From positions 1 to 52,100 of the forward strand of contig CALWKC010000020.1 of the NCBI GenBank assembly GCA_944381165.1: 52,100 nucleotides of DNA. Reading direction: 5' to 3'. How positions within the stretch are numbered: the stretch's first letter is position 1; each line of letters begins with the position of its first letter. The notes below the pieces were generated by a model. It was not told the origin of the DNA, did no database searches, and was given only the letters and a program-made list of their open reading frames with translations. Source of the DNA: an uncultured Lachnospira sp. (GTDB lineage Bacteria > Bacillota > Clostridia > Lachnospirales > Lachnospiraceae). Made by a program: the position numbers and the translations under genes. Of this stretch, positions 1-52,100 are shown piece by piece.

Positions 1-52
1 ATGGAGCAAAAAGAAACCCCTAATTCCCCCATGAATGGGGGACAGGGGGTTG

Positions 53-74
53 AAGTGTCGAAGACACTTTTTTA
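53..74 (+). terminator. Hairpin plus T-run, putative terminator
   Basis: A perfect 7-bp stem (AAGTGTC / GACACTT) closes a GAA loop and runs straight into a T-run. It would end transcription from a gene left of the window. Confidence 0.55.
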
Positions 75-181
75 TTACATAATAAACACAAAGAAATTTC
101 CTAATGTAACAATAATGTTCTGCAAGAATGCAAATTAAAAATTTTCAGATTAAAAATGAGCTGCTGCGTCTATACTATACT

Positions 182-236
182 AAGAGGGTATCTTTCAAGT
201 CATTTTATGACTTTGAAGATGCCCTCTTTATATATT
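182..236 (+). terminator. Long hairpin, putative terminator
   Basis: The arms at about 182-202 and 207-228 pair over roughly 20 bp with one or two mismatches (AAGAGGG... / ...CCCTCTT) around a short T loop, followed by TTTATATATTTG. It may be a terminator or an intergenic palindrome like others in this window. Confidence 0.55.
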
Positions 237-304
237 TGTAACTTCAGCCCGCGCTCATTATAGTTGAAATGTTACATATATTTAAAAAGATTTAAAAAAA
301 ACTG

Positions 305-333
305 TTTCAATAAAAGTTTACGTATACTATAAT
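305..333 (+). promoter_or_regulatory. Putative sigma-A promoter for the L,D-transpeptidase
   Basis: TTTCAA at 305-310 and TATAAT at 328-333 are 17 bp apart. The -35 box is poor. It lies about 80 bp upstream of the first gene. Confidence 0.4.
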
Positions 334-414
334 ATAAAAGACTAAATTTAGATTTAAGACAAAATAGAGTAACTTTGATTAACGTACATATTTAATAAAG
401 GATAAGGATTGATT

Positions 415-1443
415 ATGAGCAGACGAGGAAATATTAATTATAAATATCTTAGAAGAAGGAAGAGCTGGTTTAGAAGAAATTTAAGAGCTCTTATTGCGTG
501 GGCGATTTTAATTATTGTAGTGGCTGCGGCAGTTGTTTTGGGAGCTATGAAGATTTTCAGCTTTGGTTTGTTTAAGAAAAACACTGAAAATGAAGGTATT
601 TCACAGGAGCCCGAAAGTCAGAAAAAAGAAGTGGTGTGGATTGAGGATAAAGAGCCTGAGAGCACTGAGGTTGTCTATACGCCGCCTGCGGACGTGGCAC
701 TTCCGTATTTTATAATGGTGAACAGAGCAGCTAATTGTGTGACTGTCTATGGAATAGACAGCAGCGGTGAGTATAGTATTCCTGTAAAGGCATTTGCTGC
801 TTCCTGCGGACGCGAGGGAAATGAAACTATAACAGGTGAAAATTATACAACGACGGACAAGTATGAGTGGCGTTTAATGGTTGATGGAACCTACGGACAC
901 TATGCGTTTAGAATTGACGGAGGATATCTTTTCCATTCTGTTCCTTATGTGGCCATAGATAATTCAACATTGGAGACAGCGGAATATAACAAGCTCGGCT
1001 CGTTTGCGTCGCTTGGCTGTGTTCGTATGTGTGTGCGGGATGTGAAATGGCTTTATGATAACTGTCCTTCAGGAACAAAGGTAACCATTTATGATGATGC
1101 CTCTAATCCTGGACCGCTGGGAAAGCCGGAGAGTATTAAAATTCCTGAGGGAAGTGAAAATGCTTCATGGGACCCTACAGACCCTAATCCTCATAATCCT
1201 TGGCTTAAATGTAAGGCGTCTATAACCGGTGCAGAAGATATAACCGTAAAGGTCGGGGAGAAGGTTAATCTTAAGGCTAATGTTCATGCTACGGATACTT
1301 GCGGAAATGACATTACTGACAAAATTATTACAATAGGGCGTTATACATTTGACCAGGAGGGCGAATACGATATTAAATATAAAGTTACTGATGCGATTGG
1401 AAGCGTTGCAGAGGTATCTGTAAAGCTCAAGGTGACACAGTAA
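415..1443 (+). CDS. L,D-transpeptidase (YkuD domain), membrane anchored
   Basis: A predicted cell-wall enzyme that would form or edit 3-3 peptidoglycan cross-links outside the membrane. The 342-residue protein has a basic N-terminus, one membrane helix at about residues 25-46, a low-complexity linker, a YkuD domain at about 100-225 and a C-terminal Ig-like domain at about 265-342. The catalytic region shows His174 and Cys202 in ASLGCVRM; the usual His before Gly-Cys (SHGC) is Leu here, a variant I recall from other clostridial YkuD proteins. The ATG at 415 is chosen because AAGGA (404-408) sits 6 nt upstream; TTG at 409 in frame is the alternative. The decarboxylase gene starts 3 nt downstream. 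Family assignment is firm, the exact linkage made is inferred. Confidence 0.85.
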   Translation: MSRRGNINYKYLRRRKSWFRRNLRALIAWAILIIVVAAAVVLGAMKIFSFGLFKKNTENEGISQEPESQKKEVVWIEDKEPESTEVVYTPPADVALPYFIMVNRAANCVTVYGIDSSGEYSIPVKAFAASCGREGNETITGENYTTTDKYEWRLMVDGTYGHYAFRIDGGYLFHSVPYVAIDNSTLETAEYNKLGSFASLGCVRMCVRDVKWLYDNCPSGTKVTIYDDASNPGPLGKPESIKIPEGSENASWDPTDPNPHNPWLKCKASITGAEDITVKVGEKVNLKANVHATDTCGNDITDKIITIGRYTFDQEGEYDIKYKVTDAIGSVAEVSVKLKVTQ

Positions 1444-1446
1444 ATT

Positions 1447-2898
1447 ATGAGAGATAAAGATTTATTGGACTTGCTGATGGATTTGTCAGAACGAGGTGAT
1501 GTCCCGCTTCATATGCCTGGTCACAAGCGCAATGAGGCTCTGTTTCAAATGGGCAATCCTTATGGGCTTGACATAACCGAGATTGACGGTTTTGATAATC
1601 TGCACAATGCCTGCGGAATAATTTCTGATGAATTTAGGAGAGCAGCAGCACTATTCGGAGCAGAGGAGACACTTTTTCTTGTCAACGGAAGCAGTTCAGG
1701 TAATATGGCTGCAATATGCGGTGCGACAAATAAGGGAGATAAGGTTATTGTTGCCAGAAATATCCACTGTTCTGTAAGCAATGCGATCTATTTAAATGAG
1801 CTAAATCCTGTTTATGTCTATCCCGATATTAATGACAGTATGTGTATATGCGGAGGAATTTCTGCGGAAGCCGTCGAAAAGGCATTTTCCGAAAATCCTG
1901 ACGCTAAGGCGGTGATTGTGACCTCTCCTACTTATGAGGGAATTGTAAGCGACATCGGGGGGATTGCAGAGATTACACACAGATATGGCGGAGTACTTAT
2001 TGTAGATGAAGCTCACGGCGCACATTTTAATTTCAGCGACGCTTTTCCGGACAGTGCAGTTAAGTATGGTGCTGATGCTGTAATTCAGAGTATTCACAAA
2101 ACACTTCCGGCTTTTACGCAGACGGCGCTTCTGCATTTAAACGGAGATAAAATTGACAGACAGAGAGTTAAGATGTACTGGAATATGTTCCAGTCAACAA
2201 GTCCGTCTTACATATTAATGGCGGGTATTTCACGATGTCTTACAATTCTTGAGAGAGACGGAGCCGTATTATTTGACGGATATGTAAAAATTCTCTCAGA
2301 GCTTAGAAAAAAGCTTTCAAGATTAAATTATATCAGACTAATTGAAACGGATGATATTTCAAAAATTGTTCTTCTGGTGTCTGACGGAAAAAGGCTTTAC
2401 GATGAGCTGCGTAAAAAATATGGAATACAGCTTGAGATGGTTTCACAGAATTACGTGATTGCTATGACGAGTGTAGGCGATAAACAGGAATATTATGACA
2501 GATTTTATAAAGCGCTGAGGCAGCTTGACGGACCCGATATGAAATATGAAGCTGAAGTGTACAATAAAATGCCCCATGCCCGTGTGTATGTAAATTCTTA
2601 CAGAGCGCTTAATTCAGAAAAAGAGACTGTAAGAGTAGGGGACAGCGCAGGAAGAATCGCAGGGGCAGGAATTTGTTTTTATCCGCCGGGAATTAATCTG
2701 GTCAATCCGGGAGAGGTCATAACGGAGGAGATAATTGATATTATTACAGACGGATTAAGGCAGGGGCTTGAAGTAATAGGCGTTGAGACAAGCGGTACGG
2801 CAGCCGATGAAAATCAGCGCTTTGAAGATAAATGCAGTAATTTGTCAGTTGACGCAGATTATAATTACAGCGAGGTAAAGATTGTATGCCTGAAATAG
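1447..2898 (+). CDS. Orn/Lys/Arg decarboxylase family PLP enzyme
   Basis: A fold-type I pyridoxal-phosphate enzyme related to YaaO/SpeA-type lysine, ornithine or arginine decarboxylases; the substrate cannot be read from sequence. The 483-residue protein has VNGSSSGNMAAI (PLP phosphate region), VDEAHGAHF with the ring-contacting Asp, and SIHKTLPAFTQ in which Lys218 is the predicted Schiff-base lysine. The C-terminal part carries the usual small domain (PPGINLVNPGE). In Bacillus a homologue (yaaO) opens the same block, so the position is conserved. AAGGTGA (1429-1435) serves the ATG. The gene overlaps the next one by 13 bp, which suggests translational coupling. Confidence 0.87.
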   Translation: MRDKDLLDLLMDLSERGDVPLHMPGHKRNEALFQMGNPYGLDITEIDGFDNLHNACGIISDEFRRAAALFGAEETLFLVNGSSSGNMAAICGATNKGDKVIVARNIHCSVSNAIYLNELNPVYVYPDINDSMCICGGISAEAVEKAFSENPDAKAVIVTSPTYEGIVSDIGGIAEITHRYGGVLIVDEAHGAHFNFSDAFPDSAVKYGADAVIQSIHKTLPAFTQTALLHLNGDKIDRQRVKMYWNMFQSTSPSYILMAGISRCLTILERDGAVLFDGYVKILSELRKKLSRLNYIRLIETDDISKIVLLVSDGKRLYDELRKKYGIQLEMVSQNYVIAMTSVGDKQEYYDRFYKALRQLDGPDMKYEAEVYNKMPHARVYVNSYRALNSEKETVRVGDSAGRIAGAGICFYPPGINLVNPGEVITEEIIDIITDGLRQGLEVIGVETSGTAADENQRFEDKCSNLSVDADYNYSEVKIVCLK

Positions 2899-3485
2899 TA
2901 TTTATTATGGGAAAGAGTGCCAGCGGAAAGGATAATATTTATCAAAGGCTGGCTGATGACAGAGAGCTTGGACTGAAAAAGATTATAATGTATACAACCA
3001 GACCTATGAGAGCGGGGGAGACTCAGGGCGTCGAGTATTATTTTGTCGATGAAGACAGAGCGCAGCAGATGCAGAAGTCGGGAAAAATTATAGAAATGCG
3101 CTGCTATAATACAGTGTACGGAGCATGGAAATATTTTACCGCTGATGACGGACAGATTGATTTGAATTCAGGAGAAAGATACATTGTAATAGGAACGCTT
3201 GAAGCATATGATAAGTTTTGCGGATATTACGGAAAGGAGCATATTCTGCCGATATATATAGAGGTGGATGACGGAATAAGACTCCAGAGAGCCATTAAGC
3301 GCGAAATGCAGCAGGATACGCCGAAATATGAGGAGATGTGCAGAAGGTTTCTTGCGGATGCCAAGGATTTTTCCGAGGAAAATATTAACAGAATGGGCAT
3401 TGTTAAGAGGTACTCAAACAACGGCGGGCTTGATGAGTGTGTTGGTGAAATAAGGAAGACGCTAAAAGAGTTGGTTTATAGATAA
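2886..3485 (+). CDS. Guanylate kinase-like P-loop kinase
   Basis: Predicted nucleoside-monophosphate kinase of the guanylate kinase family (GMP + ATP to GDP + ADP). The 199-residue protein starts with the P-loop GKSASGKD (residues 9-16) and continues with YTTRPMRAGETQGVEYYFVD, the GMP-binding signature of guanylate kinases. Later sequence (YIEVDDGIRLQRAIKRE) fits the lid and core. Its position between the decarboxylase and yaaR is where Bacillus carries tmk (thymidylate kinase), but the motifs are guanylate kinase, not Tmk. Many clostridia have a separate canonical gmk, so this may be a second paralogue with a different role. It overlaps the decarboxylase gene by 13 bp and lies 14 bp upstream of yaaR. 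Confidence 0.83.
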   Translation: MPEIVFIMGKSASGKDNIYQRLADDRELGLKKIIMYTTRPMRAGETQGVEYYFVDEDRAQQMQKSGKIIEMRCYNTVYGAWKYFTADDGQIDLNSGERYIVIGTLEAYDKFCGYYGKEHILPIYIEVDDGIRLQRAIKREMQQDTPKYEEMCRRFLADAKDFSEENINRMGIVKRYSNNGGLDECVGEIRKTLKELVYR

Positions 3486-3499
3486 GGATGTGATATAAT

Positions 3500-3940
3500 A
3501 TGGACATTAAAGTAAATGATGTTGCGATGGCGCAGCAGATAGAGACAAAGCAAAGTGAGAAAACAGGGGACGACAGTTTCAAGTTTACTTTAATAAGCAA
3601 TATTGAGGAGAAAGACCTTCAGGAAAGACTTAGAACGATGATGTCGGATATTACGGAGCAGGGCAACCGTATTTCCAAGCATATGGATATAAAAGACATG
3701 AAGCGTTATCGTGAGCTGGTTAAGGGATTTATGAATGAAATAACATCCAGGTCTCATCAGTTTTCGAGGGAGAACTTTCTTGACAGGCGCGGACGCCACA
3801 GAGTTTACGGTATCATTAAGCTGGTAGACCGCAATCTTGACGACCTTGCAGCGGAGCTTATGAAAGAAGAGAAAGACCACCTTGCTATTGTAGCAAAGAT
3901 TGACGATATAAGGGGATTGCTGCTTGATATTTCCACGTAA
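3500..3940 (+). CDS. YaaR family protein (DUF327)
   Basis: A conserved small cytoplasmic protein (146 residues) of unknown function, DUF327/YaaR. The family is recognised from the charged helical body with [14 protein letters not shown], the [20 protein letters not shown] segment and the context just before holB and ricT. No catalytic residues or membrane segments are visible; most of it should be alpha-helical. AAGGATGTGA sits about 8 nt before the ATG. Its permanent linkage to holB and ricT across Bacillota is established knowledge; its job is not. Confidence 0.85.
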
Positions 3941-4000
3941 ATGCGGCATAGGTAAGGCGCTTGGGGCAGCATATTTTCCATTTACTGAAAAGGAGCAAGT

Positions 4001-4996
4001 ATGAAAAGTTTTGCAGAAATTTACGGACATGAAAAAATTAAAGAACACTTGCAGAAAAGTATAGAGCTTGACAAGGTTTCGCACGCGTATATTTTTAACG
4101 GCGGACTTGGAGCGGGAAAAAAGACAGCAGCGGCATTGTTTGCAAAGACGCTTCAGTGCGAGAAGCATGGTGATGAGCCATGTAATGAGTGCCATTCGTG
4201 TATACAGGCAGACAGCGGCAATCAGCCTGATATTATCTGGATCAGGCATGAGAAGCCGTCAAGCATAGGCGTGGATGATATTCGCCAGCAGTTAATCGGA
4301 GACATGCAGATTAAGCCTTACAGCAGCAGATATAAGATTTATATTATCGATGAGGCGGAAAAGCTGACAGTTCAGGCGCAGAATGCGCTGTTAAAGACTA
4401 TCGAGGAGCCTCCTTCATACGGGATTGTGATACTGCTCACAACAAACGCAGATATATTTTTGCAGACAATTATTTCGCGGTGTGTCAGGCTGGATTTTAA
4501 GCCTGTATCCGATGAGCTTGTCGGAAAATATTTAAAAGACAACTACAATGTGACTGATTATGAGATACGTTTTGCAACGGCTTTTGCACACGGAAATATC
4601 GGGCGCGCCGTTACCATAGTGACCTCCCGGGATTTTGCGGGTCTTAAGGAAGCTGTTATGCATGTGCTTCGATATGCTGCGGATATGAGCGTATCGGAGA
4701 TTATGGCAGAGGTAAAGAATATTGCCAATTATAAGCTTACCATTGACGATTATCTCGATTTAATGGCGATGTGGTACAGGGATGTTTTGGTGTTTAAGAG
4801 CACGAATGATGTAAATCCTCTTATATTTAAGGAGGAATTTTCTCTTATAAAGAGTCAGGCGTCAGCGTTTTCATATGAGGGGCTTCAGGATATTTTAAAT
4901 TCGATTGACAAGGTTAAGATACGACTGAAAGCAAATGTTAATTTCGACCTGGCTATCGAGCTCTTGATTATGGCTATTAAGCAGGCGATGATGTAA
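4001..4996 (+). CDS. holB: DNA polymerase III delta-prime subunit
   Basis: Clamp-loader subunit that helps load the beta sliding clamp during replication. The 331-residue AAA+ protein has a P-loop (GGLGAGKKTAA, about 33-43), a four-cysteine zinc module (C..H...C..C..C between about 50 and 67), Walker B IIDEAEKLT, and sensor 1 followed by the SRC arginine-finger motif (TIISRCVRLDF). The C-terminal collar domain is present, so length is normal. The gene lies between yaaR and ricT in the conserved block. An AAGGAGCAAGT ribosome site precedes the ATG. Confidence 0.93.
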   Translation: MKSFAEIYGHEKIKEHLQKSIELDKVSHAYIFNGGLGAGKKTAAALFAKTLQCEKHGDEPCNECHSCIQADSGNQPDIIWIRHEKPSSIGVDDIRQQLIGDMQIKPYSSRYKIYIIDEAEKLTVQAQNALLKTIEEPPSYGIVILLTTNADIFLQTIISRCVRLDFKPVSDELVGKYLKDNYNVTDYEIRFATAFAHGNIGRAVTIVTSRDFAGLKEAVMHVLRYAADMSVSEIMAEVKNIANYKLTIDDYLDLMAMWYRDVLVFKSTNDVNPLIFKEEFSLIKSQASAFSYEGLQDILNSIDKVKIRLKANVNFDLAIELLIMAIKQAMM

Positions 4997-5020
4997 TTTA
5001 ACAGAAATGGAGATTTATAG

Positions 5021-5935
5021 ATGACAAAGGTAATTGGCGTGCGCTTCAGGCAGGCAGGTAAAATATACTTTTTTGCACCGGGAAAATATACCGATATTTC
5101 AGCCGGGGACCATGTTATTGTGGAGACTGCCAGGGGAGTTGAGTACGGTAATGTTGTTTTGGGTATACGAGAGGTTGAGTATGAGAAGGTTATACAGCCG
5201 CTCAAGGCGGTCATTCGCGTAGCGACGCCAGAGGATGATGCAAGAGAGAAAAAAAACAGAGAAAAAGAAAAGGATGCCTTTAATATCTGTCTGGAAAAGA
5301 TTGCAAAGCACAAGCTGGAAATGAAGCTTATAAAGGTAGAGTATACATTTGACAACAATAAAATTTTATTTTATTTTACAGCAGACGGAAGAATTGATTT
5401 CAGAGAGCTTGTGAAGGATCTGGCGTCAGTGTTTAAGACAAGGATTGAGCTGAGACAGATTGGCGTCAGAGATGAGGCGAAAATCCGCGGAGGAATCGGC
5501 TCATGCGGCAGACCTCTCTGCTGTGCAACTTATATGCCCGAATTTATTCCGGTATCAATTAAAATGGCTAAGGAGCAAAATCTTTCGCTTAATCCGACTA
5601 AGATTTCGGGTGTGTGCGGACGGCTTATGTGCTGTCTCAAAAATGAGCAGGAGACATATGAGGAGCTGAACAGCAAACTTCCGGCGGTTGGAGATTTTGT
5701 CACAACCTCTGATAAGTTAAAGGGAGAGGTTTCAAGCGTTAATGTTCTGCGTCAGCGTGTAAAGGTTATTGTGACTCTCGACAATGACGAAAAGGACATC
5801 AGGGAGTATCCTGTGTCAGAGCTTAGGTTTAAGTCAAGACACAGAAATGATAAAGTTCAGATTAACGATAAAGAACTTAAGGAGCTTGAAGAGTTAGAGA
5901 GAAAGGAAGGGCAGTCACATATTACAGATGACTGA
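5021..5935 (+). CDS. ricT: PSP1-domain protein RicT (YaaT)
   Basis: Homologue of Bacillus RicT/YaaT, part of the Ric (Y) complex that carries Fe-S clusters and affects RNase Y-dependent RNA processing, sporulation and competence. The 304-residue protein has the PSP1 core and the hallmark cysteine cluster: GSCGRPLCCATY followed by SGVCGRLMCCL (about residues 160-210). The C-terminus is highly charged. It follows holB by 24 bp and overlaps trmN6 by 8 bp (ATGACTGA), so the two are probably translationally coupled. The RicA/RicF partners are not in this window. The yabA gene that follows ricT in Bacillus is absent here. Confidence 0.9.
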   Translation: MTKVIGVRFRQAGKIYFFAPGKYTDISAGDHVIVETARGVEYGNVVLGIREVEYEKVIQPLKAVIRVATPEDDAREKKNREKEKDAFNICLEKIAKHKLEMKLIKVEYTFDNNKILFYFTADGRIDFRELVKDLASVFKTRIELRQIGVRDEAKIRGGIGSCGRPLCCATYMPEFIPVSIKMAKEQNLSLNPTKISGVCGRLMCCLKNEQETYEELNSKLPAVGDFVTTSDKLKGEVSSVNVLRQRVKVIVTLDNDEKDIREYPVSELRFKSRHRNDKVQINDKELKELEELERKEGQSHITDD

Positions 5936-6683
5936 TTATGCAATGCAGTTAAATGAACGAATTGATGACCTGCAGTGCAAGGGATATAGATTGATTCAGA
6001 ATACGGCGTGTTTTTGCTTCGGCATGGACGCCGTGTTGTTATCTTCATTTGCAAAGGCGGAAAAGGGGCAGCAGGTGCTTGATTTGGGAACGGGAAACGG
6101 TGTAATTCCGATTCTGATGCACGCAAAAAATCCGGGGGCACATTTTACCGGTCTTGAAATTCAGGATACGAGTTATTCGCTTGCCGTGAGAAACGTAGAG
6201 CTCAACGGGCTCGGCGAAGAAATTGAAATGGTGCATGGAGACATTAAAGAGGCAAAACCGTTGTTTTGCGGCAAGCTGTTTGATGTGGTTACAAGCAATC
6301 CTCCGTATATGACTGAGAAGCACGGAATTGTCAATCCCGGCAGCGCTAAGGCGATTGCAAGGCATGAGCTTGCCTGCACGCTTGATGATGTAATAGGAGC
6401 TGCGGCAGACTGTTTAAAGGTGAGAGGCCGTTTTTATATGGTGCATCGTCCGAAGCGGCTTGTCGAGATTTTTTCTGTTATGGGAAAACACGGTCTTGAG
6501 CCGAAGAGAATGAGAATGATTCATCCGTATTCGGACAAGCCTTCAAATATGGTGCTTATAGAAGCAGTTAAAGGAGGAAGAACGCAGCTTGACACAGAGC
6601 CTCCGCTTATTGTATATAACCGCGACGGAAGTTATACCGATGAGCTGTTAAAAATGTATAATGGAGACCAGTATGAAAAATAA
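5928..6683 (+). CDS. trmN6: tRNA1(Val) (adenine(37)-N6)-methyltransferase
   Basis: Predicted SAM-dependent N6-adenine methyltransferase acting on tRNA next to the anticodon (YabB/TrmN6 family). The 251-residue protein shows VLDLGTGNGVIPILM (SAM site, about residues 46-60), an acidic loop at about 75-80, and the catalytic NPPYM motif (about 125). Its start overlaps ricT by 8 bp. The 3' end is unusual: the last 24 bases plus one make a 25-bp sequence that is repeated 143 bp downstream at the start of rsmI, so the stop codon appears to have once overlapped the rsmI start. Family assignment is confident; the exact tRNA target is inferred. Confidence 0.87.
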   Translation: MTDYAMQLNERIDDLQCKGYRLIQNTACFCFGMDAVLLSSFAKAEKGQQVLDLGTGNGVIPILMHAKNPGAHFTGLEIQDTSYSLAVRNVELNGLGEEIEMVHGDIKEAKPLFCGKLFDVVTSNPPYMTEKHGIVNPGSAKAIARHELACTLDDVIGAAADCLKVRGRFYMVHRPKRLVEIFSVMGKHGLEPKRMRMIHPYSDKPSNMVLIEAVKGGRTQLDTEPPLIVYNRDGSYTDELLKMYNGDQYEK

Positions 6684-6827
6684 GCCTGATAGCTTATTTT
6701 TCATACATCTGTTTGTGCCGGAGCGTCACAAACAGCACTTATCGCAGAAGAAAAATCGCCTCCGCGAATTTTTCTTCGCGTTCCTTCGCGAAAACGCTCA
6801 GGAATGGAGACCAGTATGAAAAATAAG
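6660..6827. repeat. 25-bp direct repeat flanking a 118-bp hairpin-rich insert
   Basis: The sequence beginning AATGGAGACCAGTATG occurs identically at 6660-6684 (end of trmN6) and 6803-6827 (start of rsmI). The 118 bp between hold three inverted repeats: 6671-6685 against 6692-6706 (15 bp perfect), CTGTTTGTG against CACAAACAG (9 bp), and GAAGAAAAAT against ATTTTTCTTC (10 bp), plus TTCGCG/CGCGAA words. It looks like an inserted miniature element with a long target duplication, or a duplication that then acquired hairpins. Confidence 0.8.
6673..6819 (+). other. 48-codon open frame from the ghost rsmI start
   Basis: The first repeat copy retains the ancestral rsmI ribosome site (GGAGA) and ATG at 6673. 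Reading from it stays open through the whole insert for 48 codons and stops at TGA 6817-6819, overlapping the functional rsmI ATG at 6816 (ATGA). It begins MKNKPDSLFF and has no recognisable domain. It could couple translation from trmN6 to rsmI; it could also be chance. Confidence 0.35.
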
Positions 6828-7709
6828 AATCACAGCGCAGAAGACGTCAGCAGCACAAGAAAATGTCCGGGTACGCTTTATCTGTGCGCTACACCGATTG
6901 GAAATCTGGAAGATATAACATTTCGCGTGTTGAGGACGCTTAAGGAAGTGGATTTGATTGCGGCTGAGGATACAAGAAACAGCATGAAGCTGTGCAGTCA
7001 TTTTGATATAAGAACGCCGCTGACAAGCTATCATGAGTTTAACAAATATGACAAGGCAAGGGTTTTGGTGGAAAAACTGCTTGCGGGGGCGAATATTGCT
7101 GTTATAACAGACGCGGGAACACCCGGCATTTCCGATCCGGGGGAAGAGCTTGTAAGACAGTGCCATGAGGCAGGAATTACCGTAACATCTCTTCCGGGAG
7201 CGGCGGCGTGCATCACGGCTCTTACTATGTCCGGTCTGCCAACAAGAAGATTTGCGTTTGAGGCTTTTCTGCCGGCGGACAGGCAGGAGCGAAGAGCGGT
7301 GCTTGAGGCTCTTAAAAATGAGACGAGAACTATGATTGTGTACGAGGCGCCTCATCGTCTGAAAAAAACGCTCGCGGAGCTTATGGATATTTTCGGAGCT
7401 GACAGAAAGCTTTCGGTGTGCAAGGAGCTCACCAAAAAGCATGAGAATGTTTTTCTGACAACCTTTTCTGAGGCGACGGAATATTATGAACAAAATGAGC
7501 CTCGCGGAGAGTATGTTCTGGTTATTGAGGGAAAGTCAATGTCCGAGATAAAAAAGGAGCAGCAGGCAAGGTGGGAGGATATGAGTATCTCAGAGCATGT
7601 CGATATGTATATTTCCCAGGGTATGGATAAGAAAGAGGCAATGAAAGCGGCAGCTAAGGACAGAGGTATCCCGAAGAGGGACGTTTACAACGAGTATATT
7701 AAAATATAA
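6816..7709 (+). CDS. rsmI: 16S rRNA (cytidine(1402)-2'-O)-methyltransferase
   Basis: Methylates the ribose of C1402 in the 30S P-site. The 297-residue protein has the tetrapyrrole-methylase fold signatures: [15 protein letters not shown] near the N-terminus, [22 protein letters not shown] (SAM loop) and SLPGAAA. Length is normal and a short C-terminal helical extension follows. The ATG at 6816 is chosen because GGAG (6806-6809) lies 6 nt upstream; the in-frame ATG at 6804 has no usable site. The upstream 25-bp repeat separates it from trmN6, with which it seems to have overlapped ancestrally. Confidence 0.92.
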
Positions 7710-7788
7710 AAGCGTAAAAGCCCGGCTTGTAATAAGAAGTACTAGGCAGAGTCAGGAAAAGGGCTTATTAGCGGAAACGGAGAGCAAT

Positions 7789-8628
7789 TTGGAAAATAAG
7801 TTTAAAATAGGCTGTCATCTTTCATCATCTAAGGGCTTCTTGAATATGGGAAAGGAAATAATTTCACTGGGTGGAAATACATTTCAGTTCTTCACGAGAA
7901 ATCCGAGAGGCGGTGCGGCTAAGGCGATCGATGAGGAGGATGTACAGAGATTTAAAGAGTTTGCAGGAGAAAACGGTATTGATGTCATTCTGGCTCATGC
8001 TCCGTATACCCTGAACGCCTGCTCCGCAGATGAGGAGACAAGAAATTTTGCGAGGCAGACATTTAAGGATGATTTAAAGAGAATGGAGTATATTCCGGGG
8101 AACATGTATAATTTTCATCCCGGAAGTCATGTAAAGCAGGGCGTGGAAATCGGCATTGACTATATCGCCGAAATGCTGAATGACGCGCTTGAAGCATCAC
8201 AGACAACAACGGTACTTCTTGAGACAATGGCGGGCAAAGGCTCTGAAATAGGAAGAAGCTTTGAGGAGCTGCAGAAAATTATCGAGAAGGTGGAGCTTGA
8301 CTCGCATCTTGGCGTATGCCTTGATACATGCCATGTGTACGATGCCGGATATGATATTGCAGGTAATCTGGACAGCGTGCTTTCTGAGTTTGACAGCGTG
8401 ATAGGACTAGACAGACTGAAAGCTGTTCACATAAATGATTCTAAAAATCCGTTTGCAAGCCACAAGGACAGACATGAGAAAATAGGAGAGGGCTCAATAG
8501 GAACGGAGGCATTTTCCGCGATAATCAATCATGAGGCTCTGAAAAATCTGCCGTTTTATCTCGAGACGCCAAATGACGCGCCGGGCTATGCAAGAGAGAT
8601 AGCGATGTTAAAATCTTTGAGAAGATAA
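7789..8628 (+). CDS. nfo: Deoxyribonuclease IV (apurinic/apyrimidinic endonuclease)
   Basis: Zinc-dependent TIM-barrel AP endonuclease of base-excision repair. The 279-residue protein carries the family motifs in order: [42 protein letters not shown] and [22 protein letters not shown] shortened here to its ends (metal-binding His, Glu and Asp). Length matches E. coli Nfo. Translation starts at TTG 7789; GGAGA (7779-7783) is 5 nt upstream and the next in-frame ATG would remove the first barrel strand. The gap from rsmI is 79 bp with no obvious terminator. Confidence 0.94.
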
Positions 8629-8699
8629 ATCAGTATTTAGAATTTGGGCATACTTTTCATATGTTGGAGGACGGCTTTGCCCGATACACGGAGGACAAA

Positions 8700-9896
8700 A
8701 TGAACGCAGCAAGAAAAATATATTGTCGAATTTATCAGAAGGTGTTTAGAGCGGCACTCCCGCTGCTTCCTTACAGGAATCCCGTTATAAGACACAGTAT
8801 AGAGGATGTAAATGACATAATGCAGGAAAATAAATTGAAAAGACCGCTTTTGGTAACTGACGGACAGATAAGAGGTCTGGGACTTACAAAAAATCTTGAG
8901 CGACATCTTTCTGAAAATGGAAAACAGCCCGTTGTATATGACAGGACGGGTGCAAACCCTACTACTGAAATGGTTATGGAGGCTCTGAAATGTTATCGCG
9001 CCGGAGAATGCGACTGTATTATCGCTTTTGGAGGAGGCTCCTCGATGGACTGTGCAAAAGCAGTCGGAGCGTGTGTTGCGCGCCCTAAAAAGGATTTGAA
9101 AAAAATGGCTGGCATATTAAAAGTGGTAAAGAAAACGCCTGTAATTATTGCAATACCGACAACAGCGGGAACAGGAAGCGAGACGACTCTGGCAGCGGTT
9201 ATTGTTGACAGCGAAACAAAGCATAAATATGTAATCAATGATTTTCCTCTTATACCGTCATATGCCGTGCTTGCCCCGTCTGTGATAAAATCGCTTCCTC
9301 AGTCTGTTGCGGCTGCAACAGGTATGGATGCGCTTACTCACGCAGTTGAGGCATACATAGGAGGCTCGACCACCGGAATGACGAGAGCCGATGCGGAGGA
9401 GGCGGTAAGCCTTATCTTTGCCAATATAGAGGCGGCGTCAAGGCATGAGAGCACAAGGTCGGAGGCTTGTATGCTGAAAGCGGCGCATCTTGCAGGTCGG
9501 GCGTTTACGCGTTCTTATGTCGGATATATACACGCTGTGTCTCACTCGCTCAGCGGAAAATATAATATGCCTCATGGTCTTACCAATGCGGTGCTTCTTC
9601 CGATTGTTCTTGAGATGTACGGAAGCCGGGTTTACAAAAAGCTCGCAAGGCTTGCGGTGTGCGCAGGTCTGGGAGATGAGGATGAGGGGGAGGAAAAGCT
9701 CGCGAAGAGATTTATAGCTGAAATTTACAGTATGAACGAGAGACTGGGAATTCCAAAAAGAATTGAGGGAATAAAAAAGGAAGATATTGACGAGCTCTCA
9801 ATGTACGCCGACAGGGAGGCAAATCCTCTTTATCCCGTACCTGTGCTATGGGACAGAAGGGAACTCAAAAAAATTTACAGAAGGGCGAGTGCTTAA
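8700..9896 (+). CDS. Iron-containing alcohol dehydrogenase
   Basis: NAD(P)-dependent group III alcohol dehydrogenase; the alcohol or aldehyde substrate cannot be read. The 398-residue protein has FGGGSSMDCAKAVG (cofactor loop), IPTTAGTGSETT, the metal ligands in GMDALTHAVEAY, and HAVSHSLSGKYNMPHG with the His residues of the iron site. The ATG at 8700 is preferred because GGAGG (8690-8694) lies 5 nt upstream; an in-frame ATG at 8661 lacks a site. The aldehyde dehydrogenase gene begins 2 nt after its stop, so the pair likely interconverts an aldehyde with its alcohol and acid. Confidence 0.9.
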   Translation: MNAARKIYCRIYQKVFRAALPLLPYRNPVIRHSIEDVNDIMQENKLKRPLLVTDGQIRGLGLTKNLERHLSENGKQPVVYDRTGANPTTEMVMEALKCYRAGECDCIIAFGGGSSMDCAKAVGACVARPKKDLKKMAGILKVVKKTPVIIAIPTTAGTGSETTLAAVIVDSETKHKYVINDFPLIPSYAVLAPSVIKSLPQSVAAATGMDALTHAVEAYIGGSTTGMTRADAEEAVSLIFANIEAASRHESTRSEACMLKAAHLAGRAFTRSYVGYIHAVSHSLSGKYNMPHGLTNAVLLPIVLEMYGSRVYKKLARLAVCAGLGDEDEGEEKLAKRFIAEIYSMNERLGIPKRIEGIKKEDIDELSMYADREANPLYPVPVLWDRRELKKIYRRASA

Positions 9897-9898
9897 AT

Positions 9899-11278
9899 AT
9901 GGATAAAAACGAAGCTCAGAAAATTCTTGATAATCAAAAAAAATATTTTAACGCCGGTAATACGCTTGCAGTTAAAGACAGAAAGGCGGCGCTCAAAAGA
10001 CTAAAGAGCGCTATTGACGAGTATGAGGAAAAGCTTTGTGAAGCTCTTAAGGAAGATCTTGGAAAGAGCAGCTCGGAGAGCTATATGTGTGAAATCAGTC
10101 TTGTGAAGAGTGAGATTTCATATATGCTGCGTCACGTTTCAAAATTTGCAAGAGAGAAGCGTGTGCGTACTCCGTTGGCGCAGTATGTGTCCCGAAGCTT
10201 TGAAAAGCCGTCGCCGTACGGCTGTGTGCTTATAATGAGCCCGTGGAATTATCCTTTTCTGCTCACCATTGATCCGCTGGTCGATGCGATTTCCGCCGGA
10301 AATACAGCGGTTTTAAAGCCCAGCGCGTATGCTCCTAAAACTGCCGGGGTAATGGAACAGATGATAAAAAGCTGTTTTGCGCCTGAGTATGTGAAGGTTG
10401 TGAATGGCGGCAGGGCTGAAAATACATGTCTTATGGAGCTTGATTTTGATTATATATTCTTTACGGGCGGAAAGGCCGTGGGAAGGGAGGTGATGCGCAG
10501 TGCGGCGGAGCATCTCACGCCTGTAACTCTCGAGCTCGGCGGAAAAAGTCCGTGTATAGTTGACAAAAGCGCAAATATTGCCCTTGCGGCAAAAAGAATT
10601 GTCTTTGGAAAATATATTAACTGCGGTCAGACATGCGTTGCGCCGGATTACATTTATTGTGACGAGACGGTTAAGGAGGAGCTGATTTCAGAGTTAAAGA
10701 AACAGATACGCGCACAGTACGGTGAAGAGCCGCTGAAAAATCAAAATTACGGAAATATTATAAATGAAAAGCATTTTCACAGGATACTGGGGCTTATTGA
10801 CGGAGAAAAGGCTGTAATAGGAGGAGGCTCTGACGAGAAGTCTAAAAAAATAGAGCCGACTGTAATAGACAATGCAATGTGGAGTGATGCGGTAATGGGA
10901 GAGGAAATATTCGGACCGGTGCTTCCTGTTCTTACATATAAGACCGTTGAAGAGGCAGTAAAAAAACTTCAGTCAATGCCGTGTCCGCTGGCTTTATATA
11001 TTTTTTCCTCGGATAAAAAGACAATAAGATTTTTCAAGGAGAGAGTTTCTTTCGGCGGAGGCTGTATCAACGATACACTTATACATCTTGCGACAAGCGC
11101 AATGGGCTTTGGAGGCGTAGGAGAGAGCGGCATGGGCTTGTATCACGGAAAGCATGGCTTTGATACGTTCACGCACAGAAAAAGTATCGTTGATAAAAAG
11201 ACATTTATTGATTTGCCGATGAGATATGCGCCGTACTCAAAATGGAAGGACAAAATGGTGCGAATGTTTGTAAAATAG
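9899..11278 (+). CDS. Aldehyde dehydrogenase (class 3-like)
   Basis: NAD(P)-dependent aldehyde oxidation. The 459-residue protein lacks the longer N-terminus of class 1/2 enzymes, which fits class 3 (AldH/YwdH-like). Motifs: MSPWNYPFLLTIDPLV, LKPSAYAP, FTGGKAVGREV, ELGGKSPCIVD with the general-base Glu, NCGQTCVAPDY with the catalytic Cys, and EEIFGPVLPVL. A C-terminal hydrophobic and basic tail (MRYAPYSKWKDKMVRMF) resembles membrane-associated members. The start at ATG 9899 fits the family N-terminus; a longer frame opens at 9848 inside the upstream gene. It is followed by a strong terminator. Confidence 0.9.
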   Translation: MDKNEAQKILDNQKKYFNAGNTLAVKDRKAALKRLKSAIDEYEEKLCEALKEDLGKSSSESYMCEISLVKSEISYMLRHVSKFAREKRVRTPLAQYVSRSFEKPSPYGCVLIMSPWNYPFLLTIDPLVDAISAGNTAVLKPSAYAPKTAGVMEQMIKSCFAPEYVKVVNGGRAENTCLMELDFDYIFFTGGKAVGREVMRSAAEHLTPVTLELGGKSPCIVDKSANIALAAKRIVFGKYINCGQTCVAPDYIYCDETVKEELISELKKQIRAQYGEEPLKNQNYGNIINEKHFHRILGLIDGEKAVIGGGSDEKSKKIEPTVIDNAMWSDAVMGEEIFGPVLPVLTYKTVEEAVKKLQSMPCPLALYIFSSDKKTIRFFKERVSFGGGCINDTLIHLATSAMGFGGVGESGMGLYHGKHGFDTFTHRKSIVDKKTFIDLPMRYAPYSKWKDKMVRMFVK

Positions 11279-11353
11279 AAGATAGTGCGGGCTTATTTGG
11301 TGTGAAACAATCATCTGTAGCAGAAACTTATCATGAACATATATACCAGTACG

Positions 11354-11407
11354 AAAAAAACGGAAGTAATCCACAGACTGAGTGGAATTACTTCCGTTTT
11401 TCTTTTT
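11354..11407 (+). terminator. Rho-independent terminator after the aldehyde dehydrogenase gene
   Basis: Arms ACGGAAGTAATCCAC and GTGGAATTACTTCCGT pair with one bulge and are followed by TTTTTCTTTTT. It separates the metabolic block from locus A. Confidence 0.85.
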
Positions 11408-11464
11408 GCTTTTAGAAGGAGCAAGGAGATAGCTCAATCATCGAATTTGATGCGACTAAAAACG

Positions 11465-11533
11465 TGATAATTTATACAAAAAACCTGCTGATTTTTACAA
11501 TAGACTTAAAATTAATTTTTTGGGGTGTACAAT
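11465..11533 (+). promoter_or_regulatory. Locus A promoter with paired 13-bp direct repeats
   Basis: Repeat 1 (11465-11477, TGATAATTTATAC), an 8-bp A-rich spacer, repeat 2 (11486-11498, TGCTGATTTTTAC), 29 bp, then -10 TACAAT (11528-11533). No -35 box is visible at 17 bp. The identical geometry is found upstream of locus B (26191-26259). The 21-bp period fits a dimeric activator such as a LytTR-type regulator; that identity is inferred. Confidence 0.6.
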
Positions 11534-11580
11534 ATAAACAGATAAATAATCGTATAGTTAGTGTAAAGGGAGGGTTTATT

Positions 11581-12000
11581 ATGGTAAAAAAGGCATTATG
11601 TGGATTTATTGCAGGTTTATTTGTATTGGGAAGCTGCTTTAAAGCAGAAGCAGGAGTACAGGGAGGAACAGCATGGTATTCCGGATATGAAAATCTTAAT
11701 TTTTATGCCGGAGATGTATATGTTAAATGTGAGTATGGAGTTAAGGAGGACACGGCTTATGTAAATATGGATGCAAATGATGTATGCGATTTTAGCGTAG
11801 ACGGATATGCATATGATTGGTGGGGATTGGAGTATAGATTGTATGGGGGAGCAGACCAGACTACATCTTTTGGAGTAAGTTGTAAAAATACGGTATTTGA
11901 CCAAATGGTGCGTATTACAGCATCTGTGAGGGCTGATGGTCCTGAAACAGGAACGACCGCATATTTTGACCATGATTTCAGAGAAAATTTTTATGAGTAA
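11581..12000 (+). CDS. Small secreted protein, first gene of locus A
   Basis: A 139-residue exported protein of unknown function. It has a signal peptide (MVKKALCGFIAG..., cleavage likely after KAEA near residue 24) and a mature part rich in Gly, Asp, Tyr and Trp with three Cys; predicted beta structure. Residues around 75-95 contain DGY-x4-WG-x-E-Y, which lines up with the first protein of locus B (DGY-x4-WG-x-E-F). The general size, signal peptide and G..W..GY start recall exported bacteriocins such as lactococcin 972, but I see no convincing match. The ATG follows AAGGGAGGG. A weak A/T hairpin (12008-12030) separates it from the lipoprotein gene. Confidence 0.7.
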   Translation: MVKKALCGFIAGLFVLGSCFKAEAGVQGGTAWYSGYENLNFYAGDVYVKCEYGVKEDTAYVNMDANDVCDFSVDGYAYDWWGLEYRLYGGADQTTSFGVSCKNTVFDQMVRITASVRADGPETGTTAYFDHDFRENFYE

Positions 12001-12047
12001 TATGAGAGAAAATTAAAAAATAATTTTTTCGGCGAGGTGAGATTACT

Positions 12048-13220
12048 GTGAAAAAGAAATTGGCTTATTTTTTAGCTACGGTGTTATGTTTAATTGCATG
12101 CGGCTGTTCAAATAAGAGTGTTGATGTGGGCAGTTCAGGTGAGGACGATTTACAGCCCTATTGGAATATGTTTAATCAGCCTGTGGCGGCGGCGGAGAAC
12201 GGATATTATTACATATATCGAAGAAATGTTCAAGACAGCGTGCATATGAAAGATTTAATTGCGTATATGGACGGTGAGACAAAGAGTACGACTATATTGT
12301 GCAATAAGCCGGAGTGCAGGCACGAGGACGAGAGCTGCGACGCCGCGTTGGGCGACGAATACAATAACCAAAGTATTTATTATTATAAAGGATATATTTA
12401 TGTTATCAAAGATGACGAAAGCGACGGAAATTCATATCTGGTGCAGATAAAGCCTGACGGGAGCGAGAGAAAGACATTATTTGAATTGGGTACGATAAGC
12501 ATTGCTTATAAATTGGCTTTCGGCGGCGACAGCGTATACTGTTATAACCGTGTGGGCGGATACGGAGTGGACGAGACGCAGGAGACAGTGCGCAGGAGAA
12601 GTCTGGATGGTAAAGAGGACGATATTATTTTTTCTTATACGGCGAAGGGAGCGCAGGTTTCAGCCGTAAAATTATATGGAAATAAGGCGTTTATTCTTGT
12701 GACATCATGGACAAAAAATGATAATTCTGCCGACATATCCGCTCATGGAAAAGGAGTTTACATATATGATACTGATACGAAAAAGACAGAGCTGTTTATT
12801 GACAAAAGTATAAGCGACTTTACCGTAGATGAGAAAGAAGGCAATATATACTATTTTGTAATAGACGACGGCTTGTATGAACGGAAACTATCAACGGGCA
12901 GCAGTACAAAGCTGCTGGATTGCGAGGACCGGGTAAATAATTACTGCGAGCTGTCATACGACGGTCAGTATTTATATATGTGCAACGAGATGTATAAAAA
13001 TATGATTTACAAGACAGACAGCTATGTATGGGTGCTTGAAAAGAACGGAGAGATTGTAAATAAAATAGAAACAGCCGGTACCTACTGCACGTTTTTTGGA
13101 GACGATAAGTATATTTTCGGGACTGATATGGACAATGAAATTTTAATTATATCAAAAGCGGAAATAGGTAAAGCAAAGGAGTGGGAAAAGCTGAAAAATC
13201 CTTTGATTTTAGGAAATTAA
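12048..13220 (+). CDS. Propeller-like lipoprotein with C-x4-C-x-H-x4-C motif
   Basis: A 390-residue predicted lipoprotein of unknown function. The signal peptide ends in a lipobox (LIAC, Cys18, or ACGC, Cys20). The body is made of repeated short beta segments (YYYKGYIYVI, DSVYCYNRV, NKAFILVT, GNIYYFVIDDGLY, YDGQYLYMCN), typical of a beta-propeller of the DUF5050/TolB-like kind. Near residue 85 lies CNKPECRHEDESC, a C-x4-C-x-H-x4-C pattern shared with the 412-residue protein of locus B and possibly metal binding. GTG start with GAGGTGA 7 nt upstream. The membrane protein gene begins 10 bp downstream. Confidence 0.72.
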   Translation: MKKKLAYFLATVLCLIACGCSNKSVDVGSSGEDDLQPYWNMFNQPVAAAENGYYYIYRRNVQDSVHMKDLIAYMDGETKSTTILCNKPECRHEDESCDAALGDEYNNQSIYYYKGYIYVIKDDESDGNSYLVQIKPDGSERKTLFELGTISIAYKLAFGGDSVYCYNRVGGYGVDETQETVRRRSLDGKEDDIIFSYTAKGAQVSAVKLYGNKAFILVTSWTKNDNSADISAHGKGVYIYDTDTKKTELFIDKSISDFTVDEKEGNIYYFVIDDGLYERKLSTGSSTKLLDCEDRVNNYCELSYDGQYLYMCNEMYKNMIYKTDSYVWVLEKNGEIVNKIETAGTYCTFFGDDKYIFGTDMDNEILIISKAEIGKAKEWEKLKNPLILGN

Positions 13221-13230
13221 GAGGTGGTCT

Positions 13231-15435
13231 ATGCAGGAGTTGAAAAGGATTGCGTGCAAAAAAAATATAATTATTTTTCTAACATGCATTGCGGTAAATC
13301 TTTTTCTTTTTATTAACGCTCAAAGACATGTTTATAACGGTTTAAATCTGCGGGAATATGCGGGAGCTTACGACAGGCTTCTGGAGGCGTGTTTGCAGAC
13401 GGATACGGAGAACGCGGAAAAACTGCTTGAAGCTTATATAAACGGCTCCGAGGACTATAATAATACTGCCCAAGAAAAATCGGCGCAAAGGCTATACGAA
13501 AAGTTAGAATATATAAAAACATACAGAGATGAAATAGATTACGTAATAAAAAATGCGGAGAATAAAAGCAGATTTTCTGTATTTTATGGTGAAAAAAGTT
13601 ATTCCTATTACAATATTCAAAAAACGCTTGCTGATTTTGAAAAAATGACCGATATGGAGCTGCCTCTTCAAAATGATTTGGCGGTTGAAGGTTTTTTTGA
13701 TTATAAATGGATAAACGTCGTCGCTTTTATTTTTATGCTGTTTATATTATATCAGCTGCCGCAGGAGCGCGCTAACGGAATGATTTCTATGACGAGGACG
13801 GCGTCAGGAGGAAGAGGGAGGCTGGCGGTTTGCCGACAGCTTATCATTGCGGGCTTGACTGCCTTAAGCGTGACTGTAATGTATATTTCAACTATGATAT
13901 GTTCGTTTTTGATTTACGGAGCTTCGGACAATATAAACGCTCCCGTTCAGACGCTTCAAAGGTTTTCAATGTATACGCATGCAAGTTCGCAGCTTGATTT
14001 TTTAATTATAAGCTGTCTTAAAAATATTTTTGTCGTATATACGATTGTGTGCATAGTATGGCTTCTTTTAGCCGTATTTAAGGACAGAAAAACAGTAATT
14101 ATAATTATGGCGGTAATATGCGGCGCAGAATATTTATTTTATAAAAAAATCGAAATTCAGAGCGTATACAGAATGCTTCGTCATATAAATATATTTAATC
14201 TGTTATGCTTTAACGATATTTCTATGGGGTATCTGAATACCGGAATACGTTCGTGGGTAGTGTCGGTTGAGAAACTTATTTTATATGCATGTGCGGCAGT
14301 TTGTATCACGTGTTCGGCAGCGGCTGTTATTTTTTTTGAAAAATTAAACAAGGGAATAGAGATAAATGTGCTTGCGCGTCCTCTTAGAAATATAGGCGTA
14401 CTTTGTCAAAAAGTTGTCGCAGGTATGCCTATGCTGTTAAAAGAGATATATAAAATTGTGTTTTCCGGAAGCAGCGTTATAATTATTGTTTTGCTGACAG
14501 CGCTTACTGTTTATTTTTGCAGAGACAGCAAAATGAATTTTTCTCAGGCTCAAAATCAGCTCGATAAAAAATATTCGCAAATGGGAGGCGCCGATTATTC
14601 TGAATTAGAGGAAGAAGCCTTAGGTATTAAAGAAAGATATATTGAAGTTCAGAACAGAAAAATGCAGCTGGTAAATTATGAAGGGGAAGAAGAACATCAG
14701 GCGTACAGCGAGGCGCTTGTGGAAAGCATGGAGCTGGAAACGCAGGTAAAGGCTTATTCGGAAATATATACGAAGCTCTCATATTTAGACGAGCTAAGGG
14801 TTTCGAACGGTATAAACGGCTATATGATGTCGGACAGAGGCTATGAGGAGTTAATAGGAAAATACGGAATAAGCAGAGAAATAAAAATTTTATTTTGTCT
14901 TTCATGCGCTGTTATTTTGATATTATCCGAGGGCTTCCGCAGAGAATATGAGACAAAAATGGCGTCGCTGCTTTATATGTCGGCAAACGGCAGAGCAAAG
15001 CTGTTTGCAAAAAAAATGGCGGCGGGTATTATTGTTGTATCATTTTTGTTTGTTCTTACATATGGAACAGATTGGTTTTATCTCGTCAAGTTTTACGATT
15101 TTCCGTATATGGATGCGCCTGTTCAAAGTCTTACATTTATGAGAAGCTGCACTTTAAATATTAATATTATGGATTATATAGCGTTGCAGTTTATAATGGT
15201 ATATCTGTTTGTGATGACTTTAGCGGCGTTTATATGCTGTATTATGATATTTGTGAATAATAAAAATGAAAAAGCAGGAATATCCGTTGCTGTTGTAATT
15301 TCAATGTTGTGTTCGTGGGCAGTTTTGAAATGGGGAATGCTTAACCCTTTGGCAGCATTTATTGTAATGGCGGTGCTGCTCGCGGCGTTTACGCTGTTGT
15401 CGGGAATATTATGGTGTCGGTGCAAAGTACGATGA
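13231..15435 (+). CDS. Two-half ABC-2-like permease, locus A
   Basis: A 734-residue integral membrane protein, about 12 predicted helices in two similar halves. Each half has one N-terminal helix (about 13-30 and 410-430), an extracytoplasmic region with coiled-coil character, then about five helices. The cytoplasmic element after the second helix of each half (E..NGM.S...TASGGRGRL.. and EYETKMASL...ANGRAKL) resembles the E..G......GR..L signature of ABC-2 permeases. It is paralogous to the 679-residue protein at 29660, sharing SYLDEL/DYLDEL, SDRG and the YMDAP/YLDAP segment. No ATP-binding subunit is encoded beside it. I infer a transport or peptide-handling role in the membrane; annotation as unknown membrane protein is the safe alternative. 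Confidence 0.65.
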   Translation: MQELKRIACKKNIIIFLTCIAVNLFLFINAQRHVYNGLNLREYAGAYDRLLEACLQTDTENAEKLLEAYINGSEDYNNTAQEKSAQRLYEKLEYIKTYRDEIDYVIKNAENKSRFSVFYGEKSYSYYNIQKTLADFEKMTDMELPLQNDLAVEGFFDYKWINVVAFIFMLFILYQLPQERANGMISMTRTASGGRGRLAVCRQLIIAGLTALSVTVMYISTMICSFLIYGASDNINAPVQTLQRFSMYTHASSQLDFLIISCLKNIFVVYTIVCIVWLLLAVFKDRKTVIIIMAVICGAEYLFYKKIEIQSVYRMLRHINIFNLLCFNDISMGYLNTGIRSWVVSVEKLILYACAAVCITCSAAAVIFFEKLNKGIEINVLARPLRNIGVLCQKVVAGMPMLLKEIYKIVFSGSSVIIIVLLTALTVYFCRDSKMNFSQAQNQLDKKYSQMGGADYSELEEEALGIKERYIEVQNRKMQLVNYEGEEEHQAYSEALVESMELETQVKAYSEIYTKLSYLDELRVSNGINGYMMSDRGYEELIGKYGISREIKILFCLSCAVILILSEGFRREYETKMASLLYMSANGRAKLFAKKMAAGIIVVSFLFVLTYGTDWFYLVKFYDFPYMDAPVQSLTFMRSCTLNINIMDYIALQFIMVYLFVMTLAAFICCIMIFVNNKNEKAGISVAVVISMLCSWAVLKWGMLNPLAAFIVMAVLLAAFTLLSGILWCRCKVR

Positions 15436-15509
15436 GTTAGTACAAATAATTGATTTTTTCTCCTTCATGTGATAGACTTGCAGAGGTCTGTGGCAGCAGG
15501 CATGAAATT

Positions 15510-15552
15510 CGAGTGTTCGAGACCTTCCACTCGTAAAACAAAACTAAAGGAG
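15510..15552 (+). ncRNA. preQ1-I riboswitch
   Basis: P1 stem CGAGTG (15510-15515) pairs with CACTCG (15528-15533); the 12-nt loop starts TTCGAG and ends with C, and the A-rich tail TAAAACAAAACTAA runs into the AGGAG ribosome site of queT. This matches the preQ1-I pattern (GG-TTC-nAG...C stem, then AAAAACUAA). The tail pairs into the loop and can hide the ribosome site, so control would be translational. The downstream gene, a queuosine-precursor transporter, supports it. Confidence 0.78.
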
Positions 15553-15563
15553 AAAAACTTAAT

Positions 15564-16046
15564 ATGAAAAACAAAAAAGCAGTATTTATTACTCAGGCAG
15601 CGGTTATCGCCGCAATTTATGTGGTACTTGTGGTTATTTTTGACTATTGGAGCTTCGGGCCGATACAGTTCAGAGTTGCAGAGGCGCTCACGGTTCTTCC
15701 GTATTTTACGCCCGCGGCTATACCGGGACTTTTTATCGGCTGTCTCATATCAAATGTGCTTGGCGGCGCGGTTATATGGGATATTGTTTTCGGAAGCATT
15801 GCGACGCTTATTGGAGCGGTCGGTACATATCTTCTCAGAAAATATAAGTGGCTTGCTCCGCTTCCGCCGATTTTAGCTAATACGGTTATTATTCCGTGGG
15901 TGCTGAAGTATGCTTACGGAAATGACGGCATGGTATGGTTTTTTATGCTTACTGTAGGAGGCGGCGAAATAATAGTATGCGGAGTGCTGGGAATGCTGCT
16001 GCTTTTTGCACTTAACAGATACAGACATCATATATTCAGAACATAA
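15564..16046 (+). CDS. queT: ECF transporter S component, queuosine precursor
   Basis: Substrate-binding membrane subunit of an energy-coupling factor transporter for preQ1/preQ0 or queuine. The 160-residue protein has five to six hydrophobic helices and the QueT features: IQFRVAEALTVLPYFTPAAIPGLF at residues 32-56 (given here only in part, FRVAEALTVLP), then FIGCLISNVLGGA and LANTVIIPWVLKY. The shared EcfA/EcfT module is not in the window. A preQ1-I riboswitch covers its ribosome site, consistent with repression when precursor is plentiful. It ends before a bidirectional terminator. Confidence 0.9.
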   Translation: MKNKKAVFITQAAVIAAIYVVLVVIFDYWSFGPIQFRVAEALTVLPYFTPAAIPGLFIGCLISNVLGGAVIWDIVFGSIATLIGAVGTYLLRKYKWLAPLPPILANTVIIPWVLKYAYGNDGMVWFFMLTVGGGEIIVCGVLGMLLLFALNRYRHHIFRT

Positions 16047-16096
16047 AAAAGGCTGTCGCTTCACGAAAATTATTCGTAAAGCGGCAGCCATTTTTT
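16045..16096. terminator. Bidirectional terminator between queT and the marR-type gene
   Basis: The stem spans 16051-16089 (GGCTG.CGCTT.ACGAA / TTCGT.AAGCG.CAGCC). It is followed by ATTTTTTG on the plus strand and by a T-run on the minus strand, fitting the convergent genes. Confidence 0.85.
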
Positions 16097-16172
16097 GTTA
16101 TTTCCTGCGCTCTTATGCTGTACACAAGACCTGATAGCTCCCGGCTTGCGCAGGGGTTATTTGATTTCTGTT

Positions 16173-16610
16173 CTATTTCCATTGCTCGAAGAAATCCTCC
16201 AGCTTCACAAATGCTTTTGTGAGAACAGAGGCCTCCTCTTCGGTCAAATTTTTCATCACGCTTTCTATCATGGATTTGTGAAAATTTTTATGATGCCTGT
16301 AGGCGGAAAGACCCTTTTCTGTGAGTGAGGCATATACAATTCTTCTGTCCTTTGTGCTTCTGACGCGAAGGACATATCCTTTTTTTACAAGACCGTTCAT
16401 TCCGATAGTAAGAGTACCCATAGTGACGCCTAATAGCTTTGAGATTGCGGTCATAGTTCTCGGCTCGTCAATTCCGACAGCTTCTATGATGTGCATGTCG
16501 GTAACGGAAATATCTTTAAATTCATCTGTAATAAGTGCTTTTTGTTCAATGTCCAAAATATCGTTAAACAGATTTACTAACAAATTATTTAATACTTCAA
16601 ATGTATCCAT
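16173..16610 (-). CDS. MarR family transcriptional regulator
   Basis: A winged-helix repressor or activator of 145 residues. The recognition region reads TAISKLLGVTMGTLTIGMNGL and is followed by the wing VLRVRSTKDRRIVYASLTEKG. The wording KDRRIVYASLTEKGLSAYRHH resembles FabT-type regulators of fatty-acid synthesis, but no fab genes are in this window, so the target is unknown. The ATG at 16610 fits the family start; a longer frame from 16670 would add 20 unusual residues. The ribosome site is weak. It is divergent from the sugar kinase gene, with a shared 254-bp spacer. Confidence 0.85.
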   Translation of the reverse strand: MDTFEVLNNLLVNLFNDILDIEQKALITDEFKDISVTDMHIIEAVGIDEPRTMTAISKLLGVTMGTLTIGMNGLVKKGYVLRVRSTKDRRIVYASLTEKGLSAYRHHKNFHKSMIESVMKNLTEEEASVLTKAFVKLEDFFEQWK

Positions 16611-16864
16611 TGGACTTACCTGTTCTTTCTGTATGTCAGTTGACTTAAAATGTAAAAAAATTTGATGCACAGGGCTGTTATAATTCTGATATGTACTTTT
16701 TATGCTGTAAACCCCAAACTCTTTAATATATAAACAGTATAAACGAAAAGTATCCTATTTGCAATCAAGGGTATTGAGAAAATAAACAGTAATAGGGTTT
16801 GCTTTTTTAGAATTTACGTAGTATCATAAATATATAATTAGTTCGCTATGAAAAAGGAGATAGT

Positions 16865-17881
16865 ATGAAGTTCATTGCAATAGGAGAATTGATGTTAAGA
16901 TTATCTCCGCCGAATTACGAAAAGATTGTTTCCACACACAGTTATGTGGTAAATTATGGCGGAGCAGAAGCAAATGTAGCGGTTTCTTTGGCAAATCTCG
17001 GGGTTGACAGCACATTTTTTACAGTTCTTCCCAATTCAGATATAGGCAAGTCTGCAATTAATTATTTTAAGGCAAATGATGTGCACACTAAGCATATCAT
17101 CAAGGCTGACGGCAGAATGGGCGTATATTATCTTGAGGAGGGGGTTTCAGTAAGACCGGCTCAGGTTATATATGACAGAGCGGGTTCTGCGTTTGCCGAG
17201 TATGACTATAAGGATGTAGATTTTGAAAATATTTTAAAGGATTATGACTGGCTTCATCTGAGTGGAATTACTCCGGCGCTCTCTTACAACTGCCGCCGTC
17301 TTGTTGATAAGGCGGTAAAGACAGCAAAGAAGCTTGGACTGACTGTGAGCTTTGACCCTAATTTCAGAAGTACTCTTTGGTCTTTCAGTACTGCCAGAGA
17401 TGTACTCAGCAAATATCTGCCTTATGTTGACGTTCTTATCGGAATTGAGCCTATTCATGTATATAATGAGGACGGAACAGATGTAAAGGACGGTTTGACA
17501 ATGGATCCTTCTTTCAAGGATATGGACAGAGTTTTCAAGGCTATAGACGCTCAGTATCATATGAAGGCTATCGCCAGAACAGTGCGTTATGTCCATTCGG
17601 GAAGCAACAACTCTCTCAAGGCTTTCTTTTATACTAACGGGGAAACATATGAGAGCAAGACAATCACATTTGATATTGTGGACCGTGTCGGCGGCGGAGA
17701 CGCTTTTTCTTCAGGTCTTATTTATGCACTCATGCAGAATGATATGAGTCCGGAAGATACGGTTAATTTTGCGGTTGCCTCCTCAGTAATGAAGCACGCG
17801 ATCCGCGGCGATACAAATATTACAAGTGTAGACCAGATTAAGAGACTTATGAATAATTCTTCATTTGATGTTCAGAGATAA
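16865..17881 (+). CDS. PfkB family sugar kinase (KDG kinase-like)
   Basis: Ribokinase-fold carbohydrate kinase, 338 residues. Signatures: NYGGAEANVAVSLANLGV near residues 30-47, SFDPNFRSTLWS, and the C-terminal DRVGGGDAFSSGLIYAL with the catalytic Asp and anion hole. FDPNFR and the overall pattern are closest to 2-dehydro-3-deoxygluconokinase, which phosphorylates KDG in hexuronate breakdown. No KDPG aldolase or uronate genes are adjacent, so the substrate is tentative. AAGGAG is 6 nt before the ATG. A terminator follows about 90 bp downstream. Confidence 0.85.
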   Translation: MKFIAIGELMLRLSPPNYEKIVSTHSYVVNYGGAEANVAVSLANLGVDSTFFTVLPNSDIGKSAINYFKANDVHTKHIIKADGRMGVYYLEEGVSVRPAQVIYDRAGSAFAEYDYKDVDFENILKDYDWLHLSGITPALSYNCRRLVDKAVKTAKKLGLTVSFDPNFRSTLWSFSTARDVLSKYLPYVDVLIGIEPIHVYNEDGTDVKDGLTMDPSFKDMDRVFKAIDAQYHMKAIARTVRYVHSGSNNSLKAFFYTNGETYESKTITFDIVDRVGGGDAFSSGLIYALMQNDMSPEDTVNFAVASSVMKHAIRGDTNITSVDQIKRLMNNSSFDVQR

Positions 17882-17964
17882 AGTTATTGCTGCGGTAAAA
17901 GGCATGCGGATTTCATTGTATTACATATTATGAGGCTGCTTTACACGATTTAAAATTAAATATA

Positions 17965-18020
17965 ATTAAAAAAGAAGCTTTTGAGAACAGACAGATAAGT
18001 GTTCCCAAAAGCTTCTTTGA
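17965..18020. terminator. Bidirectional terminator, sugar kinase and carboxypeptidase genes
   Basis: AAAGAAGCTTTTG pairs with CAAAAGCTTCTTT around a spacer containing GAACA/TGTTC. The minus-strand side runs into TTTTTTAATTATA, so it mainly ends the carboxypeptidase transcript. The plus-strand tail is weaker. Confidence 0.7.
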
Positions 18021-18036
18021 TATATGCGGTCAGCAA

Positions 18037-18068
18037 GCCAAGTGAAAATGCCTGTATTTTCATTTGGC
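18037..18068. repeat. Perfect intergenic palindrome
   Basis: GCCAAGTGAAAAT and ATTTTCATTTGGC form a 13-bp hairpin (one G-T pair) with a GCCTGT loop. No T-run follows on either strand. It belongs to the set of gene-flanking palindromes seen across the window. Confidence 0.55.
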
Positions 18069-18088
18069 GACGGACACGATAATTATGT

Positions 18089-19477
18089 TTAATAGCGCAG
18101 CCTGCGTCTTCTGCCGTGTCGGCGCTGCCTCTGTACGCGTCTGACTTCGGAGCGTATATACAGCGCTATGAGTATTGCCGCGCCGACAGCAACAATTATC
18201 CATATATTAATGACAATACATTTCTTTTGTTTTAAATCAGAGTTACCCTCATTTGCTGCATACGGAAGGTTGCTTGATGCTGCAATATTTTCATCTGATG
18301 ACAGTGTAAGATTGGCAGTTCCGACAATATTGTCTCCGTAGGTGAAGTTAAGGTGTGCGGTATATATTCCGTTTTCACTTGAGGTCTCATAGTTATCATC
18401 AATGTCAAGCGTAACATTTCCCACTGAAGCATCCTTTGGAAGAGTGAGTGTCGATGCTTTCAGGTTGAAATTGAGATTGTATTTATTAAATACCGATGAC
18501 TGATAATAGCTGTCGCTTGAAAATAATGAGCTTATTGTGTTTCCTGAAGCCGTAATTTTTTTAAAGTTTGCGAATCCCCAGTCAAAAAGCGAACGGGTAT
18601 CCTCAAAGCGCTCTTTATTTCCCGACTTAAAGCAAACGCATATAAGGCGCATGTCGTCTTTTTCGGCAAACGTGACAAGAGTGTAGCCGGCCTGGTCGGT
18701 AAAGCCTGTCTTTCCGCCCTTGCAGTATTCGTAATAGTATTCTCTGCCCTTGAGCATAAGATGACGGTGTCTGAAAATTCTTTCCTCACTTGTCTTGTTG
18801 GTAGGAGGAATAGTATATGTGGTAGATGTCGAATCAATATTTACAAATGTTGAATTGTTGTAGCAGCCCTTTGCTATCATAGCCATATCGTAGGCGGTTG
18901 TATAGTGGTTGTCATCGTGCAGTCCGCTGGCATTGCTGAAATGCGTGTTTATTGCACCGAGTTCTTTTGCGCGCTCGTTCATCAGGTCTGTGAATGCCGA
19001 CAGAGAGCCGCTTACATGTTCCGCGAGACCGTAAGCAATCTCATTTGCAGAGTACAGAAGAAGTCCGTATAAAGCCTGTTCTACGGTGTACTGTTCCCCG
19101 GTTTTAGTGCCTAGATTTGAGTCCTCGTAGGTTACTGAATTTGTCGCCTCGCTTGAAAATGTTACTATCTCGTCAAGACTGCAGTTTTCGATAGTCAGAA
19201 GACCGGTCAAAATTTTTGTTGTACTTGCCGGATAGGCGCGGGCATGAGGATCCTTCTGATAGAGAATTGCTCCTGTGTCGGCGTCTATTAAGATTGCGCT
19301 CTGGGCGACGATATCCGGAGCTTCCGGCCATTCAAGAGAGGCGTCCTGAGACGTGCTCTGTGAAGTGCCGCTTTCGGAGTCTTCGGCGTATATATCCCCT
19401 CCCGACATAAAAACAGTGCCGATTACCGTGCTTAAAGTAAGTATAACGGCGGAAATCCGCTTAACAAATCTATTCAT
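18089..19477 (-). CDS. D-alanyl-D-alanine carboxypeptidase (S11, DacF/DacA-like)
   Basis: Low-molecular-weight penicillin-binding protein that trims the terminal D-Ala from peptidoglycan stem peptides outside the membrane. The 462-residue precursor has a signal peptide (to about residue 31), the active-site motifs S85-T-T-K88, S143-A-N145 and K256-T-G258, a C-terminal beta domain and a membrane helix at about 422-443 followed by a very basic tail (RRVQRQRRHGRRRRLRY). The C-terminal transmembrane anchor instead of an amphipathic helix is common in clostridial members. AAAGGA lies 9 nt upstream of the ATG. The gene stands alone on the minus strand. Confidence 0.92.
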   Translation of the reverse strand: MNRFVKRISAVILTLSTVIGTVFMSGGDIYAEDSESGTSQSTSQDASLEWPEAPDIVAQSAILIDADTGAILYQKDPHARAYPASTTKILTGLLTIENCSLDEIVTFSSEATNSVTYEDSNLGTKTGEQYTVEQALYGLLLYSANEIAYGLAEHVSGSLSAFTDLMNERAKELGAINTHFSNASGLHDDNHYTTAYDMAMIAKGCYNNSTFVNIDSTSTTYTIPPTNKTSEERIFRHRHLMLKGREYYYEYCKGGKTGFTDQAGYTLVTFAEKDDMRLICVCFKSGNKERFEDTRSLFDWGFANFKKITASGNTISSLFSSDSYYQSSVFNKYNLNFNLKASTLTLPKDASVGNVTLDIDDNYETSSENGIYTAHLNFTYGDNIVGTANLTLSSDENIAASSNLPYAANEGNSDLKQKKCIVINIWIIVAVGAAILIALYIRSEVRRVQRQRRHGRRRRLRY

Positions 19478-19632
19478 AAATTTACAGTCCTTTCAGCATA
19501 ATCAAAAGTTATGTAACATATTATACAGCCCATTAGACGCCAAATCAATGGCGGTGTTCACAATACTTTCTAAAAACATCCGCGGATCCTGTAACGATTT
19601 TAAACACGGTAAATATCTTAAATGTGTGCGGC

Positions 19633-19662
19633 TTGACATTGAAAACATGGGTGTGATATACT
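19633..19662 (+). promoter_or_regulatory. Strong promoter of the MATE gene leader
   Basis: TTGACA (19633-19638), 18 bp, then an extended -10 TGATATACT (box 19657-19662). Transcription would start near 19669, leaving a leader of about 147 nt before the MATE start codon. Confidence 0.75.
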
Positions 19663-19700
19663 GCTTCTGCTAAAATTTTAGTGTGGATTTTTCAAGTTAA

Positions 19701-19823
19701 ATGTATGTATTTAATTTTTTTCGCCACACAATTATCCGTTTGGGTAATTGTGTGGTTTTTTTGTTCCTGTGGGTGAGAACAGCTGTTATATTAAAAGAAG
19801 AAAGGAATTATAAATATGAGTGA
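19701..19823 (+). other. Leader open frame overlapping the attenuator and the MATE start
   Basis: A 40-codon frame begins ATG at 19701 (MYVFNFFRHTIIRLGN...), runs through both arms of the terminator at 19724-19762 and ends at TGA 19821-19823, overlapping the MATE ATG (19816). Ribosomes on this frame would cover the 5' arm and prevent termination. Its own ribosome site is weak, which counts against it. It may be a leader peptide of the kind that controls antibiotic-resistance genes. Confidence 0.4.
19724..19762 (+). terminator. Leader terminator (attenuator) before the MATE gene
   Basis: CCACACAATTA.CC pairs with GG.TAATTGTGTGG over 14 bp around a short loop and is followed by seven T. It sits inside the leader, between promoter and gene. 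A GTGTGG at 19681-19686 could pair with the 5' arm instead and act as an antiterminator. Confidence 0.75.
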
Positions 19824-21159
19824 TACTTTTATGAAGGAAAAGCCTGTATTGCCGCTGCTGACGTCAATGGCGCTTCCCATGGTTATTTCTATGCTTGTCA
19901 ACTCTCTGTATAATATTGTTGACAGTTTTTTTGTGGCAAAGATAAGTGAGCAGGCTATGACTGCGCTGTCGCTGGTCTATCCGGTTCAGAATTTTATTAA
20001 TGCCGCTGCAATTGGCTTCGGAGTCGGGATAAGCGCTTTGATTTCGCTTTATCTTGGGGCGGGAGATAAAAATAATGCCGATGCTGCGGCAACGCGCGGT
20101 TTGTTTCTCTCTGTTTTACACGGGATTATTATGACAATAGTGTGTATTGCAGTCATGCCGTTTTTTCTTAAAATGTTTACATCGGATGAAACAGTGATAG
20201 AGCTTGGCGTTGAGTATTCGACTATAGCGTTTATGTTCTCGGTTATAATAATGGCGGGGCTGGCGTTTGAAAAAATATTTCAGTCGGTAGGCAGGATGAA
20301 AGTGACAATGGCTGCGCTGCTTTGCGGGAGTATAACTAATATTATTTTAGACCCGGTATTAATTTTCGGAGTTGGATTTTTTCCGGAAATGGGTATTGCC
20401 GGAGCGGCGCTTGCAACCGGAATAGGTCAGGTTGCAACACTGGTAATTTATCTGGTTGTATATGTGACGCGTCCTATTATGATAAAAGTTGATAAAAAGT
20501 ATATTTCTTTGAATAAAAAAATAGATTTAAAACTGTACGGAATAGGGATTCCTGCGGTATTAAATCTTGCGCTTCCGTCTCTGCTTATTTCATTTCTGAA
20601 CGCAATTTTGGCAGCGTACTCTCAGAGCTACGTTGTCGTCCTGGGAATTTATTATAAATTGCAGACATTTCTATATCTTCCCGCAAACGGAATTGTTCAG
20701 GGTATGAGACCTTTGATTGGATATAATTTCGGAGCGGGTGAGCATAAAAGAGTCAGCAAAATATTTAATATTACGCTTTGCATGAACTGTATTATTATGG
20801 CTCTGGGAACGGCTGTGAGCCTTGCTGCGGCAGGTCAGCTTATAGGATTGTTTACGGATAATCCGCAGACTGTTGATATTGGCAGGACGGCTCTTCGCAT
20901 CATAAGCGCCGGATTTATTGTATCTGCTGTATCTGTTACGGCATCGGGTGCGCTTGAGGGAATAGGCAAGGGAACGCAGTCGCTTATAATTTCTCTGTTC
21001 AGGTATATTTTAATTATAATACCTGCGGCATTTATTTTGTGCAGAGTTACAGGTGCGCAGGGGGTATGGAATGCTTTTTGGATAACTGAATTTATCACGG
21101 CGGTAATAGCTGCAGTTGTTTACAAAAAATCAGTAAGCGCCTCCAAAAGTAAAGTCTGA
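19816..21159 (+). CDS. MATE family multidrug efflux transporter
   Basis: Cation-coupled exporter of drugs or metabolites in the cytoplasmic membrane. The 447-residue protein has the expected 12 helices in two MatE halves; SMALPMVISMLVNSLYNIVD marks the first helix and GIPAVLNLALPSLL the start of the second half. Length and pattern are normal for the DinF/NorM-like clostridial group. AAAGAAGAAAGGA precedes the ATG. The leader holds a promoter and an intrinsic terminator, so expression is probably induced by antitermination. The substrate is unknown. Confidence 0.92.
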   Translation: MSDTFMKEKPVLPLLTSMALPMVISMLVNSLYNIVDSFFVAKISEQAMTALSLVYPVQNFINAAAIGFGVGISALISLYLGAGDKNNADAAATRGLFLSVLHGIIMTIVCIAVMPFFLKMFTSDETVIELGVEYSTIAFMFSVIIMAGLAFEKIFQSVGRMKVTMAALLCGSITNIILDPVLIFGVGFFPEMGIAGAALATGIGQVATLVIYLVVYVTRPIMIKVDKKYISLNKKIDLKLYGIGIPAVLNLALPSLLISFLNAILAAYSQSYVVVLGIYYKLQTFLYLPANGIVQGMRPLIGYNFGAGEHKRVSKIFNITLCMNCIIMALGTAVSLAAAGQLIGLFTDNPQTVDIGRTALRIISAGFIVSAVSVTASGALEGIGKGTQSLIISLFRYILIIIPAAFILCRVTGAQGVWNAFWITEFITAVIAAVVYKKSVSASKSKV

Positions 21160-21188
21160 CCTTGCCTGACATTATAATTTTAAAGCGC

Positions 21189-21217
21189 TTGTGCAAATGA
21201 TAAAAGTTTACTATAAT
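21189..21217 (+). promoter_or_regulatory. Putative trmB promoter
   Basis: TTGTGC (21189-21194), 17 bp, TATAAT (21212-21217), about 78 bp upstream of the trmB start. Confidence 0.6.
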
Positions 21218-21294
21218 AAGTAATACTGCTTAAATTTACAGACATTTTAAATTTGCAGATTTTAAATATAAAAGTACAGTAATGGAGAAGAGTT

Positions 21295-21939
21295 ATGAGA
21301 CTTAGGAATGTTCCGGGTGCAAGAGAAGTTATGATTGAAAATCAGTATGTTTTTACTGAGCCTGAGGGTATGAACGGCACATGGCATGATATATTCGGCA
21401 ACAGTAATCCTGTCCATATAGAAATCGGTATGGGAAAGGGAAGATTTATTACGGAGCTTGCCGGGATTAATCCTGACATTAATTATGTAGGTATAGAAAA
21501 GTATTCAAGCGTTCTTCTGAGAGCGGTGGAAAAACAGAATGAATTGCAGCTTCCGAATTTGAGATTTATAAGAATGGACGCGGAAAATATATGTGAGGTT
21601 TTTAATAAAGGCGAGGTTGACAAAATATATTTGAATTTTTCAGACCCGTGGCCGAAGGACAGACATGCCAAGAGACGTCTTACATCAAGACAGTTTTTTG
21701 AGAGGTACGGTAAAATTTTAAAGGACGGCGGGCATGTTGAGTTTAAGACGGACAACAGAATGCTGTTTGATTTTTCGGTGGATGAGGTTAAGCAGGCTGA
21801 CGGATGGAGTCTTGAGGCTGTCACATATGATTTGCATAATGATAAGCAAATGTCGGCAGGTAATGTGATGACTGAGTACGAGGAACGGTTTTCGTCTCAG
21901 GGAAATCCTATTTGTAAATTGTCTGCCGTATTAGGGTAG
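21295..21939 (+). CDS. trmB: tRNA (guanine(46)-N7)-methyltransferase
   Basis: SAM-dependent enzyme that makes m7G46 in the tRNA variable loop. The 214-residue protein begins MRLRNVPGAREVM, has the SAM site HIEIGMGKGRFI (about residues 41-52), the conserved IEKYSSVL, and the family hallmark NFSDPWPKDRHAKRRL (about 115-130). Length is typical. GGAGAAG stands before the ATG. It is monocistronic by appearance, with its own promoter. Confidence 0.94.
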   Translation: MRLRNVPGAREVMIENQYVFTEPEGMNGTWHDIFGNSNPVHIEIGMGKGRFITELAGINPDINYVGIEKYSSVLLRAVEKQNELQLPNLRFIRMDAENICEVFNKGEVDKIYLNFSDPWPKDRHAKRRLTSRQFFERYGKILKDGGHVEFKTDNRMLFDFSVDEVKQADGWSLEAVTYDLHNDKQMSAGNVMTEYEERFSSQGNPICKLSAVLG

Positions 21940-21995
21940 CCGAAATATAAATGCGGCATATAATGAAATAAGAATATTTGCGGGGCTGATATTTT

Positions 21996-22142
21996 ATGGG
22001 ACGTCCTCCAAAATCACTTCAGCGACTATCTTATTCGTTATTCTGCCGCAGGAATATTAATAAGCGGATTGTTAAAATTAAAAGAAACTGGGATGAAATT
22101 TCAAGAATTATATGCGGACCCGGTGGGAAACATAAAAAATAA
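21996..22142 (+). CDS. Possible 48-residue basic peptide
   Basis: A short frame begins ATG at 21996 and encodes 48 residues, strongly basic, starting MGRPPKSLQRLSY and ending GPGGKHKK. The GRPPK resembles an AT-hook. The ribosome site is poor (CGGGG at 10-14 nt). No similarity is recognised. It may be a small nucleic-acid-binding protein, the remnant of a longer gene, or chance. Confidence 0.25.
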   Translation: MGRPPKSLQRLSYSLFCRRNINKRIVKIKRNWDEISRIICGPGGKHKK

Positions 22143-22186
22143 ATAATAAAAAATAAAATTGTTCTAAATTAAAAACAAAAAAATAC

Positions 22187-22215
22187 TTGCATTTTGTAAA
22201 ATTATCTTATATAAT
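22187..22215 (+). promoter_or_regulatory. tRNA-Lys promoter
   Basis: TTGCAT (22187-22192), 17 bp, perfect TATAAT (22210-22215), ending 37 bp upstream of the mature tRNA. Confidence 0.75.
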
Positions 22216-22252
22216 AGCCCTTGTGTTCGAGAGAGCATACAAAATCAGATAA

Positions 22253-22325
22253 GCGCCGCTAGCTCAGTTGGTAGAGCACCTGACTCTTAATCAGGGTGTC
22301 CAGGGTTCGAACCCCTGGCGGCGCA
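22253..22325 (+). tRNA. tRNA-Lys (anticodon CUU)
   Basis: A complete cloverleaf of 73 nt. The acceptor GCGCCGC pairs with GCGGCGC, the D-arm contains AGCTCAGTTGGTAGAGC, the anticodon stem CCTGA/TCAGG encloses CTCTTAA with anticodon CTT (22286-22288), and the T-arm has GGTTCGAACCC. The discriminator base is A and CCA is not encoded. Confidence 0.97.
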
Positions 22326-22446
22326 CTTGCAAAAGTCTTATGATTTGGTCATTGGAGCCAGGTTGTGGGGCTTTTATTTTTTTGCCGGCTATCAGATATG
22401 TACGGTTTGCCGGATGATATGATTTATTTCATAAGGGGGATTTATT

Positions 22447-23793
22447 GTGGGGATAAATATTTGGTATTTTCTTATATGTGCAGCCGAAATATATACAATA
22501 TGTAACTATTATTCCATGTTTTTTGAGTACAGGTACGGAAAGATATTTGGGTCATCGTCAGCCGCATTATCATACATTATGCTTTTCACGGCTCAGAAAT
22601 ATGGACAGGCTGTTTTTCAGCTTTTGGTGTTTGCGGCGGTTAATATACTGATTTGCGCGTTCATTTATAAGGGAAGCTCAGCAGATATTTGTTTCCACGC
22701 AGTTTTGATGACAGCTTTAATATGTCTGTCTCATACGGCAGCTTTTTCGTTTTTGATGGAAATATTTTATATAATTAAAGGACGAAATATGTATTTTATC
22801 TCAGATATATCACTTAGCGCCGGCGTATTAATATTATATATTTTAGTAAAAATTATTGTAAAAACACAGAATAAAGTCGGAGCTTCTGAGGAAAAAGGAA
22901 AATATAAAAAACGGTCTGATAGCGCTGTTTTGCTGATGTGTGTTGTCCCTGCGATGTCCGTATTCGCATATATAGTTTTTCTTTCTGTATTTTTAAAAGA
23001 AAAATTATCGGAGCAGACATGGTTTATTGTTTTTATTTGTTCAGTTATATTTTTGGCAATAAACGTACTCATGGTTATTTTATACAGATATTTAAAATAT
23101 ATTATCGCTGACTTTTATGAGATGAAACTTAAATTCAAGAGCCAAATCGCAGAGTCTGATTATTACAGGGAGCTTTCACAGAGAAATGAAAGCCAGAAAA
23201 TTATAGTGCATGACATTAAAAATCACCTGAATACTATCAGAGTGCTCAATGAGCAGGGAGAGACGGCGGAGATAAAAAAATATATCGACAGTCTTGTAGA
23301 GGCGTCTAAATTTCATAGAAAAGTCAGATACAGCGATAATATAGCGCTTAATTCCGTGCTCCAGAAGTATTTACAGTACTGTGAGGACAATAAGATAAAT
23401 TTTCAGGTTGATATAGGAAATGAGAGTGTAGATTTTTTAAATTATGATGAAGTATCGGCGCTGTTCGGCAATCTGGTTGAAAACGCCGCGGAGGCAGCGT
23501 CAAAAGTAGAGCCTGAAAATTTAAGGTTTATTGATTTAAGCGTTAAATACAGAAGGGATGAGCACAGGACAGTAATTACCGTTCAGAATTCATGCTGTGT
23601 TAGACCGCTTTACGATGAGCACGGAGCAAGTATAACGAGTAAATGGGAAAAGGACAGTCATGGATACGGTACAAAAAGTATCACTAAAATAGTTAAAAAA
23701 TATAACGGAAAAATAAGAAAATCATATATAGAGGCGGATAAAATTTTTTATGAGCAGATTTATATTGATAATAAGAAAGCAGTGAAAGCATGA
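22447..23793 (+). CDS. Sensor histidine kinase, GHKL type (AgrC-like)
   Basis: A 448-residue membrane kinase. The N-terminal 210 residues form about six helices with little extracellular loop, as in AgrC-type peptide sensors. The kinase part has IIVHDIKNHLNTI with the predicted phosphoacceptor His255, the N box LFGNLVENAAEAA (about 339-351) and a G box GYGTKSI. This is the HPK10/GHKL_5 class whose partners are LytTR response regulators. No response regulator is adjacent, so it is an orphan here. GTG start with AAGGGGGA 6 nt upstream. It lies between loci A and B, whose promoters carry paired repeats of a LytTR-like period; a link is conjecture. Confidence 0.88.
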   Translation: MGINIWYFLICAAEIYTICNYYSMFFEYRYGKIFGSSSAALSYIMLFTAQKYGQAVFQLLVFAAVNILICAFIYKGSSADICFHAVLMTALICLSHTAAFSFLMEIFYIIKGRNMYFISDISLSAGVLILYILVKIIVKTQNKVGASEEKGKYKKRSDSAVLLMCVVPAMSVFAYIVFLSVFLKEKLSEQTWFIVFICSVIFLAINVLMVILYRYLKYIIADFYEMKLKFKSQIAESDYYRELSQRNESQKIIVHDIKNHLNTIRVLNEQGETAEIKKYIDSLVEASKFHRKVRYSDNIALNSVLQKYLQYCEDNKINFQVDIGNESVDFLNYDEVSALFGNLVENAAEAASKVEPENLRFIDLSVKYRRDEHRTVITVQNSCCVRPLYDEHGASITSKWEKDSHGYGTKSITKIVKKYNGKIRKSYIEADKIFYEQIYIDNKKAVKA

Positions 23794-23889
23794 GCATGCG
23801 GTGACTGCAATGGGGAGCTGTTTTCTGCATTTTCCATGTCTTTTCGGGCATAATAACCATATCCTGAAATGCGAAAGGAGGATATAAAG

Positions 23890-24123
23890 ATGCGTCCGAG
23901 AAGAAAATATGACAAAGATGACAGTTATTTTACGGATGAGGATTATCTGATAAGCAGAAAAATGCTTGGCGATGATGATACCTTTGACGAAGATTATCTT
24001 GATATGGCAGACGCGGTCTCATCAAGCGACTGCACAGGTCTGGTTACAAACGGTCCCGGGCTTGAAGATGAGCTTAGCCATTACAGTCAGTTATATAAGT
24101 TCGGAACAAGTCCTGACGAATAA
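23890..24123 (+). CDS. Small acidic protein of unknown function
   Basis: A 77-residue protein with a basic start (MRPRRKYDKDD) and a strongly acidic remainder (FTDEDYLISRKML, DDDTFDEDYLDMADAV). No domain, signal or membrane segment is seen. A near-perfect AGGAGG (23876-23881) lies 8 nt before ATG 23890, which supports real translation; the in-frame ATG at 23869 lies upstream of that site. The segment DEDYL occurs twice. Confidence 0.6.
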   Translation: MRPRRKYDKDDSYFTDEDYLISRKMLGDDDTFDEDYLDMADAVSSSDCTGLVTNGPGLEDELSHYSQLYKFGTSPDE

Positions 24124-24173
24124 TTTCTTATTTATTAAATTATAAACATTTTATAATAAATTTATTGCTGTAA

Positions 24174-24270
24174 TTGACTGGCAAAGCGACATGTTATATT
24201 ATAACAGCAAGTCGGATATCTGACGAGACGGACATGACCTGTCCGGTACATCCGGTATCCGGCTTTTTTT
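24174..24270 (+). ncRNA. Short promoter-terminator unit: small RNA or attenuated leader
   Basis: TTGACT (24174-24179), 17 bp, TATTAT (24197-24202) starts a transcript near 24209. Straight after comes a branched structure: GTCGGATA (24211-24218) pairs with TATCCGGC (24255-24262), enclosing CGGACA/TGTCCG, and eight T follow. Transcription should end about 60 nt after starting unless the structure is changed. The DUF5685 gene begins 21 nt later. Confidence 0.5.
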
Positions 24271-24291
24271 TGAGACTGTGAGGAGTGAGAA

Positions 24292-25131
24292 TTGTACGGA
24301 TATGTTGTGGTAAATAAGCCCGAGCTTAAATTCAGGGAATTTGATGTATACAGGTCATATTACTGCGGACTGTGTAAAATTTTGGGAGAGAAGTACGGTG
24401 TCTCAGGCAGAATTTCACTGAGCTATGATATGACATTTTTGATTATGCTGCTCTCGGGACTTTATGAGCCAAAGACAGAGTATTCCGAGGAGAGGTGCAT
24501 TGTACATCCCGCTTCAAAGCATCCTGTCCGGTATAATGAGGTGACTGATTATGTCGCAGATATGAACATTCTTATGATGTATTATAAGTGTGTCGACGAC
24601 TGGAAGGATGAACATAAATTTACAAGAAAAATACTGGCTGACAGTTATCACAAAAGAGTTGACAAAATAATAGAAAAGCACGGCAGGAAGGCGGATTTAA
24701 TCCGCGGTATGCTCGACAGGCTTGCCGTACTTGAAAGTGATAACAGCAGCGATATTGACAAGGTTTCGCGGTGTTTCGGTGAAATTCTGTCGGCGGTGAC
24801 GGCATGGCGCGATGATGAATGGCAGGAAAATCTTTCTAAGCTGGGATTTTTTCTCGGAAAATACATTTACATTCTCGACGCGTATGATGATTTGCAGACA
24901 GATATTAAGAAAAATAACTATAATATGCTAAAAGTTTATGCTCAAAACAGCGGTTTTGATGAATTTGTCGAAGGGATTTTAAACGGAGTTATGGCGGAGT
25001 GCGCAAGATATTTCGAGCGACTGCCGATTATACAGGATGCGGAAATTCTCAGAAATATAATCTATTCCGGAGTGTGGACGAGGTACGAGATTGCAAAGCA
25101 CAGGCGGCAAAAAGAGGATCAGAGCAAATAA
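24292..25131 (+). CDS. DUF5685 family protein
   Basis: A 279-residue cytoplasmic protein of unknown function, recognised from its start YGYVVVNKPELKFREFD followed by YRSYYCGLCK. The rest is helical, with LSYDMTFLIMLLSGLYEP and FFLGKYIYILDAYDDLQTD. It contains several acidic clusters of the kind seen in all-helical isoprenoid-like folds, but I cannot claim a catalytic site. TTG start at 24292 with GAGGAG about 7 nt upstream. The DnaJ gene follows after 24 bp, and the pair is often seen together in Clostridia as far as I recall. Confidence 0.8.
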   Translation: MYGYVVVNKPELKFREFDVYRSYYCGLCKILGEKYGVSGRISLSYDMTFLIMLLSGLYEPKTEYSEERCIVHPASKHPVRYNEVTDYVADMNILMMYYKCVDDWKDEHKFTRKILADSYHKRVDKIIEKHGRKADLIRGMLDRLAVLESDNSSDIDKVSRCFGEILSAVTAWRDDEWQENLSKLGFFLGKYIYILDAYDDLQTDIKKNNYNMLKVYAQNSGFDEFVEGILNGVMAECARYFERLPIIQDAEILRNIIYSGVWTRYEIAKHRRQKEDQSK

Positions 25132-25155
25132 AATTTTAAATACAGGAGTGTTAAG

Positions 25156-25944
25156 GTGGCAGACCCATATCAGATATTAGGTGTATCAAGAGATGCATCG
25201 GACGAGGAAATTAAAAAAGCATACAGAACGTTAAGCCGTAAATATCATCCTGACGCTAACATAAATAATCCTAATAAGGATAAGGCTGAGGAAATGTTTA
25301 AGACTGTTCAGCAGGCATATAACCAGATTATGAAGGAAAAAGAATCGGGATACAGCTCAGCGGGCGGATATTCCGGTTACGGAGGTTATTCAGGCTACGG
25401 CTCTGCCGGAAGAAGCGCGGGAAACAGCGGCCGAGGATATGGCTATGACGGCGACAATCAGGGCACAGGTGAAAACCCGTATGGTGATTTCGGCGGTTTC
25501 TGGGGGTTTGGTCCATTTGGCTTCGGGGGATATTCTTACAGCGGCTACGGTCAGGACAATCCCGAAAATATGGGTGACGACGAGACAAGCCGTCATCTGA
25601 AGGCAGCGGTTAATTACATTAACAGCGGAGCTTACGAGGAGGCTATTAATGTTTTAAACGGAATTGATAACCGGGACAGCAGATGGTATTATTACAGCGC
25701 AAAGGCAAATTCGGGCGCGGGAAATACCGCTACGGCATTGGAACACGCAAAGCACGCGGTTGAACTGGACCCGGACAATATGGCATATCAGACGCTTTAC
25801 AGGCAGCTTCAAAGCGGAGGACAGTGGTATAGCGGAAGGGGCAGGGAGTACGGCAGAACAACAATAAATCCGGGAGGCTACTGCATGTCGCTGCTGTGTT
25901 TAAATCTCTGCTGCAGTCCGTTCTGCGGAGTGAGATTTTGCTGA
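25156..25944 (+). CDS. DnaJ-domain protein with TPR-like region and Cys-rich tail
   Basis: A 262-residue J-protein. Residues 3-65 are a J domain ([19 protein letters not shown], then KYHPDANI with the HPD motif that stimulates Hsp70). Residues 70-145 are a Gly/Tyr-rich linker ([13 protein letters not shown]). Residues 150-220 look like two TPR-type helices ([34 protein letters not shown]). The last 20 residues contain six cysteines, which is unusual for the family and suggests metal or Fe-S binding or lipid modification. GTG start with AGGAG 7 nt upstream. A client is not known. Confidence 0.85.
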
Positions 25945-25960
25945 TTAAATATAAAAAGTT

Positions 25961-26028
25961 AAAGGCACGGATTGAGTCAAGTGTAAATTTTTACAGAGAT
26001 TTACAATATTGACTTATCCGTGCTTTTT
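25961..26028 (+). terminator. Terminator after the dnaJ-type gene
   Basis: AAAGGCACGGA (25961-25971) pairs with TCCGTGCTTTTT (26017-26028) with further pairing inside. The loop contains a TGTAAATTTTTACA palindrome. The T-run follows on the plus strand. Confidence 0.75.
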
Positions 26029-26190
26029 GTTGTCTTATAGCGTGCGTTCCGTGTGAAAACTGATACTCGGACGTATTTTAAACGGTTATCTTGCAATGGA
26101 CAAAATAATAACCCACAGCAATATAAATGTGATAAACAGGCAAAAAACTGTATATAAAGTAATAAGAGGGGTTAAAAAAGAGGACAGAGG

Positions 26191-26259
26191 TGCAAATTTT
26201 ATCAAAAAACATGCAAATTTTTACATTATTATAAAAAGGCTATTTAAGTAGTTTATAAT
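26191..26259 (+). promoter_or_regulatory. Locus B promoter with paired 13-bp direct repeats
   Basis: Repeat 1 (26191-26203, TGCAAATTTTATC), AAAAAACA spacer, repeat 2 (26212-26224, TGCAAATTTTTAC), 29 bp, then -10 TATAAT (26254-26259). No -35 box at 17 bp. Period, spacer and distance to the -10 are exactly those of locus A (11465-11533). The stretch 26029-26190 upstream shows nothing recognisable. Confidence 0.62.
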
Positions 26260-26329
26260 ATAGAAGTCAGATAATGTGCGTGAAATTAATTTTTATTTTA
26301 TTGCCTGAGAGTCTGAGGTGTAATTTTGA

Positions 26330-26396
26330 GAGGCGCGGAAAGGTAATTATTCTTACGAATCCGCGCCTCGCGAAAGAGTTCGCTTGCGAACTCTTT
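26330..26396. repeat. Two palindromes in the locus B leader
   Basis: GAGGCGCGGA (26330-26339) pairs with TCCGCGCCTC (26360-26369). AAAGAGTTCGC (26373-26383) pairs with GCGAACTCTTT (26386-26396) across a TT loop. They lie between the promoter and the first gene, making the 5' leader about 150 nt longer than in locus A. Confidence 0.7.
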
Positions 26397-26457
26397 GTTT
26401 CTTCTGACAGTGTTTTTAATGCAGGTATTATAGAATTTATGAAAGGTGGAAGAGCGA

Positions 26458-26838
26458 ATGAAAAAGTTATTTAAAAAATTAATGGTGCTGGGATTGTCGG
26501 CTGCGCTTGTCACGGGAAGCGCGCTTACAGTATTTGCAGAAAAAAATGATATTAGTGGAAATGCAGGAAACACAAAGTTTAATGGAACAGTTTATGCTGA
26601 GCCGTACAGTGCAGGGGCTTATATGTCTACCGATGAGGTTGCGGATTTATATATTGAGGATGGTTATACTAAGACGTACTGGGGTGAGGAATTTACCTTC
26701 AGTTCAACAAATGAACAGAGCACTTACACTGCGGCATCAAACAGAAGTTCAACAAATTACACGTATACGAGGGCAAATTTTATTGTGTGTTCAAACGACG
26801 GAGGTTACAATAAAATATTTGCTAATGTGAGCAGATAA
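26458..26838 (+). CDS. Small secreted protein, first gene of locus B
   Basis: A 126-residue exported protein of unknown function. Signal peptide MKKLFKKLMVLGLSAALVTG... with probable cleavage after VFA (residue 27). The mature part is rich in Ser, Thr, Asn and Tyr with a single Cys; predicted beta. Around residue 70, EVADLYIEDGYTKTYWGEEF aligns with DVCDF-V-DGYAYDWWGLEY of the locus A protein, so I think they are distant homologues. ATG 26458 is chosen over GTG 26446 because it directly starts the signal peptide. A G/C hairpin with only three T (26843-26880) follows and could be a leaky terminator. Confidence 0.7.
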   Translation: MKKLFKKLMVLGLSAALVTGSALTVFAEKNDISGNAGNTKFNGTVYAEPYSAGAYMSTDEVADLYIEDGYTKTYWGEEFTFSSTNEQSTYTAASNRSSTNYTYTRANFIVCSNDGGYNKIFANVSR

Positions 26839-26842
26839 TTAA

Positions 26843-26880
26843 GCAGGCAGCTTGCGCCGTTCTGACGCAGGCTGCCTTTG
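26843..26880 (+). terminator. Possible leaky terminator inside locus B
   Basis: AGGCAGC (26845-26851) pairs with GCTGCCT (26871-26877), with TTGCG/CGCA inside. Only three T follow. Placed after the small secreted gene, it would favour that gene over the membrane genes. Confidence 0.55.
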
Positions 26881-26905
26881 ACGCATAATAAGGAGGGGTT
26901 AAGCA

Positions 26906-27601
26906 GTGAAAGTAAGAAATCTGAGATTGATTGCGTTGGTTATACTCTCTGTCATATTCACGGTTTTAGGGGGATGCGGCGAGCAGGAGGATACGGGAAT
27001 ATTTGCGAAAGTGAAGAAAACGGAGTACGAAGAGGATGGAATTAAGTACATAAGAGAAGAGGGAAGCAGGGTAACGATAGCGTATCCGGTTATTGATGCC
27101 GGGCAATTTGAGGAATATGAAGAGGAACAGATTGCGTCATACTCGTCACTTGCAAGAGGAAGTGCAGACAGCGCCAGAGATTACGGATATTATTATATAC
27201 ACGGGATGGACTGGACGCAGGTATATACGGACGCGGCGATAGATAGAATAGAGTATACTTTTTATAACGGAAGGGCATATTTTTCAGATCAGTGTCTTGA
27301 TGATATATCTGTCAGCAACGGAAATTATACAGGCAGAGCGGTGTCTGTCAGCCTGTCGGAGCAGTCGGATTTATACCTTAATATAGCGCTGGAGTTTAAG
27401 TCAACAGATAAGGAATATCAGAGCTACATGCAGACAAGTTTCAGCGAAAAAAAAGCAATGTCAGAGCTTCTTGAAAACGGAATTATAGAGGCGAAGCTGT
27501 ACTATAAGGACGGAACACAGAGCAAGGAATATCTGAAAATTAAGACGTCAAGCGAGACCACATGGTGGAGCGGAAGTATATATCGTCTCATTGAAAAATA
27601 A
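26906..27601 (+). CDS. Lipoprotein of unknown function, copy 1
   Basis: A 231-residue lipoprotein with lipobox VLGGC (Cys24) and a mature part starting GEQEDTGIFAKVKKTEYEED. Predicted mixed alpha/beta; the stretch DYGYYYI.GMDWTQVYTD and the end SGSIYRLIEK are identical or nearly so in the copy at 28952, about 75-80 percent identical overall by eye. No known domain is recognised. GTG start with AAGGAGGGG upstream. It begins 67 bp after the small secreted gene, beyond a hairpin, and is 14 bp ahead of the next gene. Confidence 0.7.
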   Translation: MKVRNLRLIALVILSVIFTVLGGCGEQEDTGIFAKVKKTEYEEDGIKYIREEGSRVTIAYPVIDAGQFEEYEEEQIASYSSLARGSADSARDYGYYYIHGMDWTQVYTDAAIDRIEYTFYNGRAYFSDQCLDDISVSNGNYTGRAVSVSLSEQSDLYLNIALEFKSTDKEYQSYMQTSFSEKKAMSELLENGIIEAKLYYKDGTQSKEYLKIKTSSETTWWSGSIYRLIEK

Positions 27602-27615
27602 AGGGGGTTAATTTA

Positions 27616-28854
27616 ATGAAGCTTAACAAGAAGATATTGTTTCCGGCAGTGTTCACGGTATTTATAGCGGCAGTGATACTGATATATGTGTTCAGCCACA
27701 AAAATAAAGAGGCGGAAATTGCCATTAATTATGATAAGTTAAATGTGGGAGAAACAGAAGGGGACGATGCATCACAGAATTACTGGAACACGGACGAATC
27801 GCACATGGTTGCAGCTGCGGAGAACGGGTATTATTTTATGACTAACACCGGTTCGTATATTATGTACTTTGACATAGAGTCAAATGAGGTAATACCTGTC
27901 TGCGCAAAGGCTGACTGCGCTCACAACACTGAATCCTGCAACGCATATGTGGGAGATGAGAAAAAAGTGTCAGGCATCTACTATTATCAGGGATATCTTT
28001 ACTATATGCCGGTAAAGAACGGAATGGCGGTGCTTACGCGAATGGATGCAAGCGGCGGAGACAGAAAGGAGATAGCTGAGCTGATTCCAAATGAAGGAAA
28101 CAACAACTTTATCCAGCTTATGTTTCACGGGGACTGCGTGTACGTTTATGACTGCCTGAGCCATATTCATTCAAATGAGGAGTACACTGAGCATATATGG
28201 GAGGTTTCGTTAAACGACGGGAGCAAGAGAAGCATATATGAGATAACAGGTGTAAATTTAACTGTTAAGAATGTAAAGAGCTTCGGGGATAAGCTTTTCT
28301 TTATGGTGCAGCAGTCATGGGAAGAAAAGAAAGATGATGAAATAGGCATAGCGCGTGCCAAGAGCCTCGGGGTTTTCGCATACGATTATAACACTGATAC
28401 GGTGGAGACAATAAGTGAGAACAATATAAACGACTACTATATAGTGCCGGAGGAGAACAGATTTTATTATTTTGTTACGGGAAGCGGTCTGTATGTGTCC
28501 GACTTGTCGGCAGGGGACGAAAAGCTGCTCATGAAATCCACCGATACTATGGATATGTGCAATCTCTCGTATGACGGAAAATATTTATATGTCACAAATG
28601 CCAAATGGATGAGTTATCTGACATTTGTTCTTGACCGTGATGAAACAAAATGTCTGGTTATGACTTTGGACGGTGAGATTGTCAATGAAATTGAGTGCAC
28701 GGATTTTCTATCTTTGTATTTTGGCGATGACAGATATATGTTTGCGGAGATACCTGAGCAGAACGGTTTTGTCTGCATAGATAAAAGCGCGATAGAGACC
28801 GCAAAGGAGTGGACCAGTGTTAGCGAGACAGTAATAGATTTGATAGACAGGTAA
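27616..28854 (+). CDS. Membrane-anchored propeller-like protein with C-x4-C-x-H-x4-C
   Basis: A 412-residue protein with one N-terminal helix (about 7-27) and no lipobox Cys, so it is probably a signal-anchored extracytoplasmic protein. The rest repeats short beta units (YYYQGYLYYMPV, DCVYVYDCLSHI, DKLFFMVQQSW, NRFYYFVTGSGLYV, YDGKYLYVTNA). CAKADCAHNTESC near residue 97 gives the same C-x4-C-x-H-x4-C pattern as the locus A lipoprotein at 12048, of which it is a clear paralogue. Role unknown; sensing or presenting a ligand outside the cell is a guess. AAAGGGGG precedes the ATG. Confidence 0.7.
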   Translation: MKLNKKILFPAVFTVFIAAVILIYVFSHKNKEAEIAINYDKLNVGETEGDDASQNYWNTDESHMVAAAENGYYFMTNTGSYIMYFDIESNEVIPVCAKADCAHNTESCNAYVGDEKKVSGIYYYQGYLYYMPVKNGMAVLTRMDASGGDRKEIAELIPNEGNNNFIQLMFHGDCVYVYDCLSHIHSNEEYTEHIWEVSLNDGSKRSIYEITGVNLTVKNVKSFGDKLFFMVQQSWEEKKDDEIGIARAKSLGVFAYDYNTDTVETISENNINDYYIVPEENRFYYFVTGSGLYVSDLSAGDEKLLMKSTDTMDMCNLSYDGKYLYVTNAKWMSYLTFVLDRDETKCLVMTLDGEIVNEIECTDFLSLYFGDDRYMFAEIPEQNGFVCIDKSAIETAKEWTSVSETVIDLIDR

Positions 28855-28951
28855 GCTGAAATAAGAAGCAGTAAACGGGAGTGAGGAATTAGTCGGACGT
28901 CAATATGTTTATCGGTTCAAAGAAGATTATGTAGTCCGGAGGGGAGTGTTT

Positions 28952-29647
28952 ATGAGACGTGTAAAAGTAAAATTAAGGGCGTGCATAATACTGACTGCTA
29001 TGTGCATAGTTTTAACAGGCTGTAACGAGCAGGAGGACACGGGTATATTTGCGGAAGCAAAAAAAACAGAGTACGAGGAGGACGGAATTAAGTACATAAA
29101 AGAGGAGGGAAGCAGATTAACGATAGCATATCCGGTTATTGACGCCGGAAAGTTTGAGGGATATGAAGAGGAGCAGATTGCTTCATATCTGTCATCAAGC
29201 AGCGGAAGTGTGGGCAAAGTTGAAGATTACGGATATTATTATATAACCGGAATGGATTGGACGCAGGTATACACTGACGAATCGATAGAGAGAATAGAGT
29301 ATACATTTTATAACGGCAGGGCATTTTTTTCAAATGAGTGTCTTAATGATATTTCGATGAGCAACGGAAATTATACAGGAAGGGCGGTGTCTGTCAGCCT
29401 GTCGGGGCAGTCAGATTTATATCTGAATATGGCGCTGGAGTTTAAGTCAACAGATAAAGAATACCAGAGCAACAGGCAGACTGGTTTCAGTGAGGAAAAA
29501 GCGTTTGCTGATATTCTTGAAAACGGGATTATAGGAGCGAAACTATACTATAAGGACGGAACGCAGAGACAGGAATATTTAAAAATAAAGACGTCAAGCG
29601 AGTCGAGATGGTCGAGTGGCAGTATATACCGTTTGGTTGAAAAATAG
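28952..29647 (+). CDS. Lipoprotein of unknown function, copy 2
   Basis: A 231-residue lipoprotein with lipobox VLTGC (Cys25) followed by NEQEDTGIFAEAKKTEYEED. It is a close paralogue of the protein at 26906, differing mostly around the EEEQIASYLSSSSGS and KQTGFSEEKAF segments. The duplication flanks the 412-residue gene. ATG 28952 is selected because GGAGGGG (28938-28944) sits 7 nt upstream; GTG 28946 lies inside that site's reach. A 97-bp gap without hairpin precedes it. It is 12 bp ahead of the membrane protein gene. Confidence 0.7.
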   Translation: MRRVKVKLRACIILTAMCIVLTGCNEQEDTGIFAEAKKTEYEEDGIKYIKEEGSRLTIAYPVIDAGKFEGYEEEQIASYLSSSSGSVGKVEDYGYYYITGMDWTQVYTDESIERIEYTFYNGRAFFSNECLNDISMSNGNYTGRAVSVSLSGQSDLYLNMALEFKSTDKEYQSNRQTGFSEEKAFADILENGIIGAKLYYKDGTQRQEYLKIKTSSESRWSSGSIYRLVEK

Positions 29648-29659
29648 GGGGCTGATTGT

Positions 29660-31699
29660 ATGGCAGAGTTAAAACGGATTTTCAGCTTAAAGAGGCTTTG
29701 CGTGCTTTTTTTGCTATGCGCTGTAAATATTGGACTTTTTCTGTATGGAAATCCACGGGAGACAGATGAGGAGAGAATAAGCAGAGATGCTGCCATGCAT
29801 GCGGCTTATATTGAGAATTATCCCGGAAATATTGATGAGATAATCACAAATGCTGAGAGATTAAAGAAATACAGTATATTTACGCAGGCTGGAACATTTG
29901 CGTACAGCAACATTTTACAGACGTCGGAGGATTTTAAGCGTGTTGATAACGTAGTGGTGACAGAGGATGAGTATCTGGGCGTGGAAAAATTCGTTCAGTA
30001 TTATTATATTTATTACATTGCGTTTGCGTTTGTATTGTTTGTTGTTTATGATTTATTTAAGTCGAGGGACAATGGCGTATGGCAGCTGGATTTCTGTGCA
30101 AAAAGAGGACGGGAATATCTTGCTGTCTGGCAGATGTTTATTATTTTTCTATCGTCATTTATTACACTTGCCGCTTTGTATTTTTCAACCTTTGCTGCCG
30201 CAATGCTCAGATTCGGAGGAATAAGCGATTTGGGCAATCCCATACAAAACATACAGATATTTGAGAAGTTTACTTATCCTCTGAGTAAGATACAGTATGT
30301 ATTAATCTTATTCCTGGTTTCATGGGCTTCGCTGTGCTGCCTTGCGTTGATTTTATGGTCGGTGTTTATGGTATTCAGGTATAGAAACCACGGACTTGTT
30401 ATCGTGCTGATATTTATCGGAGCAGAAATTTTAATTTACAGCAACATATCCATGCACAGCGCTTATAATGTTTTTCATTTTATTAATATTGTTAATATTG
30501 TAAGAATTAATGATATGATAAGCGGCTATCAAAACTGGGGTTTTAAGACATATGTTTTTTCAGTATCATCTGTCGTTATATTCAGCCTGTTTATAATAAC
30601 GGCTGTCAGCTGTATGGCTGCTTTATTGAGAAGCGCCGACATGAGGCCTTACTGCAGCAGCAGAGGGGTACTGGATAAAATCAGCTCTTTTGTAAATCAA
30701 AATTATCAGAAAATATTTTCAAGGTCGGTTTCTGTTTTAATGGAACTGCACAAATTAATTATAACAAGCAAAGGCGTTTGGATTGTCTTAATAGTAATAA
30801 TATCCGTATTCTATTTTTCTTCCAACGGAAAAATGAACTATACGGACGCGCAGCTTGAGAAAGACAAAATTTATCTTGAGCATGGAGGAAGTGATTTCTC
30901 GTACATTCGGAATATGGTCGACGAAAAGAGAAAAGAATTAGAAGCAGTTATGCAGCGGGTAAATGAATATACTGAGCTGAAAAATTCGGGGCAGGAAATT
31001 AATATCGGAGAATATGCCCAGGTGATGGAGACAATGCATCAAATATCAGCTGAGTATTCAAGTATGTCAGAGTACAGCGAAAAGCTGGATTATCTTGACG
31101 AATTAAAAACAAGCGCGGGTGCTGAGGGGTGGCTTATCTCAGACCGCGGCTGGCAGGAAATAATAGGGCAGAACGGTTATAACAGAGAGCTGATATTACT
31201 GATTATCTTGTCTGCGGGAGTTATGCTTATTATTTCGGAGGGTATCTCTATAGAATACAGGACAGGAATGTATTTTATGATTAATGCAGCCGCAAAAGGA
31301 AGAAAGCCGCTTAAGATAAGAAAAGCATGCGCAGGAATTATATTTACTGTCATATTGTTTTTAATTGTGTATGGAATAGATTTAATATTTATGTGGAAAT
31401 ACTATGGAATGCCTTACCTGGATGCGCCGCTTTGCAGTCTGACATTTGTCGGCGATATGCTGGGAAAGGGAATATATAAGCTTTCGCTTGCTCAGTATAT
31501 AGTTAAAAATATAAGCATATGGGGATTTTTGTGTCTGGGGTTAGCGGTCAGATTGCTGCTTGTGCTTGCGGTTATGGCAAGCGCGATGGTAATATCCAAT
31601 GTTATAAAAAAACAAAATAACAGAGGAGTAATACTTGTCGCGCTTGCGCTTGAAATATTTATTATTGTGCTTTTTTCGAGATTACTGGTATTTGTTTAG
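29660..31699 (+). CDS. Two-half ABC-2-like permease, locus B
   Basis: A 679-residue membrane protein paralogous to the 734-residue protein of locus A. Two halves, each with one helix, an extracytoplasmic segment and about five helices; the break is near residue 370 (SKGVWIVLIVIISVFYF). Conserved pieces include DYLDELKTS, the ISDRGWQEIIGQNGYNREL region, EYRTGM...AAAKGRKPL (ABC-2-like cytoplasmic element) and GMPYLDAPLCSLTF. No ATP-binding partner is next to it. Its 3' end overlaps the convergent DUF885 gene by 18 bp. Function is inferred only as membrane transport or peptide handling. Confidence 0.65.
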   Translation: MAELKRIFSLKRLCVLFLLCAVNIGLFLYGNPRETDEERISRDAAMHAAYIENYPGNIDEIITNAERLKKYSIFTQAGTFAYSNILQTSEDFKRVDNVVVTEDEYLGVEKFVQYYYIYYIAFAFVLFVVYDLFKSRDNGVWQLDFCAKRGREYLAVWQMFIIFLSSFITLAALYFSTFAAAMLRFGGISDLGNPIQNIQIFEKFTYPLSKIQYVLILFLVSWASLCCLALILWSVFMVFRYRNHGLVIVLIFIGAEILIYSNISMHSAYNVFHFINIVNIVRINDMISGYQNWGFKTYVFSVSSVVIFSLFIITAVSCMAALLRSADMRPYCSSRGVLDKISSFVNQNYQKIFSRSVSVLMELHKLIITSKGVWIVLIVIISVFYFSSNGKMNYTDAQLEKDKIYLEHGGSDFSYIRNMVDEKRKELEAVMQRVNEYTELKNSGQEINIGEYAQVMETMHQISAEYSSMSEYSEKLDYLDELKTSAGAEGWLISDRGWQEIIGQNGYNRELILLIILSAGVMLIISEGISIEYRTGMYFMINAAAKGRKPLKIRKACAGIIFTVILFLIVYGIDLIFMWKYYGMPYLDAPLCSLTFVGDMLGKGIYKLSLAQYIVKNISIWGFLCLGLAVRLLLVLAVMASAMVISNVIKKQNNRGVILVALALEIFIIVLFSRLLVFV

Positions 31700-33460
31700 G
31701 TCATCCAGGCGCTCAAACAGAATATCAAACTGTACGGGGCCCATATCAAGAATAAATTTGTGAAAATTTTTCAGGTTAAAGCTGTCTCCCAGTTTTTCAG
31801 AGGCAGCTTTTTTGAGCTCCATAAAACCTACATAGCCGAGAACGTACTGGCAGTAGTTCGCGGGCTCGGAAATCATCTGCATATACATTTGTGAGGCAAT
31901 GCTTCTGTCGGTGAAGCCGTACTGGCTGATAAAGCTGTAAACCTCGTTCTCGGTCCAGCCGAAATAGTTTACGCCTATGTCAACCTTGCCGTAAATGCAC
32001 ATTATAGCGGCATAATTTGCCTGCATCATTGAGTTTAAGGCGGCGTTTCCGGTGTCGGCATACTGGTAAGAAAGAGCTTCGCAGTAGGTAGCCCAGCCCT
32101 CGACATATCCGCCCGGCTCAATAAGATAGCGTATTAAGTCCGGATCAGAGTCGGCAAAATAGGTAATCTGATATAAATGTCCCGGAAAACCCTCATGTGC
32201 AAGAGTCGTGTAAATGTCTGAGCCGCTGCCGCTTCCCGGATTTATATAGATAGAGTTATTTGAGATATTGTCAATCTGAGGCGTGAAATACATTGCCGGA
32301 CTGGCGTAATCCTGCAGCGCTTCCGTAATGTATTTTACATCGTAGTTTACATCAGGACCGGCAGGAAAATCATCAGCTATTTTCTGTTTTAAATCAGAAA
32401 GAATTTCCATAGGCTCCGTGAGCGAAAACCCGAAGGAGTCAAATTTGTCGGCAATCGTCGGGTCTTTTCTCATAAGTCCCTGGATTGTCAGAAGATTTTT
32501 TGTAATATATGAATCCAGCAGTTCGTCATACTCCTCAATAGTTTTATCCCAGCCCATTTCGGTGTCAATCAGATATTCAAAATATTTTTGACCGTTTGGA
32601 TAATTGCACAGACCTCCGCTGTATTTTCCGGTGTCTTTAAGCTTTTCAAGTCCGTCGGCGAGAATTTCGTAACCCTTAATTACATGCTCGCTTACAGCCG
32701 TTTTATTTCGCTCTTTATAAGCATTTTTTTCTTCTTCTGACAATTCTGAAAATGAGTCCAGTTTTTCTTCAAAGGTAGTAATAAGGTAGCCGTCATTTGC
32801 GCTGTCAATAAAGGTACGGCATTGCTCGATGATTTGCCCGGCGAGGGAGCTCTCCATAAAATAGCCGTTTTCGCTGCGCAATGTTTCATAGTCGATAAGA
32901 CTTGCGAAATATTCATCAGTGTCCTCGATAATTGAAAGATATTCGTCTATGTCTTTTAACTCGTTAAATGCGTATTCGGCATATATAATAGGAAGCTGTA
33001 CCTGGATTCCCACTGTCGTCGACAGACTTGTATCAAAGAGATATAAGTCGCAGTATTCAAGCTCTGTCTCAAGGTATTTTTTCAGCTGGTCATAGGTTAT
33101 CTGCTGGCTTGCCGAGAGCTGACTTCTGTCAAAGGAGCCAAGCGCGGTAAGGCAGTTTACTATGTCAGAGGTATCGTCAAGATTTTCGGTATTGTAACGG
33201 CCAAGTCCCTTTGTGTACTCAGTAATTCCGTAATTTTCGGGGTGCTGAAGATAGGAGTGAAGTGTCAGAGTATCAGAGCTGACGGTTTCGCGAAAAAGGC
33301 CGTCTGCAAATTCGGTAAATGCCGTATTTTCTTCAGATGTATAATTCTGAGTCTGACCGCTGTCGGAATTATTTTTTTGCCAGCTGCACCCTGCAAGCGA
33401 TGAGACGCTTAGGGACAGGCACAGTAAAATAATCAGCAGGCGTTTAGTGATATTTTTCAT
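31682..33460 (-). CDS. DUF885 lipoprotein, putative zinc peptidase
   Basis: A 592-residue lipoprotein of the DUF885 family, which is predicted to be metal-dependent peptidase-like. It has a signal peptide with lipobox SLAGC (Cys25), a Ser/Asn linker, a long helical body, and the family motif LAHEGFPGHLYQ (His-Glu...Gly-His, about residues 421-432) as the zinc site; the third ligand likely lies in YVEGWATYCEAL. ATG 33460 is preferred since GGAGG lies 5 nt upstream; ATG 33472 overlaps that site. It is convergent with locus B, overlapping it by 18 bp with no room for a terminator. Confidence 0.87.
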   Translation of the reverse strand: MKNITKRLLIILLCLSLSVSSLAGCSWQKNNSDSGQTQNYTSEENTAFTEFADGLFRETVSSDTLTLHSYLQHPENYGITEYTKGLGRYNTENLDDTSDIVNCLTALGSFDRSQLSASQQITYDQLKKYLETELEYCDLYLFDTSLSTTVGIQVQLPIIYAEYAFNELKDIDEYLSIIEDTDEYFASLIDYETLRSENGYFMESSLAGQIIEQCRTFIDSANDGYLITTFEEKLDSFSELSEEEKNAYKERNKTAVSEHVIKGYEILADGLEKLKDTGKYSGGLCNYPNGQKYFEYLIDTEMGWDKTIEEYDELLDSYITKNLLTIQGLMRKDPTIADKFDSFGFSLTEPMEILSDLKQKIADDFPAGPDVNYDVKYITEALQDYASPAMYFTPQIDNISNNSIYINPGSGSGSDIYTTLAHEGFPGHLYQITYFADSDPDLIRYLIEPGGYVEGWATYCEALSYQYADTGNAALNSMMQANYAAIMCIYGKVDIGVNYFGWTENEVYSFISQYGFTDRSIASQMYMQMISEPANYCQYVLGYVGFMELKKAASEKLGDSFNLKNFHKFILDMGPVQFDILFERLDDLNKYQ

Positions 33461-33590
33461 TTTAACCTCCATTCCTGTAACTTTTTGTTAAAATCATGAT
33501 TGTGTCAGGTGCAAGCAGGCATAAAGTTTAGTTTTGCGCTTTGCTCACGCTATTATACTATATTTTCAACAGTCGTGCAAAATGCGGCTC

Positions 33591-33619
33591 TTGATATATT
33601 AATTTACTTTTGTTACAAT
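33591..33619 (+). promoter_or_regulatory. metG promoter
   Basis: TTGATA (33591-33596), 17 bp, TACAAT (33614-33619). The leader to the start codon is only about 35 nt and contains no T-box. Confidence 0.65.
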
Positions 33620-33659
33620 ATTTTAATTAAATCAGGAAAGAGTGAGGAGGCTATGTATA

Positions 33660-35666
33660 ATGCCACAGAATAAAGGACCATTTTATATGACGACGGCGAT
33701 TGCCTACACGTCAGGCAAACCGCATATCGGAAACACTTATGAGATTGTGCTTGCGGACAGCATTGCAAGATATAAAAGACAGCAGGGATATGACGTGTTT
33801 TTCCAGACAGGCACAGACGAGCACGGACAAAAGATTGAGCTTAAGGCTGAGGAGGCCGGGATTACCCCTAAAGAATTTGTCGATAATGTGTCAGGCGAGA
33901 TTAAGAGAATCTGGGATTTGATGAACACCTCTTATGATAAATTTATAAGAACAACTGATGAGGATCATGAGAAGCAGGTGCAGAAAATATTCAGAAAGCT
34001 GTATGAAAAGGGAGATATTTATAAGGGCGAGTACGAGGGAATGTACTGCACGCCATGCGAGTCATTTTTTACGGCGTCACAGCTGGTTGACGGGAAATGT
34101 CCTGACTGCGGCAGACCGTGTCAGCCTGCCAAGGAAGAGGCATATTTCTTTAAGATGAGCAAATATACAAATAAGCTTATCGAGCATATTGAAAAGCATC
34201 CTGAATTTATTCAGCCGGAGTCAAGAAAAAATGAGATGATGAATAACTTCCTCAAAGCGGGGCTTCAGGATTTGTGCGTATCGCGCTCATCGTTTAAGTG
34301 GGGCATTCCGGTGGATTTTGACGACCGCCATGTCATTTATGTGTGGATAGACGCGCTCACAAACTATATTACGGGACTCGGTTATGACGCCGACGGCGGC
34401 AGCAGTGAGATGTTTAAGAAATACTGGCCTGCTGACCTTCATTTAATCGGAAAGGATATTTTAAGGTTTCATACAATCTACTGGCCTATCATACTTATGG
34501 CGCTTGACCTGCCGCTTCCGAAGCAGATTTTCGGGCATCCGTGGCTTTTGCAGGGTGACGGCAAGATGAGCAAGTCTAAGGGAAATGTTATCTATGCGGA
34601 CGACCTTGTAGATTTGTTCGGCGTCGATGCGGTGAGATATTTTGTACTTCATGAGATGCCTTTTGAGAATGACGGCGTGATTTCGTGGGAGCTTCTGGTT
34701 GAGCGTCTCAATTCGGAACTCGCGAATACTCTCGGCAATCTTGTGAACAGAACTATTGCGATGTCTGATAAATATTTTGACGGCAGCGTTGTAAAGACCG
34801 GCGCCGACACGACAGGTGCGGGAGAGGACGAAACTGGTGCAAGCCTTGATTTTGACGCTGATTTAAAAGCGGTTGTGACGGGAACAAGGGCAAGGGTTGA
34901 GGAGAAGATGAAAACGCTTCATGTTGCTGATGCGATAACCGAGATATTTGCACTGTTTAAGCGCTGCAACAAGTATATAGACGAGACAATGCCGTGGGCT
35001 CTCGCTAAGGATGAGTCAAAAAAGAAGCGCTTAAGCGAGGTGCTCTATAATCTTGTCGAGAGTATTACAATCGGAGCAAACCTGCTCACTCCGTTTATGC
35101 CTGAGACAGCAGAGAGAATTCTTAAGCAGCTCAATCCTGATAATCCGAAGGCTGAAGTAAGGGATTTTGATGATTTGGACAAGTTCGGTCTCAGAGAGAG
35201 CGGAATAAAGGTTACAGATAAGCCTGAGATTTTGTTTGCACGCCTTGATATGGAAGAAGTGTTAAAGAAGGCAGAGGAAATCCAGGAGGCACAGCGCACA
35301 GCAGATGATGCGGCAGCTTATCCTGAGGTTGAAAGGAAGCCTGAAATTACGATTGATGATTTCGATAAAATTCAGATACAGGTGGGTGAGGTATTAAAGT
35401 GCGAGCCCGTAAAGAAGGCTAAGAAGCTTCTGGTTTCGCAGATTCGTGTCGGCAATGAGATCAGACAGATAGTATCGGGAATTGCCGCATATTATAAGCC
35501 TGAGGAAATGGTTGGAAAGAAGGTAGCGGTTATCACAAATCTTAAGCCGTGCAAGCTCTGCGGAGTAGAATCTCAGGGAATGATACTTGCGGCGGGAGAC
35601 GATGCGGGAAATCTTTCGGTTATGACTGTTGACAGGGATATTATCTCAGGAAGCGAAATATGCTGA
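33660..35666 (+). CDS. metG: Methionyl-tRNA synthetase
   Basis: Charges tRNA-Met. The 668-residue protein has the class I signatures HIGN (residues 22-25) and KMSKSKGN (about 301-308), the zinc knuckle CTPCESFF...CPDCGRPC, the helical anticodon domain, and a C-terminal EMAP-like tRNA-binding domain (about 565-668, QIQVGEVLKCEPVKKAKKLL). It is the long, dimeric MetG type. ATG 33660 has GGAGG (33646-33650) 9 nt upstream; the annotated frame could begin at GTG 33642, which would remove that site. In Bacillus metS follows rsmI closely; here 26 kb lie between. Confidence 0.95.
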   Translation: MPQNKGPFYMTTAIAYTSGKPHIGNTYEIVLADSIARYKRQQGYDVFFQTGTDEHGQKIELKAEEAGITPKEFVDNVSGEIKRIWDLMNTSYDKFIRTTDEDHEKQVQKIFRKLYEKGDIYKGEYEGMYCTPCESFFTASQLVDGKCPDCGRPCQPAKEEAYFFKMSKYTNKLIEHIEKHPEFIQPESRKNEMMNNFLKAGLQDLCVSRSSFKWGIPVDFDDRHVIYVWIDALTNYITGLGYDADGGSSEMFKKYWPADLHLIGKDILRFHTIYWPIILMALDLPLPKQIFGHPWLLQGDGKMSKSKGNVIYADDLVDLFGVDAVRYFVLHEMPFENDGVISWELLVERLNSELANTLGNLVNRTIAMSDKYFDGSVVKTGADTTGAGEDETGASLDFDADLKAVVTGTRARVEEKMKTLHVADAITEIFALFKRCNKYIDETMPWALAKDESKKKRLSEVLYNLVESITIGANLLTPFMPETAERILKQLNPDNPKAEVRDFDDLDKFGLRESGIKVTDKPEILFARLDMEEVLKKAEEIQEAQRTADDAAAYPEVERKPEITIDDFDKIQIQVGEVLKCEPVKKAKKLLVSQIRVGNEIRQIVSGIAAYYKPEEMVGKKVAVITNLKPCKLCGVESQGMILAAGDDAGNLSVMTVDRDIISGSEIC

Positions 35667-35738
35667 AAAATCGGGGCATCCCCTCAAAATGAGCAGTCAT
35701 CGGCGGACGACATATCAAAATAATAAATATATTTTACT

Positions 35739-35785
35739 AAACTGTCATATCGGAGGTGAGAAACCGATATGGCAGTTTTTATTCT
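35739..35785 (+). terminator. metG terminator
   Basis: AAACTGTCATATCGG (35739-35753) pairs with CCGATATGGCAGTTT (35764-35778), one G-T pair, followed by TTATT. The T-run merges with the next palindrome. Confidence 0.8.
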
Positions 35786-35822
35786 ATAGGAAAGTTTTCT
35801 TGGACTTCCTATAGAATAAAAA
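35776..35822. repeat. 17-bp perfect palindrome after metG
   Basis: TTTTTATTCTATAGGAA (35776-35792) and TTCCTATAGAATAAAAA (35806-35822) are exact inverted repeats around a 13-nt loop. Together with the preceding terminator this is a double hairpin. The rest of the 35667-36019 gap shows no gene. Confidence 0.75.
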
Positions 35823-36019
35823 TGCTCCGCAGGAGGCGCACAGATGCACCGGGTAAAATGATTTTAAAAAAATAGAAATAATATTCACACAAATTTTATT
35901 GCTTCTTCAGCAGAATATAATTTATATTTTACATTCTCTGTGTATTATATGACTCGTAAGTTTTGCCACGGCAAAACGGACAATATGTATGAATATAAAA
36001 TTGAGGAAGGAAGATAGGG

Positions 36020-38062
36020 ATGAGAAAAACAAAGAAGCTTGTGGGAAGAAATAAGCCGGCTAAGGCTATTGCAAAAAGAGTTGCGTGCGCTGCAACTGCA
36101 GGTATATTGTCAGTCGCAACGGTGATGCCGGCGTTTGCACAGGACGCTGCAATTCAGCCGCAGCAGGCGGACTATGGTTACTATGTTGATAACTATAAGA
36201 AAAATGGAGAGGATTCTGTAAAGGATACACTTGAAAATCCTGCCAACGGCGTGCTTTCACAGATGCTTGAAATTTTTACTCCGGGTACGGAATGGAACAA
36301 CGGCACAATTCTCAATAAGGCGATGCATGAGATGAATATTGCCGAGACCGCGAAGATTAGAGACAACGCATCACAGGAGCAGCAGGTGCTTGCGTTTTAT
36401 GATGATGTGCGTGACAAGAATTACAGCATGATTTCAGGACTTGGCAAGTATGCGGAGGAGTTTAAACAGGGCGTAAACGCTCAAAGCTATGTTATGAAGT
36501 CGTCCGAGTACAATGAGGCAAAGGCTGCGGGTAAGACAGAGGCTGATTTCGGAGACAATACGGATATATGGTCCGACGCAGTTCCGGAGGATGCTCAGAC
36601 CAATAATTATACGGATGTACATAATGACTCACAGTGGGCATCGGCTACTGGAGACTATGCAGGTATCGTTAATCTGGTAGCGGCGTTGAGAGGCGGTGCA
36701 GCAAGCACGTCACCGGCAAAAAAATATTATAAATATATGAGACCGTTCCGCTGGTCAAGACTGGACGAGAACCTTTCAAAGGTGACAATTCTTTCGTCTC
36801 TCACGACTATGGAAAAGAGCGACCCAAGCAATGACGGCGGTTATCCGAGCGGACACACCAACGCCGCTTATCTCGCAGCCATAGCAATGGCTTACTCGGT
36901 ACCTGAGCAGTATTCGGAGCTTATGCTCCGTGCAAGTGAGCTCGGATATGACAGAATTGTTGCGGGTATGCATTCATGCCTTGATGTTATCGGAGGAAGA
37001 ATGACATCCACAGCTATCGCCGCATCTAATTTATATGATGCCGACAATGCGGAAGTAAAAGCCGCAGCTGTGGTATCCGGAGACAAGCTTGTCGGCAGTG
37101 ACAGCACTGTTGAGGAAAAGTCCGACTATGAAGCTTATCAGCAGGATAAAGCGACATATCTTTACAGAATGACATATAATTTAAAGGAGAAAGGCTCTGA
37201 TACGACAAAGGAAATGGTTGTTCCTAAGGGCGCAGAGGTGCTTCTTGAGTCAAGATACCCATATATGGACGCTGATCAGATAAGGTATGTGCTTTACACA
37301 ACAGGAATTTCATCGGGTTATTCAGTTCTTGACGATGCAGAGGGCTGGGGCAGACTTAATCTTTTTGAGGCTGCTAACGGCTACGGAGCGTTTGTAACAG
37401 ATGTAACGGCAGATATGGATGCCTCAAAGGGCGGCTTTAATGCGGCGGATAACTGGAAAAATGATATTTCAGGCGACGGCTCACTCACAAAGAAAGGAAG
37501 CGGTATGCTGGTACTGTCGGGGAATAACTCTTATACGGGAACTACAACAGTTGAAGAGGGAAGTATCCGCGCTGACTATGCAACAGCATTCGGCAACGGA
37601 AATGTTGTTAATAACAGCACGATTACAGAGAATACAGAAGATACTTTAAAGATAAACGGAGATTACACACAGAGCAAAAACGGAGTTCTTGAGCTTACAG
37701 TATCTAATGAAAATGATTTTGTGGATATTTCGGGAAATGCATCGTTTGGAGGAAAGCTTGTATTAAATCTTGACAACTATATCCCTGAAACGGATACGGA
37801 AATTTTAAAGTGTGCGTCAGTTGTATCACAGTTTGATGAGATTGAAATAAACGCACCTGAAGGCTTTACGGGCAGTCTTGTGTATACGGACAGCGGTTTG
37901 AATATCAGCTTTGACACGGCTTCAAATGATATAAACAATGGAAATGCTTCTCCAAACACAGGTGACACATCAGCAAATATTTTTGTGTTCGCGGCGTTTG
38001 TTCTCTCTCTGGCAGGTATTTTATCAGCGGCTTATGTAAATAAGAACAGAGAGGAAATCTGA
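36020..38062 (+). CDS. Cell-wall-anchored PAP2/class A acid phosphatase with PATR strand
   Basis: A 680-residue exported phosphatase. Signal peptide to about residue 40 (MPAFA), then a class A acid phosphatase domain with the three PAP2 motifs: KKYYKYMRP (about 230-240), YPSGHTN (about 273-279) and YDRIVAGMHSCLDV (about 310-323, with the catalytic His). Residues 485-525 contain GSGMLVLSGNNSYTGTT, an autotransporter-associated beta-strand repeat normally found in Gram-negative autotransporters. The C-terminus has SPNTGDTS, a hydrophobic helix and KNREEI, a sortase-type sorting signal. It would release phosphate from external phosphomonoesters at the cell surface. It sits between metG and tatD, which are neighbours in Bacillus, so it looks inserted. 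Confidence 0.82.
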   Translation: MRKTKKLVGRNKPAKAIAKRVACAATAGILSVATVMPAFAQDAAIQPQQADYGYYVDNYKKNGEDSVKDTLENPANGVLSQMLEIFTPGTEWNNGTILNKAMHEMNIAETAKIRDNASQEQQVLAFYDDVRDKNYSMISGLGKYAEEFKQGVNAQSYVMKSSEYNEAKAAGKTEADFGDNTDIWSDAVPEDAQTNNYTDVHNDSQWASATGDYAGIVNLVAALRGGAASTSPAKKYYKYMRPFRWSRLDENLSKVTILSSLTTMEKSDPSNDGGYPSGHTNAAYLAAIAMAYSVPEQYSELMLRASELGYDRIVAGMHSCLDVIGGRMTSTAIAASNLYDADNAEVKAAAVVSGDKLVGSDSTVEEKSDYEAYQQDKATYLYRMTYNLKEKGSDTTKEMVVPKGAEVLLESRYPYMDADQIRYVLYTTGISSGYSVLDDAEGWGRLNLFEAANGYGAFVTDVTADMDASKGGFNAADNWKNDISGDGSLTKKGSGMLVLSGNNSYTGTTTVEEGSIRADYATAFGNGNVVNNSTITENTEDTLKINGDYTQSKNGVLELTVSNENDFVDISGNASFGGKLVLNLDNYIPETDTEILKCASVVSQFDEIEINAPEGFTGSLVYTDSGLNISFDTASNDINNGNASPNTGDTSANIFVFAAFVLSLAGILSAAYVNKNREEI

Positions 38063-38116
38063 ATTAAAAGAAATTTAAAAATTATAAGCGGCACTGGGAA
38101 ATCAGTTCTGAGAGTA

Positions 38117-38147
38117 AAATCCGGCAGCAGGTCTGCCGGATTTTTTG
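38117..38147 (+). terminator. Terminator of the acid phosphatase gene
   Basis: ATCCGGCAG pairs with CTGCCGGAT around a short loop and is followed by TTTTT. Confidence 0.85.
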
Positions 38148-38170
38148 GTTGCTGAAAACCATGCGGACAG

Positions 38171-38432
38171 GTATAATGTGCACAGAGTGCACATTATACT
38201 GCGCATTAATTTTTGCGTTTACCGCAAAAATTAGAGCGCTTAAAATCCGCCGGAGGCTCCATGTCTGCCTTGCAGACATGGTATAATAGCGTCAGCAAGC
38301 TGACGCATGCAAGTTTGCAAAGCAAACTTGTTTATGGGCAAAAAGCTGCCCAAAACTATGGTATAATGTGCACAGAGTGCACATTATACCTGCGCATTAA
38401 TTTTTGCGTTCACCGCAAAAATTAGAGCGCTT
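38171..38432. repeat. Array of palindromes with a duplicated 70-bp unit
   Basis: A 70-bp unit occurs at 38171-38240 and again at 38361-38431, nearly identical. Each starts with a 13-bp perfect hairpin (GTATAATGTGCAC / GTGCACATTATAC, AGA loop), then a second hairpin made of TTAATTTTTGCG and CGCAAAAATTA within GCGC...GCGC. Between the copies stand further perfect hairpins: CATGTCTGC/GCAGACATG, GCGTCAGC/GCTGACGC, CAAGTTTGC/GCAAACTTG and GGGCA/TGCCC. GGTATAAT occurs three times. No open frame of note crosses it. It directly precedes tatD. Confidence 0.85.
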
Positions 38433-38462
38433 GAAATCAGCAGGACTATGGAGGATTTGGAC

Positions 38463-39242
38463 TTGAAGATATTTGAGACACATGCGCATTATGACGACGA
38501 GGCATTTTCGCAGGACAGAGATGAGCTGCTTGAGGGAATGCTGTCGCCGGAGGGGGCGCTTGACTATATTATAAATGTTGGGGCAAGTCTTGAGGGGTGC
38601 AAAAAATCTCTTGAGTTTGCGGACAGGTATGAGAGAGTGTATGCTGCTGTCGGGATTCATCCGGAGGAGGTCGATTCTCTTACAAGGCAGGATATAGATT
38701 GGATTGTAAAACAGGCTTCTGATAATAAAAAGATAGTTGCAATCGGGGAAATCGGGCTTGATTACCATTATCCCGAGCCGGAGAAGGAAGTTCAGAAAAA
38801 TTGGTTCAGGCAGCAGCTTCAGGCGGCGCGTGAGGTGAAAAAGCCTGTAATTATACACTCAAGAGAGGCGTGTGCGGACACCTTAGAGTGCATGAAACGG
38901 GAGCGGGCTGATGAGACGGGCGGCGTTATTCACTGCTATTCGTATACCAAAGAGGCGGCAGAGCAGTTCCTTGATATGGGCTTTTTTATTGGAGTAGGAG
39001 GAGTTGTCACGTTTAAAAACGCCAGGAAGCTTGTTGAAACAGTTGAGGCAGTGCCGCTTTCAAGAATTCTGCTGGAGACGGACAGTCCGTATATGGCACC
39101 TGAGCCGCATCGCGGCACGAGAAATGACAGCAGGAATATTGCGTTTGTCGCTGAAAAAATAGCGCAAATTAAGGGTGTATCTGCTCAGGAGGTTATTGAC
39201 ACAGCTAATGAAAACGCAAGGAAGCTGTTTTTTGGCAAATAG
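38463..39242 (+). CDS. tatD: TatD family metal-dependent hydrolase
   Basis: TIM-barrel hydrolase with 3'-5' DNA exonuclease activity in studied members. The 259-residue protein starts KIFETHAHYDDEAF with the HxH metal pair, and has AVGIHPEEV, IGEIGLDYHY, IIHSREAC, VIHCYSY and LLETDSPYMAPEPHRG, the complete TatD set. I prefer TTG 38463, where GGAGG (38450-38454) is 8 nt upstream and which fits the family N-terminus; ATG 38448 in frame would overlap that site. rsmA follows 78 bp later, as in other Bacillota, but rnmV is missing between them. Confidence 0.92.
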   Translation: MKIFETHAHYDDEAFSQDRDELLEGMLSPEGALDYIINVGASLEGCKKSLEFADRYERVYAAVGIHPEEVDSLTRQDIDWIVKQASDNKKIVAIGEIGLDYHYPEPEKEVQKNWFRQQLQAAREVKKPVIIHSREACADTLECMKRERADETGGVIHCYSYTKEAAEQFLDMGFFIGVGGVVTFKNARKLVETVEAVPLSRILLETDSPYMAPEPHRGTRNDSRNIAFVAEKIAQIKGVSAQEVIDTANENARKLFFGK

Positions 39243-39320
39243 AAATCAGAAAATTAACGCAAAATTGTAGACGGATAAAAATTATTTAAACATAATTAAA
39301 AGTAATGAGGAGCAGCAGGA

Positions 39321-40205
39321 ATGGCACAGAGGTTTGAAAATGTAAAGCATCTTGGAAATCCTACCAATACGATAGAAGTACTTCAAAAGTACGGATTTTC
39401 TTTTCAGAAGAAATATGGTCAGAATTTTTTGATTGATGAGAATATTGTGCGCAAAATTGTCCGGGAGGCGGGAGTTACAGCCGATGATTTTGTACTTGAA
39501 ATAGGTCCGGGCATAGGCACAATGACACAGATTTTGTGTGAGGAGGCACGGGAAGTTGTAGCGGTTGAGATTGATAAGAAGCTCATACCCATTCTTGAGA
39601 ATGATACTCTTAAATTTTATGACAATGTTACAGTAATAAATGAGGATGTGCTCAAGCTTGACATTGCAAAGCTGGCTGAGGAGAGAAACAGCGGCAGACC
39701 TATTAAGGTTGTGGCAAATCTGCCGTATTATATAACAACTCCTATTATAATGGGGCTTTTTGAGAGCGGTGTGCCTCTCTCAAGCGTTACCGTTATGGTG
39801 CAGAAGGAGGTTGCCGACAGGATGCAGGTTGGTCCCGGAACCAAGGATTACGGCGCGCTTTCTCTCGCTGTGCAGTATTATGCTAAGCCACAGGTTGTGC
39901 TCACTGTTCCGGCAAGCTGTTTTATGCCGCGCCCGAATGTGGATTCGGCAGTAATAAGACTTTCACGTTATGAAAAACCGCCGGTGCAGGTCTGTGATGA
40001 AAAGCTCATGTTTGGAATTATTCGAGCTTCATTTAATCAGAGAAGAAAAACTATGACTAACAGCGTGTGCGGATGTACAGAGCTTGGAATATCTAAAGAA
40101 CAGCTTGCCGCTGCGCTTGAAAAGTGCGGACTTCCGACTGCGGTGAGAGGCGAGGCTCTAACGCTTGAGCAGTTTGCCGAGCTTGTCAACGCTCTGAAAT
40201 CGTGA
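39321..40205 (+). CDS. rsmA: 16S rRNA (adenine(1518)/adenine(1519)-N6)-dimethyltransferase
   Basis: KsgA; dimethylates two adjacent adenines in the 3' hairpin of 16S rRNA during 30S assembly. The 294-residue protein has KKYGQNFLIDENIV, the SAM motif VLEIGPGIGTMT, VAVEID, the catalytic NLPYYITTPII and the C-terminal domain with RASFNQRRKTMTNS. Length is normal. GAGGAG precedes the ATG by about 8 nt. The next frame overlaps its stop region, though the likely Nudix start is 72 bp downstream. Confidence 0.95.
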   Translation: MAQRFENVKHLGNPTNTIEVLQKYGFSFQKKYGQNFLIDENIVRKIVREAGVTADDFVLEIGPGIGTMTQILCEEAREVVAVEIDKKLIPILENDTLKFYDNVTVINEDVLKLDIAKLAEERNSGRPIKVVANLPYYITTPIIMGLFESGVPLSSVTVMVQKEVADRMQVGPGTKDYGALSLAVQYYAKPQVVLTVPASCFMPRPNVDSAVIRLSRYEKPPVQVCDEKLMFGIIRASFNQRRKTMTNSVCGCTELGISKEQLAAALEKCGLPTAVRGEALTLEQFAELVNALKS

Positions 40206-40276
40206 CGGAGCGCAGAGGGGCGGCTTGTGCCGCAAGCTTGATATGTGCAGAAGACAGCACAGAAATGAGGATGATT

Positions 40277-40768
40277 ATGAAAGAGACAATAAGGGAGTCA
40301 AGCAATCTGACAACACTTTGTTATATCGAGAAGGACGGAAGGTATCTTATGATGCACCGCATATCAAAGAAAAACGACGCCAATAAGGGAAAATGGATTG
40401 GCGTGGGAGGACATTTTATCGAGGGAGAAAGCCCGGAGGAATGTATGATACGCGAGGTTAAGGAGGAGACGGGGTTAAAGGTTACGTCATTTCGTTTTCG
40501 CGGAATTGTTACCTTTATTTTAAGGGATTGGGGCTGTGAATACATGCATTTGTTCACGGTTGACGGCTTTGAGGGAGATTCGGAAAATCTGCCCGAATGT
40601 TCAGAGGGTGTTCTTGAGTGGGTGCCGTTTGATGAGATTGAAAAATTAAATCTCTGGGAGGGAGACAGGATTTTTCTGCGTCTGCTGAGGGAAGACAGAG
40701 AGTTTTTCTCTCTTAAACTGGAATATGACAAGGACAGGCTGGTGGAAAGCAGACTATCGCTATATTAA
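40277..40768 (+). CDS. Nudix hydrolase (MutT-like)
   Basis: Cleaves a nucleoside diphosphate linked to another moiety, possibly 8-oxo-dGTP. The 163-residue protein contains the Nudix box GHFIEGESPEE...REVKEETGL (G-x5-E-x7-REV-x-EE-x-G-L), about residues 43-65, and the common end FDEIEKLNLWEGD. ATG 40277 is selected because GAGG (40267-40270) lies 6 nt upstream; a frame with non-typical residues extends back into rsmA. Convergent with the membrane gene on the minus strand. Substrate is not determined. Confidence 0.88.
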   Translation: MKETIRESSNLTTLCYIEKDGRYLMMHRISKKNDANKGKWIGVGGHFIEGESPEECMIREVKEETGLKVTSFRFRGIVTFILRDWGCEYMHLFTVDGFEGDSENLPECSEGVLEWVPFDEIEKLNLWEGDRIFLRLLREDREFFSLKLEYDKDRLVESRLSLY

Positions 40769-40782
40769 ATATCGGATAAATT

Positions 40783-42063
40783 CTATTTAAAGATGTAGTT
40801 TAACCAGTCAGTAAGTTCCTGCCATGAGCTAAAATTCATTGATATAGCGTTATTTTTTATACCGTCTATCCAAATTAAATTTATAATAACTGCAGCTATT
40901 GCAATAGCCAGAATGCCTGTTTTGCAGATTGCAATTAAAATACCTGTAATATTCAGCTTCTGGGGCGAAAATATTTTTCCAAATAATGCACCCAACGGCA
41001 ATGCAAACAGACACAGTATATCACAGAACAGGCGGCAGCTGTATCCAAAACCCATCCACCATGCCCACCATGAAGAAATAATGTATGTGTTTAAAATAAA
41101 TACAGTCCATATCATTGTTCTGAATTCCTTTAATTCTTTTCTGAAAATTAAAAGACAAATCATGCTTATAAGCAAAATAGGACAAAAAATAAACAGTCCC
41201 TTTGCGTCGCTGAATAAAACGTATGTTATTTTAGGGTTATTCCAGTAATAAAATTCTTCGTTGCCGTAAGAATTTATAATAAAATGCCCTGATTGTATTT
41301 TCCAATATACTGCTTGAGGCAAAAAAGCAATAAGTATTCCTAAAATTTGATAAATTAATATTTTAAAATTAAATATTTTTCTTAAGCGCAGTTTTAATAT
41401 CTTAAAATTTGTGACATCATATAAGAAATATACAAGTAAAAAAATTGCATTGGTATTTCTTATTAATATAATTAAGCCGGCTAAAAAACCTAATATAAAA
41501 CTGGTAAAGATTTTTTTATGAGTACTGGTGTTTTTATTTAATATATTTTTATCATAATAAATTACATAGTTAAGTGAGGCTGAGCATATTGCAAAGCTAT
41601 ATACGTGAGAATAGCTGCAATCATATGTTGAATAATATAACAGCATGGTTCCAAAAGAAACTGAAAAGACAGTAAACATTGCAGAAATCCAATTATAACG
41701 CTTAACAATAATATTATATATAAAAAAGCACCCAAGAAAATTGTAAAATACTGCTGAAATATATACTGCTGCATTGTAGAAAAATGAATAGCCGTCACAC
41801 ATTTCGGGAGATGTTATCAGTGTAATTAAATGAGCGATAAGAAAAAACGGCATCTGAAGAAGTGCTGTTCCGATAGGATACTTGTTAACAGCACTAAAAT
41901 CATGTGTTATAAAAATATCAATTAAATATTGATAATAAGAACGGCCGTCTCCCTGTATAAAATTTGTAATTTGACTATATTTACAAAAATAAAAAACAGA
42001 AAGAGTAAGTAAAAGTATTACTAATGGGATATATTGTTTTTTGTTACTGCTCGTTTCTATCAT
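40783..42063 (-). CDS. Polytopic membrane protein, GT-C glycosyltransferase-like
   Basis: A 426-residue protein with about ten hydrophobic helices. After the first helix an extracytoplasmic loop reads NFIQGDGRSYYQYL, with the acidic GDGRSYY near residue 38 reminiscent of the first-loop Asp of GT-C family enzymes (dolichyl- or undecaprenyl-phosphate sugar users, PMT/GT39-like). LLYYSTYDCSYSHVYSF and WWAWWMGFGYSCRLF also fit. The coding DNA is clearly more AT-rich than its neighbours, hinting at transfer. It is followed downstream only by the Nudix gene (convergent) and preceded by the 176-residue gene, with which it probably forms an operon. Confidence 0.65.
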   Translation of the reverse strand: MIETSSNKKQYIPLVILLLTLSVFYFCKYSQITNFIQGDGRSYYQYLIDIFITHDFSAVNKYPIGTALLQMPFFLIAHLITLITSPEMCDGYSFFYNAAVYISAVFYNFLGCFFIYNIIVKRYNWISAMFTVFSVSFGTMLLYYSTYDCSYSHVYSFAICSASLNYVIYYDKNILNKNTSTHKKIFTSFILGFLAGLIILIRNTNAIFLLVYFLYDVTNFKILKLRLRKIFNFKILIYQILGILIAFLPQAVYWKIQSGHFIINSYGNEEFYYWNNPKITYVLFSDAKGLFIFCPILLISMICLLIFRKELKEFRTMIWTVFILNTYIISSWWAWWMGFGYSCRLFCDILCLFALPLGALFGKIFSPQKLNITGILIAICKTGILAIAIAAVIINLIWIDGIKNNAISMNFSSWQELTDWLNYIFK

Positions 42064-42112
42064 TGTTTATATACCTTGTTTATTATATTTTATATGTTTA
42101 TTGGTATTTTAA

Positions 42113-42643
42113 TTATTCAAATAAAATGCCAAGTTCAGCTATTGGCCAGTACGCATTTTCTTCAGACATATAAGTAAGTTTTAAATATTTTAGCTCTATG
42201 CCTTCATTAAATTTATACTTAATCAGAGAGTGTTCATTCTCTATTTCCAATTCTATATTATAAATATTATTCCATGTATTCCCGTCCGAGGAATATAAAA
42301 ATTCAATGTTTTCTAATGGCTGTGCATTCAAGCTGTTCGTATAATTAATATATATACCTGAGACAAATTTTTCTTGTGTTAATTCTATTTTAATATGGTC
42401 TTCGCCTTTTTTTCTTTTATCTAACAGCCCCCAAACAGTTTTTAAATCGTTGTCTAATACCATACGTATATTGTAATTTTCATTTTGGGATTCGATTCTT
42501 CTGATATAAAAATTGCTTGTATAATCCCACTTGCCGTTTATTTTATATAAATATAAAATGACTGCTATAATAAATATAATTAATAAAAAAAGCCAATTTA
42601 AAAGAAATTTAATTTGGATTTTATTCTCTTTTTTTGTTTTCAA
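42113..42643 (-). CDS. Membrane-anchored discoidin-like (F5/8 type C) protein
   Basis: A 176-residue protein: a basic N-terminus, one membrane helix at about residues 14-33, and an extracytoplasmic domain with DLKTVWGLLDKRKKGEDHIKIE..., FVSGIYINYTNS, IEFLYSSDGNTWNNIY and LKYLKLTYMSEE. This is the order of strands in F5/8 type C carbohydrate-binding domains (W, SSDG-x-W). AT-rich like the neighbouring membrane gene, 49 bp ahead of it. I infer a role in binding or modifying a surface glycan together with the GT-C-like protein. Confidence 0.6.
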   Translation of the reverse strand: MKTKKENKIQIKFLLNWLFLLIIFIIAVILYLYKINGKWDYTSNFYIRRIESQNENYNIRMVLDNDLKTVWGLLDKRKKGEDHIKIELTQEKFVSGIYINYTNSLNAQPLENIEFLYSSDGNTWNNIYNIELEIENEHSLIKYKFNEGIELKYLKLTYMSEENAYWPIAELGILFE

Positions 42644-42819
42644 TTTGGTCTCCGAATAAATTAATTTATGTAATAATTTTTAAGTTTTATTTCTTTAAAT
42701 ATTATATACATAACTGTCAAAATTAGCAATTTAAAAATAAGACATATGTGAGTAATATTTGCCTCCCTTTCGGCATAATCTTGCAGTGGGCATGTTAGCT
42801 GAAAGGAAGGCTTGTTTTA

Positions 42820-43959
42820 ATGAATGAATATAAGAGACTGGTATCATACATTTATGCGTATCCGGGAGGTGTAAGGGAAAAGAATGTAGGCTTTGCAAAG
42901 GCGGAGGTACGCGGCGGGAAGTTTATGCTTCAGGTATCGCTGAGAGGAGTATATACGGACGCGCCAGAGTATATGGACATATTTTTTATGGTTGAAAAGG
43001 ACTCGGCGTCTCCGGGAAAATACAGCCTGCTGCCTGTCGGAAATGTTCTTGTAAAGGCGGGGCTTGGAATGTTTAACGGAATTTATAATCCGGACAATAT
43101 CGAATCCTCAGGATATACATTTTATGATATTTGCGGGATTGCAGCGGCAAAGTCGGACGACAGATTTTATATGCTTTTCAGTATGTGGGATGATGATGAG
43201 GTAAAATCTGACAAAGTTGTATTTCTTCCAAAAGGGTATAAAAGGAGCGAGTCACCAGAGGAAACTCCTGAGCCTCAGGAAAGTCAGGATATGGAGACTG
43301 ATAACACAGCTGTGCCGTCCGGCGCACAAAATACGGCAGAAAGCTCAGAAACTGCTGACGGCAAACAAGGTGCGGAGTCGGAGCGCAATATGCCAGATGA
43401 GCAGGTAGATATAAGTGCATCGACGGATACAGCGAAGTCGGAAAACATCCCGAAGGAGCGGGGGGAGCATGAGGCACGGGAAGAGTCCGGCGCACAGGTT
43501 ATGGCGGCGGAATGTGCGGCTGTGGCTGAAAAAGAGCCTGAACAGACATATCAGAATAAAGAGAATTGCGGATATGACAAGAGCGGATCAGATACAGACA
43601 TGAGTTCTGATTTGATAGAAAGGCTGTTTGAAAACGCAGATTTTATAAACGCTTTTGATGATGATTATTATTACGACTGTATTGAGGTCACGCCTGAAAT
43701 ACTCAAGACACTTCCTATAGAAGATGAGGTTATTGTAAATAACAGCTTTCTGATACATGGATTTTATAATTTTAAGCATCTTCTGTTCGGAAAAGTGCGT
43801 GAAAATGAAAATCATACGAAGTATTTTATCGGAGTTCCGGGAATGTACTGCAACAGAGAGCGGTTTATGGCCTCTATGTTCGGCTTTGACAATTTTAAGA
43901 AGAGCCACAGAAGCGATTTTGCCAATCCTTATTTTGGATATTGGTATCAGGAATTCTAG
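42820..43959 (+). CDS. Unknown protein with conserved ends and variable acidic middle (DUF6128-like)
   Basis: A 379-residue cytoplasmic protein. Residues 1-145 form a beta-rich domain (YIYAYPGGVREKNVGFAKAE; FMLQVSLRGV), residues 150-255 are a low-complexity Glu/Ser/Ala linker, and residues 285-379 form a conserved C-terminal domain with IVNNSFLIHGFYNFKHLLFG, YFIGVPGMYCNRERFMASM.FGF and a final FGYWYQEF. The C-terminal pattern is what I recall as DUF6128 in Lachnospiraceae, unverified. No signal peptide or catalytic motif. AAAGGAAGG before the ATG. Confidence 0.65.
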   Translation: MNEYKRLVSYIYAYPGGVREKNVGFAKAEVRGGKFMLQVSLRGVYTDAPEYMDIFFMVEKDSASPGKYSLLPVGNVLVKAGLGMFNGIYNPDNIESSGYTFYDICGIAAAKSDDRFYMLFSMWDDDEVKSDKVVFLPKGYKRSESPEETPEPQESQDMETDNTAVPSGAQNTAESSETADGKQGAESERNMPDEQVDISASTDTAKSENIPKERGEHEAREESGAQVMAAECAAVAEKEPEQTYQNKENCGYDKSGSDTDMSSDLIERLFENADFINAFDDDYYYDCIEVTPEILKTLPIEDEVIVNNSFLIHGFYNFKHLLFGKVRENENHTKYFIGVPGMYCNRERFMASMFGFDNFKKSHRSDFANPYFGYWYQEF

Positions 43960-43995
43960 CATGGCTTTAGGGCAGAGGAATAGATTAAAAAATTA

Positions 43996-44535
43996 TTATG
44001 ATATATATGTGAAGCGAAGATGGTCGCGCCAGTTGTTGTTTATTTTCGCATAGGCGTAGGCTGTACCCTCGCTCAGAAAACCCATTGTCTTAGCGAGCTG
44101 TATTGACGGGGTATTGTCAGGGAGAATGTAAGCCTCTATGCGGTGCATTCCGCATTCAGTAACCATAATTTTCAGAGATAAGGTAAGCATTCTCCTGCCA
44201 TATCCCATATGTCTGAAAGCCTCGTCGATTTTATAGCCTATAATACAGCTTTTCATGTTAGTTCTAATGTCAGTGAAAGACACGCTGCCTATAATTTTAT
44301 CCGATACGCTGTAATCATAAAGAAAAAATCGGATATGTTTTCCCTGCAGGCAGGATGAATATTCGGCTTTCAGAAGATTATATATAAATGTATAGGTGTA
44401 AAAATTTGACGGCTTGTCCGTCTCATATTTCTCAAATGATTCTTTATTTCTCTTATAAAAATCAAGGACCTCGCCGGTATGGCTGGTATCAAGCACCTTG
44501 AGGGCGAGGCTGTCGGAATGATATTCAAACTTCAT
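43996..44535 (-). CDS. GNAT family N-acetyltransferase
   Basis: A 179-residue acetyltransferase, probably RimJ/RimL-like. It shows IGSVSFTDI, IGYKIDEAFRHMGYGRRML (acetyl-CoA loop, R-x2-G-x-G/R) and the ending IQLAKTMGFLSEGTAYAY, typical of GNAT proteins acting on N-terminal amino groups. Substrate unknown. It is convergent with the upstream plus-strand gene (36 bp apart) and lies 34 bp downstream of tadA, so it is likely cotranscribed with it. Confidence 0.85.
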   Translation of the reverse strand: MKFEYHSDSLALKVLDTSHTGEVLDFYKRNKESFEKYETDKPSNFYTYTFIYNLLKAEYSSCLQGKHIRFFLYDYSVSDKIIGSVSFTDIRTNMKSCIIGYKIDEAFRHMGYGRRMLTLSLKIMVTECGMHRIEAYILPDNTPSIQLAKTMGFLSEGTAYAYAKINNNWRDHLRFTYIS

Positions 44536-44569
44536 TATAATACCCTTATCTGCATATTTTTTTGTAAGT

Positions 44570-45070
44570 TTATTTCTTACTGTTTCTCAGCTCTCTGAAA
44601 AAATCTGACAGCATTCTGCTGCACACATCGCCAAGTACTCCGCGTGTGACACTGCAAACGTGATTAAACTGAGGCATTTCAAGTATATTTAATATTGAGC
44701 CGGCGCACCCGGCTTTGGGATTCATAGAGCCTATAACGACACGGGGAATTCTCGACTGTACAATGGCTCCGGCGCACATCTGGCACGGCTCAAGTGTAAT
44801 GTAGATTGTACATTCCTCAAGGCGCCAGTCGCCGATAATTTTGCACGCCTTTTTAATGGCTGTAATTTCTGCGTGACCGAGAGCTGTTTTGTCTGTGTTG
44901 CGCCTGTTATAGCCTCTTCCTATAATTCTGCCTTCATGAACGATTACGCAGCCTATCGGCACTTCGTTTAATTTATATGCCTTTTTAGCCTGAGCGACTG
45001 CAGCTTTCATATATTTTATATCTGCATCAGCCTGTTCGGGCGTAATTATATTTGTCCCTAACTGTCTCAT
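44570..45070 (-). CDS. tadA: tRNA-specific adenosine deaminase
   Basis: Converts A34 to inosine in tRNA-Arg(ACG). The 166-residue protein has the zinc site LGHAEITAI (His, catalytic Glu) and EPCQMCAGAI (two Cys), preceded by VPIGCVIVHEGRIIGRGYNRR. ATG 45070 has GAGGA 5 nt upstream. A frame open to 45181 would add 37 residues unrelated to TadA and overlapping the promoter, so it is rejected. The gene sits next to a decayed transposase. Confidence 0.92.
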   Translation of the reverse strand: MRQLGTNIITPEQADADIKYMKAAVAQAKKAYKLNEVPIGCVIVHEGRIIGRGYNRRNTDKTALGHAEITAIKKACKIIGDWRLEECTIYITLEPCQMCAGAIVQSRIPRVVIGSMNPKAGCAGSILNILEMPQFNHVCSVTRGVLGDVCSRMLSDFFRELRNSKK

Positions 45071-45115
45071 ATATGTCCTCATTTCCTTCGTAGTAAGAAA
45101 AGAATGAATAAAATA

Positions 45116-45144
45116 ATTGTATACTAAACACTGGAATAATACAA
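45116..45144 (-). promoter_or_regulatory. tadA promoter
   Basis: On the minus strand, TTGTAT (45139-45144), 17 bp, TACAAT (45116-45121), about 46 bp upstream of the chosen tadA start. Confidence 0.6.
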
Positions 45145-45208
45145 GAACACTGTCAGCCCAGCGCTGAAAGGTAAATTTCATATTCCACCAACTAAAAAAG
45201 TTGAATGT

Positions 45209-45694
45209 TTATATTTTGAGCATTTCCACATGGTGCTGGAAATGCGGTTCTTTTATCCACATCTCATAGACCAGATATTCTGGTTTTAACTGCTGTTTCC
45301 GAAGGCTTTCCAATAGTTCCGCTGATATTTTCTTTATGGTGTATTTTAATTCCTTTACACCCCTGTCTCCCTTTTCATACATCGGCATCAGAATGTCCGC
45401 TATCTGTGTGATTAGATAATGATTTTTCATTGCATTGTAATCTAGACTGTTTGCATGAGTTATCATATATATGTGGTTTTTCTGGATATTGAATCACTCA
45501 TTCTCTATCAGCCATTTTTTTCTTCCTGTTTCCACCATTTCTTCCGCCACATCTTCATATATTTTCGTGCTGCTCAGCCATGTGAACTGTTGATATAGCT
45601 TTCCTGACCTCTCTATCTTCAATTCCAACACATGTAATGGATGTTTTTTATACTCTAACCCATTTACCCATCTTATTTGTAGTTTTTGCTTCAT
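45209..45694 (-). pseudogene. Decayed transposase fragment
   Basis: Two in-frame pieces separated by one TGA (45494-45496): the first ends RKKWLIENE, the second contains FNIQKNHIYMITHANSLDYN and NHYLITQIADILM. Read through, they give the C-terminal part of a DDE transposase in which the stop replaces the Gly of ENEGFN. The N-terminal half and the first catalytic Asp are absent, and the frame is interrupted upstream. The family resembles H-repeat/IS-type transposases of Clostridia; exact family not determined. Confidence 0.7.
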
Positions 45695-45750
45695 ATTCGG
45701 TTTTCTACGATGTTAGTTTTTTATTGCACGTTTTTCAGCTCTTGTCATTA

Positions 45751-45801
45751 AAAGACTCCTTTGTGAAAAAGTTTTTCTTTTATTTTACTATTCCACAAAG
45801 G
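45751..45801. repeat. Inverted repeat beside the transposase fragment
   Basis: CCTTTGTG and CACAAAGG enclose about 33 bp that include the palindrome GAAAAAGTTTTTC. It may be a terminal repeat left by the element or a terminator. Nothing else is seen in 45695-45849. Confidence 0.4.
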
Positions 45802-45849
45802 ATATGCCTATATTTATTGTGAAAAATATTTATCTTTCATAGCTGCATG

Positions 45850-46641
45850 TTATTTTTTGCCGATTATAACAACATGATTACTCGCTCCTAAAATCGACTG
45901 TTCACGGCACACACTATAATGATAATCGCACCAGATTCTGAACTGGTTTTTATCCCAGCTGTCTGCCTTTTTTGATAAAAGAGGTGTTAAACCATCTTGT
46001 GCGAAGTGGTCTGCAATTTCTAATCCATATCTTTGATAAATCTGCTCCATCTCATCTTTTGATGAATAGTATGTATCTGTCCAGAAGCACTTCTCATCAT
46101 CATGCTTCAACACCCCAGTTTCAATAAGTTGTTTTGCCAAGTGTTCATCTAAATATTTTTCATTACTCGTAGCAATATATTGAAAAACATAGTATCTTGG
46201 AATGTATGCAGTAATCAAAAGTCCACCTTTCCTTAACACTCTTAGACATTCCTTCATACATTTTTCTCTCTGCTCCTCTGTAATCAAATGATAAAATGGT
46301 CCCATGTTAAGAACAATATCAAATGAATCATCTGCAAAACAGGACATATCCGTTGCATCTAAAACAGCTGTATTCATATTATAATTTTTATTGGTAAGGG
46401 TTTGATTGATAATCTTTATATGTCTTGGTGTAATATCTGTAGCAGTTACATCGTGCCCCTTATCTGCAAGCCAGAAAGCATAAATTCCTGTTCCTGCTGC
46501 ACAATCTAATATTTTACTATTGGCACCAATAATCTCATCCAAAACCCTTGTAGTTGTTATAAATTCAATTTTTCTTGCATTATTTGTAGTCAAACGATTT
46601 TCCTCTTTGTAATTGTAGTAACTATCAACAACATAATTCAT
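45850..46641 (-). CDS. Class I SAM-dependent methyltransferase under T-box control
   Basis: A 263-residue methyltransferase. The SAM site is ILDCAAGTGIYAFWLADKGH (about 44-63), followed by VTATDITPRHI, VLDATDM, FDIVLNMGPFYHL and ECLRVLRKGGLLI, the UbiE/Methyltransf_11 order. A C-terminal part with WTDTYYSSKDEMEQIYQRYG resembles small-molecule methyltransferases; the acceptor is unknown. The ATG at 46641 has GGAGG 8 nt upstream. A complete T-box leader ends 34 nt before that, so expression should rise when a tRNA is uncharged, an unusual partner for a methyltransferase. Confidence 0.85.
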   Translation of the reverse strand: MNYVVDSYYNYKEENRLTTNNARKIEFITTTRVLDEIIGANSKILDCAAGTGIYAFWLADKGHDVTATDITPRHIKIINQTLTNKNYNMNTAVLDATDMSCFADDSFDIVLNMGPFYHLITEEQREKCMKECLRVLRKGGLLITAYIPRYYVFQYIATSNEKYLDEHLAKQLIETGVLKHDDEKCFWTDTYYSSKDEMEQIYQRYGLEIADHFAQDGLTPLLSKKADSWDKNQFRIWCDYHYSVCREQSILGASNHVVIIGKK

Positions 46642-46674
46642 CACTAATTCCTCCGATTCTATTATTTTTATGTA

Positions 46675-46952
46675 TAAAAAAAGCTACCCTCCTTAAACTT
46701 ACTTTAAGGACGATAGCTGATAGCTTCGTGTTACCACCTTAATTCATCTATATCTCGCAATACAGACCTTAGCAAGTACAGAAATCTCTTTCGATACTCT
46801 GACGCTGTAATGGGCGTTCCCAGTGTAGCCTAATGAATATGCCAATCGGTACACAGCTCCAAGACTGGTTCAATATTTCTTCAATAGAATTTTCCACCAA
46901 GTAATTCCTCTCTGTGATATCCAAAATATTTACTATCTCTCTTCATCGCTTT
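46675..46952 (-). ncRNA. T-box riboswitch, predicted proline specifier
   Basis: Minus-strand leader with the T-box parts in order: S-turn AGTA (46931-46934) followed by AATAT; AGAGAG (46908-46913); GGTGG loop (46894-46898); ATATT-GAA (46869-46875) completing the S-turn helix; predicted specifier CCA (46866-46868) followed by a purine; T-box AAGGTGGTAACACG (46727-46740) with the TGGT that pairs to a tRNA 3' ACCA end; and a terminator AGCTATCGTCCTTAAA / TTTAAGGAGGGTAGCT with a T-run (46675-46718). CCA would select tRNA-Pro; a shift by one base would read CAG, so the amino acid is less sure than the class. Confidence 0.85.
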
Positions 46953-46957
46953 TTACT

Positions 46958-46986
46958 AGAATAGATTCATATATCTTTTTTGTCAA
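46958..46986 (-). promoter_or_regulatory. Promoter of the T-box leader
   Basis: Minus strand TTGACA (46981-46986), 17 bp, TATTCT (46958-46963). The -35 lies immediately next to the end of the IS4-like element, only 8 bp from the transposase stop codon. Confidence 0.7.
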
Positions 46987-46994
46987 GACAAGAT

Positions 46995-48170
46995 TTATAG
47001 TTTCCTTGCCTTTATACAAAATGAAAGTAGCATCATTCCTGCTTTTTTGGTTTTTGGATCAATCTCTCCAGTTGCATTTAACGAATCTTCATTTGTTTCT
47101 TCTACAAATTTCATGGAGATATGAGCCAGAAACGCCATACACAGGGTAATATAAAAATTTAAGGCATTGATTGCCGTCAGTTTTTGTACACGAAAGTTTT
47201 CAAACTGAAACATTTGTTTTTTACAGCGGAAATATTCCTCTATGCGCCATCTGGAAAAGTATGTCTTTGCCACACTTACCACATCTTCTTTGCAGCGTAT
47301 CTGCTTATTGGTTGCAAGCATCATGGGATGTTCGGTAATGCCATAAACCAGCACCAGGTAAATATCTTTCTTTGAAGCAGTGATATGTACTTTGACATGG
47401 GAAAAGTAAGCGTCGTGCTTTTTGCCTTTGTAGATAAGAGGCGTTTTGATATTCCCTTTCCGCTGATTTCTGAGCTGGGTGGCAGGAACCCATTTGCCGT
47501 GGAAGAACAGCTTTCTCCTTGCGGTAAGCCGGATCACGTAGTCCTGTTCCAATTCATCAAGCTTCAGGAACATTTTGTTGTCATCGTAACCTCTGTCCAT
47601 GACAAAGGTTGCTTTTTTAAAGAGAGCAGCCCCACGCTCTATTGCCGAAAAAGTAATATCGTTTGTCGAGGTAAAATGCTTCTCTTTTGAAGAATGGATT
47701 TTCGAGAAAAAGCTGACGGGATGGTTGTTTTTGGTGAGGACACAGGCCTCTGTCACATGATAGCTTTTTTCTTAAACGGTTTTAGAGAAAGTGCTTTTAG
47801 AGCCATCCCTGACAAGATCGAGAGACACAAATTTTATACCATCCGGTTTGATAATATCACTGTCATCGATATGGATGACAGGCTGGTCAGGCACCAATTT
47901 GCGGATCTGTAATAAATAGGAGCGCAGGGCATTGGGATCCGTCCCCTTGTTTAAATGCCTGGTAAGACGTTCCACGGAATTGATCTTCTTTGTCTGCTCA
48001 TGGAGCTGATCAACGATGTCGGTAAGAAGGCAGCTGCCAGAAGCAAGAATGCCATAAGTCATGTCAGCGGTAAATTTTTTCTCCGGTTTGGAAAGCTTCC
48101 TGGAAATTTTATTTGAAAAAGATAAAATTTCCCTTTTCATTTGATATGTATTTGATGTAAAATTAACCAT
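46995..48170 (-). pseudogene. IS4-family transposase split by an in-frame stop
   Basis: Two frames in the same phase: 48170-47772 (MVNFTSNTYQMKREI... to FSKTV) and 47756-46995, joined across a TAA at 47772-47774. Together they give a transposase of about 391 residues with the DDE residues of IS4-type enzymes: Asp in IHIDDSDI, Asp in FVMDRGYDD and Glu in YFSRWRIEEYFRCK. The stop (KTV*EKSYHVTEAC) most simply is AAA-to-TAA or similar. Everything else looks intact, so inactivation seems recent; readthrough or a GTG restart at 47756 cannot be excluded. Confidence 0.8.
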
Positions 48171-48258
48171 AAGGAATCCTCTTTCTTTTTTGTTTAGTAA
48201 GGTTTTTGGTTGATAGCTTAATTTTACATCAAAAAGGAACAGGATTCCTTATATTTTT
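48171..48258. repeat. IS 5' end, copy 1
   Basis: AAGGAATCCTCTTTC... to ...GAACAGGATTCCTTATATTTTT. It is about 95 percent identical to 52015-52100, differing by a few substitutions and one T. The two copies are direct repeats 3.8 kb apart and bracket the PadR, KTR, conjugation-fragment and ATPase genes. Confidence 0.8.
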
Positions 48259-48346
48259 GGCATTTTTTGAAAGTTGTGGATAACAGGATATGGCAGATTT
48301 GCCTGGTGGGGATAATTCTGCGGAAACTCAAGAAGTTTATTATCTA

Positions 48347-48375
48347 TTGACACTGTTAGAGGGATTTGGCATAAT
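48347..48375 (+). promoter_or_regulatory. padR-type gene promoter
   Basis: TTGACA (48347-48352), 17 bp, CATAAT (48370-48375), 36 bp upstream of the start codon. Confidence 0.7.
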
Positions 48376-48379
48376 AGTA

Positions 48380-48399
48380 ATATTGCTAATAGCAACATA
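48380..48399 (+). promoter_or_regulatory. Probable PadR operator
   Basis: TATTGCT-AAT-AGCAACA is an inverted repeat with one mismatch just downstream of the -10 box. Position and symmetry fit autorepression by the PadR-type protein encoded immediately after. Confidence 0.5.
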
Positions 48400-48411
48400 T
48401 AGGAGAAGCGT

Positions 48412-48951
48412 ATGGATAATATAATACTCGGTCTTTTACTGTTGAACAGCAGAACAATTTATCAGTTGCGTGAAAGAATAAATAAAGGGCTTAATATGAT
48501 GTATAGCAGCAGTATGGGAAGTATACAGGCTGCTATAAAGAAATTGCTTAATTGTGGATATATTCAGTATGAAGAAGCTGTTGAAAATGGGAAATATAAA
48601 AAAATTTATTCAATAACGGATAGTGGGAAACAGAATTTTATTGAGTGGGTATCCACGCCAATGGAAATACAGAGTAGCAAAAATCCTGAATTGGCTAAAT
48701 TATATTTTATGGGTTTTTCAACAAAAGAAAAGCGTGAGGGAGGATTACAAGAGTATATTTCAAAGTTAAAAGAACAGTATGATGTGTTGAATGCCATTTG
48801 TAAGGAAGCAGAAAATGTCAAAGTTTCTGATAATAATAAGGACATTCTCCATTATCAGCTTGCCGCAGCTCGATATGGCAAAGATTTTATGAAATTCAAT
48901 ATCGAGTGGTATCAAAAACTTCTTGATGAAATGAGAGGAAACAAGATATGA
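48412..48951 (+). CDS. PadR family transcriptional regulator
   Basis: A 179-residue winged-helix regulator of the PadR group with a C-terminal helical domain (Vir_act_alpha_C type). The N-terminus reads ILGLLLLNSRTIYQLRERI, then MGSIQAAIKKLLNCGYIQ (recognition helix) and the wing KKIYSITDSGKQNFIEWV. The second half has GFSTKEKREGGLQEYISKLKEQYD. It overlaps the next gene by 4 bp (ATGA), so it probably controls that hydrolase gene and itself. AGGAGAAG precedes the ATG. Confidence 0.88.
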   Translation: MDNIILGLLLLNSRTIYQLRERINKGLNMMYSSSMGSIQAAIKKLLNCGYIQYEEAVENGKYKKIYSITDSGKQNFIEWVSTPMEIQSSKNPELAKLYFMGFSTKEKREGGLQEYISKLKEQYDVLNAICKEAENVKVSDNNKDILHYQLAAARYGKDFMKFNIEWYQKLLDEMRGNKI

Positions 48952-49736
48952 AATCAATAAAGTTAGCTAATTCGCCAATTGCATATTTTATCAGTGGAAC
49001 AGATCATACTGAATGGATACTTTTTATTCACGCCGCTTTTGTTAATCATAATATGTTCAAATCACAGTTTGAGTATTTTCACAACAAATATAATATTTTG
49101 ACTATTGACATTATTGGTCATGGGCAGTCAACGGATACCAAAAAAGGAGATGGCATAAATAAGATGTCAGAATGGATATTCGACATCTTAAAGGTAGAAA
49201 ATATTGAAAAAGTACACATTGTCGGCGTTTCATTAGGAGCAGTACTGGCACAGGATTTTGCTAATCATCATCCAAACTCAGTAAGCTCATTGGCGTGCTT
49301 TGGAGGATATGACATTAATAATTTTGATATTAAAATGCAAAAGAAAAATGGTGCGAAACAGATGGCGATGATGTTGAGAGCCCTCTTTTCGGTCAAGTGG
49401 TTTGCAAAAGAAAACAAGAAAATTTCTGCGTATACTTTACAGGCGCAAGATGAGTTTTTTGATATGAACATACTTTTTCCAAAAAAGTCATTTATGTTTC
49501 TGGCAACGCTCAATAGTATGATAAATAAGTATAAAACTGGAAAACGAAATTACCCTTTGTTGATTGGATGTGGAGGCTTTGATATTCCAATGGAATTAGA
49601 GGCAGTAAAGCAATGGAAAATAAGTGAGCCAAATTGTAGGGTAGTCATTTTTGAAAATGCAGGGCACTGTGTCAATATGGATGTGCCACGGGAGTTTAAT
49701 GAAACTATGGAGGATTTTTGGACAAGTGCAGAATAA
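48948..49736 (+). CDS. Alpha/beta hydrolase
   Basis: A 262-residue alpha/beta-fold hydrolase. The nucleophile elbow is VGVSLGAVLAQDFA (Ser near residue 94), preceded by ILTIDIIGHGQSTDT; the catalytic His is in ENAGHCVNMDVP near the C-terminus, and the Asp is likely in IGCGGFDIP. Substrate unknown; MhpC/esterase-like. Start overlaps padR by 4 bp. Its stop overlaps the KTR gene start (GTG 49726), giving a compact three-gene unit. Codon use is AT-rich as in other mobile cargo. Confidence 0.85.
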   Translation: MKSIKLANSPIAYFISGTDHTEWILFIHAAFVNHNMFKSQFEYFHNKYNILTIDIIGHGQSTDTKKGDGINKMSEWIFDILKVENIEKVHIVGVSLGAVLAQDFANHHPNSVSSLACFGGYDINNFDIKMQKKNGAKQMAMMLRALFSVKWFAKENKKISAYTLQAQDEFFDMNILFPKKSFMFLATLNSMINKYKTGKRNYPLLIGCGGFDIPMELEAVKQWKISEPNCRVVIFENAGHCVNMDVPREFNETMEDFWTSAE

Positions 49737-49926
49737 AGAGACTGATTGTAAATTTGTATTATGTCCTATTTGCGGTAATAAAACTCGTGACAGAATTAGA
49801 GAAGATACCGTATTGAAGAACTATCCTCTCTACTGTCCTAAATGCAAACGGGAAACTTTAATCAATGCGAAAGAATTACATATAACTGTCATCAAAGAGC
49901 CAGACGCACAGACGCAGAGCCGATGA
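49726..49926 (+). CDS. Cysteine-rich KTR domain protein
   Basis: A 66-residue protein with CPICGNKTRDRIREDTVLKN, then YPLYCPKCKRETL and a final IKEPDAQTQSR. The two C-x2-C pairs make a zinc ribbon; the KTR name comes from NKTR. Such proteins are, to my knowledge, carried by Tn916- and Tn1549-type conjugative elements of gut Firmicutes. GTG 49726 is chosen from the family start (QNKETDC); GGAGG is 12 nt upstream. It overlaps the hydrolase gene by 11 bp. Function unknown, useful as a marker of a mobile-element remnant. Confidence 0.85.
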   Translation: MQNKETDCKFVLCPICGNKTRDRIREDTVLKNYPLYCPKCKRETLINAKELHITVIKEPDAQTQSR

Positions 49927-49957
49927 AATTGTGGGACATTTCACAGCTCATCGGCTC
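49915..49957 (+). terminator. Terminator after the KTR gene
   Basis: GAGCCGATGA pairs with TCATCGGCTC around a 15-nt loop with further pairing (AAATTGTG...), followed by TTTCTTTT. The stem begins within the last codons of the KTR gene. Confidence 0.85.
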
Positions 49958-50010
49958 TTTCTTTTCGGATAGTGCTAATCAGTCCGCCATATAAAAAAAC
50001 GGAGTTTTGA

Positions 50011-50598
50011 CGGACTGTATTTATCAGGTTTGCCCTTGCCAAAGGTGCGATCACCTACGGTATGGAGCTGATTCTTGCTCTGTTCAATATCGTACAAGGT
50101 ACGATTACAACCATTATGAACGCCGCAGGCTTCGACTCGCCGCAGCAGACAACGCCCCCGGCGGAAATGGTAACGACAATCGAGGACTGCGGCTTTTTCA
50201 AGAATATTCCGCTATGGGCGGTAACGCTTATCGGCGGTCTTTTTATTACAGTCCTTTCCTTCATAATGATTATGAGCGTATATGGGCGTTTCTTTAAGCT
50301 GTATATGTATACGGCGCTTGCCCCGATTCCGCTTTCGACCTTTGCGGGAGAACCGTGGCAGAATGTGGGTAAGTCATTTATCAAGAGCTACTGTTCAGTT
50401 TTGCTTGAAGGTGCGGTCATCGAGCTTTCCGGCATTATCTTCTCGGTGTTCGCTTCATTGCCGCCTGTTGTGGATACAAGTGCGGCAGCCGTTACGCAGG
50501 TGCGGGCATATATCGGAGAGCTTGTCTTTAATATGTTGGTTTTCGTGGGTTCAGTTAAGATGAGCGACCGCATTATCCGAGAAATGATGGGATTGTAG
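50011..50598 (+). pseudogene. 5'-truncated VirB6/TrbL-like conjugation membrane protein
   Basis: The frame opens after TGA at 50008-50010 and reads FIRFALAKGAITYGMEL..., so homology starts before the first ATG (50062), as expected if the 5' part is missing. It has three to four membrane segments (IPLWAVTLIGGLFITVLSF; YMYTALAPIPLSTFAGEPW; LVFNMLVFVGSVKMSDRII) and ends REMMGL, the C-terminus of the VirB6-like protein in Tn1549-type conjugative elements. The intact protein is about 280 residues, so roughly a third is lost. No other transfer gene is nearby. Confidence 0.75.
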
Positions 50599-50604
50599 TA
50601 AAAA

Positions 50605-50712
50605 TTTAGGTGTAAATGCACCTAAGTTTCAAGTGAGTGCTTGATATTTTGCAAAAACGGTGGCATACTATACTTGAAAGTTTGGGTAAAACACCCGTAA
50701 GTTTTAAGCAAC
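50605..50712 (+). promoter_or_regulatory. Leader of the ATPase gene with hairpins
   Basis: TAGGTG/CACCTA forms a hairpin (50607-50625). TTGATA (about 50641), 17 bp, CATACT is a possible promoter. A second imperfect hairpin built on GGGT/ACCC lies at about 50672-50712. Signal strength is modest. Confidence 0.35.
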
Positions 50713-50724
50713 CGGAGGACTACA

Positions 50725-52014
50725 ATGCAGAATATTATTAAGCGTGACGAATATCTTAGCAGAATTATTGACAGAAAGGAAAATGGACTGATTAAGGTTA
50801 TTACCGGTATCAGAAGATGCGGAAAGAGCTTTCTCCTGTTCAATCTGTTTTATGATTATCTGATTGCAAGCGGAGTAAAAGATGAACAGATTATTACGCT
50901 TGCCCTGGATGATGATATCTTTGTAAAATACCGTGATCCTGATGAATTGTCAAAATATATTCGCGGGAAAATCGTTAACTCGGATATGTACTATGTTCTC
51001 ATTGATGAGGTGCAGTACGCAATCACAAAAGATGAACTTAAAAATCCTGAGAACATCAGGCTTTACAATGTACTCAACGGTCTTATGCGACTTCGCAATG
51101 TTGATATTTATGTAACCGGAAGCAACTCAAAAATGCTTACGAAAGATGTATTGACCGCTTTTCGTGGCAGAGGTGACGAGGTAAAGATTTACCCAATCTC
51201 TTTCAAAGAGTATTATTCCTTTGTGGGCGGAGATAAATCCGATGCCTATGAAGAATACGCTCTGTACGGCGGTATGCCGCTTGTTTTAACAAAAAAGAGC
51301 GACGCAGAGAAGATGAACTATTTGCAAACTCTTTTCACCGAAGTATATTTCAAAGACATTGTGGAGCGTTACGATATAGAGTTGCCGGATGTACTCAGCG
51401 AATTAACGGATGACCTGTGTTCTTCCGTTGGTTCACTTACCAATGCAAGTAAAATTTCAAATACCTTGCAGACAGTTAAAAACATTAAGGTTTCAGGTAC
51501 AACCGTTTCAAACTATCTGAATTATCTGATTGAATCGTTCCTGTTCAGCAATGCGAAACGATATGATGTAAAAGGAAAGAAGTATTTTGAGTATCCGTCA
51601 AAGTATTACTGTACCGACATCGGACTTCGCAACGCAAGGCTTAATTTCAGGCAGCAGGAAGAGACTCACATAATGGAGAACATCATTTATAATGAGCTTC
51701 TGTGTCGAGAGTATTCCGTTGATGTCGGTGTTGTAGAGATTGTGGAAACCAACGCCGGGAAAAGATCTAAAAAGCAGTGTGAGATAGATTTTGTAGTAAA
51801 CAAAGGCTCTAAAAAATACTATATCCAATCTGCACTGAATGTTTCAGAACCGTCAAAGCTTGAAACCGAACTCAGACCTTTGAAGAATACCAAAGATTTC
51901 TTCAAAAAGATTATAATCAGTAAAACCTCAATGAAGCCTTGGACAGATGAGGACGGAATTCTTCATCTCGGACTTTATGAGTTCTTGCTGAATGAAAATT
52001 CCCTTGAGTTATAA
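50725..52014 (+). CDS. AAA ATPase with DUF4143 domain
   Basis: A 429-residue ATPase of the AAA_14/DUF4143 group, common and of uncertain function (often linked to mobile or defence-type accessory DNA). Walker A GIRRCGKSFLL (about 28-38), Walker B YYVLIDEVQ (about 91-99), sensor-like VTGSNSKML, then FKEYYSF and YGGMPLVL leading into the DUF4143 domain (about 190-350), and a nuclease-like C-terminal CEIDFVVNKGSKKYYIQ. The D-x-V and Q/K residues there resemble a PD-(D/E)XK core. CCGGAGG precedes the ATG. Its stop lies directly against the second IS end at 52015. Confidence 0.88.
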   Translation: MQNIIKRDEYLSRIIDRKENGLIKVITGIRRCGKSFLLFNLFYDYLIASGVKDEQIITLALDDDIFVKYRDPDELSKYIRGKIVNSDMYYVLIDEVQYAITKDELKNPENIRLYNVLNGLMRLRNVDIYVTGSNSKMLTKDVLTAFRGRGDEVKIYPISFKEYYSFVGGDKSDAYEEYALYGGMPLVLTKKSDAEKMNYLQTLFTEVYFKDIVERYDIELPDVLSELTDDLCSSVGSLTNASKISNTLQTVKNIKVSGTTVSNYLNYLIESFLFSNAKRYDVKGKKYFEYPSKYYCTDIGLRNARLNFRQQEETHIMENIIYNELLCREYSVDVGVVEIVETNAGKRSKKQCEIDFVVNKGSKKYYIQSALNVSEPSKLETELRPLKNTKDFFKKIIISKTSMKPWTDEDGILHLGLYEFLLNENSLEL

Positions 52015-52100
52015 AAGGAATCACCTTTCTTTTTGTTTAGTAAGGTTTTTGTTTGATAGCTTAATTTTACATCAAAAAGGAACAGGATTCCTTATATTTT
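52015..52100. repeat. IS 5' end, copy 2 (solo)
   Basis: A near copy of 48171-48258 in the same orientation, reaching the window edge. No transposase lies to its left, where the element's coding part would be expected from copy 1; the ATPase stop codon abuts it instead. It is therefore a solo end or deletion product unless the rest lies beyond the window in a rearranged form. Confidence 0.75.

Follow-up and report, generated by a model that had tools for sequence, protein, structure and literature searches.

The stretch of DNA analysed here (52,100 nucleotides from an uncultured Lachnospira sp., referred to as the window) carries two loci of similar gene order, and the question they raise is whether both encode one functional system and, if so, what this system does. 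An initial annotation had placed locus A at 11465–15435 and locus B at 26191–31699, where we indeed found both, and had described each as a small exported protein, a propeller-like surface protein and a two-half permease. Our leading explanation, put forward tentatively, is that these loci are bacteriocin-like modules with ABC immunity, in which a single ATPase encoded on another contig (C38) would serve most of the permeases in trans.

Composition of loci A and B

All features of the two loci lie on the forward strand. Locus A encodes a small exported protein of 139 aa (11581–12000, ATG start, signal peptide by eye), a lipoprotein in which alignment places the motif C85 C90 H92 C97 (12048–13220; the propeller-like protein, here CCHC protein) and a permease that sequence comparison identifies as a fused two-half ABC-2-type protein (13231–15435). 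In locus B, a leader with two hairpins (26324–26375 and 26373–26396, the second a perfect 11-bp stem) separates the promoter from the gene for the small exported protein (26446–26838, starting with GTG at 26446 or ATG at 26458), which is followed by lipoprotein B1 (26906–27601), the CCHC surface protein (27616–28854; N-terminal anchor and no obvious lipobox, by eye), lipoprotein B2 (28946–29647) and another fused two-half ABC-2-type permease (29660–31699). The lipoproteins B1 and B2 are 75% identical and are additional to the genes that had been listed for locus B.

The counterparts in the two loci are related. The small proteins are homologous past the signal peptide by profile comparison (94%, E 1e-7, columns 39–124), although it should be noted that another small-protein group also scored 94%, via the signal peptide alone. 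Their proposed core, DGY-x4-WG-x-E-Y/F, is present in both and only partially conserved in other members, and small proteins of the DEWG type (C3b, C7 and relatives) resemble the A/B type in the signal peptide only. Comparison of small protein A with that of a sister genome gave a dN/dS of 0.16. With E-values calculated for a set of eight proteins, the CCHC proteins share 32% identity (E 5e-47) and the permeases 31% over 563 aa (E 1e-88), with the landmarks YLDEL, SDRG and MDAP/LDAP at the same positions, as had been noticed. The C-x4-C-x-H-x4-C motif was likewise confirmed in both CCHC proteins. In an alignment of 54 relatives, taken from 66 listed sequences, C, C, H and C are the only invariant columns; the fixed pattern is matched by 45 of the 54, as the distance to the last C varies, and the four residues are also kept in 22 of 23 additional matches from other families. 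Such invariance amid divergence suggests that the residues form a metal or disulfide site, which is directly testable.

The description of the permeases as two-half proteins proved correct, as they carry an internal duplication of ABC-2 type: the halves align with each other (E 1.6e-29, 320 columns; reversed control, 13.6% probability), and the layout of helix, outside domain and helices occurs twice. No curated permease model matched them above cut-off; at one relative locus (L099), one of two split relatives matches ABC2_membrane_4 with 21.4 bits, below the cut-off of 27. None of the eight A/B proteins scored above cut-off in Pfam or NCBIfam, and the three main protein families are unnamed in the general libraries searched here. 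A sequence search of solved structures returned nothing useful for the CCHC protein, the permease or the small protein, and a defence-system reading found a lone stray match, of a restriction-enzyme model to lipoprotein B1 (E 0.0007). No bacteriocin model was listed for the small proteins of A and B (Pfam and NCBIfam up to E 10) or for those of two further loci, C17 and L173 (NCBIfam up to E 1). Membership in the lactococcin 972 family was rejected, as none of these four small proteins matched the family model; the earlier statement that the resemblance to lactococcin-972 loci is confined to layout thus stands.

Promoters and regulators

The promoter geometry is common to both loci, as had been proposed. 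Pattern comparison revealed a LytTR-type box in A (11470–11499; two 9-bp direct repeats 12 bp apart, a 21-bp period) and in B (26196–26225; half-sites with two mismatches). The 30-bp boxes are identical at 24 positions, and a -10-like hexamer follows exactly 28 nt downstream (TACAAT, 11528–11533, and TATAAT, 26254–26259). A pattern merged from the A and B boxes found no match in 100 shuffles, which should be read considering that it was built on these two sites. The genome contains 14 LytTR matches. The same promoter type is seen at six other places, and four of these belong to relatives of the loci or of the transporter; one LytTR-type site precedes a tyrosine recombinase gene, and in G219, a sister genome, the A box repeat is matched at 12/12. 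When up to two mismatches were allowed, the box was no commoner than a backward control (45 versus 49), and a test of the 21-bp repeat in single promoters was mostly non-significant (p 0.08 for A, 0.115 for B). The promoter claim therefore rests on the near-exact sites, the likeness of A and B, and the -10 spacing, for which 31 distinct sites were analysed, whereas the site listing holds 45. No such box was found before the orphan ATPase gene (no site on C38) or before loci C18, C6, C3a and C7. We also considered that the promoter of A or B might be invertible, but dropped this idea as the boxes lack long flanking inverted repeats.

According to PMC6193735, LytTR sites with a 9-12-9 repeat layout drive bacteriocin promoters in Firmicutes, and the HdrR/BrsR regulons described there share with our sites the two 9-bp repeats 12 bp apart and the dispersed promoters. 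The repeat sequence, however, differs here, and one of our sites lies before a recombinase gene. A GHKL kinase is encoded in the window (22447–23793), and GHKL/LytTR pairs adjoin several relative loci (L072, L073, L168, L169, L190). AgrB adjoins two sister loci, with AgrD-like peptides there by eye; visual inspection of the window ORFs of at least 150 aa showed neither AgrB nor AgrD.

Distribution of the gene set and role of the small protein

Beyond the two loci described initially, eight more of the same build occur elsewhere in the source genome, giving ten dispersed loci in which a small exported protein is followed by a CCHC surface protein and a fused two-half permease; in every one of them the small protein lies 5' of the CCHC protein. 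Relatives of the permease are found in 19 of 22 genus genomes and in 54 of 200 family genomes (E <= 1e-5, partial and split ones counted). The ten own loci, the relatives across genus and family and the common promoter type support the proposal of one functional system. Its suggested conservation as a trio, in contrast, stood in part: the CCHC surface protein and the permease are kept, the small protein is not universal, and an ABC ATPase belongs to the core. The small protein occurs in 8 of 25 other fetched genus loci (2 of the 8 being orthologues of own loci) and in 2 of 26 fetched loci from other genera, which rules out the trio as a universal unit. These counts refer to the loci fetched, not to a random sample, with at least 2.5 kb upstream and ORFs of at least about 75–90 aa, and were made by eye, as an automatic count (7/9, 8/25 and 3/26) missed some small proteins and took wrong ones.

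By analogy, it is moderately likely that the small protein is a bacteriocin-like antibacterial, with the CCHC protein and the transporter as its immunity. Firing of a GHKL–LytTR circuit would lead to Sec-dependent release of the small protein as an antibacterial. The producer would be protected by the surface protein and transporter, which would bind their cognate partner on the outer side and extract it from the membrane. The protection step is modelled on the presumed roles of the lactococcin-972 and lantibiotic immunity genes. In lantibiotic immunity, a LanI lipoprotein and a LanFEG ABC-2 transporter are encoded beside the secreted peptide, as would be the case here, except that the permease halves are fused in our loci and no lantibiotic synthesis gene was seen by eye in A or B. 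Lactococcin 972 and streptococcin B loci also contain a Sec-exported small protein followed by presumed immunity or transport genes and are controlled by a regulator that binds upstream; they differ in that our loci have an extra CCHC surface protein, come in about ten copies and, in A and B, lack an ATPase. According to PMC11796350, no lactococcin-972-type locus has had the functions of its second and third genes verified. Loci without a small protein would be immunity-only. Speaking against this explanation, the small protein was not seen in most of the loci fetched from other genera, so that the transporter needs a use independent of it.

This last point also speaks for an alternative that we consider unlikely, namely that a core of surface protein, permease and ATPase senses or detoxifies foreign peptides, with the small protein as decoy, adaptor or signal. 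In Bce-type systems, kinases are the partners of such transporters, and the core would be Bce-like in its task but not in family. The 24 of 26 fetched other-genus loci in which the small protein was not seen, and the GHKL/LytTR pairs beside several loci, would fit. However, none of the ten own loci lacks a small protein upstream of its CCHC protein, and this, together with a sixfold co-duplication of the two in G426, a genome of another family, suggests a cognate pair. There, six small-protein/CCHC cassettes lie beside one ATPase and one permease, and each small protein precedes its CCHC protein, with which it co-diverges (rho 0.80, 8/720 permutations), whereas no co-divergence with the preceding CCHC protein was seen (rho -0.31). 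It should be considered that co-divergence in this array is also expected under tandem duplication alone. The own genome presented no such correlation (rho 0.07, p 0.29, 11 pairs), nor did its six close loci (rho 0.28, 116/720 permutations).

It is quite improbable that the transporter matures lipoproteins or small proteins or places them on the surface, as in adhesin or coat assembly. Many surface products are moved by ABC-2 exporters, and one to seven CCHC proteins are found per transporter; the small proteins and lipoproteins, however, bear Sec-type signal peptides (by eye), which make a dedicated exporter unnecessary, and inspection of A and B by eye showed no enzyme for anchoring or coat formation. 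Because of these signal peptides, export of the small protein, which had been suggested initially, is likewise an unlikely task for the permease; sensing, the other initial suggestion, may be its role.

If the small proteins are indeed antibacterial, Clostridia would possess in these loci an extensive and so far hidden set of genes for competition. It is possible, if rather doubtful, that they form an unnamed class of cassette, in which a Sec-exported protein and a dedicated, metal-binding CCHC protein would be duplicated and dispersed, many paralogous fused permeases would depend on one ATPase, retained in the genus for an entire set of permeases with immunity or recognition roles, and LytTR regulation would partly co-switch the cassettes and also control a recombinase. 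Either way, this is a multi-copy, partly co-regulated system, apparently made up of antibacterial or signalling modules of an uncharacterised kind.

ATPases and permeases

Absent from the initial description is that neither locus A nor locus B contains an ATPase gene. Among the ten own loci, the ATPase is absent in eight, one locus (C4) is cut by the contig start with 136 bases left, and one (C1) has its own, 47% identical; any sharing would therefore not be universal. The genome contains a single orphan ATPase, on C38 among unrelated genes (ABC_tran, 95.8 bits). The models closest to it are GldA/DrrA, which it matches below their cut-offs, and the closest structures are those of ABCA; it scores 96.4 bits on L_ocin_972_ABC (cut-off 254.85) and 124.6 bits on a lantibiotic-protection ATPase model (cut-off 309.75).

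The orphan is 73–84% identical to 13 genus ATPases that adjoin very different permeases. Within these 13 adjacent pairs, median identity is 26% for permeases and 77% for ATPases, and the two are uncorrelated (Spearman 0.13, p 0.24); 24 pairs from other genera gave 26% and 48%. In one genome (G008), two permeases are 26% identical and the ATPases of both 78%. Of the loci fetched with 2.5 kb upstream, an ABC ATPase adjoins 20 of 26 from other genera and 10 of 25 from the genus itself, and permeases with and without an ATPase neighbour are intermingled on the tree, forcing at least nine changes; 4 of the 28 ATPase-less genus permeases (L022, L186, L187, L201) lie within about 220 bases of a downstream contig end. 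One genome in three contigs (G200) has five permeases without an ATPase neighbour and one such ATPase alone. The ATPase is present in 18 of 19 permease-bearing genus genomes (one a fragment) and in none of the three without permease. In the family, it was found in 46 of 54 genomes with permease versus 36 of 146 without, a tally made by hand from 200 genomes (ATPase in 82 at E <= 1e-60, permease in 54 at E <= 1e-5), with two samples equated by handles and at most 12 and 5 candidates scored per genome.

The permeases also carry an E..G..GR motif, presumably the NBD-coupling motif of ABC-2 permeases. Its conservation in permeases without (n=27) versus with (n=15) an adjacent ATPase is 0.55 versus 0.49 and 0.44 versus 0.44; among windows it reaches the 99th percentile in the first half and the 71st, which is not outstanding, in the second. 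From these comparisons we strongly infer that the permease is a genuine ABC transporter with its ATPase outside the locus and, equally, that the C38 ATPase acts in trans to power the majority of the ten. It is improbable that the orphan is functionally unrelated and that the ATPase-less permeases either do not pump or rely on whichever common ATPase is available. In favour of this are the separate ATPase of C1, another genome (G215, 96% complete) in which two permeases occur while this ATPase is missing, and the fact that coupling is deduced from sequence; against it, the orphan closely resembles permease-adjoining ATPases, its type is missing from all three permease-less genus genomes, and the coupling-like motif is undecayed in ATPase-less permeases.

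A single ATPase that serves several transporters in trans, as would be the case here, is known from MsmK-type systems, in which one ATPase powers several sugar importers without their own (PMC4519317); those act in carbohydrate uptake, whereas our permeases are of ABC-2 type and are encoded next to exported proteins. Should the ATPase indeed be shared, loss of one gene would disable many transporters at once, and the function of the whole set could thus be tested in one strain.

Gene sets of loci A and B and their distribution in the genome

Locus A (11470-15435, + strand) encodes a small exported protein, a CCHC lipoprotein and a permease, in this order, and locus B (26196-31699, + strand) a small exported protein, lipoprotein B1, a CCHC protein, lipoprotein B2 (75% identical to B1) and a permease. 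None of these eight proteins reached the cut-off of a curated Pfam or NCBIfam model. As proposed in the initial annotation, the propeller-like (CCHC) proteins of A and B match each other (32% identity, E 5e-47 in the eight-protein set), as do the permeases (31%, E 1e-88), while direct comparison of the small proteins in the same set gave only E 0.003. Profiles of their nearest kin, however, matched at 94% (E 1e-7) over columns 39-124, beyond the signal peptide; a control comparison also reached 94% through the signal peptide alone, but over columns 1-34. Selection on small protein A is purifying, with a dN/dS of 0.16, as compared with 0.14 for CCHC protein A, 0.32 for permease A, and 0.05 and 0.01 for two housekeeping controls.

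The kinship of the two loci is thus real, but the count of two was too low. Searching the genome (2.57 Mb, 60 contigs) revealed ten permease loci, namely A and B on contig C20, two on C3 (C3a and C3b) and one each on C17, C18, C6, C4, C7 and C1. In all ten neighbourhoods read, the order was small exported protein, CCHC protein, permease. C3b contains two small-CCHC pairs, C17, C18 and C4 contain extra small proteins or lipoproteins, and C18, C4 and C3b carry LytTR genes within or immediately upstream. Elsewhere in the window, two adjoining ORFs of 253 and 132 aa lie on the minus strand (46995-48170), the first being transposase-like by eye.

Internal duplication of the permease and the probable location of its ATPase

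The permease is internally duplicated, as its N-terminal half aligns with its C-terminal half (72 permeases, 320 columns, E 1.6e-29; the reversed control gave 13.6% probability). According to averaged hydropathy, a single helix in each half is followed by a loop of 91 or 129 residues, which we take to lie outside the cell, and then by more helices. Human ABCA transporters have the same layout of helix, outside domain and helices, and are the closest PDB entries to an orphan ABC ATPase encoded on contig C38. In some relatives within the family (L099, L101), the permease is split, and two proteins of ~370-450 residues have an ATPase beside or between them, and one of the two L099 proteins weakly matches ABC2_membrane_4 (21.4 bits, cut-off 27). 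Judged by sequence, the permease is of the ABC-2 type.

We counted an ABC ATPase as adjacent when it was 200 aa or longer, on the same strand and no more than 600 bp away, and used loci whose upstream sequence spanned at least 2.5 kb. Such an ATPase was found at 20 of 26 fetched loci of other genera, as compared with 10 of 25 of the genus. In the present genome, one adjoins C1 and none adjoins eight of the ten permeases; the contig start cuts C4 136 bases after the permease. With the ATPase of a same-genus species (G008) as query, three ATPases at least 45% identical were found in this genome, on C38 (83%), C1 (46%) and C58 (45%), the next being 39%. At a contig end, the C58 ATPase adjoins a half permease of the same family (E 2e-35), together with a lipoprotein from outside the CCHC family (E 0.15). 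The C38 ATPase is solitary, flanked by thrS/glpK-like genes on one side and sbcCD-like genes on the other (named by eye).

Among 22 genomes of the genus, including this one, 19 have the permease and 17 an ATPase of at least 73% identity. An eighteenth ATPase, in the sister genome (G219), is represented by a fragment whose 107 residues are all identical to the query; it lies at a contig end next to sbcCD-like genes, as on C38. The ATPase is absent from all three permease-less genomes (G202, G214, G218), and G215, with a permease and no ATPase, is the exception (18/19 versus 0/3, Fisher chance 0.0026, calculated by hand). Comparing 13 adjacent pairs within the genus (78 comparisons) gave identities of 22-96% (median 26) for the permeases and 67-99% (median 77) for the ATPases, with no significant correlation (Spearman 0.13, p 0.24). 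One ATPase lineage therefore stands beside very different permeases within the genus. In other genera, 24 such pairs (276 comparisons) had median identities of 26% for the permeases and 48% for the ATPases (Spearman 0.17).

In a tree of 44 permeases of the genus, including our own (16 with an ATPase next door and 28 without, four of these ambiguous), this label required 11 changes, nine or more of them on branches with good support; 60 of 500 shuffles gave a number as low. Permease B is 44%, 40% and 40% identical to its nearest ATPase-bearing relatives. A coupling-like motif, at the 99th percentile in the first permease half and at the 71st, not outstanding, in the second, shows no decay in permeases lacking an adjacent ATPase. 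Taken together, we strongly favor the permease being an ABC transporter powered in trans, with the C38 ATPase as the putative energiser of most of the ten.

Promoter likeness and candidate regulators

The common promoter geometry noted for A and B holds, their LytTR-type boxes being identical at 24 of 30 positions, with a -10-like hexamer at +28 in both. The LytTR layout known from bacteriocin promoters consists of a pair of 9-bp repeats spaced 12 bp apart, upstream of -35 (PMC6193735). The exact TTTTTACA-N13-TTTTTACA occurs at five sites genome-wide, upstream of locus C17, the C4 LytTR gene, the C58 operon, a C9 secreted-protein gene beside a GHKL-LytTR pair and a C3 tyrosine recombinase. One-mismatch boxes precede A and the C3b LytTR gene, and two more lie within coding regions (L213, L215); the box of B has two mismatches. 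At that level the box is not enriched genome-wide (45 sites versus 49 for the backward control). Of these 45, 31 distinct sites were examined, and at six of them (A, B, C17, C4, C58 and the recombinase) a near-TATAAT hexamer (no more than one mismatch) lies exactly 28 nt downstream. The C9 site has two mismatches there, the best C3b hexamer is at 29, and none of the remaining 23 sites has such a hexamer at 28. No box was found before C18, C6, C3a or C7, and upstream sequence of C1 is limited to 85 bases; the perfect 21-bp repeat of C3a differs in sequence.

The boxed C4 gene encodes a short LytTR protein (L022:4987-5325, 112 aa), which suggests a feed-forward regulator. The recombinase (L237:4536-5571, C3:59535 onward; Phage_integrase, E 7e-24) has an exact box with TATAAT at +28 and is apparently part of this regulon. 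On C9 (L238:550-8670), the genes that follow the GHKL-LytTR pair and the boxed promoter encode a secreted protein of 183 aa, membrane-anchored proteins, an ATPase whose nearest model is one for lantibiotic protection (under cut-off) and a membrane protein. This is another type of secreted-protein/ABC locus, and it may supply the regulator. The window itself encodes a GHKL sensor kinase (22447-23793), with no response regulator seen adjoining; the sister genome has this kinase too (L156:13172-14518). Between promoter B and the first gene (26324-26396), two adjacent hairpins, one with a perfect 11-bp stem, are possibly an attenuator or a repeated palindromic element.

Proposed role and CCHC cassettes in other families

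LytTR-type control, AgrB at sister loci, loci with the transporter alone and small-protein divergence at C1 hint that the small protein might be a bacteriocin, against which the CCHC protein and transporter might confer immunity; transporter-only loci would then be immunity-only. AgrB adjoins two sister loci (L173, L190), with AgrD-like peptides seen by eye and no Pfam match for these. Between C1 and the sister genome, small proteins are 47% and permeases 90% identical, although the sister has two CCHC copies and the compared small genes may thus be paralogues. Among the matches listed, the titles and abstract openings of open-licence literature contained no description of such a system.

C85, C90, H92 and C97 are the sole invariant residues in 54 aligned CCHC proteins (mean column identity 18%), and we read them as a putative metal site, disulfides being a possible alternative. 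The CCHC proteins occur in 18 of 391 genomes of a class-wide sample, in nine bacterial families besides that of the present genome. Ten regions were taken from nine of those genomes, and seven (L245-L249, L252, L253) have a C38-matching ATPase beside a same-family permease that is either fused or divided in two; of the others, L250 has pieces of the permease and an ambiguous ATPase, L251 stops at a contig end and L254 has neither.

In G426 (L245), from another family, six small exported proteins are each encoded immediately 5' of their own CCHC protein. They are 127-129 aa long, apart from one whose call, with an upstream start, has 164 aa. A seventh CCHC protein follows, and then a single ATPase, 57% identical to that of C38, and a single permease. 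No homology to the small proteins of A and B was detected outside the signal-peptide region; matches to groups A5-A7 were weak, and that to A8 (89.8%) covered A8 columns 2-55, mostly signal peptide. No LytTR-type repeat was found before the G426 small genes. Each small protein co-diverges with the following CCHC protein (rho 0.80, 8/720 permutations) and not with the preceding one (rho -0.31, 542/720), which shows inheritance as a unit rather than contact; no such correlation was found in our genome. The six tandem cassettes (L245:3700-15970) have near-identical signal peptides and ~280-bp stretches 5' of the small genes, including the promoter region, mature parts 36-74% identical and a matching CCHC protein each, a pattern that suggests diversification of the exported part.
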